This document shows, piece after piece, positions 1-64,000 of a DNA stretch of 64,000 nucleotides (position 1 is its first letter; each line of letters opens with the position of its first letter). Position numbers and translations under genes: made by a program. A model generated the notes under the pieces. That model was not told where the DNA came from. It made no database searches and saw only the letters and a list, made by a program, of their open reading frames with translations. This DNA is from Streptomyces fradiae. Lineage in GTDB: Bacteria; Actinomycetota; Actinomycetes; Streptomycetales; Streptomycetaceae. Location: assembly GCF_041270065.1 (NCBI RefSeq), contig NZ_CP065958.1, positions 6,944,001 to 7,008,000 on the forward strand. The letters are read 5' to 3'.

Positions 1-1
1 G

Positions 2-859
2 CTGCTCTCCGACCCCGACCAGGTCAACGTGGCGCATCTGCTCCAGGACGGGCGCATCGGACTCTTCGTGGTCTCCGCGCTCGCCCGGCGGCACGGCATC
101 GCCGTGCGGCTGCAGTCCAACATCTACGGCGGCGTCCAGGCCGTGCTCGTCCTGCCCCAGGGCCTGCTCGGCGCCGACCCCGAGGGCCTGGCCCGCGGCG
201 AGGCCGCCCAGGCCCAGGTCGCGCAGGCGCAGGCCGCTCAGGTCCAGGCCGCGCAGTCCGCCCAGGCCCCGATCCCGGCCCCGCAGCACCAGAGCCGGCC
301 GCAGCCGCAGGCTCAGCCCCACGCCCAGCCCCAGCCTCCGGTCCAGCCCCGGCCCCACGTCCCGGCGGCCCCCGCTCCGGTCCACGCCGGCGCCGGCGCC
401 CCCGGGGACCACCCGACGGCCCCGCTGGTCATGGACCGCGGCGCCCTCACCACCCCTGCCCCGACCCCGGCGCCGCAGTCCCCCGCGGCGCCCGCGCCCG
501 TCCCCGTAACGGCGCACGCGCAGTCTCACCTCCCGGCTCCGCATCCCGCCCCGGCCGTCCCGGCCACCCACGCCGCCCCCGCCCCCATGGCGGCCGGCCC
601 CGCTCACCCCGCTCCGGCGGCCGTGGTCCCCCCGGCCCCGCGCTCCGGAGCGACGGGCAGGCCCGACCTTCCCAAGCGGCGCGCCCAGGAACACCTCGTA
701 CCGCAGCTGCGCGAGGAGCCCACGGCCCGCCCCAACGAGGAGCCCGCCCTGCACGACCCGGGTCTGATGGCCGCCTTCCAGCGCGGCATCGGACTCGCCG
801 AATCCCAGCCCGCCCCCCGTGAATCGCTGCGTCCCCCCGGCGACGCGCACAAGGAGTAG
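2..859 (+). CDS. cvnA: Conservon sensor-like histidine kinase (CvnA type), C-terminal part only
   Basis: The frame is open from base 2, so the gene begins before the window. The first ~55 residues are the end of a GHKL ATPase domain: IGLFVVSALARRHGI is the helix after the ATP lid and GGVQAVLVLPQ the last strand. About 200 residues of Ala/Pro/Gln-rich linker follow, then a charged tail (LPKRRAQEHLVPQ). In conservons this membrane protein acts upstream of the roadblock, DUF742 and GTPase proteins, the order found immediately downstream. The low-complexity tail is normal for CvnA. Assignment rests mostly on the neighbours, because the sensor and dimerisation domains lie outside. Confidence 0.85.
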   Translation: MLSDPDQVNVAHLLQDGRIGLFVVSALARRHGIAVRLQSNIYGGVQAVLVLPQGLLGADPEGLARGEAAQAQVAQAQAAQVQAAQSAQAPIPAPQHQSRPQPQAQPHAQPQPPVQPRPHVPAAPAPVHAGAGAPGDHPTAPLVMDRGALTTPAPTPAPQSPAAPAPVPVTAHAQSHLPAPHPAPAVPATHAAPAPMAAGPAHPAPAAVVPPAPRSGATGRPDLPKRRAQEHLVPQLREEPTARPNEEPALHDPGLMAAFQRGIGLAESQPAPRESLRPPGDAHKE

Positions 860-865
860 ATGTAC

Positions 866-1300
866 ATGGCGAGCAATGTGCCGCACGGCCATTCCTCGGA
901 TCTCGACTGGCTGCTGAGCGGCCTGGTCCAGCGGGTCCCCTACACCCGCAACGCCGTACTGCTCTCCTCCGACGGCCTCGTGAAGTCCGTGCACGGCCTC
1001 GACCCCGACGCGGCCGACCACATGGCCGCGCTGGCCTCCGGCCTCTACTCGCTCGGCCGCAGCGCCGGCGCCCGGTTCGGCGACGGCGGCGAGGTCCGCC
1101 AGGTCGTCGTCGAGCTGGATTCCACCCTGCTCTTCGTCTCCACCGCCGGCTCCGGCACCTGTCTCGCGGTGCTCGCCGGCCGCGAGGCCGACGCCGCCGT
1201 CCTCGGTTACGAGATGGCGATGCTCGTCAAGAGCGTGCGGCCGTATCTGGTCACCCCGGCCAGACAGGCCGCCGGCACGGCGGGCAGTGCGGTCCAGTGA
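866..1300 (+). CDS. cvnB: Roadblock/LC7 domain protein (CvnB type)
   Basis: Small single-domain roadblock/LC7 protein of about 144 residues, the usual size. It starts with a DLDWLLSGLVQRVP helix and the core strand AVLLSSDGLVKSVHGLD, typical of actinobacterial roadblock proteins thought to act as GTPase-activating or scaffolding partners of the CvnD GTPase. Two in-frame ATGs exist at 860 and 866; the AAGGAG at 851-856 leaves 9 nt before 866 but only 3 nt before 860, so 866 is preferred. The stop TGA (1298-1300) overlaps the next gene's GTG, indicating coupled translation in one operon. Confidence 0.92.
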   Translation: MASNVPHGHSSDLDWLLSGLVQRVPYTRNAVLLSSDGLVKSVHGLDPDAADHMAALASGLYSLGRSAGARFGDGGEVRQVVVELDSTLLFVSTAGSGTCLAVLAGREADAAVLGYEMAMLVKSVRPYLVTPARQAAGTAGSAVQ

Positions 1301-1674
1301 CCATCGGGTCCCACCAGGAAGGGCCCTGGCTCGACGACGCGGCCGGCCGGCTGATACGTCCGTACACCGTCAGCGGCGGCCGGACCCAGCCGACCGCCGC
1401 GCTCGACCTGCTCTCGATGGTGATGGCGACCGGCGCCCTGCCGCAGACCCACATGGGTCCCGAGCACAGCCTGGCCCTCGGGCTGTGCGAGGGGCCCACC
1501 TCGGTGGCGGAGATCGCGGCGCACTTACGGCTCCCGGCCGTCGTGACCAAGGTCCTCCTCTCCGATCTCGTGGACTGCGGGGCGCTCACCGCCCGCGCGC
1601 CCCGCTTCCACGCCAATCCAACCGACCGTTCCTTGCTGGAGGCAGTGCTCGATGGCCTACGACAACGGCTCTGA
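1297..1674 (+). CDS. cvnC: DUF742 protein (CvnC type)
   Basis: A 125-residue DUF742 protein. LIRPYTVSGGRTQP near the N-terminus and a winged-helix-like C-terminal half (TSVAEIAAHLRLP...VTKVLLSDLVDCGAL) are the family marks. The role of CvnC is not established; the fold suggests DNA or protein binding. The GTG at 1297 overlaps the previous stop as GTGA. Its 3' end overlaps the next gene by 23 nt, tighter than usual but common in conservons. Confidence 0.92.
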   Translation: MTIGSHQEGPWLDDAAGRLIRPYTVSGGRTQPTAALDLLSMVMATGALPQTHMGPEHSLALGLCEGPTSVAEIAAHLRLPAVVTKVLLSDLVDCGALTARAPRFHANPTDRSLLEAVLDGLRQRL

Positions 1675-2311
1675 GCGCCACGACCGAGGCCACGACCGAG
1701 GCCAAGACCGAGGTCACGAAGGCTTCGCGAGCGACCCCTTCCCCACCGCCCTGAAGATCCTGGTGGCGGGCGGTTTCGGGGTCGGCAAGACCACCTTCGT
1801 GGGCGCGGTCAGCGAGATCGAACCGCTCAGCACGGAGGAGCTGCTCACCTCGGTCAGCGCGGCCACCGACAGCCTGGAGGGCGTGGAGTCCAAGACGACC
1901 ACCACGGTCGCCATGGACTTCGGCCGGATCACCCTCGACGGGCGCAACGTGCTCTACCTGTTCGGCACGCCCGGCCAGGAGCGCTTCTGGTTCATGTGGG
2001 ACGAGCTCTCCGAGGGCGCCCTCGGCGCGGTCATCCTGGCCGACACCCGCCGGCTCGAGGACTGCTTCTCGGCCGTCGACTTCTTCGAGCGGCGCGGCAT
2101 CGGATTCGTCGTCGCGGTCAACGAGTTCGACGGCTCCTACCGCTACGAGCCCGACGAGGTGCGGGCGGCCCTCGACCTCAAGCCCGAGGTGCCGGTCGTG
2201 CTCTGCGACGCCCGGATCTCCAGCTCCGCCATCCGCACCCTGCTGACCCTCGTCCAGCATCTGCTCACCAACATCCCGGCCGCCGCGCCGACCTACGGAG
2301 CCACGACATGA
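1652..2311 (+). CDS. cvnD: Conservon small GTPase (CvnD type)
   Basis: ATP/GTP-binding protein of 219 residues. The P-loop is GGFGVGKTT, the G3 region LFGTPGQER, and NEFDG stands where the NKxD base-recognition motif is expected, as in other CvnD proteins. The N-terminus holds a short His/Asp/Arg/Gly repeat (HDRGHDRGQDRG) encoded by near-identical 12-nt units at about 1680-1718. The protein is thought to cycle between GTP and GDP forms under control of the CvnA/CvnB partners at the membrane. The ATG at 1652 starts inside cvnC; the stop overlaps the following ATG as ATGA. Confidence 0.94.
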   Translation: MAYDNGSERHDRGHDRGQDRGHEGFASDPFPTALKILVAGGFGVGKTTFVGAVSEIEPLSTEELLTSVSAATDSLEGVESKTTTTVAMDFGRITLDGRNVLYLFGTPGQERFWFMWDELSEGALGAVILADTRRLEDCFSAVDFFERRGIGFVVAVNEFDGSYRYEPDEVRAALDLKPEVPVVLCDARISSSAIRTLLTLVQHLLTNIPAAAPTYGATT

Positions 2312-2880
2312 CCTACGACCCGACCGGTCATCTGCTGCTCACCCCGATCGACCAGGAGGCCCCCGCCCGGGTGCGCCGCCTGCGCGAGCTGGGGCTCGGC
2401 GAGCAGCCCGACCCGGCCTTCGACGAATTCGCCCACCGGCTCGCGGAGGTGACCGGCGCCCCGTACTCGATGGTCAACTTCATCGACGAGAACCGGCAGT
2501 TCTTCGCGGGCCTGCACACCCCGGCCGGCACCCACTCGGGCAGCGACCTGGGCGCGACCGCCGCGGGCGGTGGCGGCGTCGGCCGCTTCATGGCCCGCGA
2601 CCACGGCTACTGCCCGCACGTGGTGGTGCGCCGCAAGGCCCTCGTCCTCGAAGACGTCTGCGACTACCCGCGGTTCGCGGGCAACCCGGTCGTGGACGAG
2701 ATCGGCATCCGCTCGTACATGGGCGCGCCGCTGATCGACCGCAGCGGCGTCGCGCTCGGCACCATCTGCGTCGTGGACACGGACGTCCGGCCGTGGGGCC
2801 GGGCCGGCCTGGAGACGATCAAGGCGATGGCGGCGGAGCTGGTGGAGCAGATCCACCGGCGTGAGGACGGCCTGCTCTGA
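2308..2880 (+). CDS. GAF domain protein at the end of the conservon
   Basis: A 190-residue single GAF-domain protein. Core strands are APYSMVNFIDENRQFFAGL, the middle segment RDHGYCPHVVVRRKALVLEDV, and the end SYMGAPLIDRSGVALGTICVVD, typical of free-standing actinobacterial GAF proteins. It begins at ATG 2308, overlapping the GTPase stop as ATGA, so it is translationally coupled to cvnD. Some conservons carry a cytochrome P450 at this place; here a GAF protein takes it. The ligand cannot be read from the sequence. Confidence 0.85.
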   Translation: MTYDPTGHLLLTPIDQEAPARVRRLRELGLGEQPDPAFDEFAHRLAEVTGAPYSMVNFIDENRQFFAGLHTPAGTHSGSDLGATAAGGGGVGRFMARDHGYCPHVVVRRKALVLEDVCDYPRFAGNPVVDEIGIRSYMGAPLIDRSGVALGTICVVDTDVRPWGRAGLETIKAMAAELVEQIHRREDGLL

Positions 2881-2894
2881 CGGGCGGCTCTGAC

Positions 2895-2933
2895 GGCCTG
2901 TTCTGACGGCCTGTTCTGACGGCCTGTTCTGAC
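2895..2933 (+). repeat. Three tandem copies of a 13-bp unit
   Basis: GGCCTGTTCTGAC occurs three times head to tail directly after the GAF gene stop, flanked by partial units (CGGGCGGCTCTGAC before, GGGCGGC after). It may be a replication-slippage product; no function is visible. Confidence 0.9.
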
Positions 2934-2962
2934 GGGCGGCTCCTTCAGGCCCGCGCGCGGGG

Positions 2963-3002
2963 GTGCCCCGAGGTCCGGCTGCTTCGCCGTCCCCCGGGGC
3001 AC
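2963..3002. terminator. Possible bidirectional terminator between convergent genes
   Basis: GTGCCCCG (2963-2970) pairs with CGGGGCAC (2995-3002) around a 24-nt loop. It sits between the conservon end and the convergent acyl-CoA dehydrogenase. There is no T-run, which is usual for Streptomyces terminators. Confidence 0.45.
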
Positions 3003-3047
3003 TGCTCGTTCGACGGGCTTTCCCCAAGGCCGTGGTTCAGGCGCGGC

Positions 3048-4256
3048 TCAGGCGTGCGCCGGCTCCATGGGCTGCATGCGGACCACCTCGGAGAGCCGCT
3101 CCGACCAACTGCCCTTGTCCTGGCCGAGGGCGACCTCGGCCAGCCGGAGGAGCTGGATGTCGGAGGTGCCCGCGGGCGCGAAGATGTGGTGCGCGTCGCG
3201 GAGGTAGCGCTCGATCGGCCGGTCGGTGTAGAGGCCGGCGGCCGCGTGGACCTCCATGGCGGTGCGCCCGGAGTCGATCGCCGACTCGACGTTGACCAGC
3301 TTGGCGTTCATCAGCTCGGTGTCGCAGGACATGCCCTGGTCGAGCAGGTGCACCGCGTGGTACGCGGCGAGCCGGGCGGTCATGAGCCGCGACTGCATCT
3401 GGCCCAGCTTCAGCTTCACCGTGGGGAGTTCGGCGAGCGGCTTGCCGTAGCGGATGCGCTCGGTGGCGAAGCGGGTGGTCTCCTCCAGGATCGCCTGGTG
3501 GATGCCGAGCGAGACGGCGGTGAGGTTGGCGCGGCCGTAGAGCACGCTGGAGGAGTACGCGACGGAGAGGCCGTCGCCCTCGTCGCCGAGCCGGTTCGCG
3601 GCCGGCACCCGGCAGTTCTCGAAGATGAGCTCGCCGAAGCTGAAGCCGTGCAGACCCATGGCGGGCTGCTGCGGGCCGGTGCGGAAGCCGGGGCGGTCGG
3701 ACTCCACCAGGAAGGCGGTGAGCCCCTTGGAGCCGGGGCCGGTCCGGACGACCACGCCGTGCAGGTCGCCGACGTGGCTGTTGCCGACATAGACCTTGCG
3801 GCCGTTGAGGATGTAGTCGTCCCCGTCACGGACCGCGTTCGCCTCCATGCCGAGGACATGGCCGCCGGACTCGTACTCGGTGACCGCGATGGTCGGCAGG
3901 CAGTCGCCGGCCGCGATGGCCGGAAGCCAGGTCTTGCGCTGTTCGTCGCTGCCGAAGTGCACGATCTTGGCGGTGCCCAGCTGCGAGGCCTGGACCATGG
4001 CACCCATCGCGCCGCTGACCCGGGCGAGCTCCTCGATGATGATCGTCTTGGCCAGATGGCCGGCGTTCATGCCGCCGTACTCATGGCCGATAGTCGCGCC
4101 CAGCCAGCCCTGTTCGGCGATCATCCTGGACAGCTCGTGGTGCACCGTGCGGGACGCCTCCATCTCCGGTATCCGTGGCCGGACCTCACGCTCTGCGAAG
4201 TCCCGCACCGTCTCCCGGAGCTGATGATGCAGTCGGCTGCTGAAGTAGCCGTCCAT
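3048..4256 (-). CDS. Acyl-CoA dehydrogenase family protein
   Basis: A 402-residue flavoprotein of the acyl-CoA dehydrogenase superfamily, expected to oxidise an acyl-CoA or related thioester with electrons passed to ETF. N-terminal helices (LHHQLRETVRDFAEREVRP), the FAD/substrate segment PTIAVTEYESGGHVLGM, the mid-domain strand KVYVGNSHVGD and the C-terminal helix ERYLRDAHHIFAPAGTSDIQ are in the expected order and the length is normal. The final motif has APAGTSDI where many members have YEGTSEI. It is monocistronic and convergent with the conservon. The substrate is not predictable. Confidence 0.9.
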   Translation of the reverse strand: MDGYFSSRLHHQLRETVRDFAEREVRPRIPEMEASRTVHHELSRMIAEQGWLGATIGHEYGGMNAGHLAKTIIIEELARVSGAMGAMVQASQLGTAKIVHFGSDEQRKTWLPAIAAGDCLPTIAVTEYESGGHVLGMEANAVRDGDDYILNGRKVYVGNSHVGDLHGVVVRTGPGSKGLTAFLVESDRPGFRTGPQQPAMGLHGFSFGELIFENCRVPAANRLGDEGDGLSVAYSSSVLYGRANLTAVSLGIHQAILEETTRFATERIRYGKPLAELPTVKLKLGQMQSRLMTARLAAYHAVHLLDQGMSCDTELMNAKLVNVESAIDSGRTAMEVHAAAGLYTDRPIERYLRDAHHIFAPAGTSDIQLLRLAEVALGQDKGSWSERLSEVVRMQPMEPAHA

Positions 4257-4768
4257 ACGAGTCCCTCCCTGCGAATCGCCTGCTCGTCGAGTGGTCCGAA
4301 CAGGTGGAACATCGGCAGTGATCCCGTCCCGAACAGGCCGACCACTTCATGGTGTTGATCTTTACGGGGTGGATCAATATCGACACCAAGTTTGTCCGAA
4401 ACCGGAACGGTTGACGTTTGTTTCTGACTGTGTTTCGTGTGGCCTTGGCCTGCTCGGTCCGATCAGGGCGGTATTCGCCAAGGTCGACTTTCTGCCACAT
4501 GCCAACGGCATGCGTTTCAGGGGCATATGCGGGTGACTCGGAACCGATCATTCCTTAGCACGCTTGATCACCCGAGAGGCGGCATTCCGGACCCGTCCGG
4601 TCCGGTCGGCGGCGCCGGGGCCGTCGTGCCCGCGGCGCGCCGAACCGTCCCGAGGGGCCTCCCGGGGAGCGCGCGGGGGCGTCGCGCGGTGCGAGGGGAC
4701 GTGACGGAGAGTGGCCGGATTTCGTCACGGAACGTGCGCGGGCGTATGTGCCGGGTGCCGGACGGGGC
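4257..4768. other. Intergenic region upstream of acyl-CoA dehydrogenase
   Basis: No gene is supported here. The stretch 4340-4450 is less GC-rich than its surroundings and contains TTGATC (4355-4360) and GATCAA (4372-4377) as a 6-bp inverted repeat, a possible operator or promoter element for the leftward dehydrogenase gene. ORFs in this interval are short and lack family resemblance. Confidence 0.6.
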
Positions 4769-5665
4769 TCAGCGCAGGAAGGCGCCGATCCGGGCCCGCA
4801 GGCCCGCCGGGTCCAGGCCCTGCCCGGCCAGGTGCTCGTCCACCGTCCCGTAACGCCGCAGCTCGCGCCGCCCGATGCCGAGCCCGAGCACCCGGTGCGG
4901 CACCTCGGCGAGCGCGTCGTTCGCGGCGCCCGTCGACGTCCCCGCGAGATACGGCTCCACGAGCACCACGTCAGGCCGCGCCCCGGCGACCGCCCGGCGC
5001 AGCGCGGCGCCGTCGAAGGGCCGCACGGTCGTCGCGTACAGCACCGTCACATCCAGCCCCTCGGTCGCGGCGAGCACCGCGTCCAGCATCGGCCCCACCG
5101 CCACGACCACCCCACGGGAGCCCTCGCGCAGCACGCCGAAGCCGCCGCCCCCGGCGAGCGGGTGTGCCGAGGCGTTCGCGTGCACCGACAGACGTACGTA
5201 CACGGACTCGTCGCTCGCGGCCGCCCGCCGCAGCAGCGTCTCCGCCTCGTCCGGGTGCCCCGGCACCTGCACGCTCCAGCCGTCCAGGGTGTCCATCAGC
5301 GCCACGTCACCCGGCGACATATGGGTGAAGCCGCCGGCCGGCCAGTCGTACGAGCCGCCGGCGCTGACCAGCACCCCGTGCGTGCCCTGGTGCCCGAAGT
5401 CCAGCTTCAGCTGCTCGAAGGGCCGCTCCACCAGGAACGACGCGAAGGTGTGCATGATCGGCCGCAGCCCGGTCAGGGCGATCCCGCCGCCGACGCCGAT
5501 CAGCAGCTGCTCCCGGATCCCGACGTTGATCGCGCGCTCGGGGTGCCGCGCCAGGGCCGGCCCGAAGCCGTCCCTGCTGATCTCGGCGAGGACGAGGGCG
5601 AGCCGGGGATCCTCGTCGAGCAGGCGGGTGGTGGTGGCGATGAAGCGGTCGCGCATGGTGTCCAT
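4769..5665 (-). CDS. Transketolase-like, C-terminal subunit (pyrimidine-binding and C-terminal domains)
   Basis: A 298-residue protein matching the second half of a transketolase: the pyrimidine-binding domain carries NVGIREQLLIGVGGG, in which the Glu contacts thiamine diphosphate, then YDWPAGGFTHMSPGDVALM and a C-terminal domain (DVTVLYATTVRPFDG). It should work with the adjacent upstream ORF as a split transketolase. AGGAG lies 9 nt before ATG 5665. The gap to the upstream gene is 53 nt. A longer in-frame reading runs upstream to 6451 but only as the shadow of the other subunit. A pathway-specific role (sugar or secondary metabolite) is possible. Confidence 0.9.
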   Translation of the reverse strand: MDTMRDRFIATTTRLLDEDPRLALVLAEISRDGFGPALARHPERAINVGIREQLLIGVGGGIALTGLRPIMHTFASFLVERPFEQLKLDFGHQGTHGVLVSAGGSYDWPAGGFTHMSPGDVALMDTLDGWSVQVPGHPDEAETLLRRAAASDESVYVRLSVHANASAHPLAGGGGFGVLREGSRGVVVAVGPMLDAVLAATEGLDVTVLYATTVRPFDGAALRRAVAGARPDVVLVEPYLAGTSTGAANDALAEVPHRVLGLGIGRRELRRYGTVDEHLAGQGLDPAGLRARIGAFLR

Positions 5666-5718
5666 GACGGTTTTCTCCTGGTGTGGCCCGGTCCGGCCGG
5701 GGCTGGTGGTGGGGGAGG

Positions 5719-6444
5719 TCAGTGCTTGGGCTCGACACGGGCGACGACCGCGCGCGGCCGCCCGGGGTGCGGGGCGGTGAAGGCGGCGTGCAGCGCCTCG
5801 TGGTCCCGCCCGTCGACGGTCTCGGCGGACCAGCCGGCCGCCGCGAACCGCGAGGCGATCCCGCCGGGCCAGCCGTAGGTGGCGGAACCGTTGTCGATCA
5901 CCAGAGTGTGCAGCTGCTCCAGACCGGCGGGTCCGGCATACGCGAGCGCCTCGTGGTTGCTCCCCTCGTCCAGCTCGGCGTCCCCGATCAGCACCCACAC
6001 CTTCGGCTCGGCAAGACCCTGCGCCCGCAGCCCGAGCACGGTCCCCACGGCCAGCGGCAGTCCGTGCCCCAGCGAGCCGCTGCCGATCTCCACCCCCGGC
6101 ACCAGGGTCCGGTCCGGGTGGTGCCCGAGGATCGACGTGTACCCGCCGAACCCGCTCAGGGCGTCCTCGTCGACGAACCCCTTGTCGGCGAGGACCGCGT
6201 AGTACGCCATGGGCCCGTGCCCCTTCGACAGCAGGAACCGGTCGCGGCCCGGGTCCCCGGCCGTCTCCGGCGTCACCCGCAGCACCCGGTCGTACAGCAC
6301 CCACAGCGCGTCGAGCGTCGAGGTGGCGGCCGTCGAGTGCTTCTCGTCCCCGGTCATCAGCCCCATGAGCCGCTGCAACCGGTCCCTCGTCGCGGCCGTG
6401 GCCGCCGGATCCGTGATGCCCGTCGCATACGTCGTGTTCGTCAT
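5719..6444 (-). CDS. Transketolase-like, N-terminal thiamine diphosphate-binding subunit
   Basis: A 241-residue protein equal to the first half of a transketolase. The diphosphate/metal-binding motif GDAELDEGSNHEAL is intact, preceded by the active-site segments LLSKGHGPMAYY and PGVEIGSGSLGHGLP. Starts at ATG 6444 or GTG 6453 are possible; the ATG is favoured because the GTG lies almost on the proposed -10. The SoxR-like palindrome directly upstream suggests redox-responsive transcription of this two-gene unit. Confidence 0.9.
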   Translation of the reverse strand: MTNTTYATGITDPAATAATRDRLQRLMGLMTGDEKHSTAATSTLDALWVLYDRVLRVTPETAGDPGRDRFLLSKGHGPMAYYAVLADKGFVDEDALSGFGGYTSILGHHPDRTLVPGVEIGSGSLGHGLPLAVGTVLGLRAQGLAEPKVWVLIGDAELDEGSNHEALAYAGPAGLEQLHTLVIDNGSATYGWPGGIASRFAAAGWSAETVDGRDHEALHAAFTAPHPGRPRAVVARVEPKH

Positions 6445-6459
6445 GCACCACACCGTGCT

Positions 6460-6477
6460 ACCTCAAGTCCACTTGAG
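6460..6477 (-). promoter_or_regulatory. SoxR-like (MerR-family) palindromic operator before the split transketolase
   Basis: CCTCAAGTCCACTTGAGG is an 8+8 bp perfect inverted repeat with a 2-bp centre. As remembered, the E. coli soxS operator is CCTCAAGT-TA-ACTTGAGG, so both arms agree. On the coding strand TTGACC overlaps the left arm and TAGCAC follows the right arm 16 bp later, which could be -35 and -10. That spacer is shorter than the 19-20 bp usual for MerR-type promoters. No soxR gene is in the window. Confidence 0.75.
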
Positions 6478-6502
6478 GTCAACCCGCGCCTCCACCCTCG
6501 CC

Positions 6503-6530
6503 CCGGCCCGTAAACCGGCCCGTAAACCGG
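6503..6530 (+). repeat. 12-bp tandem repeat, two copies plus a partial third
   Basis: CCGGCCCGTAAA at 6503-6514 and 6515-6526, then CCGG. It lies between the SoxR-like box and the tRNA gene. Function unknown. Confidence 0.85.
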
Positions 6531-6605
6531 TTCGTGAGCACGTGCGGAAGTGCGGTATTGTTCTCATGCGCGCTCGGCCGGGGAAACCCCAGGTCAGACG
6601 GGCAA

Positions 6606-6679
<74 letters not shown>

Positions 6680-6700
6680 CTGTGCGGAAACGCAGGTCGG

Positions 6701-6735
6701 AGGCCGTTCTCTCATCCATGAGAGAGCGGCCTTTC
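6701..6735. terminator. Strong hairpin between tRNA-Pro and the integrase gene
   Basis: AGGCCGTTCTCTCAT pairs with ATGAGAGAGCGGCCT around a 2-nt centre, with one mismatch, followed by TTTCG on the + strand. It can end the tRNA transcript and, read leftward, the integrase transcript. The integrase stop codon lies inside the stem. Confidence 0.85.
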
Positions 6736-8112
6736 GTGCGTTCGGGGGCGTGGTGGTCGCAGTGTGGTCGCACGCCTGAGCCGGGGCTGGTTCGCCAGGC
6801 GGCTGGAGGCGGACGGTGCGGGGGAGCGGAGCCGGCCGAGGGCTTCGCGGAGACGGTGGAGGTGGTCGCGCGGTGGTCGCAGCCACGCGGGCCGGTCCGT
6901 ACGGACAGCCGTCTGTTGGGCTCCGCTGAGGACGTGGTCGATGGTGTCGACGGCCTGGTGCGCGGCTTGTTGGGTGAGGTGGCTGTAGAGGTTCGCGGTG
7001 GTCGAGAGGGTGGAGTGCCGCAGCGTCTTGGAGACCACGGTGAGCGGGACGCCGGCGGTAATGGTGATGGTGGCGGCGAGATGGCGTAGGTCGTGGACGG
7101 TGACCCTAGGGACGCCGGCTTCCTCGGACAGTCGGTGGAGCCGGTCGAGCACCAGATGCGGCCCGAGGGGGCGGCCGTCGGGTCGGCAGAAGACCAGCCC
7201 CGCGAACGGGTCGTTGGGGTCGCCGCGGGTCCGGGGTGCTGAGCGTGCCCGGCGGCGGAGGGCGGTGGCGACGCGGGGTGAGATGGCGACCCAGCCTCTG
7301 CTCGACCGGGTCTTCGGTGTCGTGAGGACCAGGCGGTTGTTGTCGATGGCGGAGAGCGTGCAGCGCACGTAGAGCACGCCCTCGTTGAGGTGGACGTCGT
7401 CCCAATGCAGGCCGAGGGCCTCGCCCTTGCGCATGCCGGTGCCGATGAGGACCTCGAACAGGTCGGCCATCTTCGGGTCGGCCCGGTGGCAGTGGGTGAG
7501 GAAGCGGGCCGCCTCCTCTGCCGTCCAGATCCGTCGCTCCGGCGAGGGCGGTCGGCGCAGGACCGGGGGAGAGGCCGGGTTGTGGGGGAGGCGGTGCTGG
7601 CGGACGGCGTCGCCGAGCGCGCTGGAGAGGGTGGCCAGACACCGGTAGAGGGTGGTCCGGCCGCGGCCCGAGGCGAGTTGGGTGGTGGCGAAGGCGGAGA
7701 TGTGCCGGTGGGCGAGCTGGTCGATCTTCAGGGTGCCGAACGCCGGGACGAGGTCGTTGCGCACATAGTCGCGGTATCGGGCCATCGTGGTCGGCTTCAG
7801 CACCAGCGCCTTCGCCGCAAGCCATCCGTTCAGGTAGGCGGCGACGGTCTGGTTCGGGTCCGCGTCGAACCCGCCGGCCTCACCCTCGAGAAACCGCCGC
7901 AAGGCCTCTTCGGCCGCATCCTGACCGGCGAAGCCACCCCGGCGCACCGTCGACCGACGGTGGCCCGGGGCGGGGACATCGACGGCGAAACCCCAGGTCC
8001 CGTGGGTGCTGTCGGTAAGCAGATGAGGACAGCGGGCACCGATCTGGTGACGCTGGGTGTCCCTGCAACCACAGCGGCGGTAGACACGGCCTCGGCCGGT
8101 GCTGGTACGCAT
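6712..8112 (-). CDS. int: Tyrosine site-specific integrase of an integrative element (remnant)
   Basis: Phage/AICE-type tyrosine recombinase of about 466 residues. A cysteine-rich N-terminus (RVYRRCGCRD) is followed by the arm-binding/core-binding part (NQTVAAYLNGWLAAKAL...TMARYRDYVRNDL) and the catalytic domain with the complete set: Arg in GTGMRKGEALGL, His-x-x-Arg in VHDLRHLAAT, His in KTLRHSTLST and the nucleophile Tyr in TANLYSHLT. A 70-residue Arg-rich tail follows. The start is taken at ATG 8112; the frame stays open to 8523, and about 40 upstream residues (HADKGNLLVTASPTG) look protein-like, so another gene may have fused to it. The 3' end lies at the tRNA end, as int does in pSAM2. 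No xis, rep or tra gene is present. Confidence 0.88.
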   Translation of the reverse strand: MRTSTGRGRVYRRCGCRDTQRHQIGARCPHLLTDSTHGTWGFAVDVPAPGHRRSTVRRGGFAGQDAAEEALRRFLEGEAGGFDADPNQTVAAYLNGWLAAKALVLKPTTMARYRDYVRNDLVPAFGTLKIDQLAHRHISAFATTQLASGRGRTTLYRCLATLSSALGDAVRQHRLPHNPASPPVLRRPPSPERRIWTAEEAARFLTHCHRADPKMADLFEVLIGTGMRKGEALGLHWDDVHLNEGVLYVRCTLSAIDNNRLVLTTPKTRSSRGWVAISPRVATALRRRARSAPRTRGDPNDPFAGLVFCRPDGRPLGPHLVLDRLHRLSEEAGVPRVTVHDLRHLAATITITAGVPLTVVSKTLRHSTLSTTANLYSHLTQQAAHQAVDTIDHVLSGAQQTAVRTDRPAWLRPPRDHLHRLREALGRLRSPAPSASSRLANQPRLRRATTLRPPRPRTHERPLSHG

Positions 8113-8537
8113 GGCGATCGCCTCCACGAGGCGGGGAAGGTCCGACACCCTCATCCTGCGACCACACGCGACCACCACGCCCGTCGGAGAGGCCGTGACC
8201 AGCAGGTTTCCCTTGTCTGCGTGCCAAGGGACCCGTAGCGCCCAGCAGATTCTTGGTGTGCTGGTGATACACGCCTCGTATGGCCGCTGACCAGCGGAAA
8301 CGGCCACGATTCGGCCAAGCTGCAGGCGGCTGGTCCGCGTATGGCCCGGATCTTGGTCGGCACGGAGTGGACCCCTGACCGACGGCCCGGAGGGGGTGAG
8401 CCGGCACACAAACGAGGGGCGTGCCGACAGATCTCCACGGAGCGTGCCTCGGTCCAACGTTGAGGATGATGCCCTGGTGGCCTTCGCGCGCGAACGATCA
8501 GGCCTCCGTGACCACGCCGCCACGTGTCTCTAGAGTG

Positions 8538-8590
8538 TGGCCGCCGCTGCGAAGCACCCGAAGTCTGGCGCACGCCGGCAGCGGCGGCCA
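8538..8590. repeat. 13-bp perfect inverted repeat
   Basis: TGGCCGCCGCTGC (8538-8550) and GCAGCGGCGGCCA (8578-8590) are reverse complements separated by 27 bp. Possibly a terminator or the scar of a mobile element end. Confidence 0.8.
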
Positions 8591-8609
8591 GAAATGGCCG
8601 CGCCCTGCA

Positions 8610-8728
8610 CGGGGGTTGCACGCTCCGAGTGGATGCCGAAGCCCTGGTCGACGAGGGCGCGGCGGACGGCCCTCCACTGTCTCGTCGAAGGTTTCGGTGA
8701 CCTTGATGGTGCGGTCGTAGGGCGTGGT
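8610..8728 (-). pseudogene. DUF302 domain protein, fragmentary
   Basis: Read leftward, three frames together give pieces of a DUF302 protein: TPYDRTIKVTETFDETVE, then after a 1-nt shift AVRRALVDQGFGIHSE, then after a deletion LGACNPR. In intact family members these join through about 25 residues that are missing here, and the start codon position reads ACC instead of ATG. DUF302 proteins are small cytosolic proteins of unknown function often found near redox genes. Confidence 0.65.
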
Positions 8729-9114
8729 CCTCGCCTCACGGTTCGGAAGGTGACCGCCCTCGGCATGCGGTCGACCCGGTCGTCGTGCTGCTGACGCTCG
8801 GCGCAGCGTGGGCCGAGGACAGCATGATGTCCTGACGCATCCGTCCGGGGGCGGACGAGAGGCGTTGAGGGGCCGTTTGGAAGTCCTTCGGTTCGGTCTC
8901 GTGGTGACGCTCTTGGCGTCAGTTCCGCTCGGCCGTGCGGGTGGCCGCCTGTCGGTGGACGTCGTCCGTGTCGCCGGACCGGATCCGGGCCGGTCCGACC
9001 TTCCCCAGTTCATGCGCCCGTCGTTCCAGCGAGCAGGCCACCTTTTGACCCCAGCACCGGCAGCGGCGGCATGCCCAGAGCGCGGGTGCCGGGTCGTCGG
9101 CGCAAGAGAACGGC

Positions 9115-9897
9115 CTACCCGGGTAGGGCGAAGGGGAAGTCCGAGGACGCCCGCACTTCACCGTCCGCAGCGACGGTGAGGAGGGCGTACCCCGGCAGAG
9201 CGGTGATCCACCGATGGGCCTCACGAGCCCCCAGGACCATCGCCGCCGTCGCGTAGACGTCGGCCCACAGCAGTTCCGGGCCCGTCACGGTCGCCCCCAG
9301 CAGCCCTGTGGCCGGGGTCCGGGTGCGCGGGTCGATGATGTGCGCGCCGCGTTCGGTCGTGCCCGAGGTGGCGACCGCGAGGTCTCGCCCCGCCACCACC
9401 GCCAGCAGCCGCCCCGGAACCCGGGGGTCGGCGATCCCGATGCGCCAGGCGCCCGCGGGGCCCGGGGCGCCGCCGACCCGCACGTCACCACCCGCGTTCA
9501 CACACGCGTCGGTGGCGCCCGCCTCCCGCAGCATCCGCCAGGCCCGCTCGGCGGCCCAGCCCTTCACCAGACCGCACGGATCGGGCCGGCCGTCCGCCCA
9601 GGCGTCGAAGGCGCCCCGGGTACGGCTGTGCGCGAGGTCGCACAGCTCCAGCACGCGCCGTACGGCGGGAGCGGTGTCCGCCCGGCCCGACTCGCCCCGT
9701 CGCAGTCGGCTCACGGCACTGTCCGGCCGGAACGGGGAGAACTCCCGGTCGACCTCGTGCAGCAGTGCCACGGCCTTGCCCAGCGCGGTCCGCAGCTCCG
9801 GCGTCGGCCGGTGGCGCAGGGCGAAGGAGACCACGGTGCCCATCACCGGTTCGGCGTGCCGCCAAGGGGCCGTCCCGGGCGCGGTCCGGTCATCCAT
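9115..9897 (-). CDS. apbE: FAD:protein FMN transferase
   Basis: A 260-residue ApbE family protein. PVMGTVVSFAL opens the domain, VNAGGDVRVGG is the conserved glycine-rich flavin-binding loop, HIIDPRTRTPATG follows, and ADVYATAAMVLG near the end carries the Asp/Thr metal-binding residues. ApbE moves FMN from FAD to a Thr/Ser in the motif Dxx(S/T)GA(T/S). The preceding gene encodes such a target. Start at ATG 9897 overlaps the FMN-binding gene's end by 8 nt, so the enzyme and its substrate are made together. No clear signal peptide is seen at this start, whereas many ApbEs are exported. Confidence 0.93.
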   Translation of the reverse strand: MDDRTAPGTAPWRHAEPVMGTVVSFALRHRPTPELRTALGKAVALLHEVDREFSPFRPDSAVSRLRRGESGRADTAPAVRRVLELCDLAHSRTRGAFDAWADGRPDPCGLVKGWAAERAWRMLREAGATDACVNAGGDVRVGGAPGPAGAWRIGIADPRVPGRLLAVVAGRDLAVATSGTTERGAHIIDPRTRTPATGLLGATVTGPELLWADVYATAAMVLGAREAHRWITALPGYALLTVAADGEVRASSDFPFALPG

Positions 9898-10312
9898 GGG
9901 CTCGGTCCAGCGCGCTCTGCAGCGATTGGATATAGCCCTCGCTCGTGTACGTGGCACCCGACACCGTGTCGATGTGGGCGCTCTGCGCGGTCAGGGCTTC
10001 GCCGGTGAGCGTCGGCACTGCGTAGCCGGCGATCTCCCGGTCGCGTTCGTTCTCCGACGGCGTCCGGACCGCGGTGACGTCGGTGAGCCGTCCGTCGGCG
10101 ATCGTGACGCGTACCTGCACCGGTCCGTACCGGGTGTCGACGACGTCCCCGGTGTACGTGCCGGACGCCGGGGTGCCCGGTGTCGTGCCGACGGAACCGG
10201 GCTGTGTCGGAACGGCGACCGCCGAGGCGCCGGCCGGCTGGTGCGGTTTCAGGGCGAGCAGCGAGCACACTCCGGCCACGGTGACCGCGGTGGAGAGCAG
10301 AAGACGGCGCAT
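9890..10312 (-). CDS. Secreted FMN-binding domain protein (flavinylation target)
   Basis: A 140-residue protein with an N-terminal signal or membrane anchor (MRRLLLSTAVTVAGVCSLLAL), a short Pro/Thr linker and one FMN-binding domain. The C-terminal DTVSGAT matches the ApbE recognition motif; Thr121 is the expected FMN attachment site. By family knowledge it should carry electrons outside the membrane. Located between the membrane oxidoreductase and apbE, it probably takes electrons from the former. Confidence 0.93.
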   Translation of the reverse strand: MRRLLLSTAVTVAGVCSLLALKPHQPAGASAVAVPTQPGSVGTTPGTPASGTYTGDVVDTRYGPVQVRVTIADGRLTDVTAVRTPSENERDREIAGYAVPTLTGEALTAQSAHIDTVSGATYTSEGYIQSLQSALDRAHG

Positions 10313-10367
10313 GGGGGCCTCCTCAGGGCCGGTGGGAGGGGTGCGTTTCGGGTCGACCCCGGCAGGT

Positions 10368-11738
10368 TCACCACGTGAACGATTCGTGGTGGATCCGGTG
10401 GGCGGGCACCCCCGCCTCGCGCAGCGCCGCCTCCGCCGCCGCGGACCAGCTGGGCGGCCCGCACAGGAAGCAGGCGCGCCCCGCCACGTCCGGGACGAGG
10501 CCGCGCAGCGTGGCGGCGTCCAGCGGCAGGCGGTAGCCCGTCGGGTGGCTCACGGAGTAGTGGGCGCGCGCGCCTCGGTGGGCCGCGATCGCGTCGATCT
10601 CGTGGCGGAGCACCAGATCCTCGGGCCGTCGTGCCCAGTGGATCAGCACCGGGTCCCTCGGCAGCGTCTCGAACAGCACCCGCAGCGGGGTGATGCCCAC
10701 CCCGGCCGCGAGCAGCAGCGCGGGCCGTCCCGCCGCGCGGTCCGGGGTGAGGGCGCCGTACGGGCCCTCGGCCCACACCCGGGTGCCGGGACGGACAGTG
10801 GCGAGCGCCGCGCTGTGGCCGCCCAGTGCCTTCACGGTGATGCGCAGGCCGCGTCCGTCGGGGACGGCGGACACCGAGTACGGCGACGCGGTCCACCACA
10901 GCCCCGGTGCCAGGAACCGCCAGCGGAAGAACTGCCCGGGCCGGACGGTGAGTTCATCCATGCGATCGCCGGTGACCAGCACCGACACCACGTCGGGGGC
11001 TTCCCGCCGGATGCCCGCGACCCGCAGTCCGTGTCGCCGCGAAAGCCGCACCGGCGTGAGCATCCGGAACCAGACGATCAGCGCGGCGGCCCCCGTGTAC
11101 AGCACGTACCAGGCGGCTCGCACGGCCGGCCGGTCGAAGTCCGCACCGTTCGTGATCTGGTGCCCGAAGGCGAGGAAGACCGCCGCGTACGTGAGGAGGT
11201 GCAGGTAGTACCAGGTCTCGTGGCTCAACCGGCGGCGTGCGGCACGCGCCGAGACCACCGCGGTGAGCAGCAGGAGCAGCAACGCGGCCGTCGTCTTGAG
11301 CATGTCCGGGTAGTGCAGGACCACCCGGACTCCCTCGGTGACCGGATCCGTCCGGCCGGTGAGCGCGTAGCCCTCGACGATCAGCACCGCGTGGGCCAGC
11401 GTCAGCCCGATGGTGTAGCGGCCCGCCGCCGCGTGCCAGCGCGTCATCCGGTCGGTGCCCAGCGTGCGGTCCAGGACCGGCACCCGTGCCATGAGGACGA
11501 CCAGCACCGCGCAGGCGTATCCCGCGAGCAGGCCGGTGATCCGGCCCGCGCCGGTGAACCAGCCCGCAGGCCCCACCACCGAGGCGGTGTCCACCCACCA
11601 CAGGGCGAGCACCGCCGTGGCACCGGCCCAGATCGCCGCCTGGACCGCAATCACCGCGACGGTCGCGGACCCGGGGGCGGCCCGGCCGGCGCGACGCCGG
11701 CCTCCCGGCCGCACCGTCCCTGCGACTTCCGTGCTCAT
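10368..11738 (-). CDS. Membrane ferric-reductase-like NAD(P)H oxidoreductase
   Basis: A 456-residue protein with about six N-terminal membrane helices and a C-terminal ferredoxin-reductase-type module. Paired histidines in the helices (RWHAAAGRY, LAHAVLI; HLLTYAAVFLAFGH) fit haem ligation. RPGQFFRW and SPYSVSA form the FAD site; LLAAGVGITPLRVLFE and FLCGPP form the NAD(P)H site. It should move electrons from cytosolic NAD(P)H across the membrane to the FMN protein encoded 55 nt downstream. Start at ATG 11738 with GAGGGAG ahead; longer in-frame starts lie in the control region. Divergent from the two-component genes. Confidence 0.9.
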   Translation of the reverse strand: MSTEVAGTVRPGGRRRAGRAAPGSATVAVIAVQAAIWAGATAVLALWWVDTASVVGPAGWFTGAGRITGLLAGYACAVLVVLMARVPVLDRTLGTDRMTRWHAAAGRYTIGLTLAHAVLIVEGYALTGRTDPVTEGVRVVLHYPDMLKTTAALLLLLLTAVVSARAARRRLSHETWYYLHLLTYAAVFLAFGHQITNGADFDRPAVRAAWYVLYTGAAALIVWFRMLTPVRLSRRHGLRVAGIRREAPDVVSVLVTGDRMDELTVRPGQFFRWRFLAPGLWWTASPYSVSAVPDGRGLRITVKALGGHSAALATVRPGTRVWAEGPYGALTPDRAAGRPALLLAAGVGITPLRVLFETLPRDPVLIHWARRPEDLVLRHEIDAIAAHRGARAHYSVSHPTGYRLPLDAATLRGLVPDVAGRACFLCGPPSWSAAAEAALREAGVPAHRIHHESFTW

Positions 11739-11814
11739 CGCTCCCTCGCCTTCGATCCCGTGGCCCGGCAGGGCGCCAGGGCCTCGCCCACTGTGGTCCG
11801 TGATCCTGTGAGAA

Positions 11815-11921
11815 GCCTCTGAACCGGACCCCGTACGGAGCGGTCCGCCGGCCCCGGACCAGCGCCGGACCCGACGGGGCACGGGCGGACGGTGAGAATC
11901 TGTTCAGAGGAAACTCAGAGG
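11815..11921. promoter_or_regulatory. Candidate OmpR-type operator between oxidoreductase and two-component genes
   Basis: TCAGAGG occurs twice 11 bp apart (11904-11910, 11915-11921), one helical turn, as expected for an OmpR-family dimer. A reverse copy (CCTCTGAAC, 11816-11824) lies toward the oxidoreductase gene and is the exact complement of GTTCAGAGG at 11902-11910. The placement in a 230-bp divergent promoter suggests the regulator controls both directions. Confidence 0.55.
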
Positions 11922-11968
11922 TGAGGGTGGGCCTCCGGCCCCGCGCCGTCCGGCATCCTGGAAGGACC

Positions 11969-12706
11969 ATGAACCCATCGCCGCGTACCGAGGTGCGCCG
12001 CCCCGACGGCACCCGGCCCAGGGTGCTGGTCGTCGACGACGAGCAGGATCTCACCGAGGTGCTGGCCGCAGCCCTGCGCGCCGAAGGCTGGGAGGTGCGC
12101 ACCGCGGGAACGGCCGCCGAGGCGACCGCGGCCGCCGAGGACTTCGGCCCGGACGCGGTGGTCCTGGACTGGATGCTGCCGGACCACGACGGCCCGCACG
12201 TGCTGGCCCGACTGCGCGCCGCCCGTCCCACCTTGTGCGTCCTCTTTCTCACCGCGCGCGACGCCGTCGAGGACCGGATCGCCGGGATCACGGCCGGCGC
12301 CGACGACTACGTCACCAAGCCGTTCAGCCTCGAGGAGGTACTGGCCCGGCTCCGGGGACTGCTGCGCCGGGCCGGGCTCGCGGAGGCCGCACAGGGCGGT
12401 GGACCTCGGCTGGTCCTCGCCGACCTCGTCATGGACGAGGAGGGCTACGAGGTCGCCCGCGGCGGCGTCCCCGTCGACCTCTCCCGCACCGAGTTCGAGC
12501 TGCTGCGCTACCTCCTGCGCAATCCGCACCGCGTGCTGTCCAAGCGGCAGATCCTGGACCACGTCTGGCGGTACGACTTCGGCGGCCGCGCCCATGTCGT
12601 CGAGCTCTACATCAGTTATCTCCGCAAGAAGATCGACGCCGGCCGGCCGCCGCTCATCCACACCGTGCGCGGCGTCGGCTACGTGCTGCGCCCCGAGCGC
12701 CGATGA
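11969..12706 (+). CDS. OmpR/PhoB family response regulator
   Basis: A 245-residue response regulator. The receiver domain has acidic pocket DDE (23-25), phospho-acceptor Asp67 in VVLDWMLPDHDG, the Thr of FLTARD and Lys in VTKPF. The C-terminal winged helix contains LSRTEFELLRYLLRNPHRVLS and HVVELYISYLRKKID. GGAAGGA ahead of ATG 11969 supports this start over an upstream in-frame GTG. The stop overlaps the kinase ATG as ATGA. Likely controls the divergent flavin electron-transfer genes. Confidence 0.95.
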   Translation: MNPSPRTEVRRPDGTRPRVLVVDDEQDLTEVLAAALRAEGWEVRTAGTAAEATAAAEDFGPDAVVLDWMLPDHDGPHVLARLRAARPTLCVLFLTARDAVEDRIAGITAGADDYVTKPFSLEEVLARLRGLLRRAGLAEAAQGGGPRLVLADLVMDEEGYEVARGGVPVDLSRTEFELLRYLLRNPHRVLSKRQILDHVWRYDFGGRAHVVELYISYLRKKIDAGRPPLIHTVRGVGYVLRPERR

Positions 12707-14205
12707 TCCCGCAGCGCCCGTCACGCGCCCGTGGATGGCGCGTACGCCCCACCCTGCCGCACTCCCTTCGAGCCCGGCTGACCACCGGGCTCGTCGTGCT
12801 TCTCGCCCTCGCCTGCGGCATCGTCGGCCTGGTCACCGTACTCGCCCTGCGCAGCTTCCTGGTCAACCGTCTCGACCAGCAGATCGTGGCGAGCGGCGGT
12901 CGGTTCGCCGTCAGCCTCGAACACGAGGACCGGCCCGACGCCGACGGCTGGGGTGACACCCGGGGGCAGGCCGACGGGACTCTCGGGGCCCGGCTGCTGC
13001 GGGGCCGGATCGCACAGGCCGCTGTGGTACGCGGCACCAGCGATGTCACGGTGCCATTGACCGCCGACGACGCGCGGGCGCTCGCCGCCGTGCCCGCGGA
13101 CGCCCGGCCCCGCACCCTGCGCCTCGCGTCCCTCGGGACGTACCGTGTCGCCGCCTGGAGCGGCGACGACGGCGACGTCCTGCTGTCGGGACTGCCCCTG
13201 CACCCCGTCGAGGAGACGGTGGAGCGGCTCGCGGCCGTGGAGACGGTCGTGTTCGCGATCGTCCTCACCGCGGCCGGGGTGATCACCGCGGCCTGGACCC
13301 GGTTCTCCCTGCGCCCCCTCGAACGCCTGGCCGCGACCGCCGACGAGGTGACCCGACTTCCGCTCGCCGCGGGGCAGGTCGCCATGCCCCCACCGCTGCC
13401 CGGTACCCGGCCGGACTCCGAGGCGGGCCGGCTCACCGGTGCGTTCAACCGGATGCTCGGCCATGTCGGCGACGCCCTGGACCGCCGCCACGTCGTCGAG
13501 GAACGGCTGCGCACCTTCGCCGCCGACGCCGGACACGAGCTGCGCACTCCCGTCGCCACGGTGCGGGCCCGCGCCGAACTTGCCCTGCGCCATCACGGGG
13601 ACACCCTGCCCGACGAGGCCCGGCACGCGTTCGAACGCATCGATGCAGAGTCCCGCCGCATGAGCCTCCTGGTGGACGAACTGCTGCTGCTGGCCCGGCT
13701 CGACGCGGGACGCACCCTGCGCCGGGACGTCGTGGACCTGACCCGAGTGGTTCTCGATACCGTGGCGGACGCGAGGGCCCGGCACCCCGGACACCTGTGG
13801 GAGCTGGACCTTCCCGAGGAGCCCGTCCATGTCACTGGCGACGCCGACCGCCTCCACCAGGTCCTCGGCAACCTCCTTGCGAACGCCGGTGGCCACACAC
13901 CGGCCGGTACCCGAGTCGTCGTCGGCCTCACCGCCGACGCGGAGGGGGTGACCCTCACCGTCACGGACGACGGTCCCGGCATCCCCGCCGAGCTGCTGCC
14001 CGGCGTCTTCCACCGGTTCACCCGGGGCGACTCCTCGCGCTCCCGTGCGACCGGCTCGACCGGGCTTGGACTCGCCATCGTGGACGCCGTGACCCGCGCC
14101 CACGACGGCCGGGCGACGGTCACCAGTCGACCCGGCCACACCCGCTTCACTCTGAGGCTGCCGGCGCGGCGTGACGGCGACGGCACCTCCGGTGGCGAAG
14201 CCTAG
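12703..14205 (+). CDS. Membrane sensor histidine kinase
   Basis: A 500-residue kinase. One membrane helix (LTTGLVVLLALACGIVGLVTVLAL), a ~150-residue extracytoplasmic sensor, a second helix (VFAIVLTAAGVITAAW), then HAMP, HisKA with DAGHELRTPVATV (His278) and a HATPase domain with NLLANAG, DDGPGIP and GLGLAIV. It should phosphorylate the regulator encoded with it. The signal is unknown; cell-envelope redox state would fit the neighbouring flavin system. Confidence 0.95.
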   Translation: MIPQRPSRARGWRVRPTLPHSLRARLTTGLVVLLALACGIVGLVTVLALRSFLVNRLDQQIVASGGRFAVSLEHEDRPDADGWGDTRGQADGTLGARLLRGRIAQAAVVRGTSDVTVPLTADDARALAAVPADARPRTLRLASLGTYRVAAWSGDDGDVLLSGLPLHPVEETVERLAAVETVVFAIVLTAAGVITAAWTRFSLRPLERLAATADEVTRLPLAAGQVAMPPPLPGTRPDSEAGRLTGAFNRMLGHVGDALDRRHVVEERLRTFAADAGHELRTPVATVRARAELALRHHGDTLPDEARHAFERIDAESRRMSLLVDELLLLARLDAGRTLRRDVVDLTRVVLDTVADARARHPGHLWELDLPEEPVHVTGDADRLHQVLGNLLANAGGHTPAGTRVVVGLTADAEGVTLTVTDDGPGIPAELLPGVFHRFTRGDSSRSRATGSTGLGLAIVDAVTRAHDGRATVTSRPGHTRFTLRLPARRDGDGTSGGEA

Positions 14206-14326
14206 GGCGTGCCTCGGGTGGGCTGTGCCGGTCATCGTGCCCGGCTGTTCGGGGGATCCGCGGGCCACATCCGACGTCTCTCCACCCCAGCGCGGGCATC
14301 GGTGGGGGAAACGAAGGAGAGACCCG

Positions 14327-14659
14327 ATGCCGCTTTATCTATCCAGGTTCAGCTACACGCCGGAGACCTGGGCGAGGTTGATCGGGCACCCCGAGGACCG
14401 CGCAGAAGCCGCTCGGTCGTACATCGAGTCTGTCGGTGGGAAGCTCCACGGCTTCTGGTACGCCTTCGGCACGCATGACGGCTACAACCTGTGGGAGGCA
14501 CCGGACAACGTTTCCATGGCTGCGGTCGGGCCGGCGATCAGTGGGGGCGGCGCGCTCAGCTCGTTCGAGACGACCGTTCTCCTGACCGTCGATGAGACAC
14601 TGGACGCCCTGGGCAGAGCCGGGCAAGTCCGGTACCGGGCTCCCGGCGCGGAGCGGTGA
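14327..14659 (+). CDS. GYD domain protein
   Basis: A 110-residue GYD-domain protein. The family motif is visible as FGTHDGYNLWEAPDN, after PLYLSRFSYTPETWARLI. GYD proteins form small alpha-beta barrels of unknown biochemical role. GAAGGAGA precedes ATG 14327 by 6 nt; an earlier in-frame GTG at 14171 lies inside the kinase gene and lacks a ribosome site. The next gene follows after 6 nt, so the two form an operon. Confidence 0.88.
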   Translation: MPLYLSRFSYTPETWARLIGHPEDRAEAARSYIESVGGKLHGFWYAFGTHDGYNLWEAPDNVSMAAVGPAISGGGALSSFETTVLLTVDETLDALGRAGQVRYRAPGAER

Positions 14660-14665
14660 GCTGCA

Positions 14666-15184
14666 GTGGCCTCCGTTCGGGTGCTCTATGCGTCCGAGCA
14701 TCACTCCACGGAGGAGATCGCCGACCGGATTGGTGAGCGATTGCGCCTGAACGGACACCATGTGGAGATCCAGGCGCTGCCCGCGCCCTCCGATAGGCAG
14801 GGGCCTTCGCCGGGCGAAGCGCTTGTGCTGGGCAGCGCGGTCCATGACGGCGCTTGGCTGCCGGCGGCGGAAGGCTTCGTCAGGAGCAATGCTGATCGCA
14901 TGGGCGATCAGCCGACGTGGATGTTCAGCGTCGGAATGGCCGCGGCTTTGCCCGGGCCGTTGCGCCGACTTGCCGAACGCAAGGTGCAGCCGCGTATCTC
15001 TGCTCTCGTCGAGGTCGTCCGTCCTCGGGACCATAGGCGCTTCTCGGGCGTGATCCGGCGCGAGCACCTCGACCGGAAGGGTGCCTTGTTGTTCCGGCTG
15101 CTTGGCTGCCGTTACGGGGACCACAGGGATTGGGCGGCGATCGACGCCTGGGCGGACGACATCGCCCGGGAGCTCGTCGCGTGA
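14666..15184 (+). CDS. Flavodoxin domain protein (protoporphyrinogen oxidase-like)
   Basis: A 172-residue flavodoxin-fold protein beginning at GTG 14666. VLYASEHHSTEEIADRI corresponds to the phosphate-binding loop of the HemG/flavodoxin_5 group, and EALVLGSAVHDGAWLPAA is the second flavin loop. RLLGCRYGDHRDWAAIDAWA is the family C-terminus. It should bind FMN. Two related flavodoxins are encoded at 46.0 and 62.0 kb, both within the stress island. Confidence 0.87.
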   Translation: MASVRVLYASEHHSTEEIADRIGERLRLNGHHVEIQALPAPSDRQGPSPGEALVLGSAVHDGAWLPAAEGFVRSNADRMGDQPTWMFSVGMAAALPGPLRRLAERKVQPRISALVEVVRPRDHRRFSGVIRREHLDRKGALLFRLLGCRYGDHRDWAAIDAWADDIARELVA

Positions 15185-15270
15185 CGAGGCGGCGGTGCGC
15201 TGGGAAGTGGATTTCGTGACGGCGGCGCCTCACCAGTGGGTTGGCCAGATGAGCTGTCCCGGGTTGCCCG

Positions 15271-18207
15271 TCATTCGGTGACGCGGACCGCGAGGGCCGG
15301 GCGGATGGCGGCCGCGCGCCGTGCTGGTCCGATCGTGGCCAGGAGCGACGCGACGAAGGTGGCTGCCGCCAGGCCGCCGACGCTGGCCCATTCGACGGGG
15401 AACCCTCCTTCGAGGCCCTCGAATGCGGCGCTGTTCCGGTACATCAGCCAGGTCGTCAGCACGCCCAGCAGCGATCCGAGCACGATTCCCTCCACCGCGA
15501 CGAAGGCACTCTCCCCCAGGAAGGACCGCTGGACGGTCCGCGCCCGGAAGCCGAGGGCCCGGAGGATTCCGATGGTGCGGCGGCGTTCGCGTACGGCTCG
15601 GACCATGACGACACCGAGGCCGGTGATGCCCACGCCGAGGCCGAGGACGAGGAAGCCCTGCATGAGGCGGAAGAAGGCGGTGCTGGAGTCGAACTGGCGG
15701 CGGATGTCCGACTCGATGGGCGTGGCGACCAGGCTGGACGACAGCTGCTCGCCCTGCAGGCGGGTCGCCAACGCGTCGGGTGCGGTGCCAGGGCTGGTTC
15801 TCACCAGTGCGGAGGCGTTCTGTGCCTGGTTGCCGAAGAGTTCGTGCGTGGCCCGCACGCTCATCACCACGGGGTAGGTGGTCGAACTCGCGCCGGTGCC
15901 CGGGTAGAAGACCATGCCGTTGCTGAGCACGCCGGCGATGACCTTCTGTTCGCTGCGGCCCGTCCGGGGATCCGTCAGCGTGAGGGTGTCCCCGGGGTCG
16001 TAGTAGTCGCCGGCCGGGCCGCCGGTGCTGCCGAAGAAGCCGTCGAGCACGACGTAGCGGGGGTCGGAAGCCAGGGCCCGCCATACAGCGGGGTCGTCGG
16101 CCAGGCCGGGCAGCCGCTCGCGGAACGTGATGCCGGTGATCGCCCCGTCGGGTACGCCGACGACAGCGGTGTCCAGGGGCTGAGGGCTGCGACCACCCGG
16201 ATCGGTGGCCCGTCCCGTGGCGTTGAGCAACGGTGTCACGGCGGAGATCCCGGCGGCCGACGGGCCGCCGCGCAGATCGGAGACGAGCCGATCGCCCGCG
16301 ACCTCGGGGTTGTAGTCCAGCCGAAGGGAGTATCCGGCGGTGGCATCGGCGACGACGCCGTCGACGCCGGCACGGAGAATGCCCGAGATCTCCGTCAGGA
16401 GCACCAGGACGAACACGATCAGCGTGTACATCACCAGCGTCGCGCCGGTCCTGAAGCGCTTGGCCAAGGGGTACGCGACCGCGAGCCGCGCCGCGAGGCC
16501 ACCCTCCGTCGGCCGCCGGAGGAGCCGCCGTACGGGGCGGAGCAGGGTCTTCTGGTTGTCGCTGACGAGCACCACGGCGGAGAAGGCGGCCAGGGCGCCC
16601 TGGATGACGTACACGGACATCGACGGCGTGTCGAAGATCCGGGGACGTATGACGGGCGCCAGGAGCGTCCAGGCCAGCACGGTCCCGGCGACCAGGGTGG
16701 TGACCGTGTGACGGGGAAGGACGCGCAGCAGCGCCGGCGCGGCGAAGGCGAGGGCGAGCGCCGGCAAGAGGTACGTCGCGTCGGGCTGGCTGCGTGCCAC
16801 GGCCGGGACGGCCGTGAACCCGCACAGGACGGCCAGGGTGGTGGAGACCGCGAGCAGACGGCGGCGTGGACCCTGTCCGGGCGTGGCGGGGAGGTCGCGG
16901 ATGGCGGCGATGATGTTGAACCTGCTGATGCGCATGCTGGTCGTGAGGATCGCGGCGAAGGCGATGAGCAGGCCCATGGCCAGTCCGTTGAGGACGCTGG
17001 TGGGTGTGATGGCGAAGGCAATGCGGATGCTGCTGCCGCCGACCGACCAGCCCTGGAAGATCTGCGCCGCCACCACGGCGACACCCCAGCCGACCGCGAC
17101 CCCGATGGCCACGCCCGGCAGCGCGGACAGCAACGCGTACGTCGCCCCTTCGAGGGTGAAGGACCCGACCAGCCGCGAGCGCTTCATCCCCACGGCCCGC
17201 ACCATGCCCATCTGGGACTTCCGCTCCTCGCCGAGCATCACGAAGATGTTCACTAGCAGCAGGGCGCCCGCGATGATGCTGAAACTGCCGATCATGAGGA
17301 ACAGGGCTCCGAGGGAGTCCCCGGCCTGCTTGGCGTCCCGCAACACGGTGTGCTTCGGAGTGTCGATCGCCGTCTGGCCGGCGAGCGGGCCCAGAGCCTG
17401 CCGGATGTCGGTGGTCACGTGTTCGGTCAGGGCTTCGCCGCTCTCGACGCCGCCCCGGTTGGACACGAAGGTGACCGAGCGCGGCTCCGTGCCCGAGGCC
17501 CGGGCGGCGGCGTCCAGAGCCTGCGGCGGGAGGAAGATGTCGCGGTTCAGCCTGCCGCCGAGGCCCACACCGGCGAGGCCCTGCTCCGGGACCACACGCT
17601 CGACCCGGTACGTCTGGGGTGCGCCGAACAGGTACACCGTGATCGGGTCACCGGCTCCCACACTCAGGGACCGGGCCAGCGGCTCGTTGACCACGACCTG
17701 ACCGGGCTTCGGGTTCGGTCCGTCGAGACCGGAGTCGCCACCTGGCGCGCCGAACCGCGATGCCTTGTCGAAGTCCATCTGCCAGGCCAGGACGCGCGGC
17801 TCGGCGACCTTGCGGCCGCCGGCACCGCTGACGGCGGATGCCTGCGCGGCCCCGGCATTCAGAACACCGTCGACATCGGGATCGCCGACCAGGCCGGCCA
17901 GGCGTTCCGTGACGACGCGCCCGGTCGGTCCAGGGGGTGCGACGACGCGCTCGTCCACCGGCCCCAGAGTGCGGTACGCCTCCTGGCGTACGGAGAAGTT
18001 CAAGGTGTCACCGACGACCAGGGCGCCGATGACGATGGCCGTGCCGAGCATCGATCCGCCGATCACCAGCGCTGCCTCGGTGCGCCGGCGGGCGACCTGC
18101 CGGAAGGCCAGCCGTCGTGACACCGGCTGCCGTACGGCCACCAGCACCAGGGCCGCGAGGGCGAGCGCGAGGGCGCTGAGCAATGGGACGAGGAGGTTCG
18201 GGTACAT
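15271..18207 (-). CDS. ABC transporter permease, FtsX/MacB family
   Basis: A 978-residue permease with two FtsX domains. The first membrane helix is at the N-terminus (LLSALALALAALVLVAV). The two FtsX signatures are MGMVRAVGMKRSRLVGS about a third of the way in and TIGILRALGFRARTVQRS near the end, with large extracytoplasmic segments before each. The length fits double-FtsX permeases of lipoprotein or peptide export systems. It starts 2 nt after the ATPase stop, in one operon. Substrate unknown. Confidence 0.9.
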   Translation of the reverse strand: MYPNLLVPLLSALALALAALVLVAVRQPVSRRLAFRQVARRRTEAALVIGGSMLGTAIVIGALVVGDTLNFSVRQEAYRTLGPVDERVVAPPGPTGRVVTERLAGLVGDPDVDGVLNAGAAQASAVSGAGGRKVAEPRVLAWQMDFDKASRFGAPGGDSGLDGPNPKPGQVVVNEPLARSLSVGAGDPITVYLFGAPQTYRVERVVPEQGLAGVGLGGRLNRDIFLPPQALDAAARASGTEPRSVTFVSNRGGVESGEALTEHVTTDIRQALGPLAGQTAIDTPKHTVLRDAKQAGDSLGALFLMIGSFSIIAGALLLVNIFVMLGEERKSQMGMVRAVGMKRSRLVGSFTLEGATYALLSALPGVAIGVAVGWGVAVVAAQIFQGWSVGGSSIRIAFAITPTSVLNGLAMGLLIAFAAILTTSMRISRFNIIAAIRDLPATPGQGPRRRLLAVSTTLAVLCGFTAVPAVARSQPDATYLLPALALAFAAPALLRVLPRHTVTTLVAGTVLAWTLLAPVIRPRIFDTPSMSVYVIQGALAAFSAVVLVSDNQKTLLRPVRRLLRRPTEGGLAARLAVAYPLAKRFRTGATLVMYTLIVFVLVLLTEISGILRAGVDGVVADATAGYSLRLDYNPEVAGDRLVSDLRGGPSAAGISAVTPLLNATGRATDPGGRSPQPLDTAVVGVPDGAITGITFRERLPGLADDPAVWRALASDPRYVVLDGFFGSTGGPAGDYYDPGDTLTLTDPRTGRSEQKVIAGVLSNGMVFYPGTGASSTTYPVVMSVRATHELFGNQAQNASALVRTSPGTAPDALATRLQGEQLSSSLVATPIESDIRRQFDSSTAFFRLMQGFLVLGLGVGITGLGVVMVRAVRERRRTIGILRALGFRARTVQRSFLGESAFVAVEGIVLGSLLGVLTTWLMYRNSAAFEGLEGGFPVEWASVGGLAAATFVASLLATIGPARRAAAIRPALAVRVTE

Positions 18208-18209
18208 GG

Positions 18210-18956
18210 TCAGCCCATGGGGAAGTCACGGATCGCGGCCGGAGCGGTGACGGCCTGGCGGACGTCGTCGACCAGTTGCCCGTCGCGCATCCGGATCAGC
18301 CGGGGGACACGCGCGCCGATGGCGCTGTCGTGCGTGACCAGGACGATCGTCTGGCCCTCGTCCTGGTTGAGCTCGCACAGCAGGTCCATGACCTGGTCTG
18401 CCATCGCGCTGTCCAGGTTGCCCGTCGGTTCGTCCGCCCAGACGATGGCCGGACGTCCGGCGAGGGCGCGGGCGATGGTCACCCGCTGCTGTTCACCGCC
18501 GGACATCTCGCTCGGCCGGTGCTCGACCCGGTGGCCGAGGCCCACCCGGTCGAGCATCTCCAGGGCTCTGCGGCGCGCCTCGCGCGGCCGGGTGCCCACG
18601 AGCAGCAGGGGCAGTTCGACGTTCTCCACGGCGGAGAAGACGGGGATGAGGTTGAACGCCTGGAAGACGAAGCCCATGGTGTGGGCCCGGTGCTCCGTGC
18701 GCGCGGCGTCCGACATGGCGAACAGGTCGTGACCGTCGACCTCCACCCGACCGCCGTCGATGTCGTCGAGTCCCGAGAGACAGTTCAGCAGCGTGGTCTT
18801 TCCGGAACCGGACGGACCCATGACCCCGACCATCTCGCCGCGGCGTACGAGGAGGTCCAGGTCGAGCAGGGCGGTGACCGCGACGGAGCCCGTCCGGTAG
18901 ATCTTGCGTACCCCGGTGGCGACGAGGAGTGCCCGGTCGGTGTTCATGGTCTCCAT
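18210..18956 (-). CDS. ABC transporter ATP-binding protein (LolD/MacB type)
   Basis: A 248-residue ATPase. Walker A GPSGSGKTT, Q-loop FVFQAFNLIP, signature MSGGEQQRV, Walker B IVWADEPTGNLDS and the switch His in VTHDS are all intact. GGAGG 5 nt before ATG 18956 decides the start; the frame extends further upstream without a ribosome site. It partners with the double-FtsX permease downstream. A GGGGCCG-type palindrome lies 49 bp upstream. Confidence 0.94.
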   Translation of the reverse strand: METMNTDRALLVATGVRKIYRTGSVAVTALLDLDLLVRRGEMVGVMGPSGSGKTTLLNCLSGLDDIDGGRVEVDGHDLFAMSDAARTEHRAHTMGFVFQAFNLIPVFSAVENVELPLLLVGTRPREARRRALEMLDRVGLGHRVEHRPSEMSGGEQQRVTIARALAGRPAIVWADEPTGNLDSAMADQVMDLLCELNQDEGQTIVLVTHDSAIGARVPRLIRMRDGQLVDDVRQAVTAPAAIRDFPMG

Positions 18957-19004
18957 CCCAACCTCCGGAGGAAGCGCTGCGCTACGGCCACCCAGGCCCG
19001 ACAA

Positions 19005-19019
19005 GGGGCCGAAGGGCCC
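19005..19019 (-). promoter_or_regulatory. Palindromic box upstream of ABC transporter operon (candidate DevR/OsdR site)
   Basis: GGGGCCGAAGGGCCC matches the GGGnCCG-NN-CGGnCC pattern seen at eleven other promoters in the window. It is a single copy lying 49 bp before the ATPase start and 26 bp after the narK stop. Confidence 0.45.
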
Positions 19020-19044
19020 AATCGCCGTGACTTCGCCGCTGCGA

Positions 19045-20259
19045 TCAGGCGTCAGCGGTCGCTCGGGCGCGTCTGCGGACAGCGGTGGCGGCCAGGGTGC
19101 CCGCGGCCGTCGCGGTGACAGCGAGGAGGACGAACCCCCACGTGTAGTCGTGGGCGATGCTGTCGACCGCTCCCATCACGAGGGGTGGGAAGAAGCCTCC
19201 GAGACCGCCCGCCGCCCCGACAACTCCCGTCACCGAGCCGACCCGCTCGGCCGGAACCAGACGTGCGACGAGCGCGAAGACGGCCCCGGACCCGGCTCCC
19301 AGGCCGGCGGCCATGCCGAAGAAGGCCGCCGTTCCCACCGGGACCAGGCCCGCCTCGAACGCCGCGACCAAGGCGCACGCCGAAACGACACCGTACGAAA
19401 CAGTCAGTACGGGGACGGGGTGAGTACGGTCCGAGAGCCAGCCGCCCACCGGCCGCATCGCCACGGCGAGGACGACGAATCCCGCCGTCCGCAGTGCCGC
19501 GTCGGAGCGGCCGAGCTCGTAGGCCCGGGTGAGGTAGGTCGGGAGGTAGACGCTGAACGCGACGAACCCTCCGAAGGACACGGCGTACAGGAACGCCAGC
19601 TGCCAGGTGGCCGGCGTCCGCATGGCCAGCGCCGTGCGCGACACCATCGAGCCCGTCGCCGTCGCGCGTCCCGGACGGTCGCGGAGCAGGAACCGGGCCA
19701 CCGCGGCGTACACGGCGAGGCAGCCGGCCACGAGATCGAAGGGGAAGGCGCGCCCGACGGCGTCGGCGAGCTGGACGGTGGTGAACGCCGACAGGGCCGT
19801 ACCACCAGTGCCGATGCCGAAGATTCCGAGGGCGACACCCCGCCGTGCGGGTGGGTACCAGGCGTTGACGAACGGTACGCCGACGGCGAAGGCCGTACCC
19901 CCGAGCCCGAGGAGGAAGCCGCCTACGAGCACCTCGGCCAGCGAGTCGGCCAGGTGGCCCAGATACAGCACGGGCAGGATCGTCAGGGCCGCGACGAGGG
20001 GGAAGACCCGGCGTGCACCCCAGCGGTCTGTCAGCGCTCCGGCCGGGATCCGGCCGAGCGCGCCGACCACCACGGGCACGGCGACCACCAGCGACTGCTC
20101 GAAGGAACTGAGGGCGAGGTCGTCCCGGAGCCGCGGGCCGAGCGGGGCCAGCAGGGCCCAGGCCCAGAAGCAGAGCGCGAACCCGGTGGTGGCGAGGACA
20201 AGCATCTGCCACGGTCGCGGCGCGTCCGCAACCGGTCGGCTTCCCGTGTTCCGGACCAT
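19045..20259 (-). CDS. narK: NarK-type nitrate/nitrite MFS transporter
   Basis: A 404-residue MFS protein with about 12 membrane helices. LTDRWGARRVFPL is the MFS loop 2-3 motif; GIFGIGTGGTALSAF resembles the glycine-rich nitrate signature of the nitrate/nitrite porter family. GGGAGG lies before ATG 20259. A 1166-residue open frame continues upstream but is only the antisense of the formate dehydrogenase gene. No nitrate reductase is in the window, so nitrate/nitrite exchange for a reductase elsewhere, or formate/oxalate transport, remain options. Confidence 0.8.
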   Translation of the reverse strand: MVRNTGSRPVADAPRPWQMLVLATTGFALCFWAWALLAPLGPRLRDDLALSSFEQSLVVAVPVVVGALGRIPAGALTDRWGARRVFPLVAALTILPVLYLGHLADSLAEVLVGGFLLGLGGTAFAVGVPFVNAWYPPARRGVALGIFGIGTGGTALSAFTTVQLADAVGRAFPFDLVAGCLAVYAAVARFLLRDRPGRATATGSMVSRTALAMRTPATWQLAFLYAVSFGGFVAFSVYLPTYLTRAYELGRSDAALRTAGFVVLAVAMRPVGGWLSDRTHPVPVLTVSYGVVSACALVAAFEAGLVPVGTAAFFGMAAGLGAGSGAVFALVARLVPAERVGSVTGVVGAAGGLGGFFPPLVMGAVDSIAHDYTWGFVLLAVTATAAGTLAATAVRRRARATADA

Positions 20260-20361
20260 CGTGACCTCCCGGCAGTGATCCGCGTGGGCAGCGTGTGCCC
20301 TGCCGCTTCCCACACTCCGGCCGCCAGGATCTCGGTCCCAGGGGCCACTCGTTCCCTTCCG

Positions 20362-20397
20362 TGACCGTGCGGCCCTGCGGCATGGGCCGGTCGGCCC
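20362..20397. promoter_or_regulatory. Tandem palindromic boxes between narK and the formate dehydrogenase operon
   Basis: TGACCGTGCGGCCC (20362-20375) and GGGCCGGTCGGCCC (20384-20397), 22 bp apart. The second is a perfect palindrome. They lie about 103 bp before narK and 95 bp before the SHOCT/FDH operon, so one site pair could serve both directions. Confidence 0.6.
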
Positions 20398-20445
20398 TGT
20401 GCGGGGCGCCCCGAGCAGGGCACGGTGGGAGTGACGGACAGGACG

Positions 20446-20472
20446 CGGGCAGGAGTGTCCGGCTCCTGCCCG
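20446..20472. promoter_or_regulatory. Hairpin just upstream of the formate dehydrogenase operon
   Basis: CGGGCAGGAG (20446-20455) pairs perfectly with CTCCTGCCCG (20463-20472) around a 7-nt loop; GGAC/GTCC can extend the stem with a bulge. It ends 10 nt before the ribosome site of the first gene, so it could act as an operator or as an RNA element in the leader. No T-run follows. Confidence 0.5.
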
Positions 20473-20491
20473 TCCGCCGTCGGGAGTGTGA

Positions 20492-20755
20492 GTGGCGATG
20501 ATGTTCTGGTACGGCAACGGCATGAACGGATGGGGCTGGTTCGCCATGTCGGCCGGGATGGTGCTGTTCTGGGGGCTGCTCATCACCGTCGCGGTGATGC
20601 TCTTCCGCTCACTGGACCGCGCCGCGGAACGGCCTCGGGATTCCGGCCCGGCGGCGTCGGCCGAGCAGATCCTGGGCGAACGACTGGCGCGCGGTGAGAT
20701 CGACGAGGAGGAGTACCGCCGGCGCCTGACCGCCTTGCGCAGCGCGGGACCGTGA
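20492..20755 (+). CDS. Short membrane protein with SHOCT domain
   Basis: An 87-residue protein: a Met/Gly/Trp-rich start (MMFWYGNGMNGWGWF), one membrane helix (GMVLFWGLLITVAVMLF), a linker, and a C-terminal SHOCT motif (AEQILGERLARGEIDEEEYRRRL). SHOCT domains are oligomerisation modules. GTG 20492 is used because GGGAG ends 5 nt before; ATG 20498 is an alternative. The stop overlaps the next GTG (GTGA), tying it to the formate dehydrogenase genes. A role in membrane placement of the complex is only inference. Confidence 0.85.
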   Translation: MAMMFWYGNGMNGWGWFAMSAGMVLFWGLLITVAVMLFRSLDRAAERPRDSGPAASAEQILGERLARGEIDEEEYRRRLTALRSAGP

Positions 20756-22494
20756 CCGGTCGGGATGCGGGCGCGGGCGCGGCCGCTCACCCTGGGACCA
20801 TGGCCGGTCGGATGCCCGGGGAGCCGGGCCGACGCCCCGACGCGCTCCGTGAGCTGACCGCTCGGCACGGAGGGCGCGGAGGGCTGTTGCCGGCCGCGCT
20901 GGAGCGTGTCAGGGCGGGCACCGCCGAAGAACCCGAGGAGTGGGCGCCCCAGGTCGCGGCGGCAGCCGGACTCCCGGCCGCCGCGGGACTCGGCCCCGCC
21001 ACCTTCTTCGCCGATCTCGCCGCCCCGCGCGGCGAGCGGCATGTGCGGGTGTGCACGGCCACGGCGTGCTTCGCCGCGCGGGGCGGGGAGCATCTGGCGG
21101 AGGTGGAACGCGCTCTCGGCGTGGTGGCGGGCACGGTCGACGAGGCGGGTTCGACCTCGCTGCAGACCGTGCACTGTCTCGGCTACTGCTACGCGGGCCC
21201 CGCCGCCCTCGACGGCACCCTGCCCCGTACGGGCCCGGACCTGGCCGACCAGCTCCGCGGGCGGACGGAACCGCGCACGCCGGGCATCCCCGCGGCCGAC
21301 ACCACCGGGGCGCCCGTCCTGCTCGCCGGGATCGTGGGAGGGCAGGACGCCTGGGACGTGTGGCGCCGGGCGGTGGCCGGACTGCGGCCCGACGACGTAC
21401 GGCGGGAGACCGCCGCCTCCGGACTCCGTGGGCGGGGCGGCGCCGGTTTCCCGGTGGCCGACAAGTGGGCCGCGGCGGCGGGGAAGCCGGGAGCGGTCGT
21501 CGTCGCCAACGGGGACGAGGGCGACCCGGGCTCGTACGCCGACCGGCTGCTCATGGAGGAGGACCCCGAGCGCGTCCTCGCGGGACTCGCCCTGGCCTGC
21601 TTCGCCTGCGGCGCCGGGCGCGGGACCGTCCTGGTGCGCTCCGAGTACCCGAGGGCCATGGCCCGGCTGCGCCGGGCGGTGGAACGCGCGACGGAGGCGG
21701 GCGACCTGGCTCCTTCGGCCGGGGCGGCCGGTCCGCGGCCGTTCGTCGAGGTCGTCGAAGGAGCGGGTTCCTACGTCTCCGGCGAGGAGACCGCCCTCAT
21801 CGCCCGCCTCGAAGGCGCCCGCGGCTGTGCGCGCCCCCGGCCGCCCTACCCCACGGACCACGGCCTGTGGGACAGGCCGACCGTGGTCAACAACGTGGAG
21901 ACCCTGGCAGCCGTGCCCTGGATCGTCGCCCACGGCGGAACGTCCTACGCCCGACGCGGCGTGCCGGACGAGACCGGCACCAAACTGGTCTGCCTGTCTG
22001 AACGCTTCGCCCGGCCCGGGGCGTACGAGGTCGAACTCGGCACTCCCATGGGCGAGGTCGTCACCCGGTTCGGCGGTGGTCTCAAGGACGGGCGCGAGCT
22101 CGTCGTCCTCCAGATCGGCGGACCCCTCGGCGGCTTCCTCGCCGGGACCGCCCTCGACGTCCCGCTCACCACGGCGGCGCTCGCCGAGCACGGCGCCGCC
22201 CTCGGCCACGGCGGCATGGTCGCCTTCGACGCCGACACCGATCCGCGCGAACTCATGAGCCACATCTGGGAGTTCGCCGCCGACGAGAGCTGCGGAGCCT
22301 GCTCGCCCTGCCGGGTCGGCACCCGGCGAGGGCTCGGACTCGCGCGGGACCGGGGCGGTCCGGGGGAGACCTACGAGCGACTGGCACGGCTGATGGGCGA
22401 GGCGAGCCTCTGCGCCTTCGGCCGCCGTGTCCCCGCCGCCGTCCGCAGCCTCGCCCGCGCCTACGGGCCGGCCCTGGAAGGATGGGACCGATGA
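20752..22494 (+). CDS. Formate dehydrogenase NAD-reducing subunit (NuoE-NuoF fusion type)
   Basis: A 580-residue flavoprotein. The N-terminal ~150 residues are a thioredoxin-like NuoE domain with [2Fe-2S] cysteines in CTATACFAARGG and CLGYCYAGPA. The NuoF part has the NAD loop GRGGAGFPVADKW (about 225), the FMN segment NGDEGDPGSYADR, an SLBB-like region and C-terminal [4Fe-4S] cysteines in ESCGACSPCRVGT plus SLCAFG. It should pass electrons from the catalytic subunit downstream to NAD+. GTG start overlaps the SHOCT gene's stop; its own stop overlaps the next ATG. Confidence 0.92.
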   Translation: MTGRDAGAGAAAHPGTMAGRMPGEPGRRPDALRELTARHGGRGGLLPAALERVRAGTAEEPEEWAPQVAAAAGLPAAAGLGPATFFADLAAPRGERHVRVCTATACFAARGGEHLAEVERALGVVAGTVDEAGSTSLQTVHCLGYCYAGPAALDGTLPRTGPDLADQLRGRTEPRTPGIPAADTTGAPVLLAGIVGGQDAWDVWRRAVAGLRPDDVRRETAASGLRGRGGAGFPVADKWAAAAGKPGAVVVANGDEGDPGSYADRLLMEEDPERVLAGLALACFACGAGRGTVLVRSEYPRAMARLRRAVERATEAGDLAPSAGAAGPRPFVEVVEGAGSYVSGEETALIARLEGARGCARPRPPYPTDHGLWDRPTVVNNVETLAAVPWIVAHGGTSYARRGVPDETGTKLVCLSERFARPGAYEVELGTPMGEVVTRFGGGLKDGRELVVLQIGGPLGGFLAGTALDVPLTTAALAEHGAALGHGGMVAFDADTDPRELMSHIWEFAADESCGACSPCRVGTRRGLGLARDRGGPGETYERLARLMGEASLCAFGRRVPAAVRSLARAYGPALEGWDR

Positions 22495-25226
22495 CCCGGC
22501 TCCAGGTCGACGGCGTTCCGGTCGAACTGCCCGCCGGGGCCTCACTGCTCGACGCGGTACATGCAGCCGGAGCCGACGTGCCCACCCTCTGCCACGACGA
22601 CCGCCTCCGGCCCGCCGGCTCCTGCCGGACCTGCCTGGTCCGCGCCGACGGCCGGACCGTCGCCGCCTGCGTCACACCCGCGACTGCGGACCTCACCGTC
22701 GACACCGCCGACGAGGGTCTGCGGAACCTGCGCCGGGACGCGGTCGCCCTGATCGCCTCGGCGCTCCCGCCGCACGCACTCGCCGACAGCGCGCACAGCG
22801 AACTGGCCGAGACGTGCCGGGCCTTGGGGATCACGGCGGAAACGGCCGCCGACGGCTCCACGCGCGGGCGGGACGAGAGCCACCCGTACGTCCACCTCGA
22901 CCGCGACCTGTGCATCGCGTGCGGCCGCTGCGTACGGATGTGCTCCGACGTCCAGGGCACGTTCGCGCTCACCCTGACCGGGCGCGGCGCCGACACGGTC
23001 GTCGCCCCGGGAACCGGCGGCGCCTGGGCCGAATCCGACTGCGTGTCCTGCGGCGGCTGCGTCGACACCTGCCCCACGGGGGCGATCACCCAGCCCGGAC
23101 CCGGCCAGGGCCTCACCTCCCGGCAGACACCGGCAGACCGCGTGCGCACCACCTGCGGCTACTGCGGAGTCGGCTGCACCCTCGACGTCGTCGTCCGCGA
23201 GGACCGGGTCGCCGCCGTGCTTCCCGCCCGGGACGGCCCCGTCAACCGGGGCCACGCCTGCGTCAAGGGCCGTTTCGCGTACGGATACCTCGGCTCCGCC
23301 GAGCGCCTCACCGAGCCCCTGCTCCGTGAGAACGGGGTCCTGCGGCCCGCGAGCTGGGCGGAGGCCGTGGACCGGATCGCCGACGGCCTGCGCGCGGCCG
23401 TCCGTGACGGCGGGCCCGACGCGGTCGCCGCGATCTCCTCCGCCCGTGCCACCAACGAGGAGAACTACCTCGTCCAGAAGTTCCTGCGGACCGTCATCGG
23501 CACCAACAACGTCGACAACTGCTCCCGCCTCTGCCACGCCCCTTCCGCCGCAGGACTCACCGCGTCTTTCGGACGCGCCGGCGGCACCGATGCCTTCGAC
23601 GACGTCGAGACCGCCGACTGCCTCCTGGTCGTCGGTGCCAACCCCGTCGAAGCCCACCCCGTCGTCGGCGCCCGCCTCCTGCAGCGGGCGCTCTCAGGTG
23701 CCCCCCTGATCGTGGCCGACCCCCGTGACGTGGGTCTCGCCCGCCATGCCGACGTACACCTGCGTCCGCGCCCCGGTACGAACGTCGCCCTCTTCCACGG
23801 CCTCGCCCACGTCCTCGTCGACGAGAACATGACCGACGGGGGCTTCCTCCGCGAACGCGCCACCGGACTGGACGAACTCACCGACCTGCTGGCCGACTAC
23901 CCGCCCGAGCGGGTCGCAGAGACCACCGGAGTCCCCGCCGACGACATCAGGAAGGCCGCCCGGCTCTACGGTCGCGCGGAGCGGCCGGCCGTCGTGTACG
24001 GGCTCGGGGTCACCGAGCACCTGCACGGCACCGACGGCGTCCGGACCCTGGCGAACCTGCCCATCCTGCGCGGCGCCGTGGGAGGCACCGGCCGCGGGTT
24101 CGGCATCAGCCCCCTGCGCGGTCAGAACAACGTCCAAGGCGCCTCCGACATGGGCGCCCTGCCCGATCTGCTGCCGGGCTACGGCCGTGTCACCGACCCG
24201 GAGGCCCGTGCTCGCGCAGAGGCGGTGTGGGGGCGACGGGTCCCCGAGCGGCCGGGGATGCGCATCCCCGAGATGTTCGCGGCGGCCCGGGACGGCAGGC
24301 TGCGGGCGCTGTGGGTGATCGGTGAGGACGTGTGCGCGACCGATCCCGACAGCCGGCGGGTCGCGGAGGCCCTCGACGCCTGCCCGCTCGTCGTCGTCAA
24401 CGAGCTCTTTCTCTCGGAGACCGCCCGACACGCCGATGTCGTCCTGCCCGTGGCCTCGTGGCTGGAGAAGGACGGGACCTTCGTCAACTTCGACCGCCGC
24501 TTCCAGCGCGTACGGCAGGCGGTGAACCCGCCTGGAACAGCGCGCTCCGACTTCCAGGTCGTGCACGCCGTCGCCGAGGCCCTCGGTGCCGACCTGGGGT
24601 GCCCCACCCCGGCGGCGGCTCTCGCCGAGTGCGGACGTGTGACGCCTCTCTTCGCCGGTCTCTCGCACGAGCGGATCGACCGGGAGGGGGCCGTGCCCTG
24701 GCCCTGCCCCGCACCGGACCAGCCGGGCGAACGCACCTTGTACAGCACGGAGTTCGCTACTCCCGATGGGCGCGCGCACCTGTCGGCGGCCCCCTACCTG
24801 CCGCCTGGCGAGGAGCCGGACCAGGACTATCCGCTGGTGCTCGTCACGGGGCGCCGCTGGGTCCACTACAACTCCGGAAGCATGACCCGGCGCGGCGGCA
24901 ACCTCCTCCTCGACGCGCAGGACCGCCTGGACCTGCATCCCGAGGACGCCGCACGCTACGGACTGCGGGACGGCATCCCCGTCACCGTCGAGAGCCGCCA
25001 CGGACAGGCGCGACTTGTCGCCCGTGTCGGGACGGAACTCGCTCCGGGGCAGGTCTTCTGCGCCTTCCATTTCCCGGCCAGCGGGGTCAACTCCCTCACC
25101 TCGGGGCACGCCGACACCGTGACCTCGTGTCCGGAGTACAAGGTCACGGCGGTACGGCTGCGGCCCGCTTCATCCCACGACCCTTCGGCCCTGAGGTCAG
25201 CCGTGGGGGACGAGAGCGACCGGTGA
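22491..25226 (+). CDS. fdhF: Formate dehydrogenase catalytic (alpha) subunit, molybdenum/tungsten bis-MGD
   Basis: A 911-residue molybdopterin oxidoreductase. In order: a [2Fe-2S] ferredoxin domain (1-75; CHDDRLRPAGSCRTC), two [4Fe-4S] sites (CIACGRCVRMC, about 140; CVSCGGCVDTCPTGAI, about 185), the proximal [4Fe-4S] motif CGYCGVGC (about 222), then the MGD domains and a C-terminal cofactor domain. Cys348 in SRLCHAP is the metal ligand where some enzymes have selenocysteine. Layout equals NAD-dependent FdsA/FdhF enzymes that oxidise formate to CO2. ATG 22491 overlaps the previous stop. No accessory fdhD is visible. Confidence 0.94.
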   Translation: MTRLQVDGVPVELPAGASLLDAVHAAGADVPTLCHDDRLRPAGSCRTCLVRADGRTVAACVTPATADLTVDTADEGLRNLRRDAVALIASALPPHALADSAHSELAETCRALGITAETAADGSTRGRDESHPYVHLDRDLCIACGRCVRMCSDVQGTFALTLTGRGADTVVAPGTGGAWAESDCVSCGGCVDTCPTGAITQPGPGQGLTSRQTPADRVRTTCGYCGVGCTLDVVVREDRVAAVLPARDGPVNRGHACVKGRFAYGYLGSAERLTEPLLRENGVLRPASWAEAVDRIADGLRAAVRDGGPDAVAAISSARATNEENYLVQKFLRTVIGTNNVDNCSRLCHAPSAAGLTASFGRAGGTDAFDDVETADCLLVVGANPVEAHPVVGARLLQRALSGAPLIVADPRDVGLARHADVHLRPRPGTNVALFHGLAHVLVDENMTDGGFLRERATGLDELTDLLADYPPERVAETTGVPADDIRKAARLYGRAERPAVVYGLGVTEHLHGTDGVRTLANLPILRGAVGGTGRGFGISPLRGQNNVQGASDMGALPDLLPGYGRVTDPEARARAEAVWGRRVPERPGMRIPEMFAAARDGRLRALWVIGEDVCATDPDSRRVAEALDACPLVVVNELFLSETARHADVVLPVASWLEKDGTFVNFDRRFQRVRQAVNPPGTARSDFQVVHAVAEALGADLGCPTPAAALAECGRVTPLFAGLSHERIDREGAVPWPCPAPDQPGERTLYSTEFATPDGRAHLSAAPYLPPGEEPDQDYPLVLVTGRRWVHYNSGSMTRRGGNLLLDAQDRLDLHPEDAARYGLRDGIPVTVESRHGQARLVARVGTELAPGQVFCAFHFPASGVNSLTSGHADTVTSCPEYKVTAVRLRPASSHDPSALRSAVGDESDR

Positions 25227-25229
25227 CTG

Positions 25230-25414
25230 ACTGTGGCCGATTGCCGAACCGTCGGGCTCTCGCGCCTCGAACGGCAGTAGGACATCCGGCGACGTTTCCT
25301 TCACATGGACCAGGTGCGCTCCGGTGTCGCGCAGCACCGCCTCCTCCGCCGCCCCCTGCGCGGCGGCGTTCGCCTGATCCTTGCCGTCCCGCCGACCACG
25401 ATGCTGTGCGTCAT
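25230..25414 (-). pseudogene. Universal stress protein gene, frameshifted and truncated
   Basis: From ATG 25414 the protein starts as a USP (MTHSIVVGG), then a small deletion shifts the frame; the other frame continues DGKDQANAAAQGAAEEAV and LRDTGAHLVHVKE, the usual USP helix 1 and strand 2. The similarity ends after about 60 residues, with the rest missing. ATG overlaps the CBS-BON stop (ATGA) and has GAGGAGG ahead, so it was the last gene of the operon. Confidence 0.7.
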
Positions 25415-26091
25415 GATCGTCCACCTCCTCGTGCGGTGTCGTCGATGTCGTAGGTGAGACGGGTCGAGGAGACCGAGACCACTCCGTCGACCGTCGCGCA
25501 CATGCGCTCGACGGCCGGGATCATGCCGCGGAAGCGGAGCTTCCCGGTGAGGCCGACCCGCCCGTCACGCACGTCGACCGTGAGCGAGGTCGGGTCGAGA
25601 CGCAGAGTGGCACCGAGCACGTCCTCGACGATCTCCCGGCGGATGTCGTCGTCCTGGCGGAGGAAGATGCTCAGGAGGTCGCGGCGGCTCACGATGCCCG
25701 CCAGGCGGTCATCGTCGTCGACGACGACGAGCCGCTTGATCCCTTGGACCTCCATGAGCCGGGCCGCCTCCGCCACGGTCCAGTCGGGGCGGGCGCACAC
25801 AGCGGGTGCGGACATCAGGTCCTCCGCGCGCGTTCCCTCGGCCTTCGCCCGCTCCCACGCCTCGAGACCCGGCACGCCCGGCATGTCTCCCGGGGTGGTG
25901 GCCTGGTCGGCCGTCTTCCTCATGAGATCGCCCTCCGACACGACTCCGATCACCCGGTTCTCTCCGTCCACCACCGGCAGCGCGGTGACTCGGTGCTGCG
26001 ACAGCACCCGCACGATCTCCTTGAACGGCGCGTCGCCGCGGATGCTCACCACCTCACGGGTCATCAGCTTGTCGATCCTGCGGTGTCGCAT
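25411..26091 (-). CDS. CBS-pair and BON domain protein
   Basis: A 226-residue protein: CBS1 from KLMTREVVSIRGDAPFKEIV to GVVSEGDLMRK, CBS2 from EDLMSAPAVCARPDWTV to GIVSRRDLLSIFLR, and a BON domain (LTVDVRDGRVGLTGKL) at the end. It carries a longer linker between the CBS motifs (AWERAKAEGT) than its paralogues. CBS pairs bind adenine nucleotides; BON binds membranes or proteins. ATG 26091 follows AAAGGAG; the ACP stop overlaps it. It closes the E1/E2 operon. Confidence 0.92.
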   Translation of the reverse strand: MRHRRIDKLMTREVVSIRGDAPFKEIVRVLSQHRVTALPVVDGENRVIGVVSEGDLMRKTADQATTPGDMPGVPGLEAWERAKAEGTRAEDLMSAPAVCARPDWTVAEAARLMEVQGIKRLVVVDDDDRLAGIVSRRDLLSIFLRQDDDIRREIVEDVLGATLRLDPTSLTVDVRDGRVGLTGKLRFRGMIPAVERMCATVDGVVSVSSTRLTYDIDDTARGGGRS

Positions 26092-26360
26092 CACCCGCTC
26101 CTTTCCTGCTCGGACTCACCCGCTCCGGCCACCAGGCGAGCGGCGCAGCCGTCCCAGGTGACGAGGGCTGGGTAGTCGTCCTCGGTGAGTTCCCTCCCAC
26201 TGAGTTCGGCGAGCGCTTCCACGAACTCGAGGAAGTCCAGCGAATCCATCTCGAAGGTGTCCCGCAGGGACACGCCGGGATCGAGCCCTGTGAAGTCGGC
26301 GCCGGGGACGACGCGCTGCACGGCCTGCCGAACGAACGCCTTCGCCTGGTCGTGGTTCAC
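26091..26360 (-). CDS. Acyl carrier protein
   Basis: An 89-residue free-standing ACP. The phosphopantetheine site is MDSLDFLEF (Ser in DSLD), following RDTFEMDSL. GTG start at 26360 overlaps the E2 stop (GTGA), so it is translated from the same message as the dehydrogenase subunits. An ACP between E2 and a CBS protein is unusual; it might accept acyl groups made by the synthetase or E2. No AcpS or ketosynthase is nearby. Confidence 0.9.
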   Translation of the reverse strand: MNHDQAKAFVRQAVQRVVPGADFTGLDPGVSLRDTFEMDSLDFLEFVEALAELSGRELTEDDYPALVTWDGCAARLVAGAGESEQERSG

Positions 26361-27697
26361 AGTTCCTCCGGGTGTTGCAGGAGCCGGTCCAGGGCGGTCA
26401 GGAGACGCGCGCCGGTGGCGCCGTCGGCGGCTCGGTGATCGGCGGACAGCGTCGCCGTCAGCACGGGACGTACTCCCAGCAGGCCGTTCACGGCCACGGG
26501 CCGCTCGACGATCCTGCCGAGGCCGACGAGTGCGACTTGCGGCGGGTAGACGACGCCGAACACGGCCTCGACGCCCTGGTCGCCGAGGTTGGTGACGGTG
26601 AGGCTGGGGTCGACGGTCTCGGACGCCCGGAGTCGGCCGCCCCGTGCCCGTGCCACCAGGTCCTTGAGCGCGGCCATCACCTCGGTCACGGAGAGTGTGT
26701 CGGCGTGGGCGAGGGCGGGTGCGACGAGGCCGCCGCCCCGCAGGGAGACCGCGACGCCCAGCCGGACCTCTTCTGAGGGGACGAAGCCGTCGTCACCCCA
26801 GTGCCCGTTGAGCTCGGGCACTTTCCGTGCCGCCAGCGCGACGGCCTTGAACGTGAGTGCTGCGGGCACCAGCCGTGCGGAGAGCGGCAGTTCGCGGTTG
26901 CGGGCGTGCATCCATTCCAGGGCCGCTGCCATGTCCACGGTAGTGGCGAGGTAGAAGTGCGGGATCTCCCGCTTGGATCGGCTCATGAGCCGGGCCGTGG
27001 CCGCCCGCGCCATGTCCGCCGCGGCCGGCCGCTGCGCGCCCTCGGCGGCCGCGGCGGAACGGACGTCATCCGCGCGGACGGTGCCATCCCGACCCGTGCC
27101 GGTCACATCGGCGAGGTCGACGCCGAGCTCGGTGGCCAGCCGTCGTGCGAGCGGAGAAGACTTCACACGTAGCGGGGCGGGACGCTCCTTGGCCGAGTCG
27201 TCGTCGCGCACCGGCTTCACCGGCCGTGCCGTGGGGGCGGTCTTGTCGCGCTCTGGTGCCGGTGCCGGTGCGGGTTCCGCGTGCTCCACGTCCGCGCGGG
27301 TGATCCTGCCTCCCGGGCCCGAACCATGGACGACGGAGAGGTCGACGTGCCGGTCCTGGGCGAGTCGGCGGACCAGGGGCGTCGATGGCGGCGGGCTTTC
27401 GGCAGGTGGACTTTCGGGCGGTCGGCTCTCAGCCGGACTGTTTTCGGCCGACGGGCTTTCGGAGGTCGTGCCGATGCGTGCCAGCGGGGCGCCCACCGGC
27501 ACGGTGGTGCCCTCGTCCACGAGGAGGGCCTCGACCGTACCGCTGTGGAAGCACTCCACCTCGATCGCGGACTTGGCGGTCTCGACCACCGCGACGACGT
27601 CGCCGCGCGTCACGCGGTCACCCGGGTGCACCAGCCACTCGGAAAGCATGCCCTCGTCCATGTCGGCGCCGAGCGCGGGCATCGTGAACTCGGCCAT
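26357..27697 (-). CDS. 2-oxoacid dehydrogenase E2, dihydrolipoyl acyltransferase
   Basis: A 446-residue E2 chain. One lipoyl domain (lipoyl-Lys42 in VVETAKSAIEVE), a Pro/Glu/Ser-rich linker, then two peripheral-subunit-binding domains (PLVRRLAQDRHVDLSVVHG near 107; PLARRLATELGVDLADVTG near 187) and a catalytic domain ending with the active-site DHRAADGA. Two E3/E1-binding domains in one chain is uncommon. It should transfer the acyl group made by E1 to CoA, or possibly to the ACP encoded next. No E3 gene is in this operon, so a housekeeping lipoamide dehydrogenase must serve. Confidence 0.93.
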   Translation of the reverse strand: MAEFTMPALGADMDEGMLSEWLVHPGDRVTRGDVVAVVETAKSAIEVECFHSGTVEALLVDEGTTVPVGAPLARIGTTSESPSAENSPAESRPPESPPAESPPPSTPLVRRLAQDRHVDLSVVHGSGPGGRITRADVEHAEPAPAPAPERDKTAPTARPVKPVRDDDSAKERPAPLRVKSSPLARRLATELGVDLADVTGTGRDGTVRADDVRSAAAAEGAQRPAAADMARAATARLMSRSKREIPHFYLATTVDMAAALEWMHARNRELPLSARLVPAALTFKAVALAARKVPELNGHWGDDGFVPSEEVRLGVAVSLRGGGLVAPALAHADTLSVTEVMAALKDLVARARGGRLRASETVDPSLTVTNLGDQGVEAVFGVVYPPQVALVGLGRIVERPVAVNGLLGVRPVLTATLSADHRAADGATGARLLTALDRLLQHPEEL

Positions 27698-27698
27698 C

Positions 27699-28709
27699 TC
27701 AGCTCACCGCCCGGCGGGCCGCCGCCACGATTCCTGCCGGCTGGGGGAGCGCCGCCTGCTCCAGCCGGCGGGCGTAGGGGATGGGGACCTCCGCGCTGCA
27801 GACCCGTTCCACGGGTGCGTCGAGTTCGAAGAACGCCTGCTCGCAGATGCGCGACTCGACCTCGGCGGACAGACTGCCGCTGCGCCAGCCCTCGTCGACC
27901 ACGACGGCCCGGTGGGTCCGCCGGACCGAGCCGACGATCGTGGCGTCGTCCAGCGGCCGCAGCGACCGCAGGTCGACGACTTCCGCGCTGATCCCCGCGC
28001 CCGCCAGTTCTTCCGCGGCTTCGAGGGCCTTGGGCACGCAACCGCCGTACGCGACGACGGTGACGTCGTCGCCCGCGCGGCGGACGGCCGCTCGGTCGAG
28101 GTCGACCTCGTGGACGGCCGGGTCGAGCGTGCCGGCCGCGTTGTAGAGGCTGCCGTGTTCGAAGAGCAGCACCGGATCCGGGTCGGCCAGTGCGGCGGAC
28201 AGCAGATGGCGGGCGTCGTCGATCGTGGCCGGCGCCAGGACACGGAGGCCGGGGATGTGGGCGTACCAGCCCTCGAGGCTGTGGGAGTGCTGAGCGGCCA
28301 GTTGCCGTCCCGCGCCGGTCGTCATGCGGATCACCAGCGGCACGCCGAGCTGCCCGCCGGACATGTGCCGCAGGGTGGCGGCGTTGTTGAGGATCTGGTC
28401 GAGTGCCAGCAGGCTGAAGTTGACCGTCATGATCTCCACGACCGGCCTCATCCCTGCCAGTGCGGCGCCGATCCCTGCTCCGACGAACGCGGACTCCGAG
28501 AGGGGGGTGTCGCGGACTCGATCGGGGCCGAACTCCTCCAGGAGGCCGAGGCTCACGCCGAAGCATCCGCCGTAGCGGCCCACGTCCTCGCCCATCAGGA
28601 AGACCCGGTCGTCCGATGCCAACGCCTCGCGCAGGCCCTCCCGGAGGGCCTCCCTGAAGGTGGTGGTGCCGTCTTCGGGATGCGCCCGCGGTCGCGTACG
28701 CGTGCTCAT
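27699..28709 (-). CDS. 2-oxoacid (pyruvate or acetoin) dehydrogenase E1, beta subunit
   Basis: A 336-residue E1-beta. [12 protein letters not shown] near the start carries the conserved TPP-activating Glu, [20 protein letters not shown] and [16 protein letters not shown] are family blocks, and the C-terminal domain starts at [12 protein letters not shown] 28709 overlaps the E1-alpha stop. The sequence does not separate pyruvate from acetoin or branched-chain substrates; the [12 protein letters not shown] block occurs in pyruvate/acetoin enzymes, which is the best guess. Confidence 0.92.
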
Positions 28710-29770
28710 GACGGAACCTCCTCGTGTCGGCCCGTGACATGGAGCAGCAGGTCTTCGGCCGGCTCCTCGGGAGCATGTTCGGCCGCGCGGACAGCTCGGT
28801 CGATCGCCTCCATGACCTCGTGGTCCAGGGCCTCTTGGGCGTCCGGGTCGAGGAGGCCGGCCTTGCGCATGCCTTCGGCGAGTCCCGTGACGGGGTCGTG
28901 CTTCCTCCACTCCTCGACCTCGCCCTTCGGCCGGTACCGGTCCGGGTCGTACATGGAGTGCGCGCGGAACCGATACGTCCGCATCTCCAGGAAGTGCGGT
29001 CCGTTGCCGGCCCGAATCGACTCGACCGCTCCGCGCGCCGCCTTCTCGACGGCATGTACGTCCATGCCGTCGACGGCCCAGGCCGCCATGCCGTACGACG
29101 CCGCCCTCATCGCCAGGTCCGTCTGGGCGTGTTCGCGGGCGAGGGCCGTCCCCATCGCGTACAGGTTGTTCTCGCAGACGAAGAGCACGGGCAGTCCCCA
29201 CAGGGCGGCGAGGTTGGCGGTCTCGTGGAACTCGCCCTCGGCGAAGGCCCCGTCGCCGAAGAAGCAGCAGGTCACCCGGGAATCGCCGCGCATCCGGTCG
29301 GCGAGGGCGAGGCCGGCGGCGAGCGGCAGGCCGCCGGCGACGATCGCGTTGCCGCCGTAGAAGCGGCGCGCGGCGTCGAAGAGGTGCATGGAGCCGCCGC
29401 GGCCGTGGCTGCAGCCGGTGGTCTTCCCGTACATCTCCGCCATCACGGCCTCGGGCGGTACCCCACGGGCAAGCGCGTGGCCGTGTTCGCGGTACGTGGA
29501 GACGACCGCATCCTGCTCGGAGAGCGCCTGGTGGACACCGACGGCGACCGCCTCCTCACCGATGTAGAGGTGGACGAAGCCGCGGATCGCCGCCGCGCTG
29601 TACAGCTCGACACACCGCTCCTCGAAGCGCCGGATGAGCAGCATCTGCCGCAGCAGGTCCAGGTCGTGGGCCGCCGCAGGGGAGAGGGCGGGCGTCGCGG
29701 GTCCCCGAGCGCGACGGGGCCGCTTCTTCTGCGATGTCCTGGCGGACGTGCCGCCATGTGCGGTGGCCAT
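28706..29770 (-). CDS. 2-oxoacid (pyruvate or acetoin) dehydrogenase E1, alpha subunit
   Basis: A 354-residue E1-alpha. The thiamine diphosphate motif [17 protein letters not shown] ends at ENN about 30 residues later, and [11 protein letters not shown] and [10 protein letters not shown] are active-site blocks. A basic N-terminal tail ([11 protein letters not shown]) precedes the domain. ATG 29770 touches the synthetase stop (TGATG); GTG 29773 is also possible. It forms the heterotetrameric E1 with the downstream beta chain. Confidence 0.93.
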
Positions 29771-31569
29771 CACGGCTCCTTCCCCGAGGGCCTGGCCGTT
29801 CCGGCCGGTTCGGGTGCCTCCAGCGTCGACACATCGCCCTCGGGCAGGCCCAGTTCGCGGGCCCGCAGCAGGCGGCGCATTACCTTTCCGCTACGGGTGT
29901 GGGGCAGGTCCTCGACGAACTCGATCTCGCGAGGGGCGACAGCCGGCCCGAGGCGCCGACGGGCGAACGCCAGGACGTCCCGCCGCAGTTGGGGGTCGGG
30001 CGGATACTCGGGGCGCGGCAGCACGAACGCCTTGACGATCGTGCCCGCCAGCTCGTCAGGGCGGCCGATGACACCGGCCTCGGCGACGGCCGGATGCTCC
30101 ATGAGGGCGCTCTCCACCTCGAACGGCCCGATGAGGTGCCCCGCGGACTTGATGACGTCGTCGGCGCGGCCCACGAACCAGTACCAGCCGTCGGCGTCGC
30201 GGCTGACCAGGTCGCCGGTCAGGTACCACCCGTCAGCGAAGCACGCCTCGTAACGCTGCGGTTCGTGGAGGTAGCCGCGGAACATCGACGGCCAGCCGGA
30301 CCGGAGGGCGAGCTCGCCCTGAGCGCCCGGCTCCTGAAGGATCTGGACGTGCCCGCTGGTGACCGCCGCCCGTCCGTCCTCGCCGCACGCCAGAACGGCT
30401 GCCTCGACACCCGGAAGCGGTCGGCCCATCGACCCCGGCCGCACCGGATCGGCCGCGAAATTGGCGATCATGATGGCACCGGTCTCGGTCTGCCACCAGG
30501 TGTCGTGGACCGGAAGCCCGAGTGCTTCCCGCCCCCAGTGCACGGCCTCGGGATTGAGGGGCTCGCCGACGCTCGCGACGAACCGGAGCGACGAGAGGTC
30601 GTGACGCGCGGTCGGCGCGCTGCCGTCGCGCGGTGCGGCCCGCATGAGCATGCGGAGCGCGGTGGGAGCCGTGTACCAGACGGTGACGTGCTGGTCGGCG
30701 AGGATCCCGTACCAGCGGGCGGGGGCGAAGTCTCCTTCGTCGACGACGGTCGTCACGCCGTGGGTGAGCGGGGCGATGATGCCGTACGACATGCCGGTGA
30801 CCCAGCCGGGGTCGGCGGTGCACCAGAAGACGTCGCCTTCGTGCAGGTCCAGGGCGTAGGCGGCGGTCACGTGATGGGCGAGGACCGCCTCGTGCACGTG
30901 TACCGCGCCTTTGGGGGTGCCTGTCGTGCCGCTGGTGAAGTGCAGCAGCGCCGGCTCCGCCGGATCGGTCGGTTGCACCGTGTACTCGTCCGGCGCGGCG
31001 TCCGTGAGCGCGGGGAACGAGAGGGTGCCCGGGGGCGGGTCGGCTCCGGGGTCGAGGAGCAGGACGTGCCGCAGGTGCGGAAGCCGGGGCCGTACCGGGG
31101 CCACCTTGCGCTCGTACAGCTCCCGGGTCGTGACCAGCGCCCGGGCGTTGCCCAGCTCCATGCGCAGTGCGACGGGTTCGGGACCGAAGGCGGTGAACAG
31201 GGGGCACAGGACTCGCCCGGCACGCAGCGTTCCGAGGACGGTGCTGTACAGCTCGAAGCGGCGGCCGAGCAGGGTGAACACCCGCTCGCCGCGTTCCAGG
31301 CCGAGCGTCTCCAGCACGTGCGCGAAGCGGGAGCTCCCGGCCGCGAGCCGGGCGAAGGTCATCGCCGCCACGGAGCCGTCGCGGCCGACGCAGCGCAACG
31401 CGACGCGATCGCCGTGCCCCTCACGCAGGTGCCGGTCGACCGCCTCGTATCCGATGTTGATGCCGCCGTCCGGAAGCCCGGCGAGCCGGGACCGCTCACG
31501 TCGCCAGGAGAACGTGGCCCGGGCGCTTTCGTAGTCGGGCATGACCGGCGCCACCCACAGAGCGTTCAT
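29770..31569 (-). CDS. Acetyl-CoA synthetase-like AMP-forming ligase
   Basis: A 599-residue ANL-family ligase. The AMP-binding loop is [11 protein letters not shown], the A5 motif [10 protein letters not shown] is that of acetyl/propionyl-CoA synthetases, A7 is WYLTGD and the C-terminal catalytic Lys is in [10 protein letters not shown]. It would activate acetate or propionate to the CoA ester. It is shorter than typical Acs (about 650) in the N-terminus. ATG overlaps the CBS-BON stop by 4 nt, placing it second in the operon. Reversible acetate/acetyl-CoA metabolism beside E1/E2 fits energy saving in hypoxia. Confidence 0.9.
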
Positions 31570-32243
31570 CGCGGTGGCTCCACGTCGAGCGCGAGATTGT
31601 CGTAGGCGTACTCGATCGATTCGTGCAGGGCGACCACTCCGTCGACCGAGCGGCAGAGCCGCACGATCACGCGGACGTCGGCGCGTTCGTCGACTCGACC
31701 CGTGAGCCTGACGACTCCGTCGTCGACGGTCACGCGGATCGTGTCGGGAGCGAGGCGCAGGGTATCCGCCAGGACGTCGTGCTCGATCTCGTCACGGATC
31801 GCGGTGTCGCTGCGCAGGAAGGGCCGCAGCAGGTCGCTGCGGCTGATGATTCCGACGAGCCGCCCGGTCTCGTCCACGACGGGAAGCCGCTTCACTCCCT
31901 TGCGGTGCATCGTCCGGGCCGTCTCGACGAGATTCCAGTTCGGCTGTGCGGTGATGGCCGGCGAGGTCATCAGCTGGACGGCCGTCTCCGCATCGGGCAG
32001 CCCTCGCTCCTGGGACAGGAGTCGGACGCCCGTCGCACGGCCCTCCAGGTCGGGGAGCTCGGTGGTGGCCCGCAGCAGGTCGGCCTCCGAGACCACGCCG
32101 AGCAGGCGTCGGTCGGGGTCGACGACCGGGACCGCGGAGACGTCGTGTTCGGCGAAGAGCCGGGCGATCTGCTTGAACGGGGTCTGGGGGGCGGCGGTGA
32201 CCACGTTGTGGGTCATCACCTCGAAAACCGTACGGTGCTGCAT
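31566..32243 (-). CDS. CBS-pair and BON domain protein, first gene of the E1/E2 operon
   Basis: A 225-residue protein. CBS1: [20 protein letters not shown] to [14 protein letters not shown]2: [17 protein letters not shown] to [33 protein letters not shown]. It leads the operon CBS-synthetase-E1alpha-E1beta-E2-ACP-CBS, with every junction overlapping or nearly so. As an adenylate sensor at the head of an acyl-CoA operon it could regulate the enzymes, though nothing here proves contact. Confidence 0.92.
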
Positions 32244-32314
32244 GACGGTCCTCCTTCACGGGACGAGGCGGCCCCGGTAGATCTCACCCTGCTGCGCGGA
32301 GCCGGCCCGAGGGC

Positions 32315-32350
32315 AGTGCCGAATGGTCCCCTTCCGGGACGGTCGGCCCC
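32315..32350. promoter_or_regulatory. Tandem palindromic boxes upstream of the E1/E2 operon
   Basis: AGTGCCGAATGGTCCC (32315-32330) and GGGACGGTCGGCCCC (32336-32350), about 21 bp apart and about 72 bp before the CBS gene. The second is one base short of the consensus. They also lie about 95 bp before the divergent DUF1918 gene. Confidence 0.55.
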
Positions 32351-32443
32351 ATGACGAGCGGCCGATCGGGACGCATGGTGGAAGGCATGAGCACCGGATT
32401 CGGGAGGGCCGTGGCCGGTCGCTCGGGCCGGGAGGCGAGGACC

Positions 32444-32710
32444 ATGACTGAGACTGGAACACGGCAAGGCCGGGAGACGCCCCGCGCCGGGTTGTGGGCT
32501 CGTGCCGGCGACCGGCTGATCGTGGGCGGTTCCACGGTCGGGGACGAGGGGCGTGACGGTGAGATCGTCGGGCTCCACCACGCGGACGGCACTCCCCCCT
32601 TCGACGTCCGCTGGTCGGACACGGGCAGGGTCACCCTGGTGTTCCCGGGCCCGGACGCGCGGGTCCAGCACTTTCCGCCGCATGACACGAAGGCCACTAC
32701 GCGGTCGTGA
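32444..32710 (+). CDS. DUF1918 domain protein
   Basis: An 88-residue protein with a DUF1918 domain: ARAGDRLIVGG, DEGRDGEIVGL, PPFDVRWSDTG and LVFPGPDARVQHF follow the SH3-like pattern of this actinobacterial family. GGAGG at 32431-32435 leaves 8 nt before ATG 32444; upstream in-frame ATGs (32351, 32387) overlap the boxed promoter and are less likely. Its last 14 bp overlap the convergent CBS gene. Function unknown. Confidence 0.82.
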   Translation: MTETGTRQGRETPRAGLWARAGDRLIVGGSTVGDEGRDGEIVGLHHADGTPPFDVRWSDTGRVTLVFPGPDARVQHFPPHDTKATTRS

Positions 32711-33296
32711 ACTCCGCCGCCGCGTCCACCACGCCGGGCACCGCCCGGGTGAGCCGCAGGGCCAGATCCGGGGACACGGATGGTGGCAGGCGTCCGGCCA
32801 GCGTCACCACCCCGTCCGTGACCCGTACGGTGAGTGCGGCGTCGCCTTCAGCGATCAGGCGCGTGAGGAGCTCGTGCCTCACGTCCTCGGCGAGCTCGGC
32901 GTCGGAGCGTAGGTAGACCTTGAGCAGGTCGCCCCTGCTGACGACACCGACCGGGCGGCCTTCCTCGTCCACCACGGGAAGCCGCTTGAGACGCCCACGC
33001 CCCATCAGCCGCGCCGCCCCGGCGATCGTGGCGCCGCGCGGCACGGTGACGGCCGGCGCCGACATCAGACTGCCCGCCGTCACCGGGCCCGCCCCGTCGC
33101 CGTCCTCTCCCGGCCCCTTGCCGAGTACGTCCGCCTCGGACACCACGCCGACCACCCTCCCCTCGGCCGACAGCACGGGAACCGCGCTCACACCCCAGCG
33201 CCGCATGGACTGGACGATTTCTTTGACCGGTGCGTCGAGCCTGGCGGAGACCACCGCGTGGGTCATCACGTCGTCGACGGTACGTGGGTGCTTCAT
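32697..33296 (-). CDS. CBS-pair and BON domain protein (monocistronic)
   Basis: A 199-residue paralogue, the shortest CBS-BON protein here. CBS1: DVMTHAVVSARLDAPVKEIV to GVVSEADVLGK; CBS2: SLMSAPAVTVPRGATIA to GVVSRGDLLKVYLR; BON: LTVRVTDGVVTLAGRL. GGAGG 6 nt before ATG 33296 sets the start; the frame runs on to 33458 through the promoter. A GGGCCG box lies 74 bp upstream. Confidence 0.92.
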   Translation of the reverse strand: MKHPRTVDDVMTHAVVSARLDAPVKEIVQSMRRWGVSAVPVLSAEGRVVGVVSEADVLGKGPGEDGDGAGPVTAGSLMSAPAVTVPRGATIAGAARLMGRGRLKRLPVVDEEGRPVGVVSRGDLLKVYLRSDAELAEDVRHELLTRLIAEGDAALTVRVTDGVVTLAGRLPPSVSPDLALRLTRAVPGVVDAAAEFTTA

Positions 33297-33441
33297 GACC
33301 GGCCTCCGGTACGTCCGCGCCCCGAATCCTGTTGCTGCGAGGGTGTCGCCGCCGGGCGGCGGGCGACAAGGGCCGAAAGGGGGCACGGCGTGACCCGGCC
33401 GGCCCTGGCCCGGTCGGTCGGCCGGTGCTTTCCTGAAAGTG

Positions 33442-33533
33442 AGGAGGGGCCCGCCCAAGGGACGCGGGGAAGCGGCTCGAGCCGTGCACCGCGCGATCAG
33501 GATCCGCGAGAAGCGGATGGGCGGGCCCCTCCT
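33442..33533. repeat. 16-bp perfect inverted repeat around a 60-bp loop
   Basis: AGGAGGGGCCCGCCCA (33442-33457) is the exact reverse complement of TGGGCGGGCCCCTCCT (33518-33533). It could be a double terminator or insulator between the two divergent promoters, or the ends of a small non-coding element. Confidence 0.85.
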
Positions 33534-33610
33534 CCTGTCGTGTCATCTCCTCCTGTCGTGTCATCGCGCCGCCTCCCCAAGTGGTCTGGGCGGGAAGTGG
33601 TCTGGGCGGG
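33530..33610 (+). repeat. Two adjacent tandem duplications (18 bp and 16 bp)
   Basis: TCCTCCTGTCGTGTCATC occurs at 33530-33547 and 33548-33565; AAGTGGTCTGGGCGGG at 33579-33594 and 33595-33610. Both are perfect two-copy repeats located just before the USP-side box. Confidence 0.9.
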
Positions 33611-33704
33611 CCGAGCCCGGGACCGACCGGCCCTACCCGGCTCCCCCGGCCCGGTGCGAGCGTGGCAGCAGGCCACCTCACGACCCGGAAAGGCGGTGGG
33701 CGTG

Positions 33705-34604
33705 ATGGAAACGCCCCTGGTGGTAGGAGTCGACGGGTCCGACCCCAGCCTCACGGCGCTGGACTGGGCAGTCGAAGAAGCCGTACGGCACGGGCTTCCC
33801 CTGCGAATCGTCCATGCCTCGCTCTGGGAGCGGTACGAGGGAGTCGTGCCGACCTGGGCCACGGACCGGCCGTCGGGCCAGGTGCTCGCCGAGAACATCG
33901 TCGGCACTGCGGCCGAACGCGCCCGGCGCCGTGCACCCGATCTGCCCCTCACCACGGCTGTCCTGGCCGAGGACGCGTCCACCGCGCTGCTGAGGGAAGG
34001 GCAGGAGGGAGCGATTGTCGTCGTCGGGTCCCGCGGGCGCGGCGAGTTCGCCGACCTGCTGCTCGGCTCCGTCGGCCTCATCGTGGCCGCCCGGGCTCAC
34101 TGCCCGGTCGTCGTCGTCAGAGGGGACCGGCACGCCCTGGAGGCGCGCCATGGACGCGTGCTGCTCGGCGTCGGAGAACACGACGTGGACTCGCCCGCCG
34201 TGCGTTTCGCCTTCCGTGAGGCTGCAGCCCGGGACGCGGAGCTGGACGTCGTCCGCACCTGGCGACGCCCGGCCCACGAACCGATCGATCACCCGCTGCT
34301 GAGCGGCAACCGCGCGATCTACCTCGCGGAACAGTCCGCCGAATTGCTCGACAAGGCCCTGGAGGCCGCGGTGACCGAACATCCCCGGGTGCGCTTGCGC
34401 AGGGCCACGCTCGAGGGTCCCGCCCACAGGGTGCTGACCGAGCGCTCCGCCGCCGCCGACCTGCTGGTCGTCGGGGCCCGGCGCCGAGACGGGCTCGTCG
34501 GTCTGGAGCTCGGCAGGGTCGCCCACCGCGCCCTGCACCACGCCATGTGTCCCGTCGCCGTCGTACCCCAGCGGCGTCTCGGGAGCACGGAAGGAGAGCG
34601 GTGA
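33705..34604 (+). CDS. Two-domain universal stress protein
   Basis: A 299-residue protein with two USP domains. Domain 1 opens LVVGVDGSDPSLTALDWAV and has the ATP motif VVGSRGRGEFADLLLGSV; domain 2 opens GRVLLGVGEHDVDS and ends with GARRRDGLVGLELGRVAHR, where the glycines are partly lost, so the second site may not bind ATP. GGAAAGG at 33687-33693 supports ATG 33705; a longer frame starts in the promoter. Stop and next ATG overlap (TGATG). Confidence 0.93.
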   Translation: METPLVVGVDGSDPSLTALDWAVEEAVRHGLPLRIVHASLWERYEGVVPTWATDRPSGQVLAENIVGTAAERARRRAPDLPLTTAVLAEDASTALLREGQEGAIVVVGSRGRGEFADLLLGSVGLIVAARAHCPVVVVRGDRHALEARHGRVLLGVGEHDVDSPAVRFAFREAAARDAELDVVRTWRRPAHEPIDHPLLSGNRAIYLAEQSAELLDKALEAAVTEHPRVRLRRATLEGPAHRVLTERSAAADLLVVGARRRDGLVGLELGRVAHRALHHAMCPVAVVPQRRLGSTEGER

Positions 34605-35293
34605 TGAACACAGCCGACCGGAACGCCCCGCACGCCACGAGCGACCTCGGCCGCCGCGTCGCGGCAAGGCGCGCCCAACTCGGTCTGTCCCGGGAGGACG
34701 TGGCAGACCGGGCCGGCTCCACGCCCGGCTTCATCGCCTACGTGGAGGAGCGGGTTCCCATTCCGGGGATCGAGTTCCTGGTTCGGCTCGCGAACGCCCT
34801 GGAGACCACGGTCCAGGATCTCACCGGGTCCACGGCGGACCGCGCGCCCGGAGGAGGCCGCGCCGGGTATCGGCCGCGGATGGAGGAGATCGACGAGGAC
34901 GAGTGCTGGGAGCTGCTCGACGACCACGGCGTCGGCAGGATCGCCGTCGAAGGACGGGATGGGCTCATGGTGATCCCCGTGAACTACCAGGTCGTCGACG
35001 GGCAGATCGTCTTCATGACCGCGGCGGACTCGTCCCTCGCGCGCACCGCGGCGTCCGGTGCGGAAGTCGCCTTCGAGGAGGACCACCTGGACGAAGCCTT
35101 CAGCCAGGGCTGGAGCGTGCTCCTCGTCGGTCCGGTGCGAACGCTGTCGGACGAGACCGCGGTACGGAGGATCAAGGACGCCGTCCACTCGGGGCCGTGG
35201 GCCGGGGACGGGCGGGACACCGTGGTGGCGCTCTCGCCGCGCCGGGTGACCGGCCGCCGTATCCGGGTGCCGGGCGCGCCCGGAGGCCCGTAG
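34604..35293 (+). CDS. XRE-type HTH fused to pyridoxamine 5'-phosphate oxidase-like domain
   Basis: A 229-residue fusion. Residues 15-70 are an XRE helix-turn-helix (RVAARRAQLGLSREDVADRA...IEFLVRLANALE). After a short linker a flavin-reductase/PNPOx-like barrel follows (CWELLDDHGVGRIAVEG, VIPVNYQVVDGQIVFMTA, GWSVLLVGPV). The fusion is known in actinobacteria; the barrel may bind FMN or F420 and tune DNA binding. Encoded directly behind a USP. Target genes unknown. Confidence 0.88.
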   Translation: MNTADRNAPHATSDLGRRVAARRAQLGLSREDVADRAGSTPGFIAYVEERVPIPGIEFLVRLANALETTVQDLTGSTADRAPGGGRAGYRPRMEEIDEDECWELLDDHGVGRIAVEGRDGLMVIPVNYQVVDGQIVFMTAADSSLARTAASGAEVAFEEDHLDEAFSQGWSVLLVGPVRTLSDETAVRRIKDAVHSGPWAGDGRDTVVALSPRRVTGRRIRVPGAPGGP

Positions 35294-35320
35294 GCGTCAG
35301 ACCTGGTGCAGACTGCCGAC

Positions 35321-36046
35321 ATGGCTGAGGACGAGGCGCAGGTCAGCCCACCTGACTCGCTGCTGCAGTTGATCGACAATCTCGCGCGGTTCCATCGCGA
35401 GCATGAGGAGTACTACGCACAGGCGCCGTTGCGTCAGGCCGGCGACCTGCAGGCGCGGTCTCGTGCACTGAAGGCGTTGGCCGACCGGTGGAGCCTGATC
35501 GGCGTGGGGGAGCAGGCGTCGGAGATCGCGTTCGCCGGAACGGAGGACCTGAATGCCCCCGGGCTCGTCGCGGAGTCGGGGATTCTCTTCATGGAGGGGG
35601 AGGGCGAGCCGGCCGAACTGCAGAGGTTGAAGCGTGAGATCGGGCTGCTGGCGCACGACCTGGAGCAGACGGGCGTCTGGCTGGCCGAGGCGATGGAGCA
35701 GGCGTGGGAGATGGCGGGGGGCCTGGCTGCCTATCCCGCGCTGGCCGACCTGCTCGGGGAGCGGCACCGGATCATCGCCGACGACTGGCAGTCGGCGGGC
35801 CTGCAGACACTGATCGCGCGGCTGCTGCGACGCGCCCTTGACCTGCTTGCCCGCGTCGACTTCGCTCCGGCGGCGTTGCGGGCCGATCTGCGGGGCGAGC
35901 GGACGGCCCCCACCTACCTCTATTCGGCTTCGGAACTGCTCGACCGGGCGGCGGATCTGATGCTGGAATCGGCGACCCTGGTGCACGACAACGAACGACG
36001 CTGGCGCGTCTTCCGCGCCCGGGTGCGGGAGTTGCGGTCCGCCTAG
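35321..36046 (+). CDS. Helical protein of unknown function
   Basis: A 241-residue, mainly alpha-helical protein not recognised as a named family. It has an acidic N-terminus, long amphipathic helices (LLQLIDNLARFHREHEEYYAQAPL; LQRLKREIGLLAHDLEQTGVWLAEAM) and a C-terminal helix ending [13 protein letters not shown]. No signal peptide or membrane segment. ATG 35321 is chosen; GTG 35306 is in frame and equally close to the preceding gene. Codon use is normal. It is third in a USP-XRE/PNPOx unit, separated by 27 nt. Confidence 0.75.
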   Translation: MAEDEAQVSPPDSLLQLIDNLARFHREHEEYYAQAPLRQAGDLQARSRALKALADRWSLIGVGEQASEIAFAGTEDLNAPGLVAESGILFMEGEGEPAELQRLKREIGLLAHDLEQTGVWLAEAMEQAWEMAGGLAAYPALADLLGERHRIIADDWQSAGLQTLIARLLRRALDLLARVDFAPAALRADLRGERTAPTYLYSASELLDRAADLMLESATLVHDNERRWRVFRARVRELRSA

Positions 36047-36246
36047 GCCGAGCCTCGGAGGGACACGCCGTGGAGCATCGCGCGCATCTGGGTGATCTCG
36101 GCGGTCTGCGTCCGGGAAGCGCGGTCGAGGTCCCAACCCCGGCCCGGGCGACACGAACAGCACCATGCCCGGCATGATGAGCAACCGGCAGATGAGGTCA
36201 TGCCGCGCATCCTGAAGAACATCATCAGCGGGCAGGCCATGGCCAC
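36043..36246 (-). CDS. Possible small Cys/Met-rich membrane protein (perhaps decayed)
   Basis: A leftward ORF reads [16 protein letters not shown], then a Cys-rich stretch ([15 protein letters not shown]) and ends [19 protein letters not shown]. The hydrophobic part would continue upstream in frame (VGILAILGV) but no start codon is found there, so the 5' end may be damaged. Position divergent from the copper ATPase and its Cys/Met content suggest metal handling; this is weak. It overlaps the previous gene's end by 4 nt, convergently. Confidence 0.35.
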
Positions 36247-36297
36247 GCCCAGGATCGCCAGGATCCCGACAGGGACACCCCGCCGCCGGCCTGGGAT

Positions 36298-36313
36298 GGG
36301 GCCGGACGGCCCC
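36298..36313 (+). promoter_or_regulatory. Palindromic box upstream of the copper ATPase
   Basis: GGGGCCGGACGGCCCC, a near-perfect palindrome ending 97 bp before the ATPase ATG. Same pattern as the other island boxes; single copy. Confidence 0.5.
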
Positions 36314-36409
36314 TTCTGCGGGGCTGGTCAGGCCCTGCCCGGCGAGAGGTGGCCGACGTGGATGCCGCGCGGGAGGCTGGAGGAGCAGGCGCACGAGGAG
36401 GCGAGTGCC

Positions 36410-39133
36410 ATGTCTCTCGCGGACGTGATCGTCGTCGTGGCTGCCGCCGGCCTCATAGCCTTGCTGGGCTGGTACTTCTTCGGGCCGCGCAAGTTCGGCA
36501 CGGTCCGCGTGGAGGAAGGCGTACAGCGCGTAGACGTGACGGTGCGGGGCGGCTACAGCCCGAACCTGGTCAAGGTCCGCCAGGGCATGCCGGTCGACCT
36601 CGTCTTCGATCGGCAGGAGGCAGGCGAATGTACCTCCCGCGTCGTGTTCCCCGATCTCAAAGTCGGGGCCGGCCTCCCCGCCCACACCCGTACGACCGTC
36701 CGGCTGAGCCCTGACCGGCCCGGCACCTACGGGTTCGCCTGCGGCATGAACATGATCCACGGGACCCTCGTCGTCGAGCCCGCCGAAGGCGGAGCACCGG
36801 AACCGGGCACGGTACGGGGCGGAGAGGCGGCGCCGAGCGCGGGGGAGCCGTCGGCCGAGGACGCGGAGGCGGCCGACATCGCCGAGCGCCAGGCGGAGAT
36901 CAAGGATCTGACCCGCCGCGTCGTCGTGGGCGCGGTGTTCACCGCGCCGGTGCTGTTCGCCGTGATGGCGCACGAGCTGTTCGGCGCCGACTGGGTTCCC
37001 GGTTGGATGCTGAACCACTGGTTCCAGCTCGCACTGATCACGCCGGTGATGCTGTACACGGGCTGGCCCGTGCACCTCATCGGCTGGCTCGCCCTGCGTC
37101 ACCGGTCGGCGGACATGAACTCCCTGATCACCCTGGGCACCAGCGCCGCCTACGGATTCAGTCTGCTCGTCACCCTCGCCCCGGGGCTACTCCCCGAGGA
37201 CGTACGGGAGGTGTACTTCGAAGCGGTCGGCGTCATCCTGACCCTGATTCTGCTGGGCCGTCTTCTGGAGGCACGCGCCAAGGCAGGCACGGGCGAGGCC
37301 ATCCGCGCCCTGATCGGCCTGCAGGCCCGCACCGCACGCGTCCTGCGTGACGGCGCCGAGACCGAGATACCCGTCGACGAGGTGGTCGTCGGGGACGAGG
37401 TCGTCATCCGCCCCGGGGAGAAGATCCCCGTCGACGCCGAGGTCCTCTCGGGCTCCTCCGCCGTGGACGAGTCCATGGTGACGGGCGAGCCGATGCCGGT
37501 AACGAAGCACGCGGGCGACGTCGTCATCGGTGCCACCGTCAACACCACCGGTTCCTTGCGGGTGCGCGCGGCCAAGGTCGGCGCGGACACCATGCTCGCC
37601 CAGATCATCCGGCTGGTGCAGCGGGCACAGGCGTCCAAGGCCCCGATTCAACGCCTCGCCGACGTGATCTCCGCCTATTTCGTCCCGGCGGTCATCGGCA
37701 TCGCGATCGCGACCTTCGCTCTCTGGTACACGGTCGGACCCGCGCCGGCGCTCACCCTCGCCCTCGTCTCGGCCGTCGCCGTCCTGATCATCGCCTGCCC
37801 CTGTGCCCTCGGCCTGGCCACCCCGCTCTCGGTCATGGTCGGCACCGGCAAAGGCGCGCAGGCAGGCATCCTCATCCGCTCCGCCGAAGCGCTGGAGACC
37901 GCCCACAAGCTCGACACCGTCGTCCTCGACAAGACCGGCACGGTGACCGTCGGCAAGCCGGTCCTCACCGACGTCCGCCCCGTCGACGGAGTCGACGGAG
38001 TGGACGGAGCCGAACTCCTGCGGCTCGTCGCCGCTGTCGAGACCGACAGCGAACACCCCCTCGCCCAGGCCGTCGCCTCCGGCGCCCGCGACCGCGGTCT
38101 TCTGCCCCCGACCGCGACCGGCTTCGACTCCGTCACGGGCAAGGGTGTCCATGCCACGGCCGACGGCCACACCGTCATGGTCGGCACCGCGCGCCTCCTC
38201 CACGACACGGGCATCGACACCACCCCGCTCGACGCCGTCGCCGCGGGCCTCGCGGCCGAGGGGAAGACACCCGTCCTCGCCGCGGTCGACGGCCGCCCCG
38301 CCGGGGTGCTCGCCGTCGCCGACACCGTCAAGGACGACTCGGCCCAGGCGATCGCGGCCCTGCGACAGCTGGACACCGAGGTCGTCATGCTCACCGGTGA
38401 CAACGCCCGTACCGCCACGGCCATCGCCGCCTCCGTCGGCATCCCCCGGGTCCTGGCCGAGGTGCTGCCCGAGCACAAGACCGACGAGATCCGCCGCCTC
38501 CAGGCCGAGGGTCGGACCGTCGCGATGGTCGGCGACGGAATCAACGACGCCCCCGCCCTCGCTCAGTCCGACGTCGGACTGGCCATCGGCACCGGCACGG
38601 ACGTCGCCATCGAATCCGCCGACATCACTCTCATCTCCGGCTCCCTCTCCGGGGTCGTGACCGCCATCCGCCTCTCGAAGGCCACCATGCGCAACATCAA
38701 GCAGAACCTGTTCTTCGCCCTCGTCTACAACGCCGTCGGCATCCCGCTCGCGGCCGGCGCTCTGTATCCCCTCTGGGGCATCCGTCTCAGCCCGATCATC
38801 GCCGCGGTCGCCATGGCCCTGTCCTCCTTGTCCGTCGTCACCAACGCCTCCCGCCTGCGCCGCTGGCATCCCGCACCGCTGCCCGATGCGGCCGACACAC
38901 AGACACTGGCGGAAGTCGAGACCGCGACCGACAGCACGCGGCGAGAGGACGGCCCGGACGGGCACCAGACGGCCCTCGACCCCGTGTGCGGCATGGAAGT
39001 CGACCCCACGACCGCACCCGAACACCGAGACACTTCCGCAGGCCCACTGCACTTCTGCTCCACCGAGTGCGCCGCTGCCTACGATGCCGCTCCCGATCGC
39101 TACGTGCCGTCCGCCGGCCGCCGACGTCCGTAG
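36410..39133 (+). CDS. copA: Copper-type P1B ATPase with N-terminal cupredoxin-like and C-terminal YHS domains
   Basis: A 907-residue pump with an uncommon build. A membrane helix ([19 protein letters not shown]) is followed by a cupredoxin-like domain (about 35-125) with Cys74, Cys111, Met113, Met115 and His117 as possible copper ligands. The P1B core has TGEP, the metal-site CPC (Cys463/Cys465), DKTGT (phosphorylated Asp507), HPLAQ and [12 protein letters not shown]-terminal YHS domain follows (DPVCGMEV with Cys860, later FCSTEC). GAGGAG 9 nt before ATG 36410 fixes the start. CPC-type pumps export Cu(I). The usual HMA domain is replaced by the cupredoxin part. Confidence 0.92.
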
Positions 39134-39193
39134 CGCGCCGAGCGGGACGACGTTGATCCGGGGGCGGCCGACAGCAGAAACGCCGCCGTCCGC

Positions 39194-40051
39194 TCACGTC
39201 AGAGGGACGACGGCGACCGGCGCGGGGCTGTGGTGGATGACCGCGTGGGCGACATGGCCGAGATGCGCGCCGAGGGGCACCTTCCGGCTCCGTCGTCCCA
39301 CGATGACGAGTTGCGCGCTTTGCGACGCCTCGACCAGCTGGTACGCAGGCGAGCCCACCACCGCCGCGGCCGCCACGTCCACACCCGCATACCGCTTCCG
39401 CCACGGTTCCACCAGGTCCTCCAGACCCCCGAGGAGGTGGCCGCCCAGTTCCTCGCCGATCCCCGGGTCCATGACGGCCGCGTAGCCGTACGAGGCGGGA
39501 AGCGTCCAGCTGTGCAGGAACCGCAGCGGCACGCCTCTGCGGGCGGCTTCATTGAAAGAGAACGCGAGCAGGGCTTCGCACGGATGGTAGATGTCGACGC
39601 CCACCACGATCCCGCCTTCGGGAGCCAATGAGGCGCCCTCCGCGCGCACGAGGACGACCGGCCGGCGCGCAGAGCCGACGACGGCAAGGGAGACCGAGCC
39701 GACGATGAAGCCCCGGACGCCACCGAGCCCACGCGATCCGAGCACCGTCAGATCCGCCTCGCTCGCGGCGGCCGTCAGTTCCTCGGCCGCCCGGCCTCGC
39801 GCACGCTCCGTGAGCACCTCGAGGCCGGGATGGTCCTTCCGCACGCGGTCCGCCTCGTCCCGAAGGAGACTCTCGGCCCGCTTGGCCAAGTTCCGGGCGT
39901 ACGGCAGGGGCACCTCAGGGGTGTTCGGCCACTCCTCCACATGCACCAGCCGGAGGGGCACCTCGCGCAACACCGCTGCCGTCGCCGCCCAACCCACGGC
40001 GGCGAGGCTTTCCTTCGAACCGTCCAATCCGACGGTGACCAGGGCCGTCAT
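39194..40051 (-). CDS. Two-domain universal stress protein
   Basis: A 285-residue USP pair. Domain 1: LVTVGLDGSKESLAAVGWA with ATP motif LGSRGLGGVRGFIVGSV, intact. Domain 2: IVVGVDIYHPCEALLAF with VGRRSRKVPLGAHLGHVAH, where the G-x2-G-x9-G(S/T) pattern is degenerate. GAGGAGG lies before ATG 40051. Convergent with the copper ATPase and divergent from another USP gene. A regulatory or dimer-stabilising role of the second domain is inferred. Confidence 0.92.
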   Translation of the reverse strand: MTALVTVGLDGSKESLAAVGWAATAAVLREVPLRLVHVEEWPNTPEVPLPYARNLAKRAESLLRDEADRVRKDHPGLEVLTERARGRAAEELTAAASEADLTVLGSRGLGGVRGFIVGSVSLAVVGSARRPVVLVRAEGASLAPEGGIVVGVDIYHPCEALLAFSFNEAARRGVPLRFLHSWTLPASYGYAAVMDPGIGEELGGHLLGGLEDLVEPWRKRYAGVDVAAAAVVGSPAYQLVEASQSAQLVIVGRRSRKVPLGAHLGHVAHAVIHHSPAPVAVVPLT

Positions 40052-40151
40052 GGTGTGCCTCCTCAGCCGTGTCCGCTCTGTTCCGTACGTGGTCCGGACG
40101 GAAGAGGACGTCCTGAACTTCAGGCTGGTGGGTGCCGGCCTCCCGGGGGCA

Positions 40152-40186
40152 GGGCCGGGCAGGTCTCGATCGGGGCCGAACGGCCC
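40152..40186. promoter_or_regulatory. Tandem palindromic boxes between two divergent USP genes
   Basis: GGGCCGGGCAGGTC (40152-40165) and GGGGCCGAACGGCCC (40172-40186), 20-21 bp apart, about 90 bp before the rightward USP and 100 bp before the leftward one. The weaker-plus-stronger pair closely resembles the pair at 52.07 kb. Confidence 0.6.
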
Positions 40187-40274
40187 ATCCCCGGGAGGCC
40201 GGCCACGGTGTCAGCGTGGGGGGTATCGCCCCTCGGGACGTGCTCCCGAGCGGAGGACGTACGGAGGTGGAACC

Positions 40275-41180
40275 ATGATCAGCGAGATCCCCGCTCGACC
40301 GGAGCTCGGCAACGTCGTCGTGGGAGTCGACGGTTCCCCCTCCGCGCGCATGGCCGTGCTCTGGGCCGCAGCCGAGGCGGACCGACGCGGTCGGACCCTG
40401 CACCTCGTCCACGCCGCCGATACCGACCGGCGGGCCCTCTTCGCCGATGCCGAGACGATCCAGGCGGTACGCGAAGCGGGCCGAGACCTGCTGACCGAGA
40501 CCGTGAGCACGGTCCACGAGCGCTTTCCGGACCTTGCCGTCACGAAGGAACTGAGCCGCCAGGAGCCGGTCGCCGGTCTCTGGGCGGCTGCCGGCCACCG
40601 GGGCACGATCGTGGTGGGCAACCGGGGGCTCGGCGGCTTCTCGACTCTCCTGCTCGGCTCCGTCGGTATGGGGGTGGCGGCCCGCGCCGAGGTGCCCGTG
40701 ATCGTCGTCCGTGGTGACGGTGACCGCCCCGAGTCGGGATCGGTGACGGCGGCCGTGCACGGTGCCTCGGATGTCAGCTGGCTGCTCGTCGCGGCTGCCG
40801 AGGCGGACGCCCGCAAGGCGGTGTTGCGACTGGTGAGCGTCTGGAACGTGCTCACCCACGTCGGCAGCGTCGCGACCATGCTGGACGACCTCGACGAGAT
40901 CGCGCGGCAGCGCGTGCACGAGATCAAGGCGCTTGCCGATCGCGTAAGTGACTTCTATCCCGGGCTCGACGTCAGCCATCACGTCGAGACGGGGACGAGC
41001 ACGCCCGGGAACCTGGTCGAGGCGACCGCCCACACCGACCTGCTCGTGATGGGCAGAGAACACCGTGTTCTGGGCGCAGCCCCGTCCCTGGGGCGCGTCG
41101 CCCATGTCCTGCTCCACCACGCCCATTGCCCGGTGGAGATCGTCCCACCCGCCTTCGCCACCCGGGTCGAGGAGACGTGA
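40275..41180 (+). CDS. Two-domain universal stress protein
   Basis: A 301-residue USP pair. Domain 1 opens NVVVGVDGSPSARMAVLWAA, with ATP motif VGNRGLGGFSTLLLGSV. Domain 2 ends LLVMGREHRVLGAAPSLGRV then LLHHAHCPVEIVPP and lacks the full ATP signature. Its first part resembles the USP at 54.56 kb, including LVHAADTD, and its last part resembles that protein's end, suggesting common ancestry. ATG 40275 follows GGAGGTGG. The stop overlaps the next GTG start. Confidence 0.92.
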   Translation: MISEIPARPELGNVVVGVDGSPSARMAVLWAAAEADRRGRTLHLVHAADTDRRALFADAETIQAVREAGRDLLTETVSTVHERFPDLAVTKELSRQEPVAGLWAAAGHRGTIVVGNRGLGGFSTLLLGSVGMGVAARAEVPVIVVRGDGDRPESGSVTAAVHGASDVSWLLVAAAEADARKAVLRLVSVWNVLTHVGSVATMLDDLDEIARQRVHEIKALADRVSDFYPGLDVSHHVETGTSTPGNLVEATAHTDLLVMGREHRVLGAAPSLGRVAHVLLHHAHCPVEIVPPAFATRVEET

Positions 41181-42187
41181 ACGAGATACTGCTCGGAGTC
41201 GACCCCCGGGAGCAATCGATCCCCGCTCTCGTCTGGGCGGCCGATGAGGCCGTACGAAGAGGACTGGCGCTCCGCCTGGTCGTCGCCGTACCGCCCGCCC
41301 ACTACGGGCTCCGGTACGACGCGCTCGCCCACCAGAGCGCCCTGCGGCTCCGCGCGGAGTCGGCGATCGCCAACGTGGAGGCCCTTGTACGGGAGCTCCA
41401 CGGCGGTCTGCGGATCGCCACGGAACGCGTGAACGGTGTGCCGGCGACCGTGCTCCGCGATCTGGCGGCTCACGCCGCACTCGTCGTCGTCGGCTCGCGC
41501 CGTCTCGGCAGGGCGGCCGAGGTGTTCAGCGAGAGCTCCGTGGTCGTCCCCCTCACCGCGCGGGCCGCCTGCCCCGTTGTTGTGGTCCGCGTACCCGAGC
41601 ATGCTGCCGTGCACCCACCGACCCTCGTCGTCGGCGTGGACGGCAGCCCGTCCTCACAGGCCGCGGTCGCCTTCGCCGCCGCGGAGGCGAGCCTCCGCGA
41701 GGCACGACTGCGCGCCGTCTGGGTCTGGCCCCCTTCCCTCCTCGCTCATGACGATGTGGACGAGGGTCTGGCCGAGCGCCGTCGGCTGCTGGCCGAGTCG
41801 GTGGCGGGGTGGGCGGAGAAGTACCCGGACGTCGCCGTCTCCCAAGAGGTCCTTCGGGGACACCCGGTCGAGCAACTCGCCCTGGCGTCCCAGGAGTCCC
41901 TCGCCCTGATCGTCGGCCGAAGAGGTCGTGGCGGGTACTCCGGCATGCGGCTGGGGTCGACGGTCCACGGCTTGCTGCACCGTGCCATGTGCCCGGTGAT
42001 CACCGTCCCCTTCCCGCGGCGCGGAGACCGGCCGGGCGACCCGGCATGGGCCGACCGGTCCCGTTCCCGTACGACCGACCGGCCCTGGCCCGTTGACCCG
42101 CTCGGCACTGGGCCGCCACGGCCTCCCCGCGGGACGGTGGGGCGAGAGGACGACCCCGGTCCGTCCGCCGGTTCCCCGGAGAGGTGA
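41177..42187 (+). CDS. Two-domain universal stress protein with an extended C-terminus
   Basis: A 336-residue protein. Domain 1: EILLGVDPREQSIPALVWAA and VVGSRRLGRAAEVFSESSV. Domain 2: LVVGVDGSPSSQAAVAFAA with ATP motif VGRRGRGGYSGMRLGSTV, intact. The paralogue at 55.07 kb ends at CPVITVPAR; here about 50 extra Arg/Pro-rich residues follow CPVITVPFPRRG, encoded by DNA that holds two palindromic boxes. The tail is therefore probably a read-through of the downstream promoter after loss of the original stop. GTG start overlaps the previous stop. Confidence 0.9.
   Translation: MNEILLGVDPREQSIPALVWAADEAVRRGLALRLVVAVPPAHYGLRYDALAHQSALRLRAESAIANVEALVRELHGGLRIATERVNGVPATVLRDLAAHAALVVVGSRRLGRAAEVFSESSVVVPLTARAACPVVVVRVPEHAAVHPPTLVVGVDGSPSSQAAVAFAAAEASLREARLRAVWVWPPSLLAHDDVDEGLAERRRLLAESVAGWAEKYPDVAVSQEVLRGHPVEQLALASQESLALIVGRRGRGGYSGMRLGSTVHGLLHRAMCPVITVPFPRRGDRPGDPAWADRSRSRTTDRPWPVDPLGTGPPRPPRGTVGREDDPGPSAGSPER
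42048..42085 (+). promoter_or_regulatory. Tandem palindromic boxes inside the USP 3' end, upstream of the PEP synthase-like gene
   Basis: GGGCCGACCGGTCCC (42048-42062) and CGACCGACCGGCCC (42072-42085), 23-24 bp apart. They lie within the extended USP coding tail and about 108 bp before the small ORF at 42193, so the following unit may have its own promoter. Confidence 0.5.
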
Positions 42188-42192
42188 GCACG

Positions 42193-42288
42193 ATGCAGCG
42201 CATCCGGATCAGCCCCCGGCCCCGAGAGCCGCGCAGGCCGAGCCCCCTCGATCTGCGCACCCCGTCCGGCAGACCGCTCCCGTACTGA
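42193..42288 (+). CDS. Very small Arg/Pro-rich ORF (31 codons)
   Basis: ATG CAG CGC ... TAC TGA encodes 31 residues starting MQRIRISPRPREPRRP and ending PSGRPLPY. It begins 5 nt after the USP stop, with GAGAGG ahead, and ends 27 nt before the PEP synthase-like start. It is basic and proline-rich and matches nothing known to me. It may be a leader peptide or small protein; chance cannot be excluded in such GC-rich DNA. Confidence 0.4.
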   Translation: MQRIRISPRPREPRRPSPLDLRTPSGRPLPY

Positions 42289-42315
42289 GGGGGCCCGAGA
42301 GCCACGGAGGATGTC

Positions 42316-44718
42316 ATGGCACCGACGCGTCGCGTCGTACCGTTCACGGAGCTGGACCGCTCGGACGTCGGCCGGGTGGGGGGCAAGAACGCCTCACTGG
42401 GAGAGATGACCAACCGGCTCGGCGCCGCCGGCATACGCGTACCACCGGGCTTCGCCACCACCGCCGAGGCGTACGAGGAACTTCTCGCGAGCCACGGACT
42501 GCGCGACTCCGTCGAGGAGGAGATCGGCCGCCTGCACCAAGGGGCCCCGCTCGACGAGGTCGGGGCGGCCATCCGTTCGTTCTTCCTTGCACAGCCACTG
42601 CCTGCGCCGCTGCGGGACGCCATCCTGACCACGTACGAGCGGCTTGCCGAGGTGAGCGGCCGGGAGACGCCCGAAGTGGCCGTACGCAGCAGTGCGACGG
42701 CCGAGGATCTGCCCGAGGCCAGCTTCGCCGGGCAGCAGGAGACATACCTGAACGTACGCGGACCCCAGGCGCTCCTGGAGGCGTGCCGGCGCTGCTACGC
42801 CTCCCTGTTCACCGACCGGGCGATCGACTACCGCGAGCGAATGGGCTTCGACCACCTGGCCGTCGCCCTCTCTGTCGGCGTCCAGCTCATGGTCCGCTCC
42901 GACCTCGCCGGGGCCGGGGTCGCCTTCACTCTCGACCCGGAGAGCGGCTTCCCCGAGGTGATCGTGGTGAGCGCAGCCTGGGGTCTGGGCGAGACCGTCG
43001 TCAGCGGCCAGGTCGACCCCGACGAGTACACGGTGTTCAAACCGAGCATGAAGGACACCGCCCTGAACCCCGTGATCGATGTGCGGATCGGCAGCAAGCG
43101 GCTGAAGACCGTGTACGCGGACACCGGGCTGACTCGCACGCTCGACACCCCCGACACCGAGCGGAACCAGCGGGTCCTCGCCGACGCGGAGATCCGCGAG
43201 CTCGCCACGTGGGCGGCGGCCGTCGAAGAGCACTACGGCTGCCCCATGGATCTCGAATGGGCCAAGGACGGCCTCACCGGCGAACTCTGGATCGTCCAGG
43301 CGCGCCCTGAGACCGTGCAGTCTCGCCGGCGGTCCACGACCCTGCGCCGCTGCCGGCTGACCGTCGTTCCCGGTGAACCTCTGGTGGAGGGCATCGCGGT
43401 GGGCGAGGCGATCGGCCAGGGGCCCGTCGTCGCCCTCGACGCCCCCGTCGACCTCGACCGCTTCCCGCAGGGCGGGGTTCTCGTCACCCGAGTCACCGAC
43501 CCCGACTGGGAACCGGTCATGAAGAGGGCTTCGGCGATCGTCACCGACCACGGCGGACGCACCTCGCACGCGGCCATCGTCAGCCGCGAACTCGGCGTCC
43601 CCGCTGTCGTCGGAACCGGCAACGGCACCCGGATTCTGCAGGACGGCAGGCCGGTGACCGTCTCGTGTGCCGAGGGCGAGCGCGGACGGGTCCACGATGG
43701 CCTGCTCGCGTACGAGGAGATCATGACCGACCTCGCGGAGCTGCCCCCCACGCGCACCAGAGTGATGCTCAACCTGGCCGACCCGTCGGCCGCGTTCCGC
43801 TGGTGGCGGCTACCTGCCGATGGAGTGGGCCTCGCGCGTCTCGAGTTCATCGTCGCTCACCAGGTGAAGGTCCACCCGATGGCCCTGCTGCACCCGGAGC
43901 GACTCGATCCACAGGACCGACATGTGATCGACCGGCTCACGGAGGGGTACCTCGACCGCGGGCAGTACTTCGTCGAGCACCTTGCCCATGGCATCGCTCG
44001 GATCGCAGCCTCCCGCTGGCCCGCACCCGTCGTCGTACGGACCAGCGACTTCAAGACCAACGAGTACGCCAAGCTCCTCGGCGGCCGGCCCTTCGAACCC
44101 GGCGAGGCCAACCCCATGATCGGCTGGCGCGGCGCGAGCCGGTACTACAGCGACGGCTACCGTGAGGGGTTCGCCCTCGAATGCCGTGCGCTGCGCCGGG
44201 TCCGTGAAGGGATGGGGCTGACGAACGTGGTCGTCATGATCCCGTTCTGCCGGACCCTCGGCGAGGCGGACCACGTGCTCGCGGTGATGGCGGAGGAGGG
44301 ACTCGTACGAGGTGAGAACGGCTTGCGCGTCTACGTCATGGCCGAAATACCGGCCAACATCATCCTCGCCCAGGACTTCGCGGAACGCTTCGACGGATTC
44401 TCGATCGGCAGCAACGACCTCACCCAGCTCACCCTCGGCGTCGACCGCGACTCGGAGGCTCTCGCCCACGTCTTCGATGAGCGTGACCCCGCCGTCGTCC
44501 GCAGTATCCAGACCCTCGCTGCCCGCGCCCACGCCGCCGGCCGCCCTGTCGGACTGTGCGGGCAGCGGCCCAGCGACGATCCGGCTTTCACCGCGATCCT
44601 GGTCGACGCGGGTCTCGACTCCATCTCCGTGGCACCGGACAGCTTCGCTGCTGTCAAACGGCACGTGGCGCGCGCGGAGGCGGCGCTCGGAGACGGCGCT
44701 GGTCGAAGGAAGGAGTGA
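42316..44718 (+). CDS. ppsA: Phosphoenolpyruvate synthase/pyruvate phosphate dikinase family enzyme
   Basis: An 800-residue enzyme with the full three-domain plan: ATP-grasp domain (VGGKNASLGEM; AVRSSATAEDLPEASFAGQQETYLN; DLEWAKDG), the phosphohistidine domain (DHGGRTSHAAI, His418) and the PEP/pyruvate barrel ending in GLCGQRPSDDP (Cys748). The length and RSSATAEDLP block fit PEP synthase (ATP + pyruvate to PEP + AMP + Pi). In this setting it could return pyruvate to gluconeogenesis during energy limitation. Followed 2 nt later by a small basic ORF. Confidence 0.94.
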   Translation: MAPTRRVVPFTELDRSDVGRVGGKNASLGEMTNRLGAAGIRVPPGFATTAEAYEELLASHGLRDSVEEEIGRLHQGAPLDEVGAAIRSFFLAQPLPAPLRDAILTTYERLAEVSGRETPEVAVRSSATAEDLPEASFAGQQETYLNVRGPQALLEACRRCYASLFTDRAIDYRERMGFDHLAVALSVGVQLMVRSDLAGAGVAFTLDPESGFPEVIVVSAAWGLGETVVSGQVDPDEYTVFKPSMKDTALNPVIDVRIGSKRLKTVYADTGLTRTLDTPDTERNQRVLADAEIRELATWAAAVEEHYGCPMDLEWAKDGLTGELWIVQARPETVQSRRRSTTLRRCRLTVVPGEPLVEGIAVGEAIGQGPVVALDAPVDLDRFPQGGVLVTRVTDPDWEPVMKRASAIVTDHGGRTSHAAIVSRELGVPAVVGTGNGTRILQDGRPVTVSCAEGERGRVHDGLLAYEEIMTDLAELPPTRTRVMLNLADPSAAFRWWRLPADGVGLARLEFIVAHQVKVHPMALLHPERLDPQDRHVIDRLTEGYLDRGQYFVEHLAHGIARIAASRWPAPVVVRTSDFKTNEYAKLLGGRPFEPGEANPMIGWRGASRYYSDGYREGFALECRALRRVREGMGLTNVVVMIPFCRTLGEADHVLAVMAEEGLVRGENGLRVYVMAEIPANIILAQDFAERFDGFSIGSNDLTQLTLGVDRDSEALAHVFDERDPAVVRSIQTLAARAHAAGRPVGLCGQRPSDDPAFTAILVDAGLDSISVAPDSFAAVKRHVARAEAALGDGAGRRKE

Positions 44719-44720
44719 CC

Positions 44721-44903
44721 GTGCCCAGGAAGACACGGAACCGAGGCACCCGGGACAACGGGCCGTCGGCCGAACTCGGTCGACAGGTGGCCGCGGACAC
44801 GCGGCGTGGGCGCCCCAGGAATCACCAGCCGCCCGCAGAGGGGGCGAGCGGGCGTCCCAAGCGCCCGGTGCACACCGTCAGCGTGTCGACGCTCTTCCTC
44901 TGA
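44721..44903 (+). CDS. Small basic protein of unknown function (60 residues)
   Basis: GTG 44721 starts 2 nt after the PEP synthase-like stop, with GAAGGAAGGAG ideally placed. The product is rich in Arg and Pro (MPRKTRNRGTRDNGPSAELG near the start) and ends VHTVSVSTLFL. No family is recognised. Coupled expression with the enzyme upstream is likely; being basic and disordered it may bind nucleic acid, which is only a guess. Confidence 0.55.
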   Translation: MPRKTRNRGTRDNGPSAELGRQVAADTRRGRPRNHQPPAEGASGRPKRPVHTVSVSTLFL

Positions 44904-44958
44904 ACCGACGGTGAAGCGGCCGGATCGCGAGCAGGGGGCCTGAAAGGAGGACGCGGCC

Positions 44959-45372
44959 ATGACGACCGCAAGGGAGATGATGCACGCCGGCGCGAGCTGC
45001 GTGCAGGAGAACGAGACCGTGATGGACGCGGCACGCCGCATGAGCGAACTCGACGTCGGCGCACTGCCGATCTGCGGGCCGGACAACCGGCTCCACGGCA
45101 TCATCACCGACCGGGACATCGTGGTGAAGTGCCTCGCCAAAGGCAAGGATCCCCACCACATGACGGCCGGACTCCTCGCCCAGGGCAAGCCGGTCACGGT
45201 CGACGCGGACGCCGACAGCGAGAAGGTGCTCCGCACCATGCAGGAGCACCGCATCCGCCGCGTACCCGTGATCGACGACCACCGCCTGGTCGGCATGATC
45301 AGCGAGGCAGACCTGGCGAAGCACCTGCCGGAGGAACGGGTCGGCCATTTCGTCGAGGAGATCTGCCGCTGA
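44959..45372 (+). CDS. Stand-alone CBS-pair protein
   Basis: A 137-residue protein with two CBS motifs and no BON domain: EMMHAGASCVQENETVMDAA to GIITDRDIVVKCLA, then KPVTVDADADSEKVLRTM to GMISEADLAKHLP. It resembles Rv2626c (Hrp1) of the mycobacterial DosR regulon in length and motif wording. AAAGGAGG lies before ATG 44959. Probably an adenylate- or other ligand-binding dimer. Confidence 0.92.
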   Translation: MTTAREMMHAGASCVQENETVMDAARRMSELDVGALPICGPDNRLHGIITDRDIVVKCLAKGKDPHHMTAGLLAQGKPVTVDADADSEKVLRTMQEHRIRRVPVIDDHRLVGMISEADLAKHLPEERVGHFVEEICR

Positions 45373-45395
45373 CTGCACCAGAGCCGTGGCGCCGT

Positions 45396-45430
45396 GGGCC
45401 GGTCGGTCCAGGTGCGGCCCGTTCGGCCCC
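45396..45430 (+). promoter_or_regulatory. Tandem palindromic boxes upstream of the Hsp20 operon
   Basis: GGGCCGGTCGGTCC (45396-45409) and GGCCCGTTCGGCCCC (45416-45430), 20 bp apart, 155 bp before the Hsp20 start. They fall just past the end of the CBS gene, so they serve the rightward Hsp20 unit. Confidence 0.6.
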
Positions 45431-45585
45431 GTCGGACAGCCCCCTTGGACGCTGCGCCACATGACCTCACGGGCGGACGATGGGGTTACGGAGACGGACC
45501 GGCCCCCGTAACCCGGTCCACCGCCCGTCCGCACCGACTCGGGTCCTCGGCGACCGTCCTGGGCCCTGAAACGAGGAGCAGAACA

Positions 45586-46041
45586 ATGGCCGGAGGCAAG
45601 GTGGAACGCAGGCACAGCCTCTTTCCCGACTTCGACACCTGGTTCAACCGGGAGTTTCCGGGGCTGCCCGGATGGCGCCCCGCGACGGCTGCGCACTCCA
45701 TCCCGGTAGAAGTGTCCAGCGGCGCCGGCGGGTACGTGCTGCGGGCCGAACTGCCCGGAATGGACCCCGACGACGTCACCATCACCGTCGATGACAACCT
45801 GATCACGGTGAGCGCGGAGCACAGCGAGAGCGAGGAGGACAAGGAGCACTCGGAGTTCCGCTACGGATCGTTCCGCAGGACCGTGCGTCTCCCGGCCACG
45901 ATCCCGGTCGACGACGTCGAGGCGTCGTACGAGGACGGCATCCTCACCATCCGCGTTCCGATGCCCGAGGAGAAGACCGGCGCCGCACGCACCATCCCGG
46001 TGAAGCGAGGCGGTACCCCGCCCGGAGGAGCCACGTCGTGA
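45586..46041 (+). CDS. Small heat shock protein, Hsp20/alpha-crystallin family
   Basis: A 151-residue protein. The alpha-crystallin domain runs from PVEVSSGAGGYVLRAELPGM to DGILTIRVPMPEE, with VTITVDDNLITVSAEH and the RYGSFRRTVRLP strand. The N-terminus (FPDFDTWFNREFPG) and short tail are normal. Similar to Rv2031c (HspX/Acr), the most prominent DosR-regulon protein. ATG 45586 has AGGAG at 45574-45578. Its stop overlaps the flavodoxin GTG. Cytosolic ATP-independent chaperone. Confidence 0.94.
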   Translation: MAGGKVERRHSLFPDFDTWFNREFPGLPGWRPATAAHSIPVEVSSGAGGYVLRAELPGMDPDDVTITVDDNLITVSAEHSESEEDKEHSEFRYGSFRRTVRLPATIPVDDVEASYEDGILTIRVPMPEEKTGAARTIPVKRGGTPPGGATS

Positions 46042-46541
46042 ACCCCAAGCGAGTCCTGGTCGCCTACGGCAGCAAGCACGGCGCGACCAGGGGGATCGCC
46101 GACGAGATCGGCCGGACGCTCCAGGCCGACGGCTTCGAGGCCGTCGTCCTGCCGGCCGACGTCGTCTCAGACGTCGGCGGCTACGACGGGGTCGTCCTCG
46201 GTGGGGCCCTCTACGCCGGGCACTGGAACGGCAAGGCGCGACGGTGCGCCCGGCGCAACGCTGAGCAGCTCCGCCATCGGCCCGTCTGGCTCTTCAGCAG
46301 CGGGCCCATCGACAGCTCCGCCGAGCAGCACGACATCCCGCCGGTACCCGGTGTCGCCCGCCGGATGAAGAGACTCGGCGCCCGGGAGCACATGACCTTC
46401 GGGGGCGCCGTGACCGCCGAGACGCCGGGCCGCATCAGCCGGTCCATGGTCCGCCACGGCAAGGGCGGAGACTTCCGCAACCCGGAACGGATCCAGGACT
46501 GGGCCCACCACATCGGGACCGAACTCGGCACCACGCGCTGA
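46038..46541 (+). CDS. Flavodoxin domain protein
   Basis: A 167-residue FMN-binding flavodoxin of the protoporphyrinogen-oxidase-like group. The phosphate loop is AYGSKHGATRGIADEI, the second flavin loop VVLGGALYAGHWNGKA, the third LFSSGPID. It has the EHMTFGGAV block of HemG-like proteins. GTG start overlaps the Hsp20 stop by 4 nt. Partner and substrate unknown; it may provide low-potential electrons. Confidence 0.9.
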   Translation: MNPKRVLVAYGSKHGATRGIADEIGRTLQADGFEAVVLPADVVSDVGGYDGVVLGGALYAGHWNGKARRCARRNAEQLRHRPVWLFSSGPIDSSAEQHDIPPVPGVARRMKRLGAREHMTFGGAVTAETPGRISRSMVRHGKGGDFRNPERIQDWAHHIGTELGTTR

Positions 46542-46589
46542 ACGGTCTCGTCGGCCCGTACTGGAGGCCACTTTACCCAGAGGTGCGAC

Positions 46590-47183
46590 ATGGACCACCG
46601 CAAGCGGTCGGAACCGCGACCCACGCCGTCCGGGCGAGGACGTGGCGGGCGCGCCGCACTGATCCTCGTCCTGACGATCTCCCTGATCTGCGGCGCCGTG
46701 GCCGCCGCGAGCCTGTGGAGCGCCGGCGCCAAGGCCGATCGTGAACTCGCCGCCCACCGCCACCAGGTGCAGGCGACCACCACCGGGCCGGCCAAGGACC
46801 CGCCCGTCGCCACCCGGTACGGTTCGACACCGTGGGCGCTCGCACCTGCGGTCTGGGAACAGCCCGAGAACGTCCGTCGATCCGGCACCATCCACGTCCC
46901 TCCCCGGACACCCCAGGGCCGCACGGTGACGATCTGGGTGGACGACACCGGCACCCCCGCACGCCCCCCGGGCAGCGCCGCTGACCGCGCGCTGACCTCA
47001 CTTTCGGGCGGGAGCGTCGCCACGGCCTCCGTCGGAGTGATCGGAGCAGGCGTTCTCGTCCTCGTACGACGGCGGACCGAAGCCCGTCGGCTCGGGGCCC
47101 TGCAACAGGAGTGGGAACAGGTCGAACCCGTGTGGTCCGGTCGGCTCCGCCGGGGGAAGGCGCCGGGGACCGACGATGACTGA
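46590..47183 (+). CDS. Two-helix membrane protein, Rv1733c-like
   Basis: A 197-residue protein with a basic N-terminus, a membrane helix ([22 protein letters not shown]), an extracytoplasmic domain with [38 protein letters not shown], and a second helix ([18 protein letters not shown]). The strand pattern before WVDDTG is that of Rv1733c, a DosR-regulon antigen. It overlaps the next ATPase gene by 8 nt, suggesting a joint role at the membrane. Molecular function is unknown. Confidence 0.82.
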
Positions 47184-49896
47184 CCGCGCCGCCACGGGCC
47201 GGGCGGCCACGCCCAGCGAGGCGCTGCCCTTCGACCCCAGCGAGCCCCTGCCCAGGCTGCGCCGGGAACTCGCCACCGGGCCGGATGGGCTGTCCGCCCG
47301 CGAGGCCGCCCGCCGGCTCGCCGTTCACGGGCCCAACGAGGTACGACGCAAGGCCCGCTCCTCTTTCGCGCGGGAGCTTGTCGGCCAGCTGGTCCACCCC
47401 CTCGCCCTGCTGCTGTGGGCGGCCGCCGCGCTGGCCTTCGTCGCGGATCTCGGGGTGCTCGGCTGGGCGATCCTGGCGGTCATCGCCGTCAACGCGGCCT
47501 TCGCCCTCCTGCAGGAACGGCAGGCCGAGCGGGCGGTGGAGACCCTCGCGCGGTATCTGCCCGAGCACGCCCTCGCCGTGCGCGACGGCCGGCCCCTCAC
47601 CGTGGAGGCCCGCGACCTGGTGCCGGGTGACGTGATCCTCCTGGAAGAGGGCGACAAGGTGCCGGCCGACGCGCGCGTCACCGAAGGCGGAGTGGAAGTC
47701 GATCTGTCGATGCTCACGGGGGAGTCCGTTCCCGCGGAACGCATGGCCGCGGCCGGTCTCCTCGGCGCCCCGTTGCTGGAGGAGCCGAACCTCGTCTTCA
47801 GCGGGACGACCTGTGTCGAGGGGCAGGCCCGGGCCATCGTGTTCGCCACCGGCAACCACACCGAGCTCGGCCGGATCGCCGCACTCAGCCAGCGCACCCG
47901 GCGCGAGGCGAGCCCGTTGGAACGGCAGGTCAAGAAGGTCGCCTGGCTCATCGCCGGCGTCGCCACCGGCATGGGGGCCCTGTTCCTCGTCGCCGGAGTG
48001 GCGGTCGGACTGCCGGTGACCGACTCCCTCATGTTCGCCATCGGACTCCTCGTCGCCAACGTCCCCGAGGGACTGCTCCCGACCATCACGCTGGCCCTCG
48101 CCGTCGGCGTCCGCGCGCTGGCCCGCGAAGGCGCCCTGGTGAAACGACTCAGCGCCGTGGAGACGCTCGGCTCCACGAACGTCATCTGCACGGACAAGAC
48201 CGGCACCCTGACCCGCAACCGCATGCGTCTGAGAGCTCTTTGGACCGCGGAGCACGGAACGGAACCTGGACCCTGGGCGCAGGAACTGGTGCGGGCGAGC
48301 GCGCTGTGCACCACCGTCACCCGCGAGGAGGAGGAGGAGGAGGAGGAGGAGGAGGGCAAGCTGCACGGCGATCCGACCGAGGCCGCCCTCGTCACCGGGG
48401 CCGCCGACCACGGGGCCCCTGTGGATCTCGCCCGGCGCGACGCGGAACGGCGCAGGCTGTTCCGCTTCGATCCGCGACTGCGGCTGATGTCGGTCGTGCA
48501 GGACGACGAGGGGACGGGGCACCTGCGGATCGTTGCCAAGGGAGCGCCCGAAGCGGTCCTGGCCCGCGTTCTTCCCGGCTCCGCCATGGACGCGGCTCGT
48601 TCCGCGGCGGAGGAGCTGGCCCAGGGCGGCATGCGGGTCCTCGCGGTCGCCGCGCGCGACCTGCCGTCGGGGACGGAGCCGCCGTCGCGCCGTCAGGACG
48701 CCGAATCGGGGCTGACACTGCTCGGTCTGGTCGGACTGTACGACCCGCCGCGCCCCGAGGTGGCGGAGGCCGTCCGCCGCTGCCACGAGGCCGGAGTCCG
48801 CGTGCACATCGTGACGGGGGACAGCGGAGCCACCGCCGCCGCGGTCGCCCGGGAGGTCGGCATCGGAGTGCCAAGGCTGCAGGTGGTCGCGGCCTCCGAG
48901 TCGCTGGGCGACGACGAGCTGGACCGGCTCCTGGTGGAGGGCGACGCCGAGATCGTCTTCGCCCGCTCCTCACCCGAGACGAAGCTCAAGGTGGCGGACA
49001 CGCTGCGGGCCCACGGCCGGATCGTCGCGATGACGGGTGACGGGGTCAACGACGCCCCCGCGCTGCACCGTGCGCACATCGGGGTGGCCATGGGCCGCTC
49101 CGGCACCGACGTGGCCCGCGAGGCCGCCACCATGGTGCTCACCGACGACGACTTCGCCACCATCGTGACCGCCGTCGAATCCGGGCGCCGCGTCTACGAC
49201 AACGTCCGCAAGTTCATCGTCTACATCTTCGCCCACGCCACCCCGGAGATCGTGCCCTTCCTCGTCTTCGCGCTCTCCGCCGGGGCGGTACCGCTGCCGC
49301 TCACCGTGCTGCAGATCCTCGCCATCGACCTGGGAACCGAGACGCTGCCCGCCCTCGCCCTCGGCAGGGAACGCTCCGAGCCCGGCATCATGCGGCGGCC
49401 GCCTCGGCCACGGCACCAGGGTGTGATCTCCCGCGACATGCTCGTCCGCAGCTGGGGCTATCTGGGCCTGGTGTCGGCCGCCCTCGTCATGGTCGGCTTC
49501 TTCTACGTGCTCTGGCGCGCGGGCTGGCAGCCGGGTGATCCCACGGGTACGGGCAGCCCCCTGCACCACGCTTACGTGACGGCCACGACGGCCACCTTCG
49601 CCGGTATCGTCACCTGCCAGGTCGGTACGGCCTTCGCGGCCCGCACCGACCACGCGGCACTCCGCGACATCGGGGTGTTCTCGAATCCGCTGCTGCTCGC
49701 CGGTATCGCCTTCGAACTCGCGTTCACCGCGGCCCTCGTCTACGCGCCCCCGCTCCAACACCTCTTCGGCACGGCCGCCCTCCCCCTGGACGTCGTCCTG
49801 CTCATCGCGACGTTCCCGGTCCTGGTATGGGGCACGGACGAGCTGCGGCGTGCCAGGCGGCGCCGTCAGCGCGCGGCACCCACGACCGGCTCGTGA
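47176..49896 (+). CDS. P-type cation ATPase (CtpF/Ca2+-type, P2 group)
   Basis: A 906-residue pump. N-terminal cation-ATPase domain ([15 protein letters not shown]), actuator TGES, M4 motif [17 protein letters not shown] (phosphorylated Asp340), nucleotide domain KGAPEAV, and [10 protein letters not shown], followed by the C-terminal membrane domain ([19 protein letters not shown]). Specificity is calcium or other light cations. The nucleotide domain holds an uninterrupted run of ten Glu (residues 384-393). Resembles Rv1997 (CtpF), a DosR-regulon pump. Start overlaps the previous gene by 8 nt. Confidence 0.92.
48325..48354 (+). repeat. In-frame (GAG)10 microsatellite coding for ten glutamates
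   Basis: Ten consecutive GAG codons without a single GAA. A pure triplet run is prone to slippage, so its length may vary between isolates without breaking the frame. Confidence 0.97.
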
Positions 49897-50270
49897 CCAC
49901 CCTGGTCGAGACGGAACGGCGGATAGGCGTCCGTCATGAGGCTCGCATAAGCGGCGACGCGCAGGACCGATTGGTTCAGCCCGACGATCAGGGCGAACAG
50001 ACCGCGCGGATACCGGTCGGTGAAGGCCACGGCGAAGCCCGCGATGAGCGTGAGCAGCGTGATCAGGCCGCCGCTCCACCAGTGCACCTCCATCCCGCCG
50101 GTGAAGAACGCGATCACCGTCACGACGAGGAAGGCGATCCAGAGGAAGAACAGCACGATCCAGTGGGGGATCACCAGGATCCACTTGACCAGCCACAGTC
50201 AGCGGGGCAGCCGGCTGTCGAGTTCGGCCGTCACCATCACGGGAGCATGCGGGGTGCTCGGGGTGTTCAT
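49866..50270 (-). pseudogene. DUF4389 membrane protein interrupted by a nonsense codon
   Basis: From ATG 50270 (overlapping the CBS-BON stop as ATGA) the frame reads ...VTAELDSRLPR, then TGA at 50199-50201, then LWLVKWILVIPHWIVLFFLW. Family members have RWLWLVKW here, so TGG has become TGA. The rest continues in frame: membrane helices, DRYPRGLFALIVGLNQS and [10 protein letters not shown], ending at 49866. Either a true nonsense pseudogene, a sequencing error or stop read-through. The 3' end overlaps the P-type ATPase by 31 nt, convergently. Confidence 0.8.
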
Positions 50271-50881
50271 GCTCGCCCCTCCTTCGGCAGGTCGTCGTCT
50301 TCGTACGTGAGCCGGTCGACGACCCCCACGACACCGTCGACGCTGTTGCAGAGCCTGAGAATCACCGGCACGAGGCTCCGGCGCCGTACCGTGCCGCTGA
50401 GCGTGACCCGGCCGTCCACCACCTCGACCGACAGGGCGGACGGGCTCAGCCCCAAGGTGTGGGTGACCACGTCCTCGACGATCTCCTCCTGGATCGCACG
50501 GTCCCGGCGAAGGAACAGCTGGACGAGGTCGCTCCGGCTGAGGACGCCCACGAGCTGCCCTTCGTCGTCGACCACGGGCAGGCGCTTGACTCCGGCCCGG
50601 TCCATCACGCGGGCGGCCCGCACCACGCTCCACTCGGGTCGGGCGACGATGGCGGGGCTCGACATGAGCGCGCCCGCGGTGTCGAGCCGGGCCCCTGCGG
50701 CACGGCGGCATACCAGGTCCGCCTCCGAGACAACGCCGAGAGGCCGGTTCGACTCGTCCACGACGCACACCGCGGTGATGTCGAACTCGTCCAGGAGCCG
50801 TGCGATCTCCTTGAACGTCGTGCCCGGTACGACGCTGACCGCCGTGGGCGTCATCAGATCCGCGACGCTGCGGTGCCTCAT
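50267..50881 (-). CDS. CBS-pair and BON domain protein
   Basis: A 204-residue paralogue. CBS1: DLMTPTAVSVVPGTTFKEIA to [14 protein letters not shown]2: ALMSSPAIVARPEWSVV to GVLSRSDLVQLFLR; BON: LSVEVVDGRVTLSGTV. The stop overlaps the DUF4389 ATG and its own ATG overlaps the stop of the next CBS gene, giving the unit cyclic-nucleotide protein, CBS-BON, CBS-BON, DUF4389. Confidence 0.92.
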   Translation of the reverse strand: MRHRSVADLMTPTAVSVVPGTTFKEIARLLDEFDITAVCVVDESNRPLGVVSEADLVCRRAAGARLDTAGALMSSPAIVARPEWSVVRAARVMDRAGVKRLPVVDDEGQLVGVLSRSDLVQLFLRRDRAIQEEIVEDVVTHTLGLSPSALSVEVVDGRVTLSGTVRRRSLVPVILRLCNSVDGVVGVVDRLTYEDDDLPKEGRA

Positions 50882-51534
50882 CGCCTGTCACCCTCGGCTG
50901 TGAGTTCGCATCGTACGTCCACGACGCCTTCGACAGCGCGGGCAAGGCGGGTGGCGAGCGGGATGAGCGCGCTGTCGCGGACCTCGCCCGACAGCGTCAC
51001 GACTCCGACGCCGACCCGGACGTCGATCCGACGATGAGAGAGGGGGAACAGGTGCTCGACGACGTCGCGGCGCACTTCGGCGGCGAGATCCTCGTCCGGG
51101 CGGAGGAAGACCTTGAGGAGGTCGGACCGGCTCACGATTCCCTGGATGACGCCGCTCGCGTCGACGACCGGCAGCCGCTTCACGCGATGGGCGGCCATGA
51201 GGCGTGCGGCCTGGGGCAGGGACGCACCGAGAGCGACGGTGACGGCGGGCGAGGTCATCAGGTCCTCGGCCCTGTGAGAGCCCGCCTTGGCCGTGGCGTC
51301 GAGACGCCGCATCTGTTCCACGAGACCGAGGCGGTGATCGTGGAGCTCCTCCTTGAGGAGCAGGTCGGCCTCGGAGACCACGCCGACGACGCGGCCCTCG
51401 CCCTCGACAACCGGTACGGCGGTCACCTTCCACCGCTCCATGGCGGCGACGATCTCCTTGAACTCCGCGCCGGGCTGGACGGCGACGACCTTCTTGGTCA
51501 TCACGTCGGCGACGGTGAACGGCTGGGTGGCCAT
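50878..51534 (-). CDS. CBS-pair and BON domain protein
   Basis: A 218-residue paralogue, closest in wording to the one at 61.1 kb ([27 protein letters not shown] followed by [29 protein letters not shown]). CBS2 starts DLMTSPAVTVALGASL. The inter-motif segment holds a His-containing helix (LLLKEELHDHRLGLVEQ). Second gene after the cyclic-nucleotide protein, 12 nt away. Confidence 0.92.
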   Translation of the reverse strand: MATQPFTVADVMTKKVVAVQPGAEFKEIVAAMERWKVTAVPVVEGEGRVVGVVSEADLLLKEELHDHRLGLVEQMRRLDATAKAGSHRAEDLMTSPAVTVALGASLPQAARLMAAHRVKRLPVVDASGVIQGIVSRSDLLKVFLRPDEDLAAEVRRDVVEHLFPLSHRRIDVRVGVGVVTLSGEVRDSALIPLATRLARAVEGVVDVRCELTAEGDRR

Positions 51535-51546
51535 GACTCTGTCTCC

Positions 51547-52017
51547 TCATCGGGCGTAGGCCAGGGGTTCCGCGCCGATACGCGGCATGAGGTCGTCCAG
51601 CAGGCGGTCGCGGGCGGACAGGAGCCGACGCGCCATCGCCGCGGCGACGCACGCGAAGACCGCCTCGCCGACGGCTGCGTCCTCCGTGCACAGCTGCCTG
51701 ACGGCCTGGGCGTCGAACTCGAGGGCGTGGACCTCGGCTGTCGCCGTGGCGCCGAGGTGCCAGATGTGTGGGGGCATGATCCAGGAGCAGCCGAGGAGCG
51801 CGCCGGACGCGAGGGTGTCCACGACGGCGTTGCGGCGCCCAGGGACGTGCATGTCGAGCTCGACCCGGCCGGTCTCGATGATCCAGAAGCGGTCTGCGTG
51901 CTGCCGCTCGCGGAAGATGCGCGTCCCGGCGGGGAATTGCACCGGGCGAGCGTGCTCCAGCAGCCGGTCACGCGCGTCGGGAGCGAGTTCGTTCAGCAGC
52001 GTCCTCGTGGTGGTCAT
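51547..52017 (-). CDS. Cyclic-nucleotide-binding-domain protein without DNA-binding domain
   Basis: A 156-residue protein consisting of one Crp-type beta-barrel: VQFPAGTRIFRERQHADRFWIIETGRVEL, then ALLGCSWIMPPH in place of the phosphate-binding cassette, then the long C-helix ending LLDDLMPRIGAEPLAYAR. The usual winged helix of Crp/Fnr proteins is absent. The cassette lacks the Arg-Ser/Thr pair that binds cAMP, so its ligand may differ. GGAGG before ATG 52017. It heads an operon with two CBS-BON genes behind tandem boxes. Confidence 0.85.
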   Translation of the reverse strand: MTTTRTLLNELAPDARDRLLEHARPVQFPAGTRIFRERQHADRFWIIETGRVELDMHVPGRRNAVVDTLASGALLGCSWIMPPHIWHLGATATAEVHALEFDAQAVRQLCTEDAAVGEAVFACVAAAMARRLLSARDRLLDDLMPRIGAEPLAYAR

Positions 52018-52070
52018 GAGGTCCTCCAGCCCTTTCCCACAGACTCGCCCGGGTCGGGTGCCGCCCGGGA

Positions 52071-52108
52071 GGGCCGCGCAGGTCCCACCCGGGGGCCGAA
52101 GGGCCCCC
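52071..52108. promoter_or_regulatory. Tandem palindromic boxes upstream of the cyclic-nucleotide protein
   Basis: GGGCCGCGCAGGTCCC (52071-52086) and GGGGGCCGAAGGGCCCCC (52091-52108), 20 bp apart. The distal box is 74 bp before ATG 52017 and also faces the broken alcohol dehydrogenase gene on the other side. Confidence 0.65.
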
Positions 52109-52144
52109 GCCAGCGGACCAGGACGGCCTGACCCGAGAGGGGAA

Positions 52145-52990
52145 CGACGGCCATCCACCGCAGTGCGTGGGACCGGGGCCGGATCGCCTGGCAGGACGCA
52201 CCCGATCCAGGCATCGAGGACCCTGCCGATGCCATCGTCCGGGTCGACGTCGTCACCATCTGCGGCACGGACCTGCACATCCTCAAGGGGGACGTCCCGG
52301 AGGTGACGCCAGACCGGGCGTCGGTCACGAGGCGGTGGGCACCGTGGTCGAGGCCGGAGGTGACGTCCGCACGGTACGGCCCGGTGAGCGCGTCTTGATC
52401 TCCTGCATCTCCGCCTGCGGCCGGTGCCGCTTCTGTCGTGAGAGCCGCTACGGACAGTGCCGCGGCGGAGGCGGCTGGGCCCTCGGCCACACCATCGACG
52501 GGACACAGGCCGAATATGTCCGGGTGCCCTTCGCCGATATCTTCCCCACGTCCCACGAGGTCGGGGTACTTAACGGTGCCGTGCACCCCTCCGACACGGT
52601 GGTCGTCGTCGGAGCCGGCCCCATCGGTCTCGCCGCGATCGCCACCGTCGGCTTCTACAGTCCGGGCCGGATCGTCGCCGTCGACCACGCCACCGCGAAG
52701 GCGCGCGAGGACCCGGTACAGCTGGTCTCGGATCTGACCGAGCGACTGGGTGCCGATGTCGTCATGGAGGCCGTCGGTGTTCCGGAGGCGTTCGAGATGC
52801 GCACGCGGATGGTCCGGCCCGGTGGCCGGGTCGCCGACATCGGTGTGCACGGCAAGCCGGCGGCCCTCCACCTCGAAGACTGTGGATCGAGGACGTCACG
52901 ATATTTCCCGGCCGGCTGACCATCCAGGCACACGCCTCGCCCGAGGGCCTGCTCGGAGGCGTCCTCCCCGGCGACCGGAGGGTCACTGTC
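52145..52990 (+). pseudogene. Zinc-dependent alcohol dehydrogenase, multiply frameshifted
   Basis: Three frames are needed to read the protein. Frame 1: WDRGRIAWQDAPDPGIEDP to VTICGTDLHILKGDVPEV (catalytic Cys present). After a shift near 52320: GHEAVGTVVEAG, SACGRCRFCRE (structural zinc cysteines), VVVVGAGPIGLAAIA. About 15-20 residues of the nucleotide-binding domain are deleted near 52690. A missing base after LHLED (near 52880) shifts again to LWIEDVTIFPGRLTIQ. The final ~90 residues are absent. Clearly non-functional. Confidence 0.9.
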
Positions 52991-53050
52991 GCACCCGGAC
53001 CGGAGCGTTGGCTCCGTCTGTGAGCAGTGGCTCTGTCCGTGAGACACGGT

Positions 53051-53668
53051 TCAGTCGAAGGCGAGCACCTCGGAGACCGGACGGCGTGGCGTGGCCCGAC
53101 CGTGGGGCCCGTAGCCCAGGCGGAACACCACATGGACGAAGTCGATCGTCGAGCCGGGATCGCGTGCGCCGGAACGGAGCTCCGGCCACTCCAGCGGCTG
53201 CCTCGGGCCGAAGGCGTACGCCGGGATGCCTTCGGTGCCGGGTCCTTCCCCAGCCGCACCCGTGCGTGTCCAGGCGGCGATCTCCGCGCGCACTGCCTCG
53301 TCCGCCGCCTCGATCAGCTCGGAGACGTGGCCGAGATCCATGACGGTGTCGGTGTGCCAGGTCCCGGGGACGACCAGCCGACAGCCCTCCAGCAGAGCCG
53401 CGGCATGCAGGACGCCGAGTTCGCTGTCGGCGTCGTCGGGACCGTCAAGGCGCACGTCGGGGAGATGCCACGGGTCATCGGGAGAGGGCAGCAGCCGGAC
53501 CACGGGACGCAGGCCACGGTGCGCGGCGGCGCCGCAGCCGAGGTGGAGACTCCGGTGCCCGTCTTGTGGACGAGCTTCCAGAGCTGTGCGTTGTGCATCG
53601 AGGGAACCGTGACCGCGTCTTCGATCAGCGACGGTCACGAGTGGCCGGGTCAGGGCGATGCCGGACAT
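53051..53668 (-). pseudogene. Acg-type nitroreductase, frameshifted and internally deleted
   Basis: The leftward frame from 53668 starts MSGIALTRPLVTV, then an indel near 53626 moves IEDAVTVPSMHNAQLWKLV to another frame; the first frame resumes at HRSLHLGCGAAAHRG. Compared with Acg/Rv2032-type proteins, a segment after MHNAQ and a larger one between EGIPAYAFGPR and QPLEWPELR (about 60 residues, including flavin-binding parts) are missing. The end RLGYGPHGRATPRRPVSEVL is intact. It follows a CBS-BON gene in the same direction. Confidence 0.82.
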
Positions 53669-53690
53669 GGTTCGTCCTGTCGGCGGTGAC

Positions 53691-54314
53691 TCACCAAGAG
53701 ATGTCGTGGGGAGTCCGGGTGGGGTAGGCGAGACGTGTGTCGTCTTCGTGGAAGGAGAGCCGGTCCACGACGGCGACGACGCCGTCCACGCGCTCGGCGA
53801 GTCCGACGAGCATCAGGGCCTGACTCCGCCGCCGGAGGCGGCCGCCCAGCGTCACCACGCCGTCGAGGACGTGCACGTCCACCGCGTCCGCGGGCAGCTC
53901 CATGACATCGGAGAGGACGTCCTCACAGATGCGGCGCCGTATCTCCGCATCCGGGCGGAGGTAGACACAGAGCAGATCGCGGCGGGTCACGATGCCCACC
54001 AGTCGTTCTTCCTCGTCGACGACGGGAAGGCGCTCGACTCCCCGGCGCACCATCAGCCGTGCCGCGTCCGCAACCGTCTCCTCGGCGTGAACGGTGACGG
54101 CCGGCGTGGTCATCAGGTCCCGCGCAGTCAGTTCGTGGCGGGCCAGGAGGTCGCTTTCGGAGACGACTCCGACGACATGGTCGTCGTCGTCCACGACGGG
54201 GACCCCGCTGATGTCGTGCTCGGCGAGCATCTTGGCCACTTCCCTGAACGACGTCGCAGGGACGGCGGAGAGCACGTTGTCGGTCATCAGACCGCCGACC
54301 TTCATCTGCTTCAT
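53691..54314 (-). CDS. CBS-pair and BON domain protein
   Basis: A 207-residue paralogue. CBS1: GLMTDNVLSAVPATSFREVA to GVVSESDLLAR; CBS2: DLMTTPAVTVHAEETVA to GIVTRRDLLCVYLR; BON: VDVHVLDGVVTLGGRL. It has an unusually short linker between the CBS motifs (HELTAR). GGGAGG about 8 nt before ATG 54314. Tandem boxes lie 77 bp upstream. The broken nitroreductase gene follows in the same orientation. Confidence 0.92.
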   Translation of the reverse strand: MKQMKVGGLMTDNVLSAVPATSFREVAKMLAEHDISGVPVVDDDDHVVGVVSESDLLARHELTARDLMTTPAVTVHAEETVADAARLMVRRGVERLPVVDEEERLVGIVTRRDLLCVYLRPDAEIRRRICEDVLSDVMELPADAVDVHVLDGVVTLGGRLRRRSQALMLVGLAERVDGVVAVVDRLSFHEDDTRLAYPTRTPHDISW

Positions 54315-54390
54315 TACCGCGCCTCCCGCTCGAGGGTCCGGACGGTGCTTCCTACGTCACCACCCTCCGACGCGCACGCGGGGCCTGCGA

Positions 54391-54424
54391 GGGCCGAACG
54401 GTCCACCCTCAGGACCGAACGGGC
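54391..54424 (-). promoter_or_regulatory. Tandem palindromic boxes upstream of the CBS-BON gene
   Basis: GGGCCGAACGGTCC (54391-54404) and AGGACCGAACGGGC (54411-54424), exactly 20 bp apart and 77 bp before ATG 54314. Confidence 0.65.
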
Positions 54425-54462
54425 TCGTCATGCAGGGGTCGCGCCCCGCCCGGCCGAGGGCG

Positions 54463-54477
54463 GGGACCATTGGTCCC
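54463..54477 (+). promoter_or_regulatory. Palindromic box upstream of the USP pair
   Basis: GGGACCATTGGTCCC, symmetric on both sides of the centre, 84 bp before the USP ATG at 54562. A weak second half-site (GCCCCCAGCGGCCCT) follows 21 bp later. Confidence 0.6.
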
Positions 54478-54561
54478 GTCATTGCCCCCAGCGGCCCTCC
54501 ATCCTCCCGAGTCCAGTTGCCAGAGTGGAAGGAGGTCTCTCGGCCCTTGGGAGGAGAAGGC

Positions 54562-55068
54562 ATGAACGGAACCACTGCCCGTTCCGGCCTCGGCAGGGTC
54601 GTCGTCGGTGTGGACGGCTCACCGTCCGCAGACGCGGCGGTGATATGGGCGGCGGCGGAGTCGGCGCTGCGGGGCATCCGTCTTGTTCACGCGGCGGACA
54701 CGGACACACCGGTCCCCTTCCTGACCGAGGCGGAGATCGTCAGGAGCCGGCAAGCAAGGCGTGATGAGGCCTGTGCGGTTCTTGCGGCGGTCCGGAACGA
54801 GGCCGACGTGGGCTGTGCCCGTGCGGCGGCCGGCGAAGAGGAGTTCCCGAATCTGACCGTGCAGGCCGACGGCCGGAGCAGCCACAACGTTCCCGGTGCT
54901 TTCGCCGACGCGTCGCACCACGCCGGCCTTCTGGTCTTCGGCGGTCGACGATCGCCCGGCTACCTCGGACCGACGCTCCGCCGGATCACGCTGACCCTGC
55001 TGCAGCACGCTCACTGCCCCGTGGAGCTCATCCCTCGGCAAGGACCCCGACATGGGAGCACGTCATGA
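54562..55068 (+). CDS. Single-domain universal stress protein, possibly an internal-deletion product
   Basis: A 168-residue protein. Its start (RVVVGVDGSPSADAAVIWAA...LVHAADTD) resembles domain 1 of the USP at 40.28 kb, while its end (LLVFGGRRSPGYLGPTLRRI, LLQHAHCPVELIPRQ) resembles that protein's domain 2. A two-domain USP may thus have been joined into one. The ATP motif is incomplete, so nucleotide binding is doubtful. GGAGGAGAAGG before ATG 54562. The stop overlaps the next ATG by 4 nt. Confidence 0.88.
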   Translation: MNGTTARSGLGRVVVGVDGSPSADAAVIWAAAESALRGIRLVHAADTDTPVPFLTEAEIVRSRQARRDEACAVLAAVRNEADVGCARAAAGEEEFPNLTVQADGRSSHNVPGAFADASHHAGLLVFGGRRSPGYLGPTLRRITLTLLQHAHCPVELIPRQGPRHGSTS

Positions 55069-55925
55069 CCAGCACCACGGATCGCGGCAACATCGTCGTC
55101 GGTATCGACCCGCTCAAGAACTGGCACATGGCCCTTGCCTGGGCCGCGGACGAGGCTCACCTGCGAGAACGGGGACTGCGCCTGGTGGTCGCGGTACCAC
55201 CGCAGCACGACACCCGGCATGTCGACGACACCCCCCGTCACCTGGCACGGCGGCAGGTGGGAACGGAAGCTCTGCATACCGCGCTCGCCTGGGCGAAAAC
55301 CCGGCAGCCGGGTGTCGAGGCCGCCTCCTCCCTTCTCGACGGGTTCCCGGTAGGGGTCCTGGCCGGGCTGTCACACGACGCCGGCATGATCGTGCTGGGA
55401 TCCCGGCACCTCAGCCGCACCGAGGAGTACCTGAGCGCCGGTTCCCTGGTCGTCCCGGTCACCGCGAAGGCGCGCTGCCCGGTGGTCGTCGTGGGCGACG
55501 CGGAACACGTCACGCAGGAGACGCCCTACCTCGTGGTCGGCCTTGACGGCAGTGAGTCCTCACGGGCAGCCCTGGCCTGGGCCTTTGAGGAAGCCGACCT
55601 CCGGCGCTGCGCACTGCGTGCCATCGCCGTCTGGCAGCCCCCCGTCTTCTCCCTGCACAGCTCCGACTCACTGTTCCACGCCGAGCGGCGGCTGCTCTCG
55701 GAAACCACTGCGGGCTGGGCGGAGAAGTATCCCGACGTCCGGCTCACCCACGAGGTTCCCATCGGCTCCCCCGTGGAGACGCTCGCGGACGCAGCCGAGC
55801 ACGCCCTGGCCGTGGTCGTCGGGCGTCGAGGCCGCGGCGGATACACCGGGATGCGCGTCGGCTCCGTCGTCCACGGGCTGCTGCACCGGGCGCACTGTCC
55901 GGTGATCACCGTCCCTGCCAGGTGA
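55065..55925 (+). CDS. Two-domain universal stress protein
   Basis: A 286-residue USP pair. Domain 1: NIVVGIDPLKNWHMALAWAA and VLGSRHLSRTEEYLSAGSL; domain 2: LVVGLDGSESSRAALAWAF with intact ATP motif VGRRGRGGYTGMRVGSVV. It is a clear paralogue of the USP at 41.18 kb; GWAEKYPDV and GLLHRAHCPVITVP are almost identical. ATG overlaps the preceding stop, and a P-type ATPase gene starts 7 nt after its end. Confidence 0.93.
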   Translation: MTSTTDRGNIVVGIDPLKNWHMALAWAADEAHLRERGLRLVVAVPPQHDTRHVDDTPRHLARRQVGTEALHTALAWAKTRQPGVEAASSLLDGFPVGVLAGLSHDAGMIVLGSRHLSRTEEYLSAGSLVVPVTAKARCPVVVVGDAEHVTQETPYLVVGLDGSESSRAALAWAFEEADLRRCALRAIAVWQPPVFSLHSSDSLFHAERRLLSETTAGWAEKYPDVRLTHEVPIGSPVETLADAAEHALAVVVGRRGRGGYTGMRVGSVVHGLLHRAHCPVITVPAR

Positions 55926-55932
55926 GCGCGCC

Positions 55933-58554
55933 ATGACGGCGTCGGCTCCCCACCGGGCCCCTGCGCCGGTGCGGGAGACAACGGGACTCACCCAGGAGGA
56001 AGCCGCCCGACGGCTCGCCGACACAGGCCCCAACGAGGTGGCCGCGAGAAAGCCCGTACGGCTCCACAAGCGGGTTCTGGCCCAACTGACGGACCCGCTG
56101 ATCATGGTGCTCCTCGGGGCCGTCGTGCTGACCCTCGCGATCGGCGACCATCCTGACGCGATCGTCATCGGGATGGTCGTCCTCGTGAACACGACCGTCG
56201 GGGTGGCGCAGGAGATCCGTGCCGACAACGCCGTCGCCGCACTCTCTGCCCTCACCGCGCCGCACGCGCGCGTGCGGCGCGGCGGCGCAGTCCGCGACCT
56301 CCCGGCGGCGGCGGTCGTCCCTGGCGACGTCCTCCTGGTCGGTGAGGGAGACATCGTCGCCGCCGACGCCGAACTCGCCGAGGTGTCCGCCGTCCTGGTG
56401 GACGAGTCCATGCTCACGGGGGAGTCCGTGCCCGTGGACAAGGACGCCGGTGCGACGCTGAGCGCGGGCACGGTGGTCGTGCGGGGCCGGGGCGTGGCCG
56501 TGGCCACGGCGACCGGTGCCGGCAGTGCCCTCGGTCGCATTGCGGCTCTTCTCGACGAACGTCGCGAGCCGACCCCGCTGCAGCGCCGCCTCGCCGCCCT
56601 CGGGCGCATCCTCGCGGCCGTGACGCTCGCCTTGTGCGTCCTGGTGTTCACCCTCGGCCTGGTGCGGGGACTCCCACTCGGCACGATGGCGGTCACCTCC
56701 ATCAGCCTGGCCGTGGCGGCGGTCCCCGAGTCCCTTCCCGCTGTCGTCACCCTGGCACTCGCACTCGGGGCCCGGCGCATGGTCGCCCGGCACGCCCTGG
56801 TGCGGCGGCTGCCCGCCGTGGAGACGCTCGGCTCCGTATCCGTCCTCGCCACCGACAAGACCGGCACCCTGACCGAGGGCCGCATGGTGGTCCAGCACGT
56901 GTGGACACCGCGGGTGAGCGCCGAACTCTCGGGCGTGGGGTACGAACCCGTGGGCGATCTCCTGGTAGCCGGGCGGCCCGCGGAAGCGGACGAGCTCGAA
57001 CCCCTGACGGACCTCCTGACCGTGACCGCCCTGTGCAACGACGCCACACTGCGCCCGCCGGACGACGGGGCCGCCGATGGCCGCTGGACGGCCCTGGGCG
57101 ACCCTATGGAAGCCGCCCTGCTCACGGCCGCGGCCAAGGCGGGCTGCCCGGATTCCACAGAACTGGCGATGAGCCGTCCCCGGCTCGGCGAAGCACCCTT
57201 CGACAGCCTCCGCCGACGCATGACCACGCTGCACGCGACCGGGGAGGGCCGGGTGCTGGTCTGTCTGAAGGGCGCCCCCGAGGCTGTCCTCGACCCGGCT
57301 GTTCTGCTGGACCCTGCGGAGGCGCTCACGGCGGCCCGCCAGGAGGCCGCAAGCCTGGCCGCCCAGGGGTATCGGGTGCTCGCCGTGGCATCAGGCGTGC
57401 GTAACGACATCCCGCACCCGGTCACCGCGGCGGAGTCGGGGCTCGCTCTCCTCGGCCTCGTCGCGCTCAGCGACCCGCCCAAGCCGCATGCCGCAGCGAC
57501 CCTCGCCTCCTGCCGCGCCGCCGGCATCACCCCCGTCCTCATCACCGGGGACCATCCGGCGACGGCTCGGTCGGTGGCGTCCCACGTCGCCCTTCTGGGC
57601 GACGGCGGGGAGACGGAAGGCCACGTCGTCACGGGGGCGGACGTGGCGGCCGGCCGCGTTGCCGACCTCACCTCGGTGCGGGTCTTCGCGCGCACGGACC
57701 CCCAACAGAAGCTGGACATCGTGGAGGCGTGGCGCGCCAGGGGAGCGGTGACCGCGATGACCGGCGACGGTGTCAACGACGGCCCCGCCCTGCACCGGGC
57801 CGACATCGGCGTCGCCATGGGCGCACGCGGCACTGAGGTCGCGCGGCAGGCGGCCGACCTCGTCCTCACCGACGACGAGCTCTCGACGGTCGTGGCGGCC
57901 GTCGACGAGGGACGTCGTGTCTACGACAACATCCGCCGCTTCCTCGTCTACGGGATGGCCGGCGGCGCGGCAGAGATCCTCGTCATGTTGACCGGCCCCC
58001 TGCTCGGGCTGCCTCTGCCCCTGCGAGCGGGTCAGATCCTGTGGATCAACCTCCTGACGCACGGCCTCACCGGAGTCGCCATGGGCGCGGAACCGGCCTC
58101 CCCGGGAGCGATGCGGCGACCGCCACGCCCGCCGGACCAACACATCCTCGGCGGAGGTGCCTGGCAGCGCCTGCTCGTCCTCGCCGCCGTCGTCACAGCA
58201 GCCTCCCTCGGCGCGGGGCTCGGTGCTCAGGCACTGGACCTGGCTTGGCAGAGCGTTCTCTTCCTCGCCCTCCTGGCCGCGCAGCTAGGCGTTGTCCTGG
58301 GACTCCGCGCCCGGCTGTTCACCCGCAAGAACCCGTTCCTTCCCCTGTCCGTCGTCGCCTCCGCCCTGCTTGCCGTGGCAGCGCTCTACGTACCATTCCT
58401 GAGCTCGGTCCTGGAGACCGAACCGCTCGGCTGGGCGGGCGTCGGGATCGCCGTGGCTGGTGCCCCCGCGGGTTTTCTTGCCGCGCGACTCGTCCGCACC
58501 GCCTTCCGTGGGACGCACCCGGCTGGAGCGTCGGGGACACGGGAACTACCGTGA
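55933..58554 (+). CDS. P-type cation ATPase (CtpF/SERCA-like P2 group)
   Basis: An 873-residue pump: LTQEEAARRLADTGPNEV, actuator [10 protein letters not shown]4 motif AAVPESLPAVVTL (Ser replaces the Gly of PEGLP), DKTGTL (phosphorylated Asp308), KGAPEAV, GDGVNDGPAL (Gly for the usual Ala), and a C-terminal LWINLLTHGLTGVAMG block typical of Ca2+/Mg2+ pumps. Encoded 7 nt after a USP and 51 nt before the DosS-like kinase. It differs clearly from the pump at 47.2 kb. Ion not predictable. Confidence 0.92.
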   Translation: MTASAPHRAPAPVRETTGLTQEEAARRLADTGPNEVAARKPVRLHKRVLAQLTDPLIMVLLGAVVLTLAIGDHPDAIVIGMVVLVNTTVGVAQEIRADNAVAALSALTAPHARVRRGGAVRDLPAAAVVPGDVLLVGEGDIVAADAELAEVSAVLVDESMLTGESVPVDKDAGATLSAGTVVVRGRGVAVATATGAGSALGRIAALLDERREPTPLQRRLAALGRILAAVTLALCVLVFTLGLVRGLPLGTMAVTSISLAVAAVPESLPAVVTLALALGARRMVARHALVRRLPAVETLGSVSVLATDKTGTLTEGRMVVQHVWTPRVSAELSGVGYEPVGDLLVAGRPAEADELEPLTDLLTVTALCNDATLRPPDDGAADGRWTALGDPMEAALLTAAAKAGCPDSTELAMSRPRLGEAPFDSLRRRMTTLHATGEGRVLVCLKGAPEAVLDPAVLLDPAEALTAARQEAASLAAQGYRVLAVASGVRNDIPHPVTAAESGLALLGLVALSDPPKPHAAATLASCRAAGITPVLITGDHPATARSVASHVALLGDGGETEGHVVTGADVAAGRVADLTSVRVFARTDPQQKLDIVEAWRARGAVTAMTGDGVNDGPALHRADIGVAMGARGTEVARQAADLVLTDDELSTVVAAVDEGRRVYDNIRRFLVYGMAGGAAEILVMLTGPLLGLPLPLRAGQILWINLLTHGLTGVAMGAEPASPGAMRRPPRPPDQHILGGGAWQRLLVLAAVVTAASLGAGLGAQALDLAWQSVLFLALLAAQLGVVLGLRARLFTRKNPFLPLSVVASALLAVAALYVPFLSSVLETEPLGWAGVGIAVAGAPAGFLAARLVRTAFRGTHPAGASGTRELP

Positions 58555-60342
<1,788 letters not shown>

Positions 60343-60343
60343 G

Positions 60344-61033
60344 CTACGTCTCCTCGGTGGCGTCGTGCTCGTGGGCCTGCGCGGCGATGACGGCAGCCTG
60401 TACGCGGCGTTCCACGCCGAGCTTGCCGAGCAGCCGGGAGATGTGGTTCTTGACGGTCTTCTCCGACAGATAGAGCTGCTTGGCGATCTGCCGGTTGGTC
60501 AGCCCCTCGCCGATCAGTTCGAGCACGGACCGCTCTCGCTCGGACAACACCGCGAGCCGCTCGTCCTCCGGCGGCTTGGCTGCCTCCGGGTCCCGGAGCG
60601 AGTGCATCAGCCGAGCGGTCGTGGCCGGGTCCAGCATCGACTGCCCGGTGGCCACGGTCCGCACCGCCGATACGAGGTCTGACCCCTTGATCTGCTTGAG
60701 GACGTATCCGGCCGCACCGGCCATGATCGCGTCCAGGAGGGCGTCCTCGTCGTCGAACGACGTCAGCATCAGGCACGCCAGCTCGGGCATCCGGGACCGT
60801 AGCTCCCGGCACACCGAGATGCCGTTGCCGTCCGGCAGGCGGACATCGAGAACCGCCACGTCCGGCCGTAGGGCCGGACCCCTGGCCAGCGCCTGCTCCG
60901 CCGTTGCCGCCTCGCCGACCACCTCCATATCGGGCTCGTCGTCGATCAGGTCATGGAGGCCCCGGCGGACGACCTCGTGATCGTCGACGAGGAAGACCCG
61001 CGTGGGTGCGGTGGCTGCCGGCAGATCGGTCAT
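60344..61033 (-). CDS. osdR: DevR/OsdR-like response regulator (NarL/LuxR family)
   Basis: A 229-residue regulator. Receiver: VFLVDDHEVVRRGLHDLI, phospho-acceptor Asp63 in VAVLDVRLPDGNG, LTSFDDEDALLDAI and YVLKQIKG; C-terminal HTH: LTNRQIAKQLYLSEKTVKNH and LGKLGVERR. The wording is very close to mycobacterial DevR (VRLPDGNG, EKTVKN, KLGMERR). Expected to bind the GGGnCCG palindromes in this island. ATG 61033. Kinase and regulator converge rather than form an operon, so they are transcribed separately. The promoter overlaps the end of the upstream CBS gene unit. Confidence 0.93.
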   Translation of the reverse strand: MTDLPAATAPTRVFLVDDHEVVRRGLHDLIDDEPDMEVVGEAATAEQALARGPALRPDVAVLDVRLPDGNGISVCRELRSRMPELACLMLTSFDDEDALLDAIMAGAAGYVLKQIKGSDLVSAVRTVATGQSMLDPATTARLMHSLRDPEAAKPPEDERLAVLSERERSVLELIGEGLTNRQIAKQLYLSEKTVKNHISRLLGKLGVERRVQAAVIAAQAHEHDATEET

Positions 61034-61098
61034 GGCGACCCCTGTGGTCGGTCGGGTGGGTCCCGCCCCCCCACAAGGATTGTCCGTCTTGGAGCGTC

Positions 61099-61725
61099 TC
61101 ATGGGGCACCGAGATCCATCCGGACGTCGACAACGCCCTCCACGGCCAGCACGGCGCGGGCGACCAGCGGCACCATCGACCGGTCGGAGAGCGACCCACG
61201 GATCGTGGCGACACCGTCCGCGACCGTCACATGCAGTCCCACGGTGGCGGTTGGCTCGCTGAGGACGGACTGGCGGATGTCCTCCTCGATCTCGGCGTCC
61301 GTACGCAGGAACACCTTCAGCAGATCGCTCCGGCTGACCACGCCCTCCAGCATGCCGACGCCGTTGATCACGGGCAGGCGCTTCACCCTTCGCGTCGCCA
61401 TGATCCGTGCCGCTTCGGCGAGCGTCGCGTCGGGACGGACGGTGACGGCCGGGCTGGACATGAGTTCCCCGGCCCGTACGGCTCCCGCCTTGTATGCCGC
61501 GGCGAGCTCGTCCGGTCGGGGTTCGTCCGTGCGGAACTCCTCCTTCGGTAGCAGATCGGCTTCCGATACGACCCCGATCACCCGTCCCTCCCCCTCCAGA
61601 ACGGGCAAGGCGCTCACCTTCCACTGGTCCATGAGCGCGACGATCTCCTTGTACGGCGCGTCACGCCCGATGGCGATCGCGGTGTGGGTCATGACGTCGC
61701 TGACGGTGTAGCGCGAGGCGGGCAT
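61099..61725 (-). CDS. CBS-pair and BON domain protein
   Basis: A 208-residue paralogue. CBS1: DVMTHTAIAIGRDAPYKEIV to [16 protein letters not shown]2: ELMSSPAVTVRPDATLA to GVVSRSDLLKVFLR; BON: LHVTVADGVATIRGSL. GGGAGAA before ATG 61725; the open frame upstream (to 61986) runs through the promoter boxes. It lies 65 nt upstream of the response regulator in the same direction, so the two may be cotranscribed, which would place the regulator under its own boxes. Confidence 0.92.
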   Translation of the reverse strand: MPASRYTVSDVMTHTAIAIGRDAPYKEIVALMDQWKVSALPVLEGEGRVIGVVSEADLLPKEEFRTDEPRPDELAAAYKAGAVRAGELMSSPAVTVRPDATLAEAARIMATRRVKRLPVINGVGMLEGVVSRSDLLKVFLRTDAEIEEDIRQSVLSEPTATVGLHVTVADGVATIRGSLSDRSMVPLVARAVLAVEGVVDVRMDLGAP

Positions 61726-61829
61726 CACGTTCTCCCAGAGAGGTGAAGATCTACGGGCCGCTTGCCGCTCACCGGGGCCTCCGCACCGGTGTCTACTCCA
61801 GTCTGGCCGCGTTCCGTGAAAGGACAGGA

Positions 61830-61864
61830 GGGCCGGATGGCCCCCTCGGGTCCCTCTTCGGCCC
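61830..61864 (-). promoter_or_regulatory. Tandem palindromic boxes upstream of the CBS-BON/regulator unit
   Basis: GGGCCGGATGGCCCC (61830-61844) and GGGTCCCTCTTCGGCCC (61848-61864), roughly 20 bp apart, 105 bp before ATG 61725. If the regulator gene is cotranscribed, this would be an autoregulatory site. Confidence 0.55.
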
Positions 61865-62014
61865 ATGCGAGGCGAGACGAGCCCGCCTCGTCTCCCGCGG
61901 TGCCGACGAGCGTCGAACCAGGATGTGCGTGGACCTGAGCCTCGCCCACTGGCCGCAGTCGCCTGCGGTGGGCCTTGGGCGCCCACGTTTGCCGGGGCGT
62001 TCCAGGTGGATCAG

Positions 62015-62563
62015 TCAAGCGACCTGGAGGGTCGCACCCCACGCCCTTGCGCGATCCCGCTCGCCTGCGCGGAGCGGCCCTTCGGTGTCCTCGATGATGA
62101 ATCCCTCCGGTTCCGCGACGAGTTCGTAGCCATGGCCGCGCAGCCGACGTGCGATGCCGCTGGCGGCGGCCCCGGCCAGACGCATGTCCGCCCGGGTGTC
62201 GAAGGCCGCAGCCGCATGGGTGCCGGTGTGGGCCTTCGGGAGCGTGTCGTGGAACCAGTCGCGGACGCCAGGGCCCTCGGCACCCTCCTCGGGAGTGAAG
62301 GGACGCTGCCCCTTCTCGGCCTCTTGCTTCTCGGCCTTCAGCCCCATTTTCCGGCTCATCCCGGTGGTCATGCCCCGTATATGGGTCGGCCCGCCGACGA
62401 CCAGCAGGTCGGTGGGGCCGATGCGCTCCGGGACGGCGTCGACCACTGCCACGCACTCGACCTCGGCGTCCGGGTGTGCTTCCTTCACGCCCTCTCGGAT
62501 GGCGTCAGCGATCTCGCGCGTGTTGCCGAACAGACTCTCGTACACGATCACAGCACGCATCAC
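62015..62563 (-). CDS. Flavodoxin family protein
   Basis: A 182-residue flavodoxin. The phosphate loop is VYESLFGNTREIADAI (classic SxFGNT), the second loop VVGGPTHIRGMTTGMSRK, and AFDTRADMRLAGAAASGIARRL is the third region. This is a different subgroup from the two HemG-like flavodoxins. GTG 62563 or ATG 62560; GAGGAG lies at 62571-62576. It starts 11 nt after the preceding gene's stop, forming an operon with it. Confidence 0.9.
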   Translation of the reverse strand: MMRAVIVYESLFGNTREIADAIREGVKEAHPDAEVECVAVVDAVPERIGPTDLLVVGGPTHIRGMTTGMSRKMGLKAEKQEAEKGQRPFTPEEGAEGPGVRDWFHDTLPKAHTGTHAAAAFDTRADMRLAGAAASGIARRLRGHGYELVAEPEGFIIEDTEGPLRAGERDRARAWGATLQVA

Positions 62564-62574
62564 GACTCATCTCC

Positions 62575-63219
62575 TCACGTGCGTCCTTCTCTGCTCTCCG
62601 CTGCCGCTTCGATCGCCCGCAGCGCTCCGCGCAGCACGATGCCGACGCCCGGGGAAACCAGCGTCCAGTAACGGCCGAACCGCGCGGTGGAAGCCGGGTC
62701 GGTGCAAGCGGTACGCGCTTCATAGGTCAGGAGGGACCGGCGTGCCCCGTAGGGATGGACGACGAAGGCGGCGGCCATCTTCGCCCAGCCGGGCTCCTCG
62801 AAGCCCGCGTAGTCACCAGGTTCGACACGGCGCCACTCGATGGTGGGCTTCCACACCTTCCCCACCGCGCCGAAGACGATCTCGCGCCCCGCGCGCTCCC
62901 CGAGGGCAACCCAGGGTTGGACCTCCAGGTCCCCCTGATCACCGGTTGCGGCGGTGTCGAACAGGTCGGACACCCGCATCGAAGGTGACGTGGCCACGGG
63001 CCGACGGCGCACTCGGTCCGGCACTCCACGCGCCCACATGACCGCGTCGAACAGCGGCGAGTGAATGGACAGCATGTCCAGATCACGGGCCGCGCGGTAC
63101 ACGACGTCCGGCGCGGCGGCGATCACGGCGCACTCCAGGCGGGAGAACCGGAACTCGGGCAGAGCCGCGTCGAGCAGGAGAGGCTCGGCCGGCGCGGTGA
63201 CACTCGGCTGGGTATCCAT
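62575..63219 (-). CDS. Protein of unknown function
   Basis: A 214-residue soluble protein I cannot assign. It has FRFSRLECAVIAAAPDVVYRAA, LSIHSPLFDAVMWARGVPDR, a central WVALGERAGREIVFGAVG strand pair and a hydrophobic C-terminus (GIVLRGALRAIEAA). The alternation of beta strands and a final helix could be an SRPBCC-like lipid-binding fold, which is a guess. GGGAGG before ATG 63219. Overlong upstream frame to 63942 is not coding. Operon with the flavodoxin. Confidence 0.7.
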   Translation of the reverse strand: MDTQPSVTAPAEPLLLDAALPEFRFSRLECAVIAAAPDVVYRAARDLDMLSIHSPLFDAVMWARGVPDRVRRRPVATSPSMRVSDLFDTAATGDQGDLEVQPWVALGERAGREIVFGAVGKVWKPTIEWRRVEPGDYAGFEEPGWAKMAAAFVVHPYGARRSLLTYEARTACTDPASTARFGRYWTLVSPGVGIVLRGALRAIEAAAESREGRT

Positions 63220-63630
63220 GGAGACCTCCCCGGATCCGACACCATCAGTCTCGCCCACAGGACAGGCTCGCGCCGGGGCGAACGGTTTGACGAGCACCGC
63301 TGCCGAGGTGATACGGGAAGGTCGGCATCGTGAGGGTCGCGGCGCGACGCCGCTGGCAATCGGTGGTCTGCTTCTGGCGCACGAAGCTTGATCCTTTGGA
63401 TAGCCGAGGGTAGGTCGCACTGACCCTGGGTTACGGCGTTGGTGGAGGGCCTCGGGGCGGGAGCCGGTCAAGGGGCGGGGGACAGTGAGCCCCGGCGGGC
63501 CAGAAGCGTCTGACGCTCGTCCGGCCCCAGGTACAGCCTCGACCAGCTTCTCGACCGCGTCATGCGGGAGGCGCGGAACCATGCCCCATTCCAACTGCCC
63601 GTACCACTTCTCGGCCGTCGTTCGTGCACG
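63220..63630. other. Non-coding or decayed DNA
   Basis: No intact gene seen. The stretch about 63395-63450 is somewhat AT-richer. A leftward frame near 63500-63640 (TAEKWYGQLEWGMVPRLPHD) looks protein-like, possibly the remnant of a helix-turn-helix protein, without start or domain completeness. Confidence 0.5.
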
Positions 63631-63636
63631 CACCGC

Positions 63637-63925
63637 GAAATCACGTCGATCGCTTCGGCGTGGCGCCCGATGGCCGAGTGCTTCGCAATCCGGCAGGTGG
63701 CTACGTGGACGCAGCAGCCTACGGCAGGACATGGGAGCGGGCCCGCAAGAAGGCCCTGGCCCCCAATGGGCAGTCGACGTTCGTCGCCAAGAGGCCCTAT
63801 GACCTCCCGCACGCCGGGATCTCGTTCTGGCTGCACTCCGGCGTGGATCCTGCCGAATGCGCGCGCCGTCCGGCCAGAGCATCCAAGTGCTCTTCCAGTA
63901 CTGGAGCAGGAGACGGAGCGCGCCG
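63637..63925 (+). pseudogene. Tyrosine integrase, C-terminal fragment, decayed
   Basis: One frame reads NHVDRFGVAPDGRVLRN, GGYVDAAAYGRTWERARKKAL and RPYDLPHAGISFWLHSGVDP, ending AECARR; after a 1-nt shift SGQSIQVLFQYW follows. Phage-type integrases have YDLRHAG here; the catalytic Arg is now Pro, and the rest of the protein is missing. It marks an old integration event at the island's right side. It is unlike the intact integrase at 6.7 kb. Confidence 0.75.
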
Positions 63926-64000
63926 AGCGGACGGGCCGACACCTCCTCGTCGTGGAGACGACCACGGCGCTCGCGCTGGCTCTTGGACTCTCCGGTACGT

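Follow-up and report, generated by a model that had tools for sequence, protein, structure and literature searches.

The window analysed here, a stretch of 64,000 nucleotides from Streptomyces fradiae, contains an island (18.9–62.7 kb, 43.8 kb) that encodes a response regulator and a sensor kinase together with the palindromic boxes described below. The regulator (60344–61033, minus strand) combines the REC and GerE domains of an OsdR/DevR-type protein according to Pfam, and its best match in the PDB is DevR (3c3w, E = 1.9e-73), with which it shares 122 of 208 aligned positions (58.7%), including the base-contacting residues Lys179, Lys182 and Asn183; the DevR-like regulator of the original prediction is thus indeed present. 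The kinase (58579–60342, plus strand) has the DevS-type GAF-GAF-HisKA_3-HATPase arrangement (Pfam). Its best PDB match is 2vzw (E = 8.7e-53), followed by DevS GAF-A entries, and the residues aligned with the heme-GAF residues His149 and Tyr171 of DosS, in what we take to be the chain numbering of that protein, are also His and Tyr. As a matter of gene order, which is not a functional criterion, osdR and osdK do not form one operon, being convergent in the window and in 52 of 78 loci from relatives (78 of 80 were counted; L101 and L103, where osdR was not called on the strand expected, were left out). A CBS-BON gene (61099–61725, minus strand; Pfam) is predicted to lead the osdR transcription unit, and among the neighbours upstream of osdR it is the best match in 40 of the 78 loci. 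On the other strand, open reading frames, Pfam domains and gaps of at most 24 bp suggest a possible unit USP–USP–P-type ATPase–osdK (54562–60342, plus strand), which is uncertain because osdK is mostly called as the first gene of its own unit in relatives.

Boxes were scored with a weight matrix built from the 25 S. coelicolor OsdR sites in Table 1 of Urem et al. 2016 (PMC5069765), a source independent of the window (coordinates below are without strand, scores in brackets). An OsdR-like box at 19005–19020 (12.8), which has no partner, lies between the MFS gene 19045, on its 3' side, and the ABC gene 18956, and whether it is an operator or a terminator stem is uncertain. The box at 20383–20398 (17.1) is upstream of the SHOCT gene 20498 and the FdhBA-like genes 20887–25226. 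That at 32335–32350 (14.2), with a proximal partner 20 bp away at 32315–32330 (8.4), precedes a predicted operon of seven genes separated by 1-bp gaps or overlapping (25411–32243, minus strand), which encode a CBS-BON protein, an AMP-binding acyl-CoA synthetase (acs), E1 alpha, E1 beta, E2, an 89-aa protein and another CBS-BON protein (Pfam, scanned for all except the 89-aa protein). Further boxes stand upstream of the USP gene 33696 (33619–33634; 14.9), of the cupredoxin/P-type ATPase gene 36362 (36298–36313; 16.3; weak partner at 36320, 5.5), and between the divergent USP genes 40051(-) and 40275(+) (40172–40187; 16.4). The PEP synthase/dikinase gene 42316 is preceded by a box at 42071–42086 (12.6) that overlaps the 3' end of the USP ORF 41177–42187 and has a partner 24 bp away at 42047–42062 (11.4); the Hsp20 gene 45586 is preceded by one at 45415–45430 (13.0), with a partner at 20 bp (45395–45410; 9.8). 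The cNMP-binding gene 52017(-) and the zinc-dehydrogenase ORF 52167(+) share a box at 52092–52107 (14.4). In the divergent region between CBS-BON 54314 and USP 54562, a box at 54390–54405 (14.5) is joined by a partner 21 bp away at 54411–54426 (9.5) and by a third, weaker one on the USP 54562 side (54462–54477; 6.1). Finally, a box at 61829–61844 (14.3) precedes CBS-BON 61725 and osdR, and autoregulation of osdR through it is predicted. The gene classes known from DosR that the original prediction had named are present as Hsp20, CBS, USP and P-type ATPase; the nitroreductase of the window is a broken remnant, and an intact one is found at a second osd locus (551 kb) of the same genome.

Identity and clustering of the boxes

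The island box matches the published OsdR consensus AGGGCCGATCGGCCCT, also in standing upstream of targets, and OsdR binds this box in EMSA in S. coelicolor (Urem et al. 2016, PMC5069765). At a score of at least 12, the published matrix finds 11 sites in the 43.8 kb of the island and none in the other 20.2 kb of the window, as compared with 3 in 100 kb of flanking DNA (all within one 20-kb stretch) and 4 in control stretches totalling 300 kb; at 14 or above, the respective counts are 8, 0, 2 and 0. With five further control stretches, the 400-kb control total is 6 sites at 12 or above and none at 14 or above. The comparison with unrelated DNA that had been proposed as a check, run with the published sites, hence favours the island by 8 sites in 43.8 kb to 0 in 400 kb at the higher threshold.

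Palindromes containing GGCC are common in DNA of 72% GC, so that the cluster might be an artefact of reading. The consensus as originally written matches 91 times when up to two mismatches are allowed, as against 80 ± 10 in shuffled sequence, and is not enriched, and over the whole genome a stricter pattern yields 24 matches against 27 for its reverse. The exact pattern GGGGCCGNNCGGCCC was dropped as a measure, with 16 matches in the S. fradiae genome against 25 for the control. Since such single-pattern counts are uninformative genome-wide, the matrix and local clustering were used instead; with no genome-wide excess and an enriched island, the signal is one of local clustering. Both the matrix counts and the intergenic placement and fixed spacing of sites in relatives (see below) speak against chance, which has next to no probability left and, for the island as a whole, is refuted, single weak sites being less secure.

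Among the 21 coordinates listed originally are the 11 that score 12 or above, which are all such sites in the window. Moderate scores were obtained at 42048 (11.4), 45396 (9.8), 54411 (9.5) and 32315 (8.4), with 54463 at 6.1; 20362 (3.8) and 33370 (3.5) score weakly, 40152 (0.8) is close to noise, and 52071 (-3.9) and 61848 (-5.5) find no support in the published matrix. Eleven of the twelve regions proposed to carry the box therefore have a strong one, one each, the exception being the region at 33370.

A different reading of some palindromes is that they form RNA stem-loops, that is terminators, rather than operators. The best candidate is 19005, which lies 3' of the MFS stop codon between two genes of the same strand (19045–20259(-) and 18210–18956(-)) and has no partner. 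None of the 8 terminator-like sites in 18.9–58.7 kb, the range scanned, which ends short of 61829, coincides with a box, in a search that needs a T run and so misses stems lacking one. Several boxes separate divergent genes, a place in which one would not look for a terminator. We regard this reading as improbable.

Geometry of the boxes and the promoter

In the loci of 80 relatives, 228 of 272 box sites lie outside genes and at most 350 bp upstream of a start, as compared with 13% of random positions, and only 20 of 272 lie within genes, as compared with 75%. Partner sites (score of at least 5) occur at distances of 20, 21, 22 and 23 bp 17, 48, 29 and 21 times, where 0.64 is expected for each. 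In the window, the claim that most boxes are tandem was overstated: six of the 11 strong sites (20383, 32335, 36298, 42071, 45415 and 54390) have a supported partner, defined as a site at 19–25 bp with P < 0.025, and five do not. A strict tandem pattern did not discriminate among 101 genomes (present in 32 of 71 with OsdR and 10 of 30 without), and several of its matches look like repeats. A distance of 72–105 bp to the start codon had been proposed for many boxes. With starts taken from a simple gene caller, seven of the 11 strong box centres (20383, 32335, 33619, 40172, 52092, 54390 and 61829) lie near 68–112 bp from the nearest downstream start, the others being at 56 bp (Cu ATPase and ABC genes), 164 bp (Hsp20) and 238 bp (PEP synthase).

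Many promoters, not all, carry a -10-like element, GAnGnTGGA, at a constant distance from the box. It was found in 109 of 166 non-redundant promoters with a matrix trained on the same promoters, against a mean of 19.7 (maximum 24) in 20 shuffles; when loci were split into training and test sets, 33 of 67 scored test promoters had it within one 3-bp bin. Five window promoters, which are not fully independent as the training set holds close relatives (regulator up to 98% identical), have the element at the expected place (P uncorrected): GGGCACGGTGGG at 20418–20429 (plus strand), 27 bp from the box centre (score 9.2, P = 0.0019); CAGCAGGGTGAG at 32283–32294 (minus strand), 28 bp from the proximal box centre (6.2, P = 0.015); TGTCAGCGTGGG at 40209–40220 (plus strand), for USP 40275 (6.8, P = 0.011); TCGGAGGGTGGT at 54359–54370 (minus strand), for CBS-BON 54314 (9.4, P = 0.0015); and GGCCAGACTGGA at 61797–61808 (minus strand), 28 bp from the box centre (9.3, P = 0.0017). 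No element above threshold was found at the other window starts with a strong box, namely ABC 18956, USP 33696, Cu ATPase 36362, USP 40051, PEP synthase 42316, Hsp20 45586, cNMP 52017, ADH 52167 and USP 54562, and boxes elsewhere in the genome have it in 2 of 13 cases. When the 57 promoters without this element were searched for another class of -10, nothing but the second box came up. TANNNT was rejected as a -10 description, having too few matches (27 in 227 promoters, a count made without a shuffle comparison). A TTCACTG-like string adjoins three of the sites in the S. fradiae genome.

In 63 promoters anchored on the element, and selected by the same matrix, position -12 is always G or C. 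This feature and the scarcity of TANNNT matches would fit an alternative sigma factor, the regulon then needing both that factor and phosphorylated OsdR. The housekeeping factor reads A-11 and T-7 with a G-rich discriminator, a combination that the element offers, and an activator near -43 can compensate for a weak -10; a separate sigma factor accordingly appears unlikely to us. That 39.8 kb hold no TTGACA/TATAAT-like promoters is hardly informative, because 0.3 and 0.5 would be expected. We tentatively propose, as a joint reading that may well need revision, that OsdR-type boxes define a distinct class of Streptomyces promoters, which have no -35, carry either a single box or two at 20–23 bp with the proximal box at -43, and use a distinctive -10 (S-A-n-G-S-T-G-G-A, without A or T at -12), and that several DevR–DevS systems running in parallel in one genome act on one box at different oxygen or redox thresholds. 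Excluding A and T at -12 would keep such promoters silent without phosphorylated OsdR.

Distribution across Streptomyces and the regulator paralogs

Across 101 Streptomyces genomes, which are not phylogenetically independent, strict boxes number 5.10 per genome on average where an OsdR-type regulator is present (71 genomes), 1.92 where only the more distant orphan type is found (24) and 1.67 where there is neither (6), a difference between genomes with and without the OsdR type of p = 1.3e-8 under a cut (E ≤ 1e-84) that was chosen after viewing the results and counts G055 (4e-83) as orphan-only. A reversed-pattern control gives 3.28, 3.33 and 3.0 in the three classes (p = 0.89). Among first genes of units in relatives, a box of at least 12 precedes CBSBON_54314 in 22 of 32 cases, PNPox in 13 of 17, USP_40275 in 16 of 29, USP_40051 in 21 of 40, cNMP in 19 of 40 and osdR in 31 of 64, as compared with 61 of 501 other genes; it is rare for USP_55065 (3/19) and osdK (5/47), and absent from all 12 first genes of the two P-type ATPase families that are not of the Cu type (PATPase_55933 0/10, PATPase_47176 0/2). 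A box of at least 10 lies upstream of acs in 15 of 26 loci from other genomes, and the acs/2-oxoacid dehydrogenase operon is a likely, newly added target. The fdhBA box is lineage-limited, a strong box being present at the fdh unit in 4 of 17 orthologous loci (of 18, G069 being left out at a contig end) and in none of 3 controls, drawn from 12 matches at 44–45% identity.

The S. fradiae genome encodes four OsdR/DevR-like regulators, all with the K, K and N of the recognition helix, so the island regulator is not necessarily the sole binder. Relative to it, the OsdR at 547 kb is 88% identical, that at 7.126 Mb 68% and the orphan type at 3.868 Mb 61%; mycobacterial DevR is 57–59% identical to all four. 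The 3.868-Mb protein is presumed to be of the SCO3818 type, a label taken from identity (61–65%) rather than direct comparison with SCO3818. In the regulator tree, in which ten rows flagged as long branches were kept, DevR groups with this orphan (100/96), both on long branches and with an unsettled bootstrap, so that the placement of DevR and of the paralogs is unsure, and the island regulator may be an ortholog or a paralog of mycobacterial DevR. The boxes might thus be real and yet served mainly by one of the paralogs, alone or in exchange with the island regulator. The kinase encoded at the 547-kb locus shares 77% identity with that of the window, the gene beside the 7.126-Mb regulator starts like a DevS-type kinase, and S. 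coelicolor has a single kinase acting on two regulators (PMC3881020). Orphan-only genomes, however, have about as few strict boxes as those with no regulator, which suggests that the orphan paralog does not maintain the box, and the unit of the island regulator has a box of its own. Service by a paralog is a possibility to be taken seriously, short of the reading we expect to hold.

Proposed regulation

The published box, the DevR-type regulator, the boxed gene families in relatives and the co-occurrence across genomes all support the original reading, which largely holds and is confirmed in part: the island is very probably an OsdR (DevR/DosR-type) regulon of oxygen or redox response, as predicted from its sequence. 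The heme-GAF kinase (58579–60342) would respond to a loss of O2, or to a redox/NO signal, by phosphorylating OsdR-type regulators, whose phosphorylated dimers would bind RGGNCCG-NN-CGGNCCY boxes, often two of them 20–23 bp, or two helical turns, apart. From a proximal box centred near -43 relative to the presumed transcription start, phosphorylated OsdR may replace the -35 element and recruit RNA polymerase to the weak -10, GAnGnTGGA, which keeps A-11 and T-7 and has no T at -12. Universal stress proteins, CBS-BON, Hsp20, the Cu-type P-ATPase, PEP synthase, the formate-dehydrogenase-like pair and the acs/2-oxoacid dehydrogenase operon would be switched on jointly, with positive autoregulation through the box of the CBS-BON–osdR unit; osdK may share the boxes of the USP–USP–ATPase unit. 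In this way, a list of motifs becomes a promoter grammar that can be tested (spacing of the boxes, position at -43, form of the -10), for a regulon of the dormancy type in soil bacteria that are open to genetic work, with box number tied to regulator presence across 101 genomes, and knock-out studies must allow for as many as four DevR-like regulators in one genome.

Comparison with known systems

The box system is already known from a relative; new here are its layout as measured across relatives and the tie between box number and regulator across many genomes. In S. coelicolor, OsdR/OsdK (SCO0204/SCO0203; PMC5069765) have the same box, kind of regulator and heme-GAF kinase, and the target classes USP, PPDK/PEP synthase, zinc dehydrogenase, Crp-like and pyridoxamine oxidase are common to both, the nitroreductase being a remnant here. 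The S. coelicolor kinase is in one operon with the regulator (PMC5069765), whereas here the two are convergent; no nitrate reductase was recognised among the 40 proteins scanned here, and the acs/2-oxoacid dehydrogenase and fdhBA-like units and the four DevR-like regulators are additional. Tandem spacing and the -10-like element were measured here; the term "tandem" is absent from the consulted text of PMC5069765, the Table 1 of which gives sites at -248 and -268 for SCO0517. SCO3818, an orphan paralog of OsdR in S. coelicolor, takes phosphate from the OsdR kinase (PMC3881020); among the 101 genomes, box number is not associated with having this type of regulator only.

In S. lividans, 35 genes are co-expressed with osdR on the right chromosome arm (PMC6302529), and their classes USP, CBS, PPDK, nitroreductase and dehydrogenase recur here (USP, CBS, PPDK/PEP synthase and dehydrogenase in the island, by Pfam); these are expression data from another species, and the portion of their table that was consulted lists no acs/E1/E2 operon. 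The DevR/DosR system of M. tuberculosis resembles the island in regulator family, contact residues, kinase type, gene classes and close-packed sites of which the proximal overlaps the -35 (PMC3029386). It differs in organism and target set and in 58.7% protein identity, the box of S. fradiae being the GC-richer of the two.

Boxes in the island and in the genome

Sequence comparison identifies the island at 18.9–62.7 kb of the window as a predicted OsdR/DevR regulon of known kind. The OsdR consensus in print, in the available part of PMC5069765, is AGGGCCGATCGGCCCT, and the 25 S. coelicolor sites in Table 1 of that paper were the only input to our scan matrix. The window (bases 6944001–7008000 of a single 7.88-Mb contig) was annotated with a simple codon-position caller, and start positions are therefore approximate. 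Sites scoring at least 12 numbered 11 in the island, 0 elsewhere in the window, 3 in the flanks (100 kb) and 4 in a 300-kb control; at a score of at least 14 the counts were 8, 0, 2 and 0, and a larger control of 20 stretches (400 kb) held 6 and 0 sites at the two thresholds. The original prediction had listed 21 box coordinates, and these include all 11 sites scoring at least 12, although three others score weakly (20362, 33370, 40152) and two lack support (52071, 61848). Its claim of tandem arrangement holds for six of the 11 strong sites, which have a partner at 19–25 bp (P<0.025), with none supported for the other five, and its own written consensus yields no excess of matches. Hits of the published-site matrix cluster in the island, but a strict pattern shows no excess over the whole genome (24 matches vs 27 for the reversed pattern). 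Seven of these 24 sites fall in the window, at 550–558 kb, at 7.029 Mb or at 7.126–7.129 Mb, and a DevR-like regulator is present at three of these four places.

The number of strict boxes (RGGGCCGDHCGGCCCY) was also compared with the regulator content of 101 Streptomyces genomes, 95 of which have a regulator match at E<=1e-60. The mean is 5.10 boxes with an OsdR-type regulator (n=71), 1.92 with the more distant type only (n=24) and 1.67 with none (n=6); the difference between genomes with and without the OsdR type has p=1.3e-8, an optimistic value because the 101 genomes are related. With a reversed-pattern control the groups do not differ (p=0.89; 101 genomes), and the strict tandem pattern fails to split them (32/71, 10/24 and 0/6, in the same order).

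Box placement and promoter geometry in relatives

In 80 loci of relatives (1.55 Mb), 228 of the 272 sites scoring at least 12 lie outside genes with a start at most 350 bp downstream (random expectation, 13%), 20 lie within genes (random, 75%) and 24 elsewhere. The commonest box-to-start distance, among 143 one-sided sites, is 80–100 bp. Partner sites (score of at least 5) at 20–23 bp gave 115 counts vs 2.6 expected, a pair of two strong sites being entered from both ends; further peaks occur at 32 and 53 bp in these loci (L053–L132), with 12 counts each and 0.64 expected.

A motif search between +10 and +80 bp in 166 non-redundant promoters, to which no position was supplied, found GAcGcTGGA starting 30–32 bp from the box centre; when the distal box served as anchor, an echo appeared 21 bp farther on. 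One 3-bp bin takes 63 of 134 scored promoters (11–17 in ten shuffles), and when the loci were halved for training and testing, 33 of 67 scored test promoters fell in one bin and 16 in the echo. The element recurs in unrelated families, here named by window gene position where numbered: CBSBON_54314 (8/8), ADH (6/6), PNPox (6/8), nitroreductase (6/11) and osdR (15/22). It is rare in USP_40051 (2/17) and 'other' promoters (4/37) and absent from those of Hsp20 (0/3), flavodoxin (0/4) and osdK (0/4); the exact string SANNNTGG was found at the expected place in 0/22 osdR promoters. The element would represent the -10 (A-11, T-7, GG discriminator), which would centre the proximal box near -43.

In the window, box and element occur together at uncorrected P<0.02 for 5 of 25 starts (20498, 32243, 40275, 54314 and 61725), a test that is not fully independent because the training set includes close relatives of the window. 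A sixth start, 20259, is doubtful, its box scoring only 3.5, and at nine starts that do have a strong box no element passes the threshold. Elsewhere in the genome the element accompanies 2 of 13 boxes (550682 and 557519), and three strong own-genome boxes (L004 1125, L004 1898 and L045 7539) have the string TTCACTG where GAnGnTGGA is expected.

Genes of the island and predicted targets

A Pfam scan of the 40 proteins at 18.2–63.2 kb identified seven CBS-BON proteins, USPs, Hsp20, PEP synthase, a cNMP-binding protein, one cupredoxin/P-type ATPase and two further P-type ATPases, fdhBA-like subunits, a zinc-dehydrogenase ORF, and an AMP-binding synthetase (acs) accompanied by E1 alpha, E1 beta and E2. 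The zinc-dehydrogenase ORF (52167–52919, +; 250 aa) has incomplete Pfam coverage and is perhaps truncated. A nitroreductase-like gene at 53057–53631 (-) is a broken remnant, with three tblastn pieces at different places that correspond to the 335-aa protein found intact at the 551-kb locus, and a possible 31-codon leader ORF (42193–42288, +) lies between the tandem box 42047/42071 and the PEP synthase gene at 42316.

The island does encode the DevR-like regulator originally proposed: the product of osdR (60344..61033, -) matches DevR 3c3w (E 1.9e-73) and is 98% identical to that of Streptomyces sp. Root1304, its closest named relative among the matches listed. The convergent kinase gene osdK (58579..60342, +) encodes a protein matching DevS GAF-A entries and 2vzw ('probable histidine kinase response regulator'), which we take to be the DosT GAF-A domain. 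The kinase has His and Tyr where DosS has His149 and Tyr171, and Ile where DosS has His89, on a partly assumed numbering of the DosS chain. Box 61829 precedes CBS-BON-osdR. Boxes 54390/54411/54462 stand in front of USP-USP-ATPase, followed after a 24-bp gap by osdK; their control of osdK is uncertain because, of 47 osdK genes called as the first of their unit in relatives, 5 have a box.

Where a gene is first in its unit in relatives, a box scoring at least 12 precedes PNPox in 13/17 cases, CBSBON_54314 in 22/32, CBSBON_61725 in 14/24, nitroreductase in 12/21, USP_40275 in 16/29, USP_40051 in 21/40, osdR in 31/64, cNMP in 19/40 and Hsp20 in 4/6. The share is low for USP_55065 (3/19) and osdK (5/47), and no such box precedes PATPase_55933 (0/10) or PATPase_47176 (0/2); the figure for other genes is 61/501. 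For fdhBA, 4 of the 17 orthologue loci carry a strong box and none of the 3 loci of lower identity does. In S. lividans, according to the available part of PMC6302529, osdR rises together with USP, CBS, PPDK, nitroreductase and dehydrogenase genes.

The synthetase belongs to a predicted seven-gene operon (25411–32243, -) with E1, E2 and an 89-aa protein, and no E3 is present among the seven genes; by eye, the start of the 89-aa protein resembles acyl carrier protein. An acs match at E<=1e-150 occurs in 27 of 200 Streptomyces genomes, the present one included, and in the 26 others a box lies at most 350 bp upstream of the unit in 15 (score of at least 10) or 13 (at least 12), counts that concern the acs gene only. 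The acs/2-oxoacid dehydrogenase genes are a likely further OsdR target, new as judged on the open-access literature.

Four DevR-like regulators

The window regulator has own-genome paralogues at 547 kb (88% identical), 7.126 Mb (68%) and 3.868 Mb (61%), and DosR Lys179, Lys182 and Asn183 are kept in 4/4. The first belongs to a second, smaller osd locus (L035, 540001–560000), with a convergent kinase 77% identical to that of the window, a USP, a CBS-BON homologue (83%) and the nitroreductase-like protein corresponding to the window remnant; NAPRT and MBL were named there from protein starts, not by family search. Its two strong boxes are 550682 and 557519, the latter within a called ORF. At 7.126–7.129 Mb (L040/L041) the third regulator adjoins a kinase-like gene, so named from its protein start, and is preceded by a box pair 24 bp apart; a second pair, 34 bp apart, precedes a gene with a cytochrome oxidase subunit-like start, likewise named without family search. 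The acting regulator of the island could be any of the four. In S. coelicolor, SCO0204 and the orphan SCO3818 are both served by one kinase (PMC3881020, PMC5069765, available parts).

Comparison with known systems

Judged on the open-access literature, the novelty further covers the promoter geometry, the independent confirmation, the set of four regulators in one genome and the test of box and regulator co-occurrence. The acs gene is outside the sites listed in Table 1 of PMC5069765 and absent from the S. lividans table of PMC6302529 as far as that table is shown. In mycobacterial DevR promoters, as described in the available part of PMC3029386, the sites are close-packed and the proximal one overlaps the -35.
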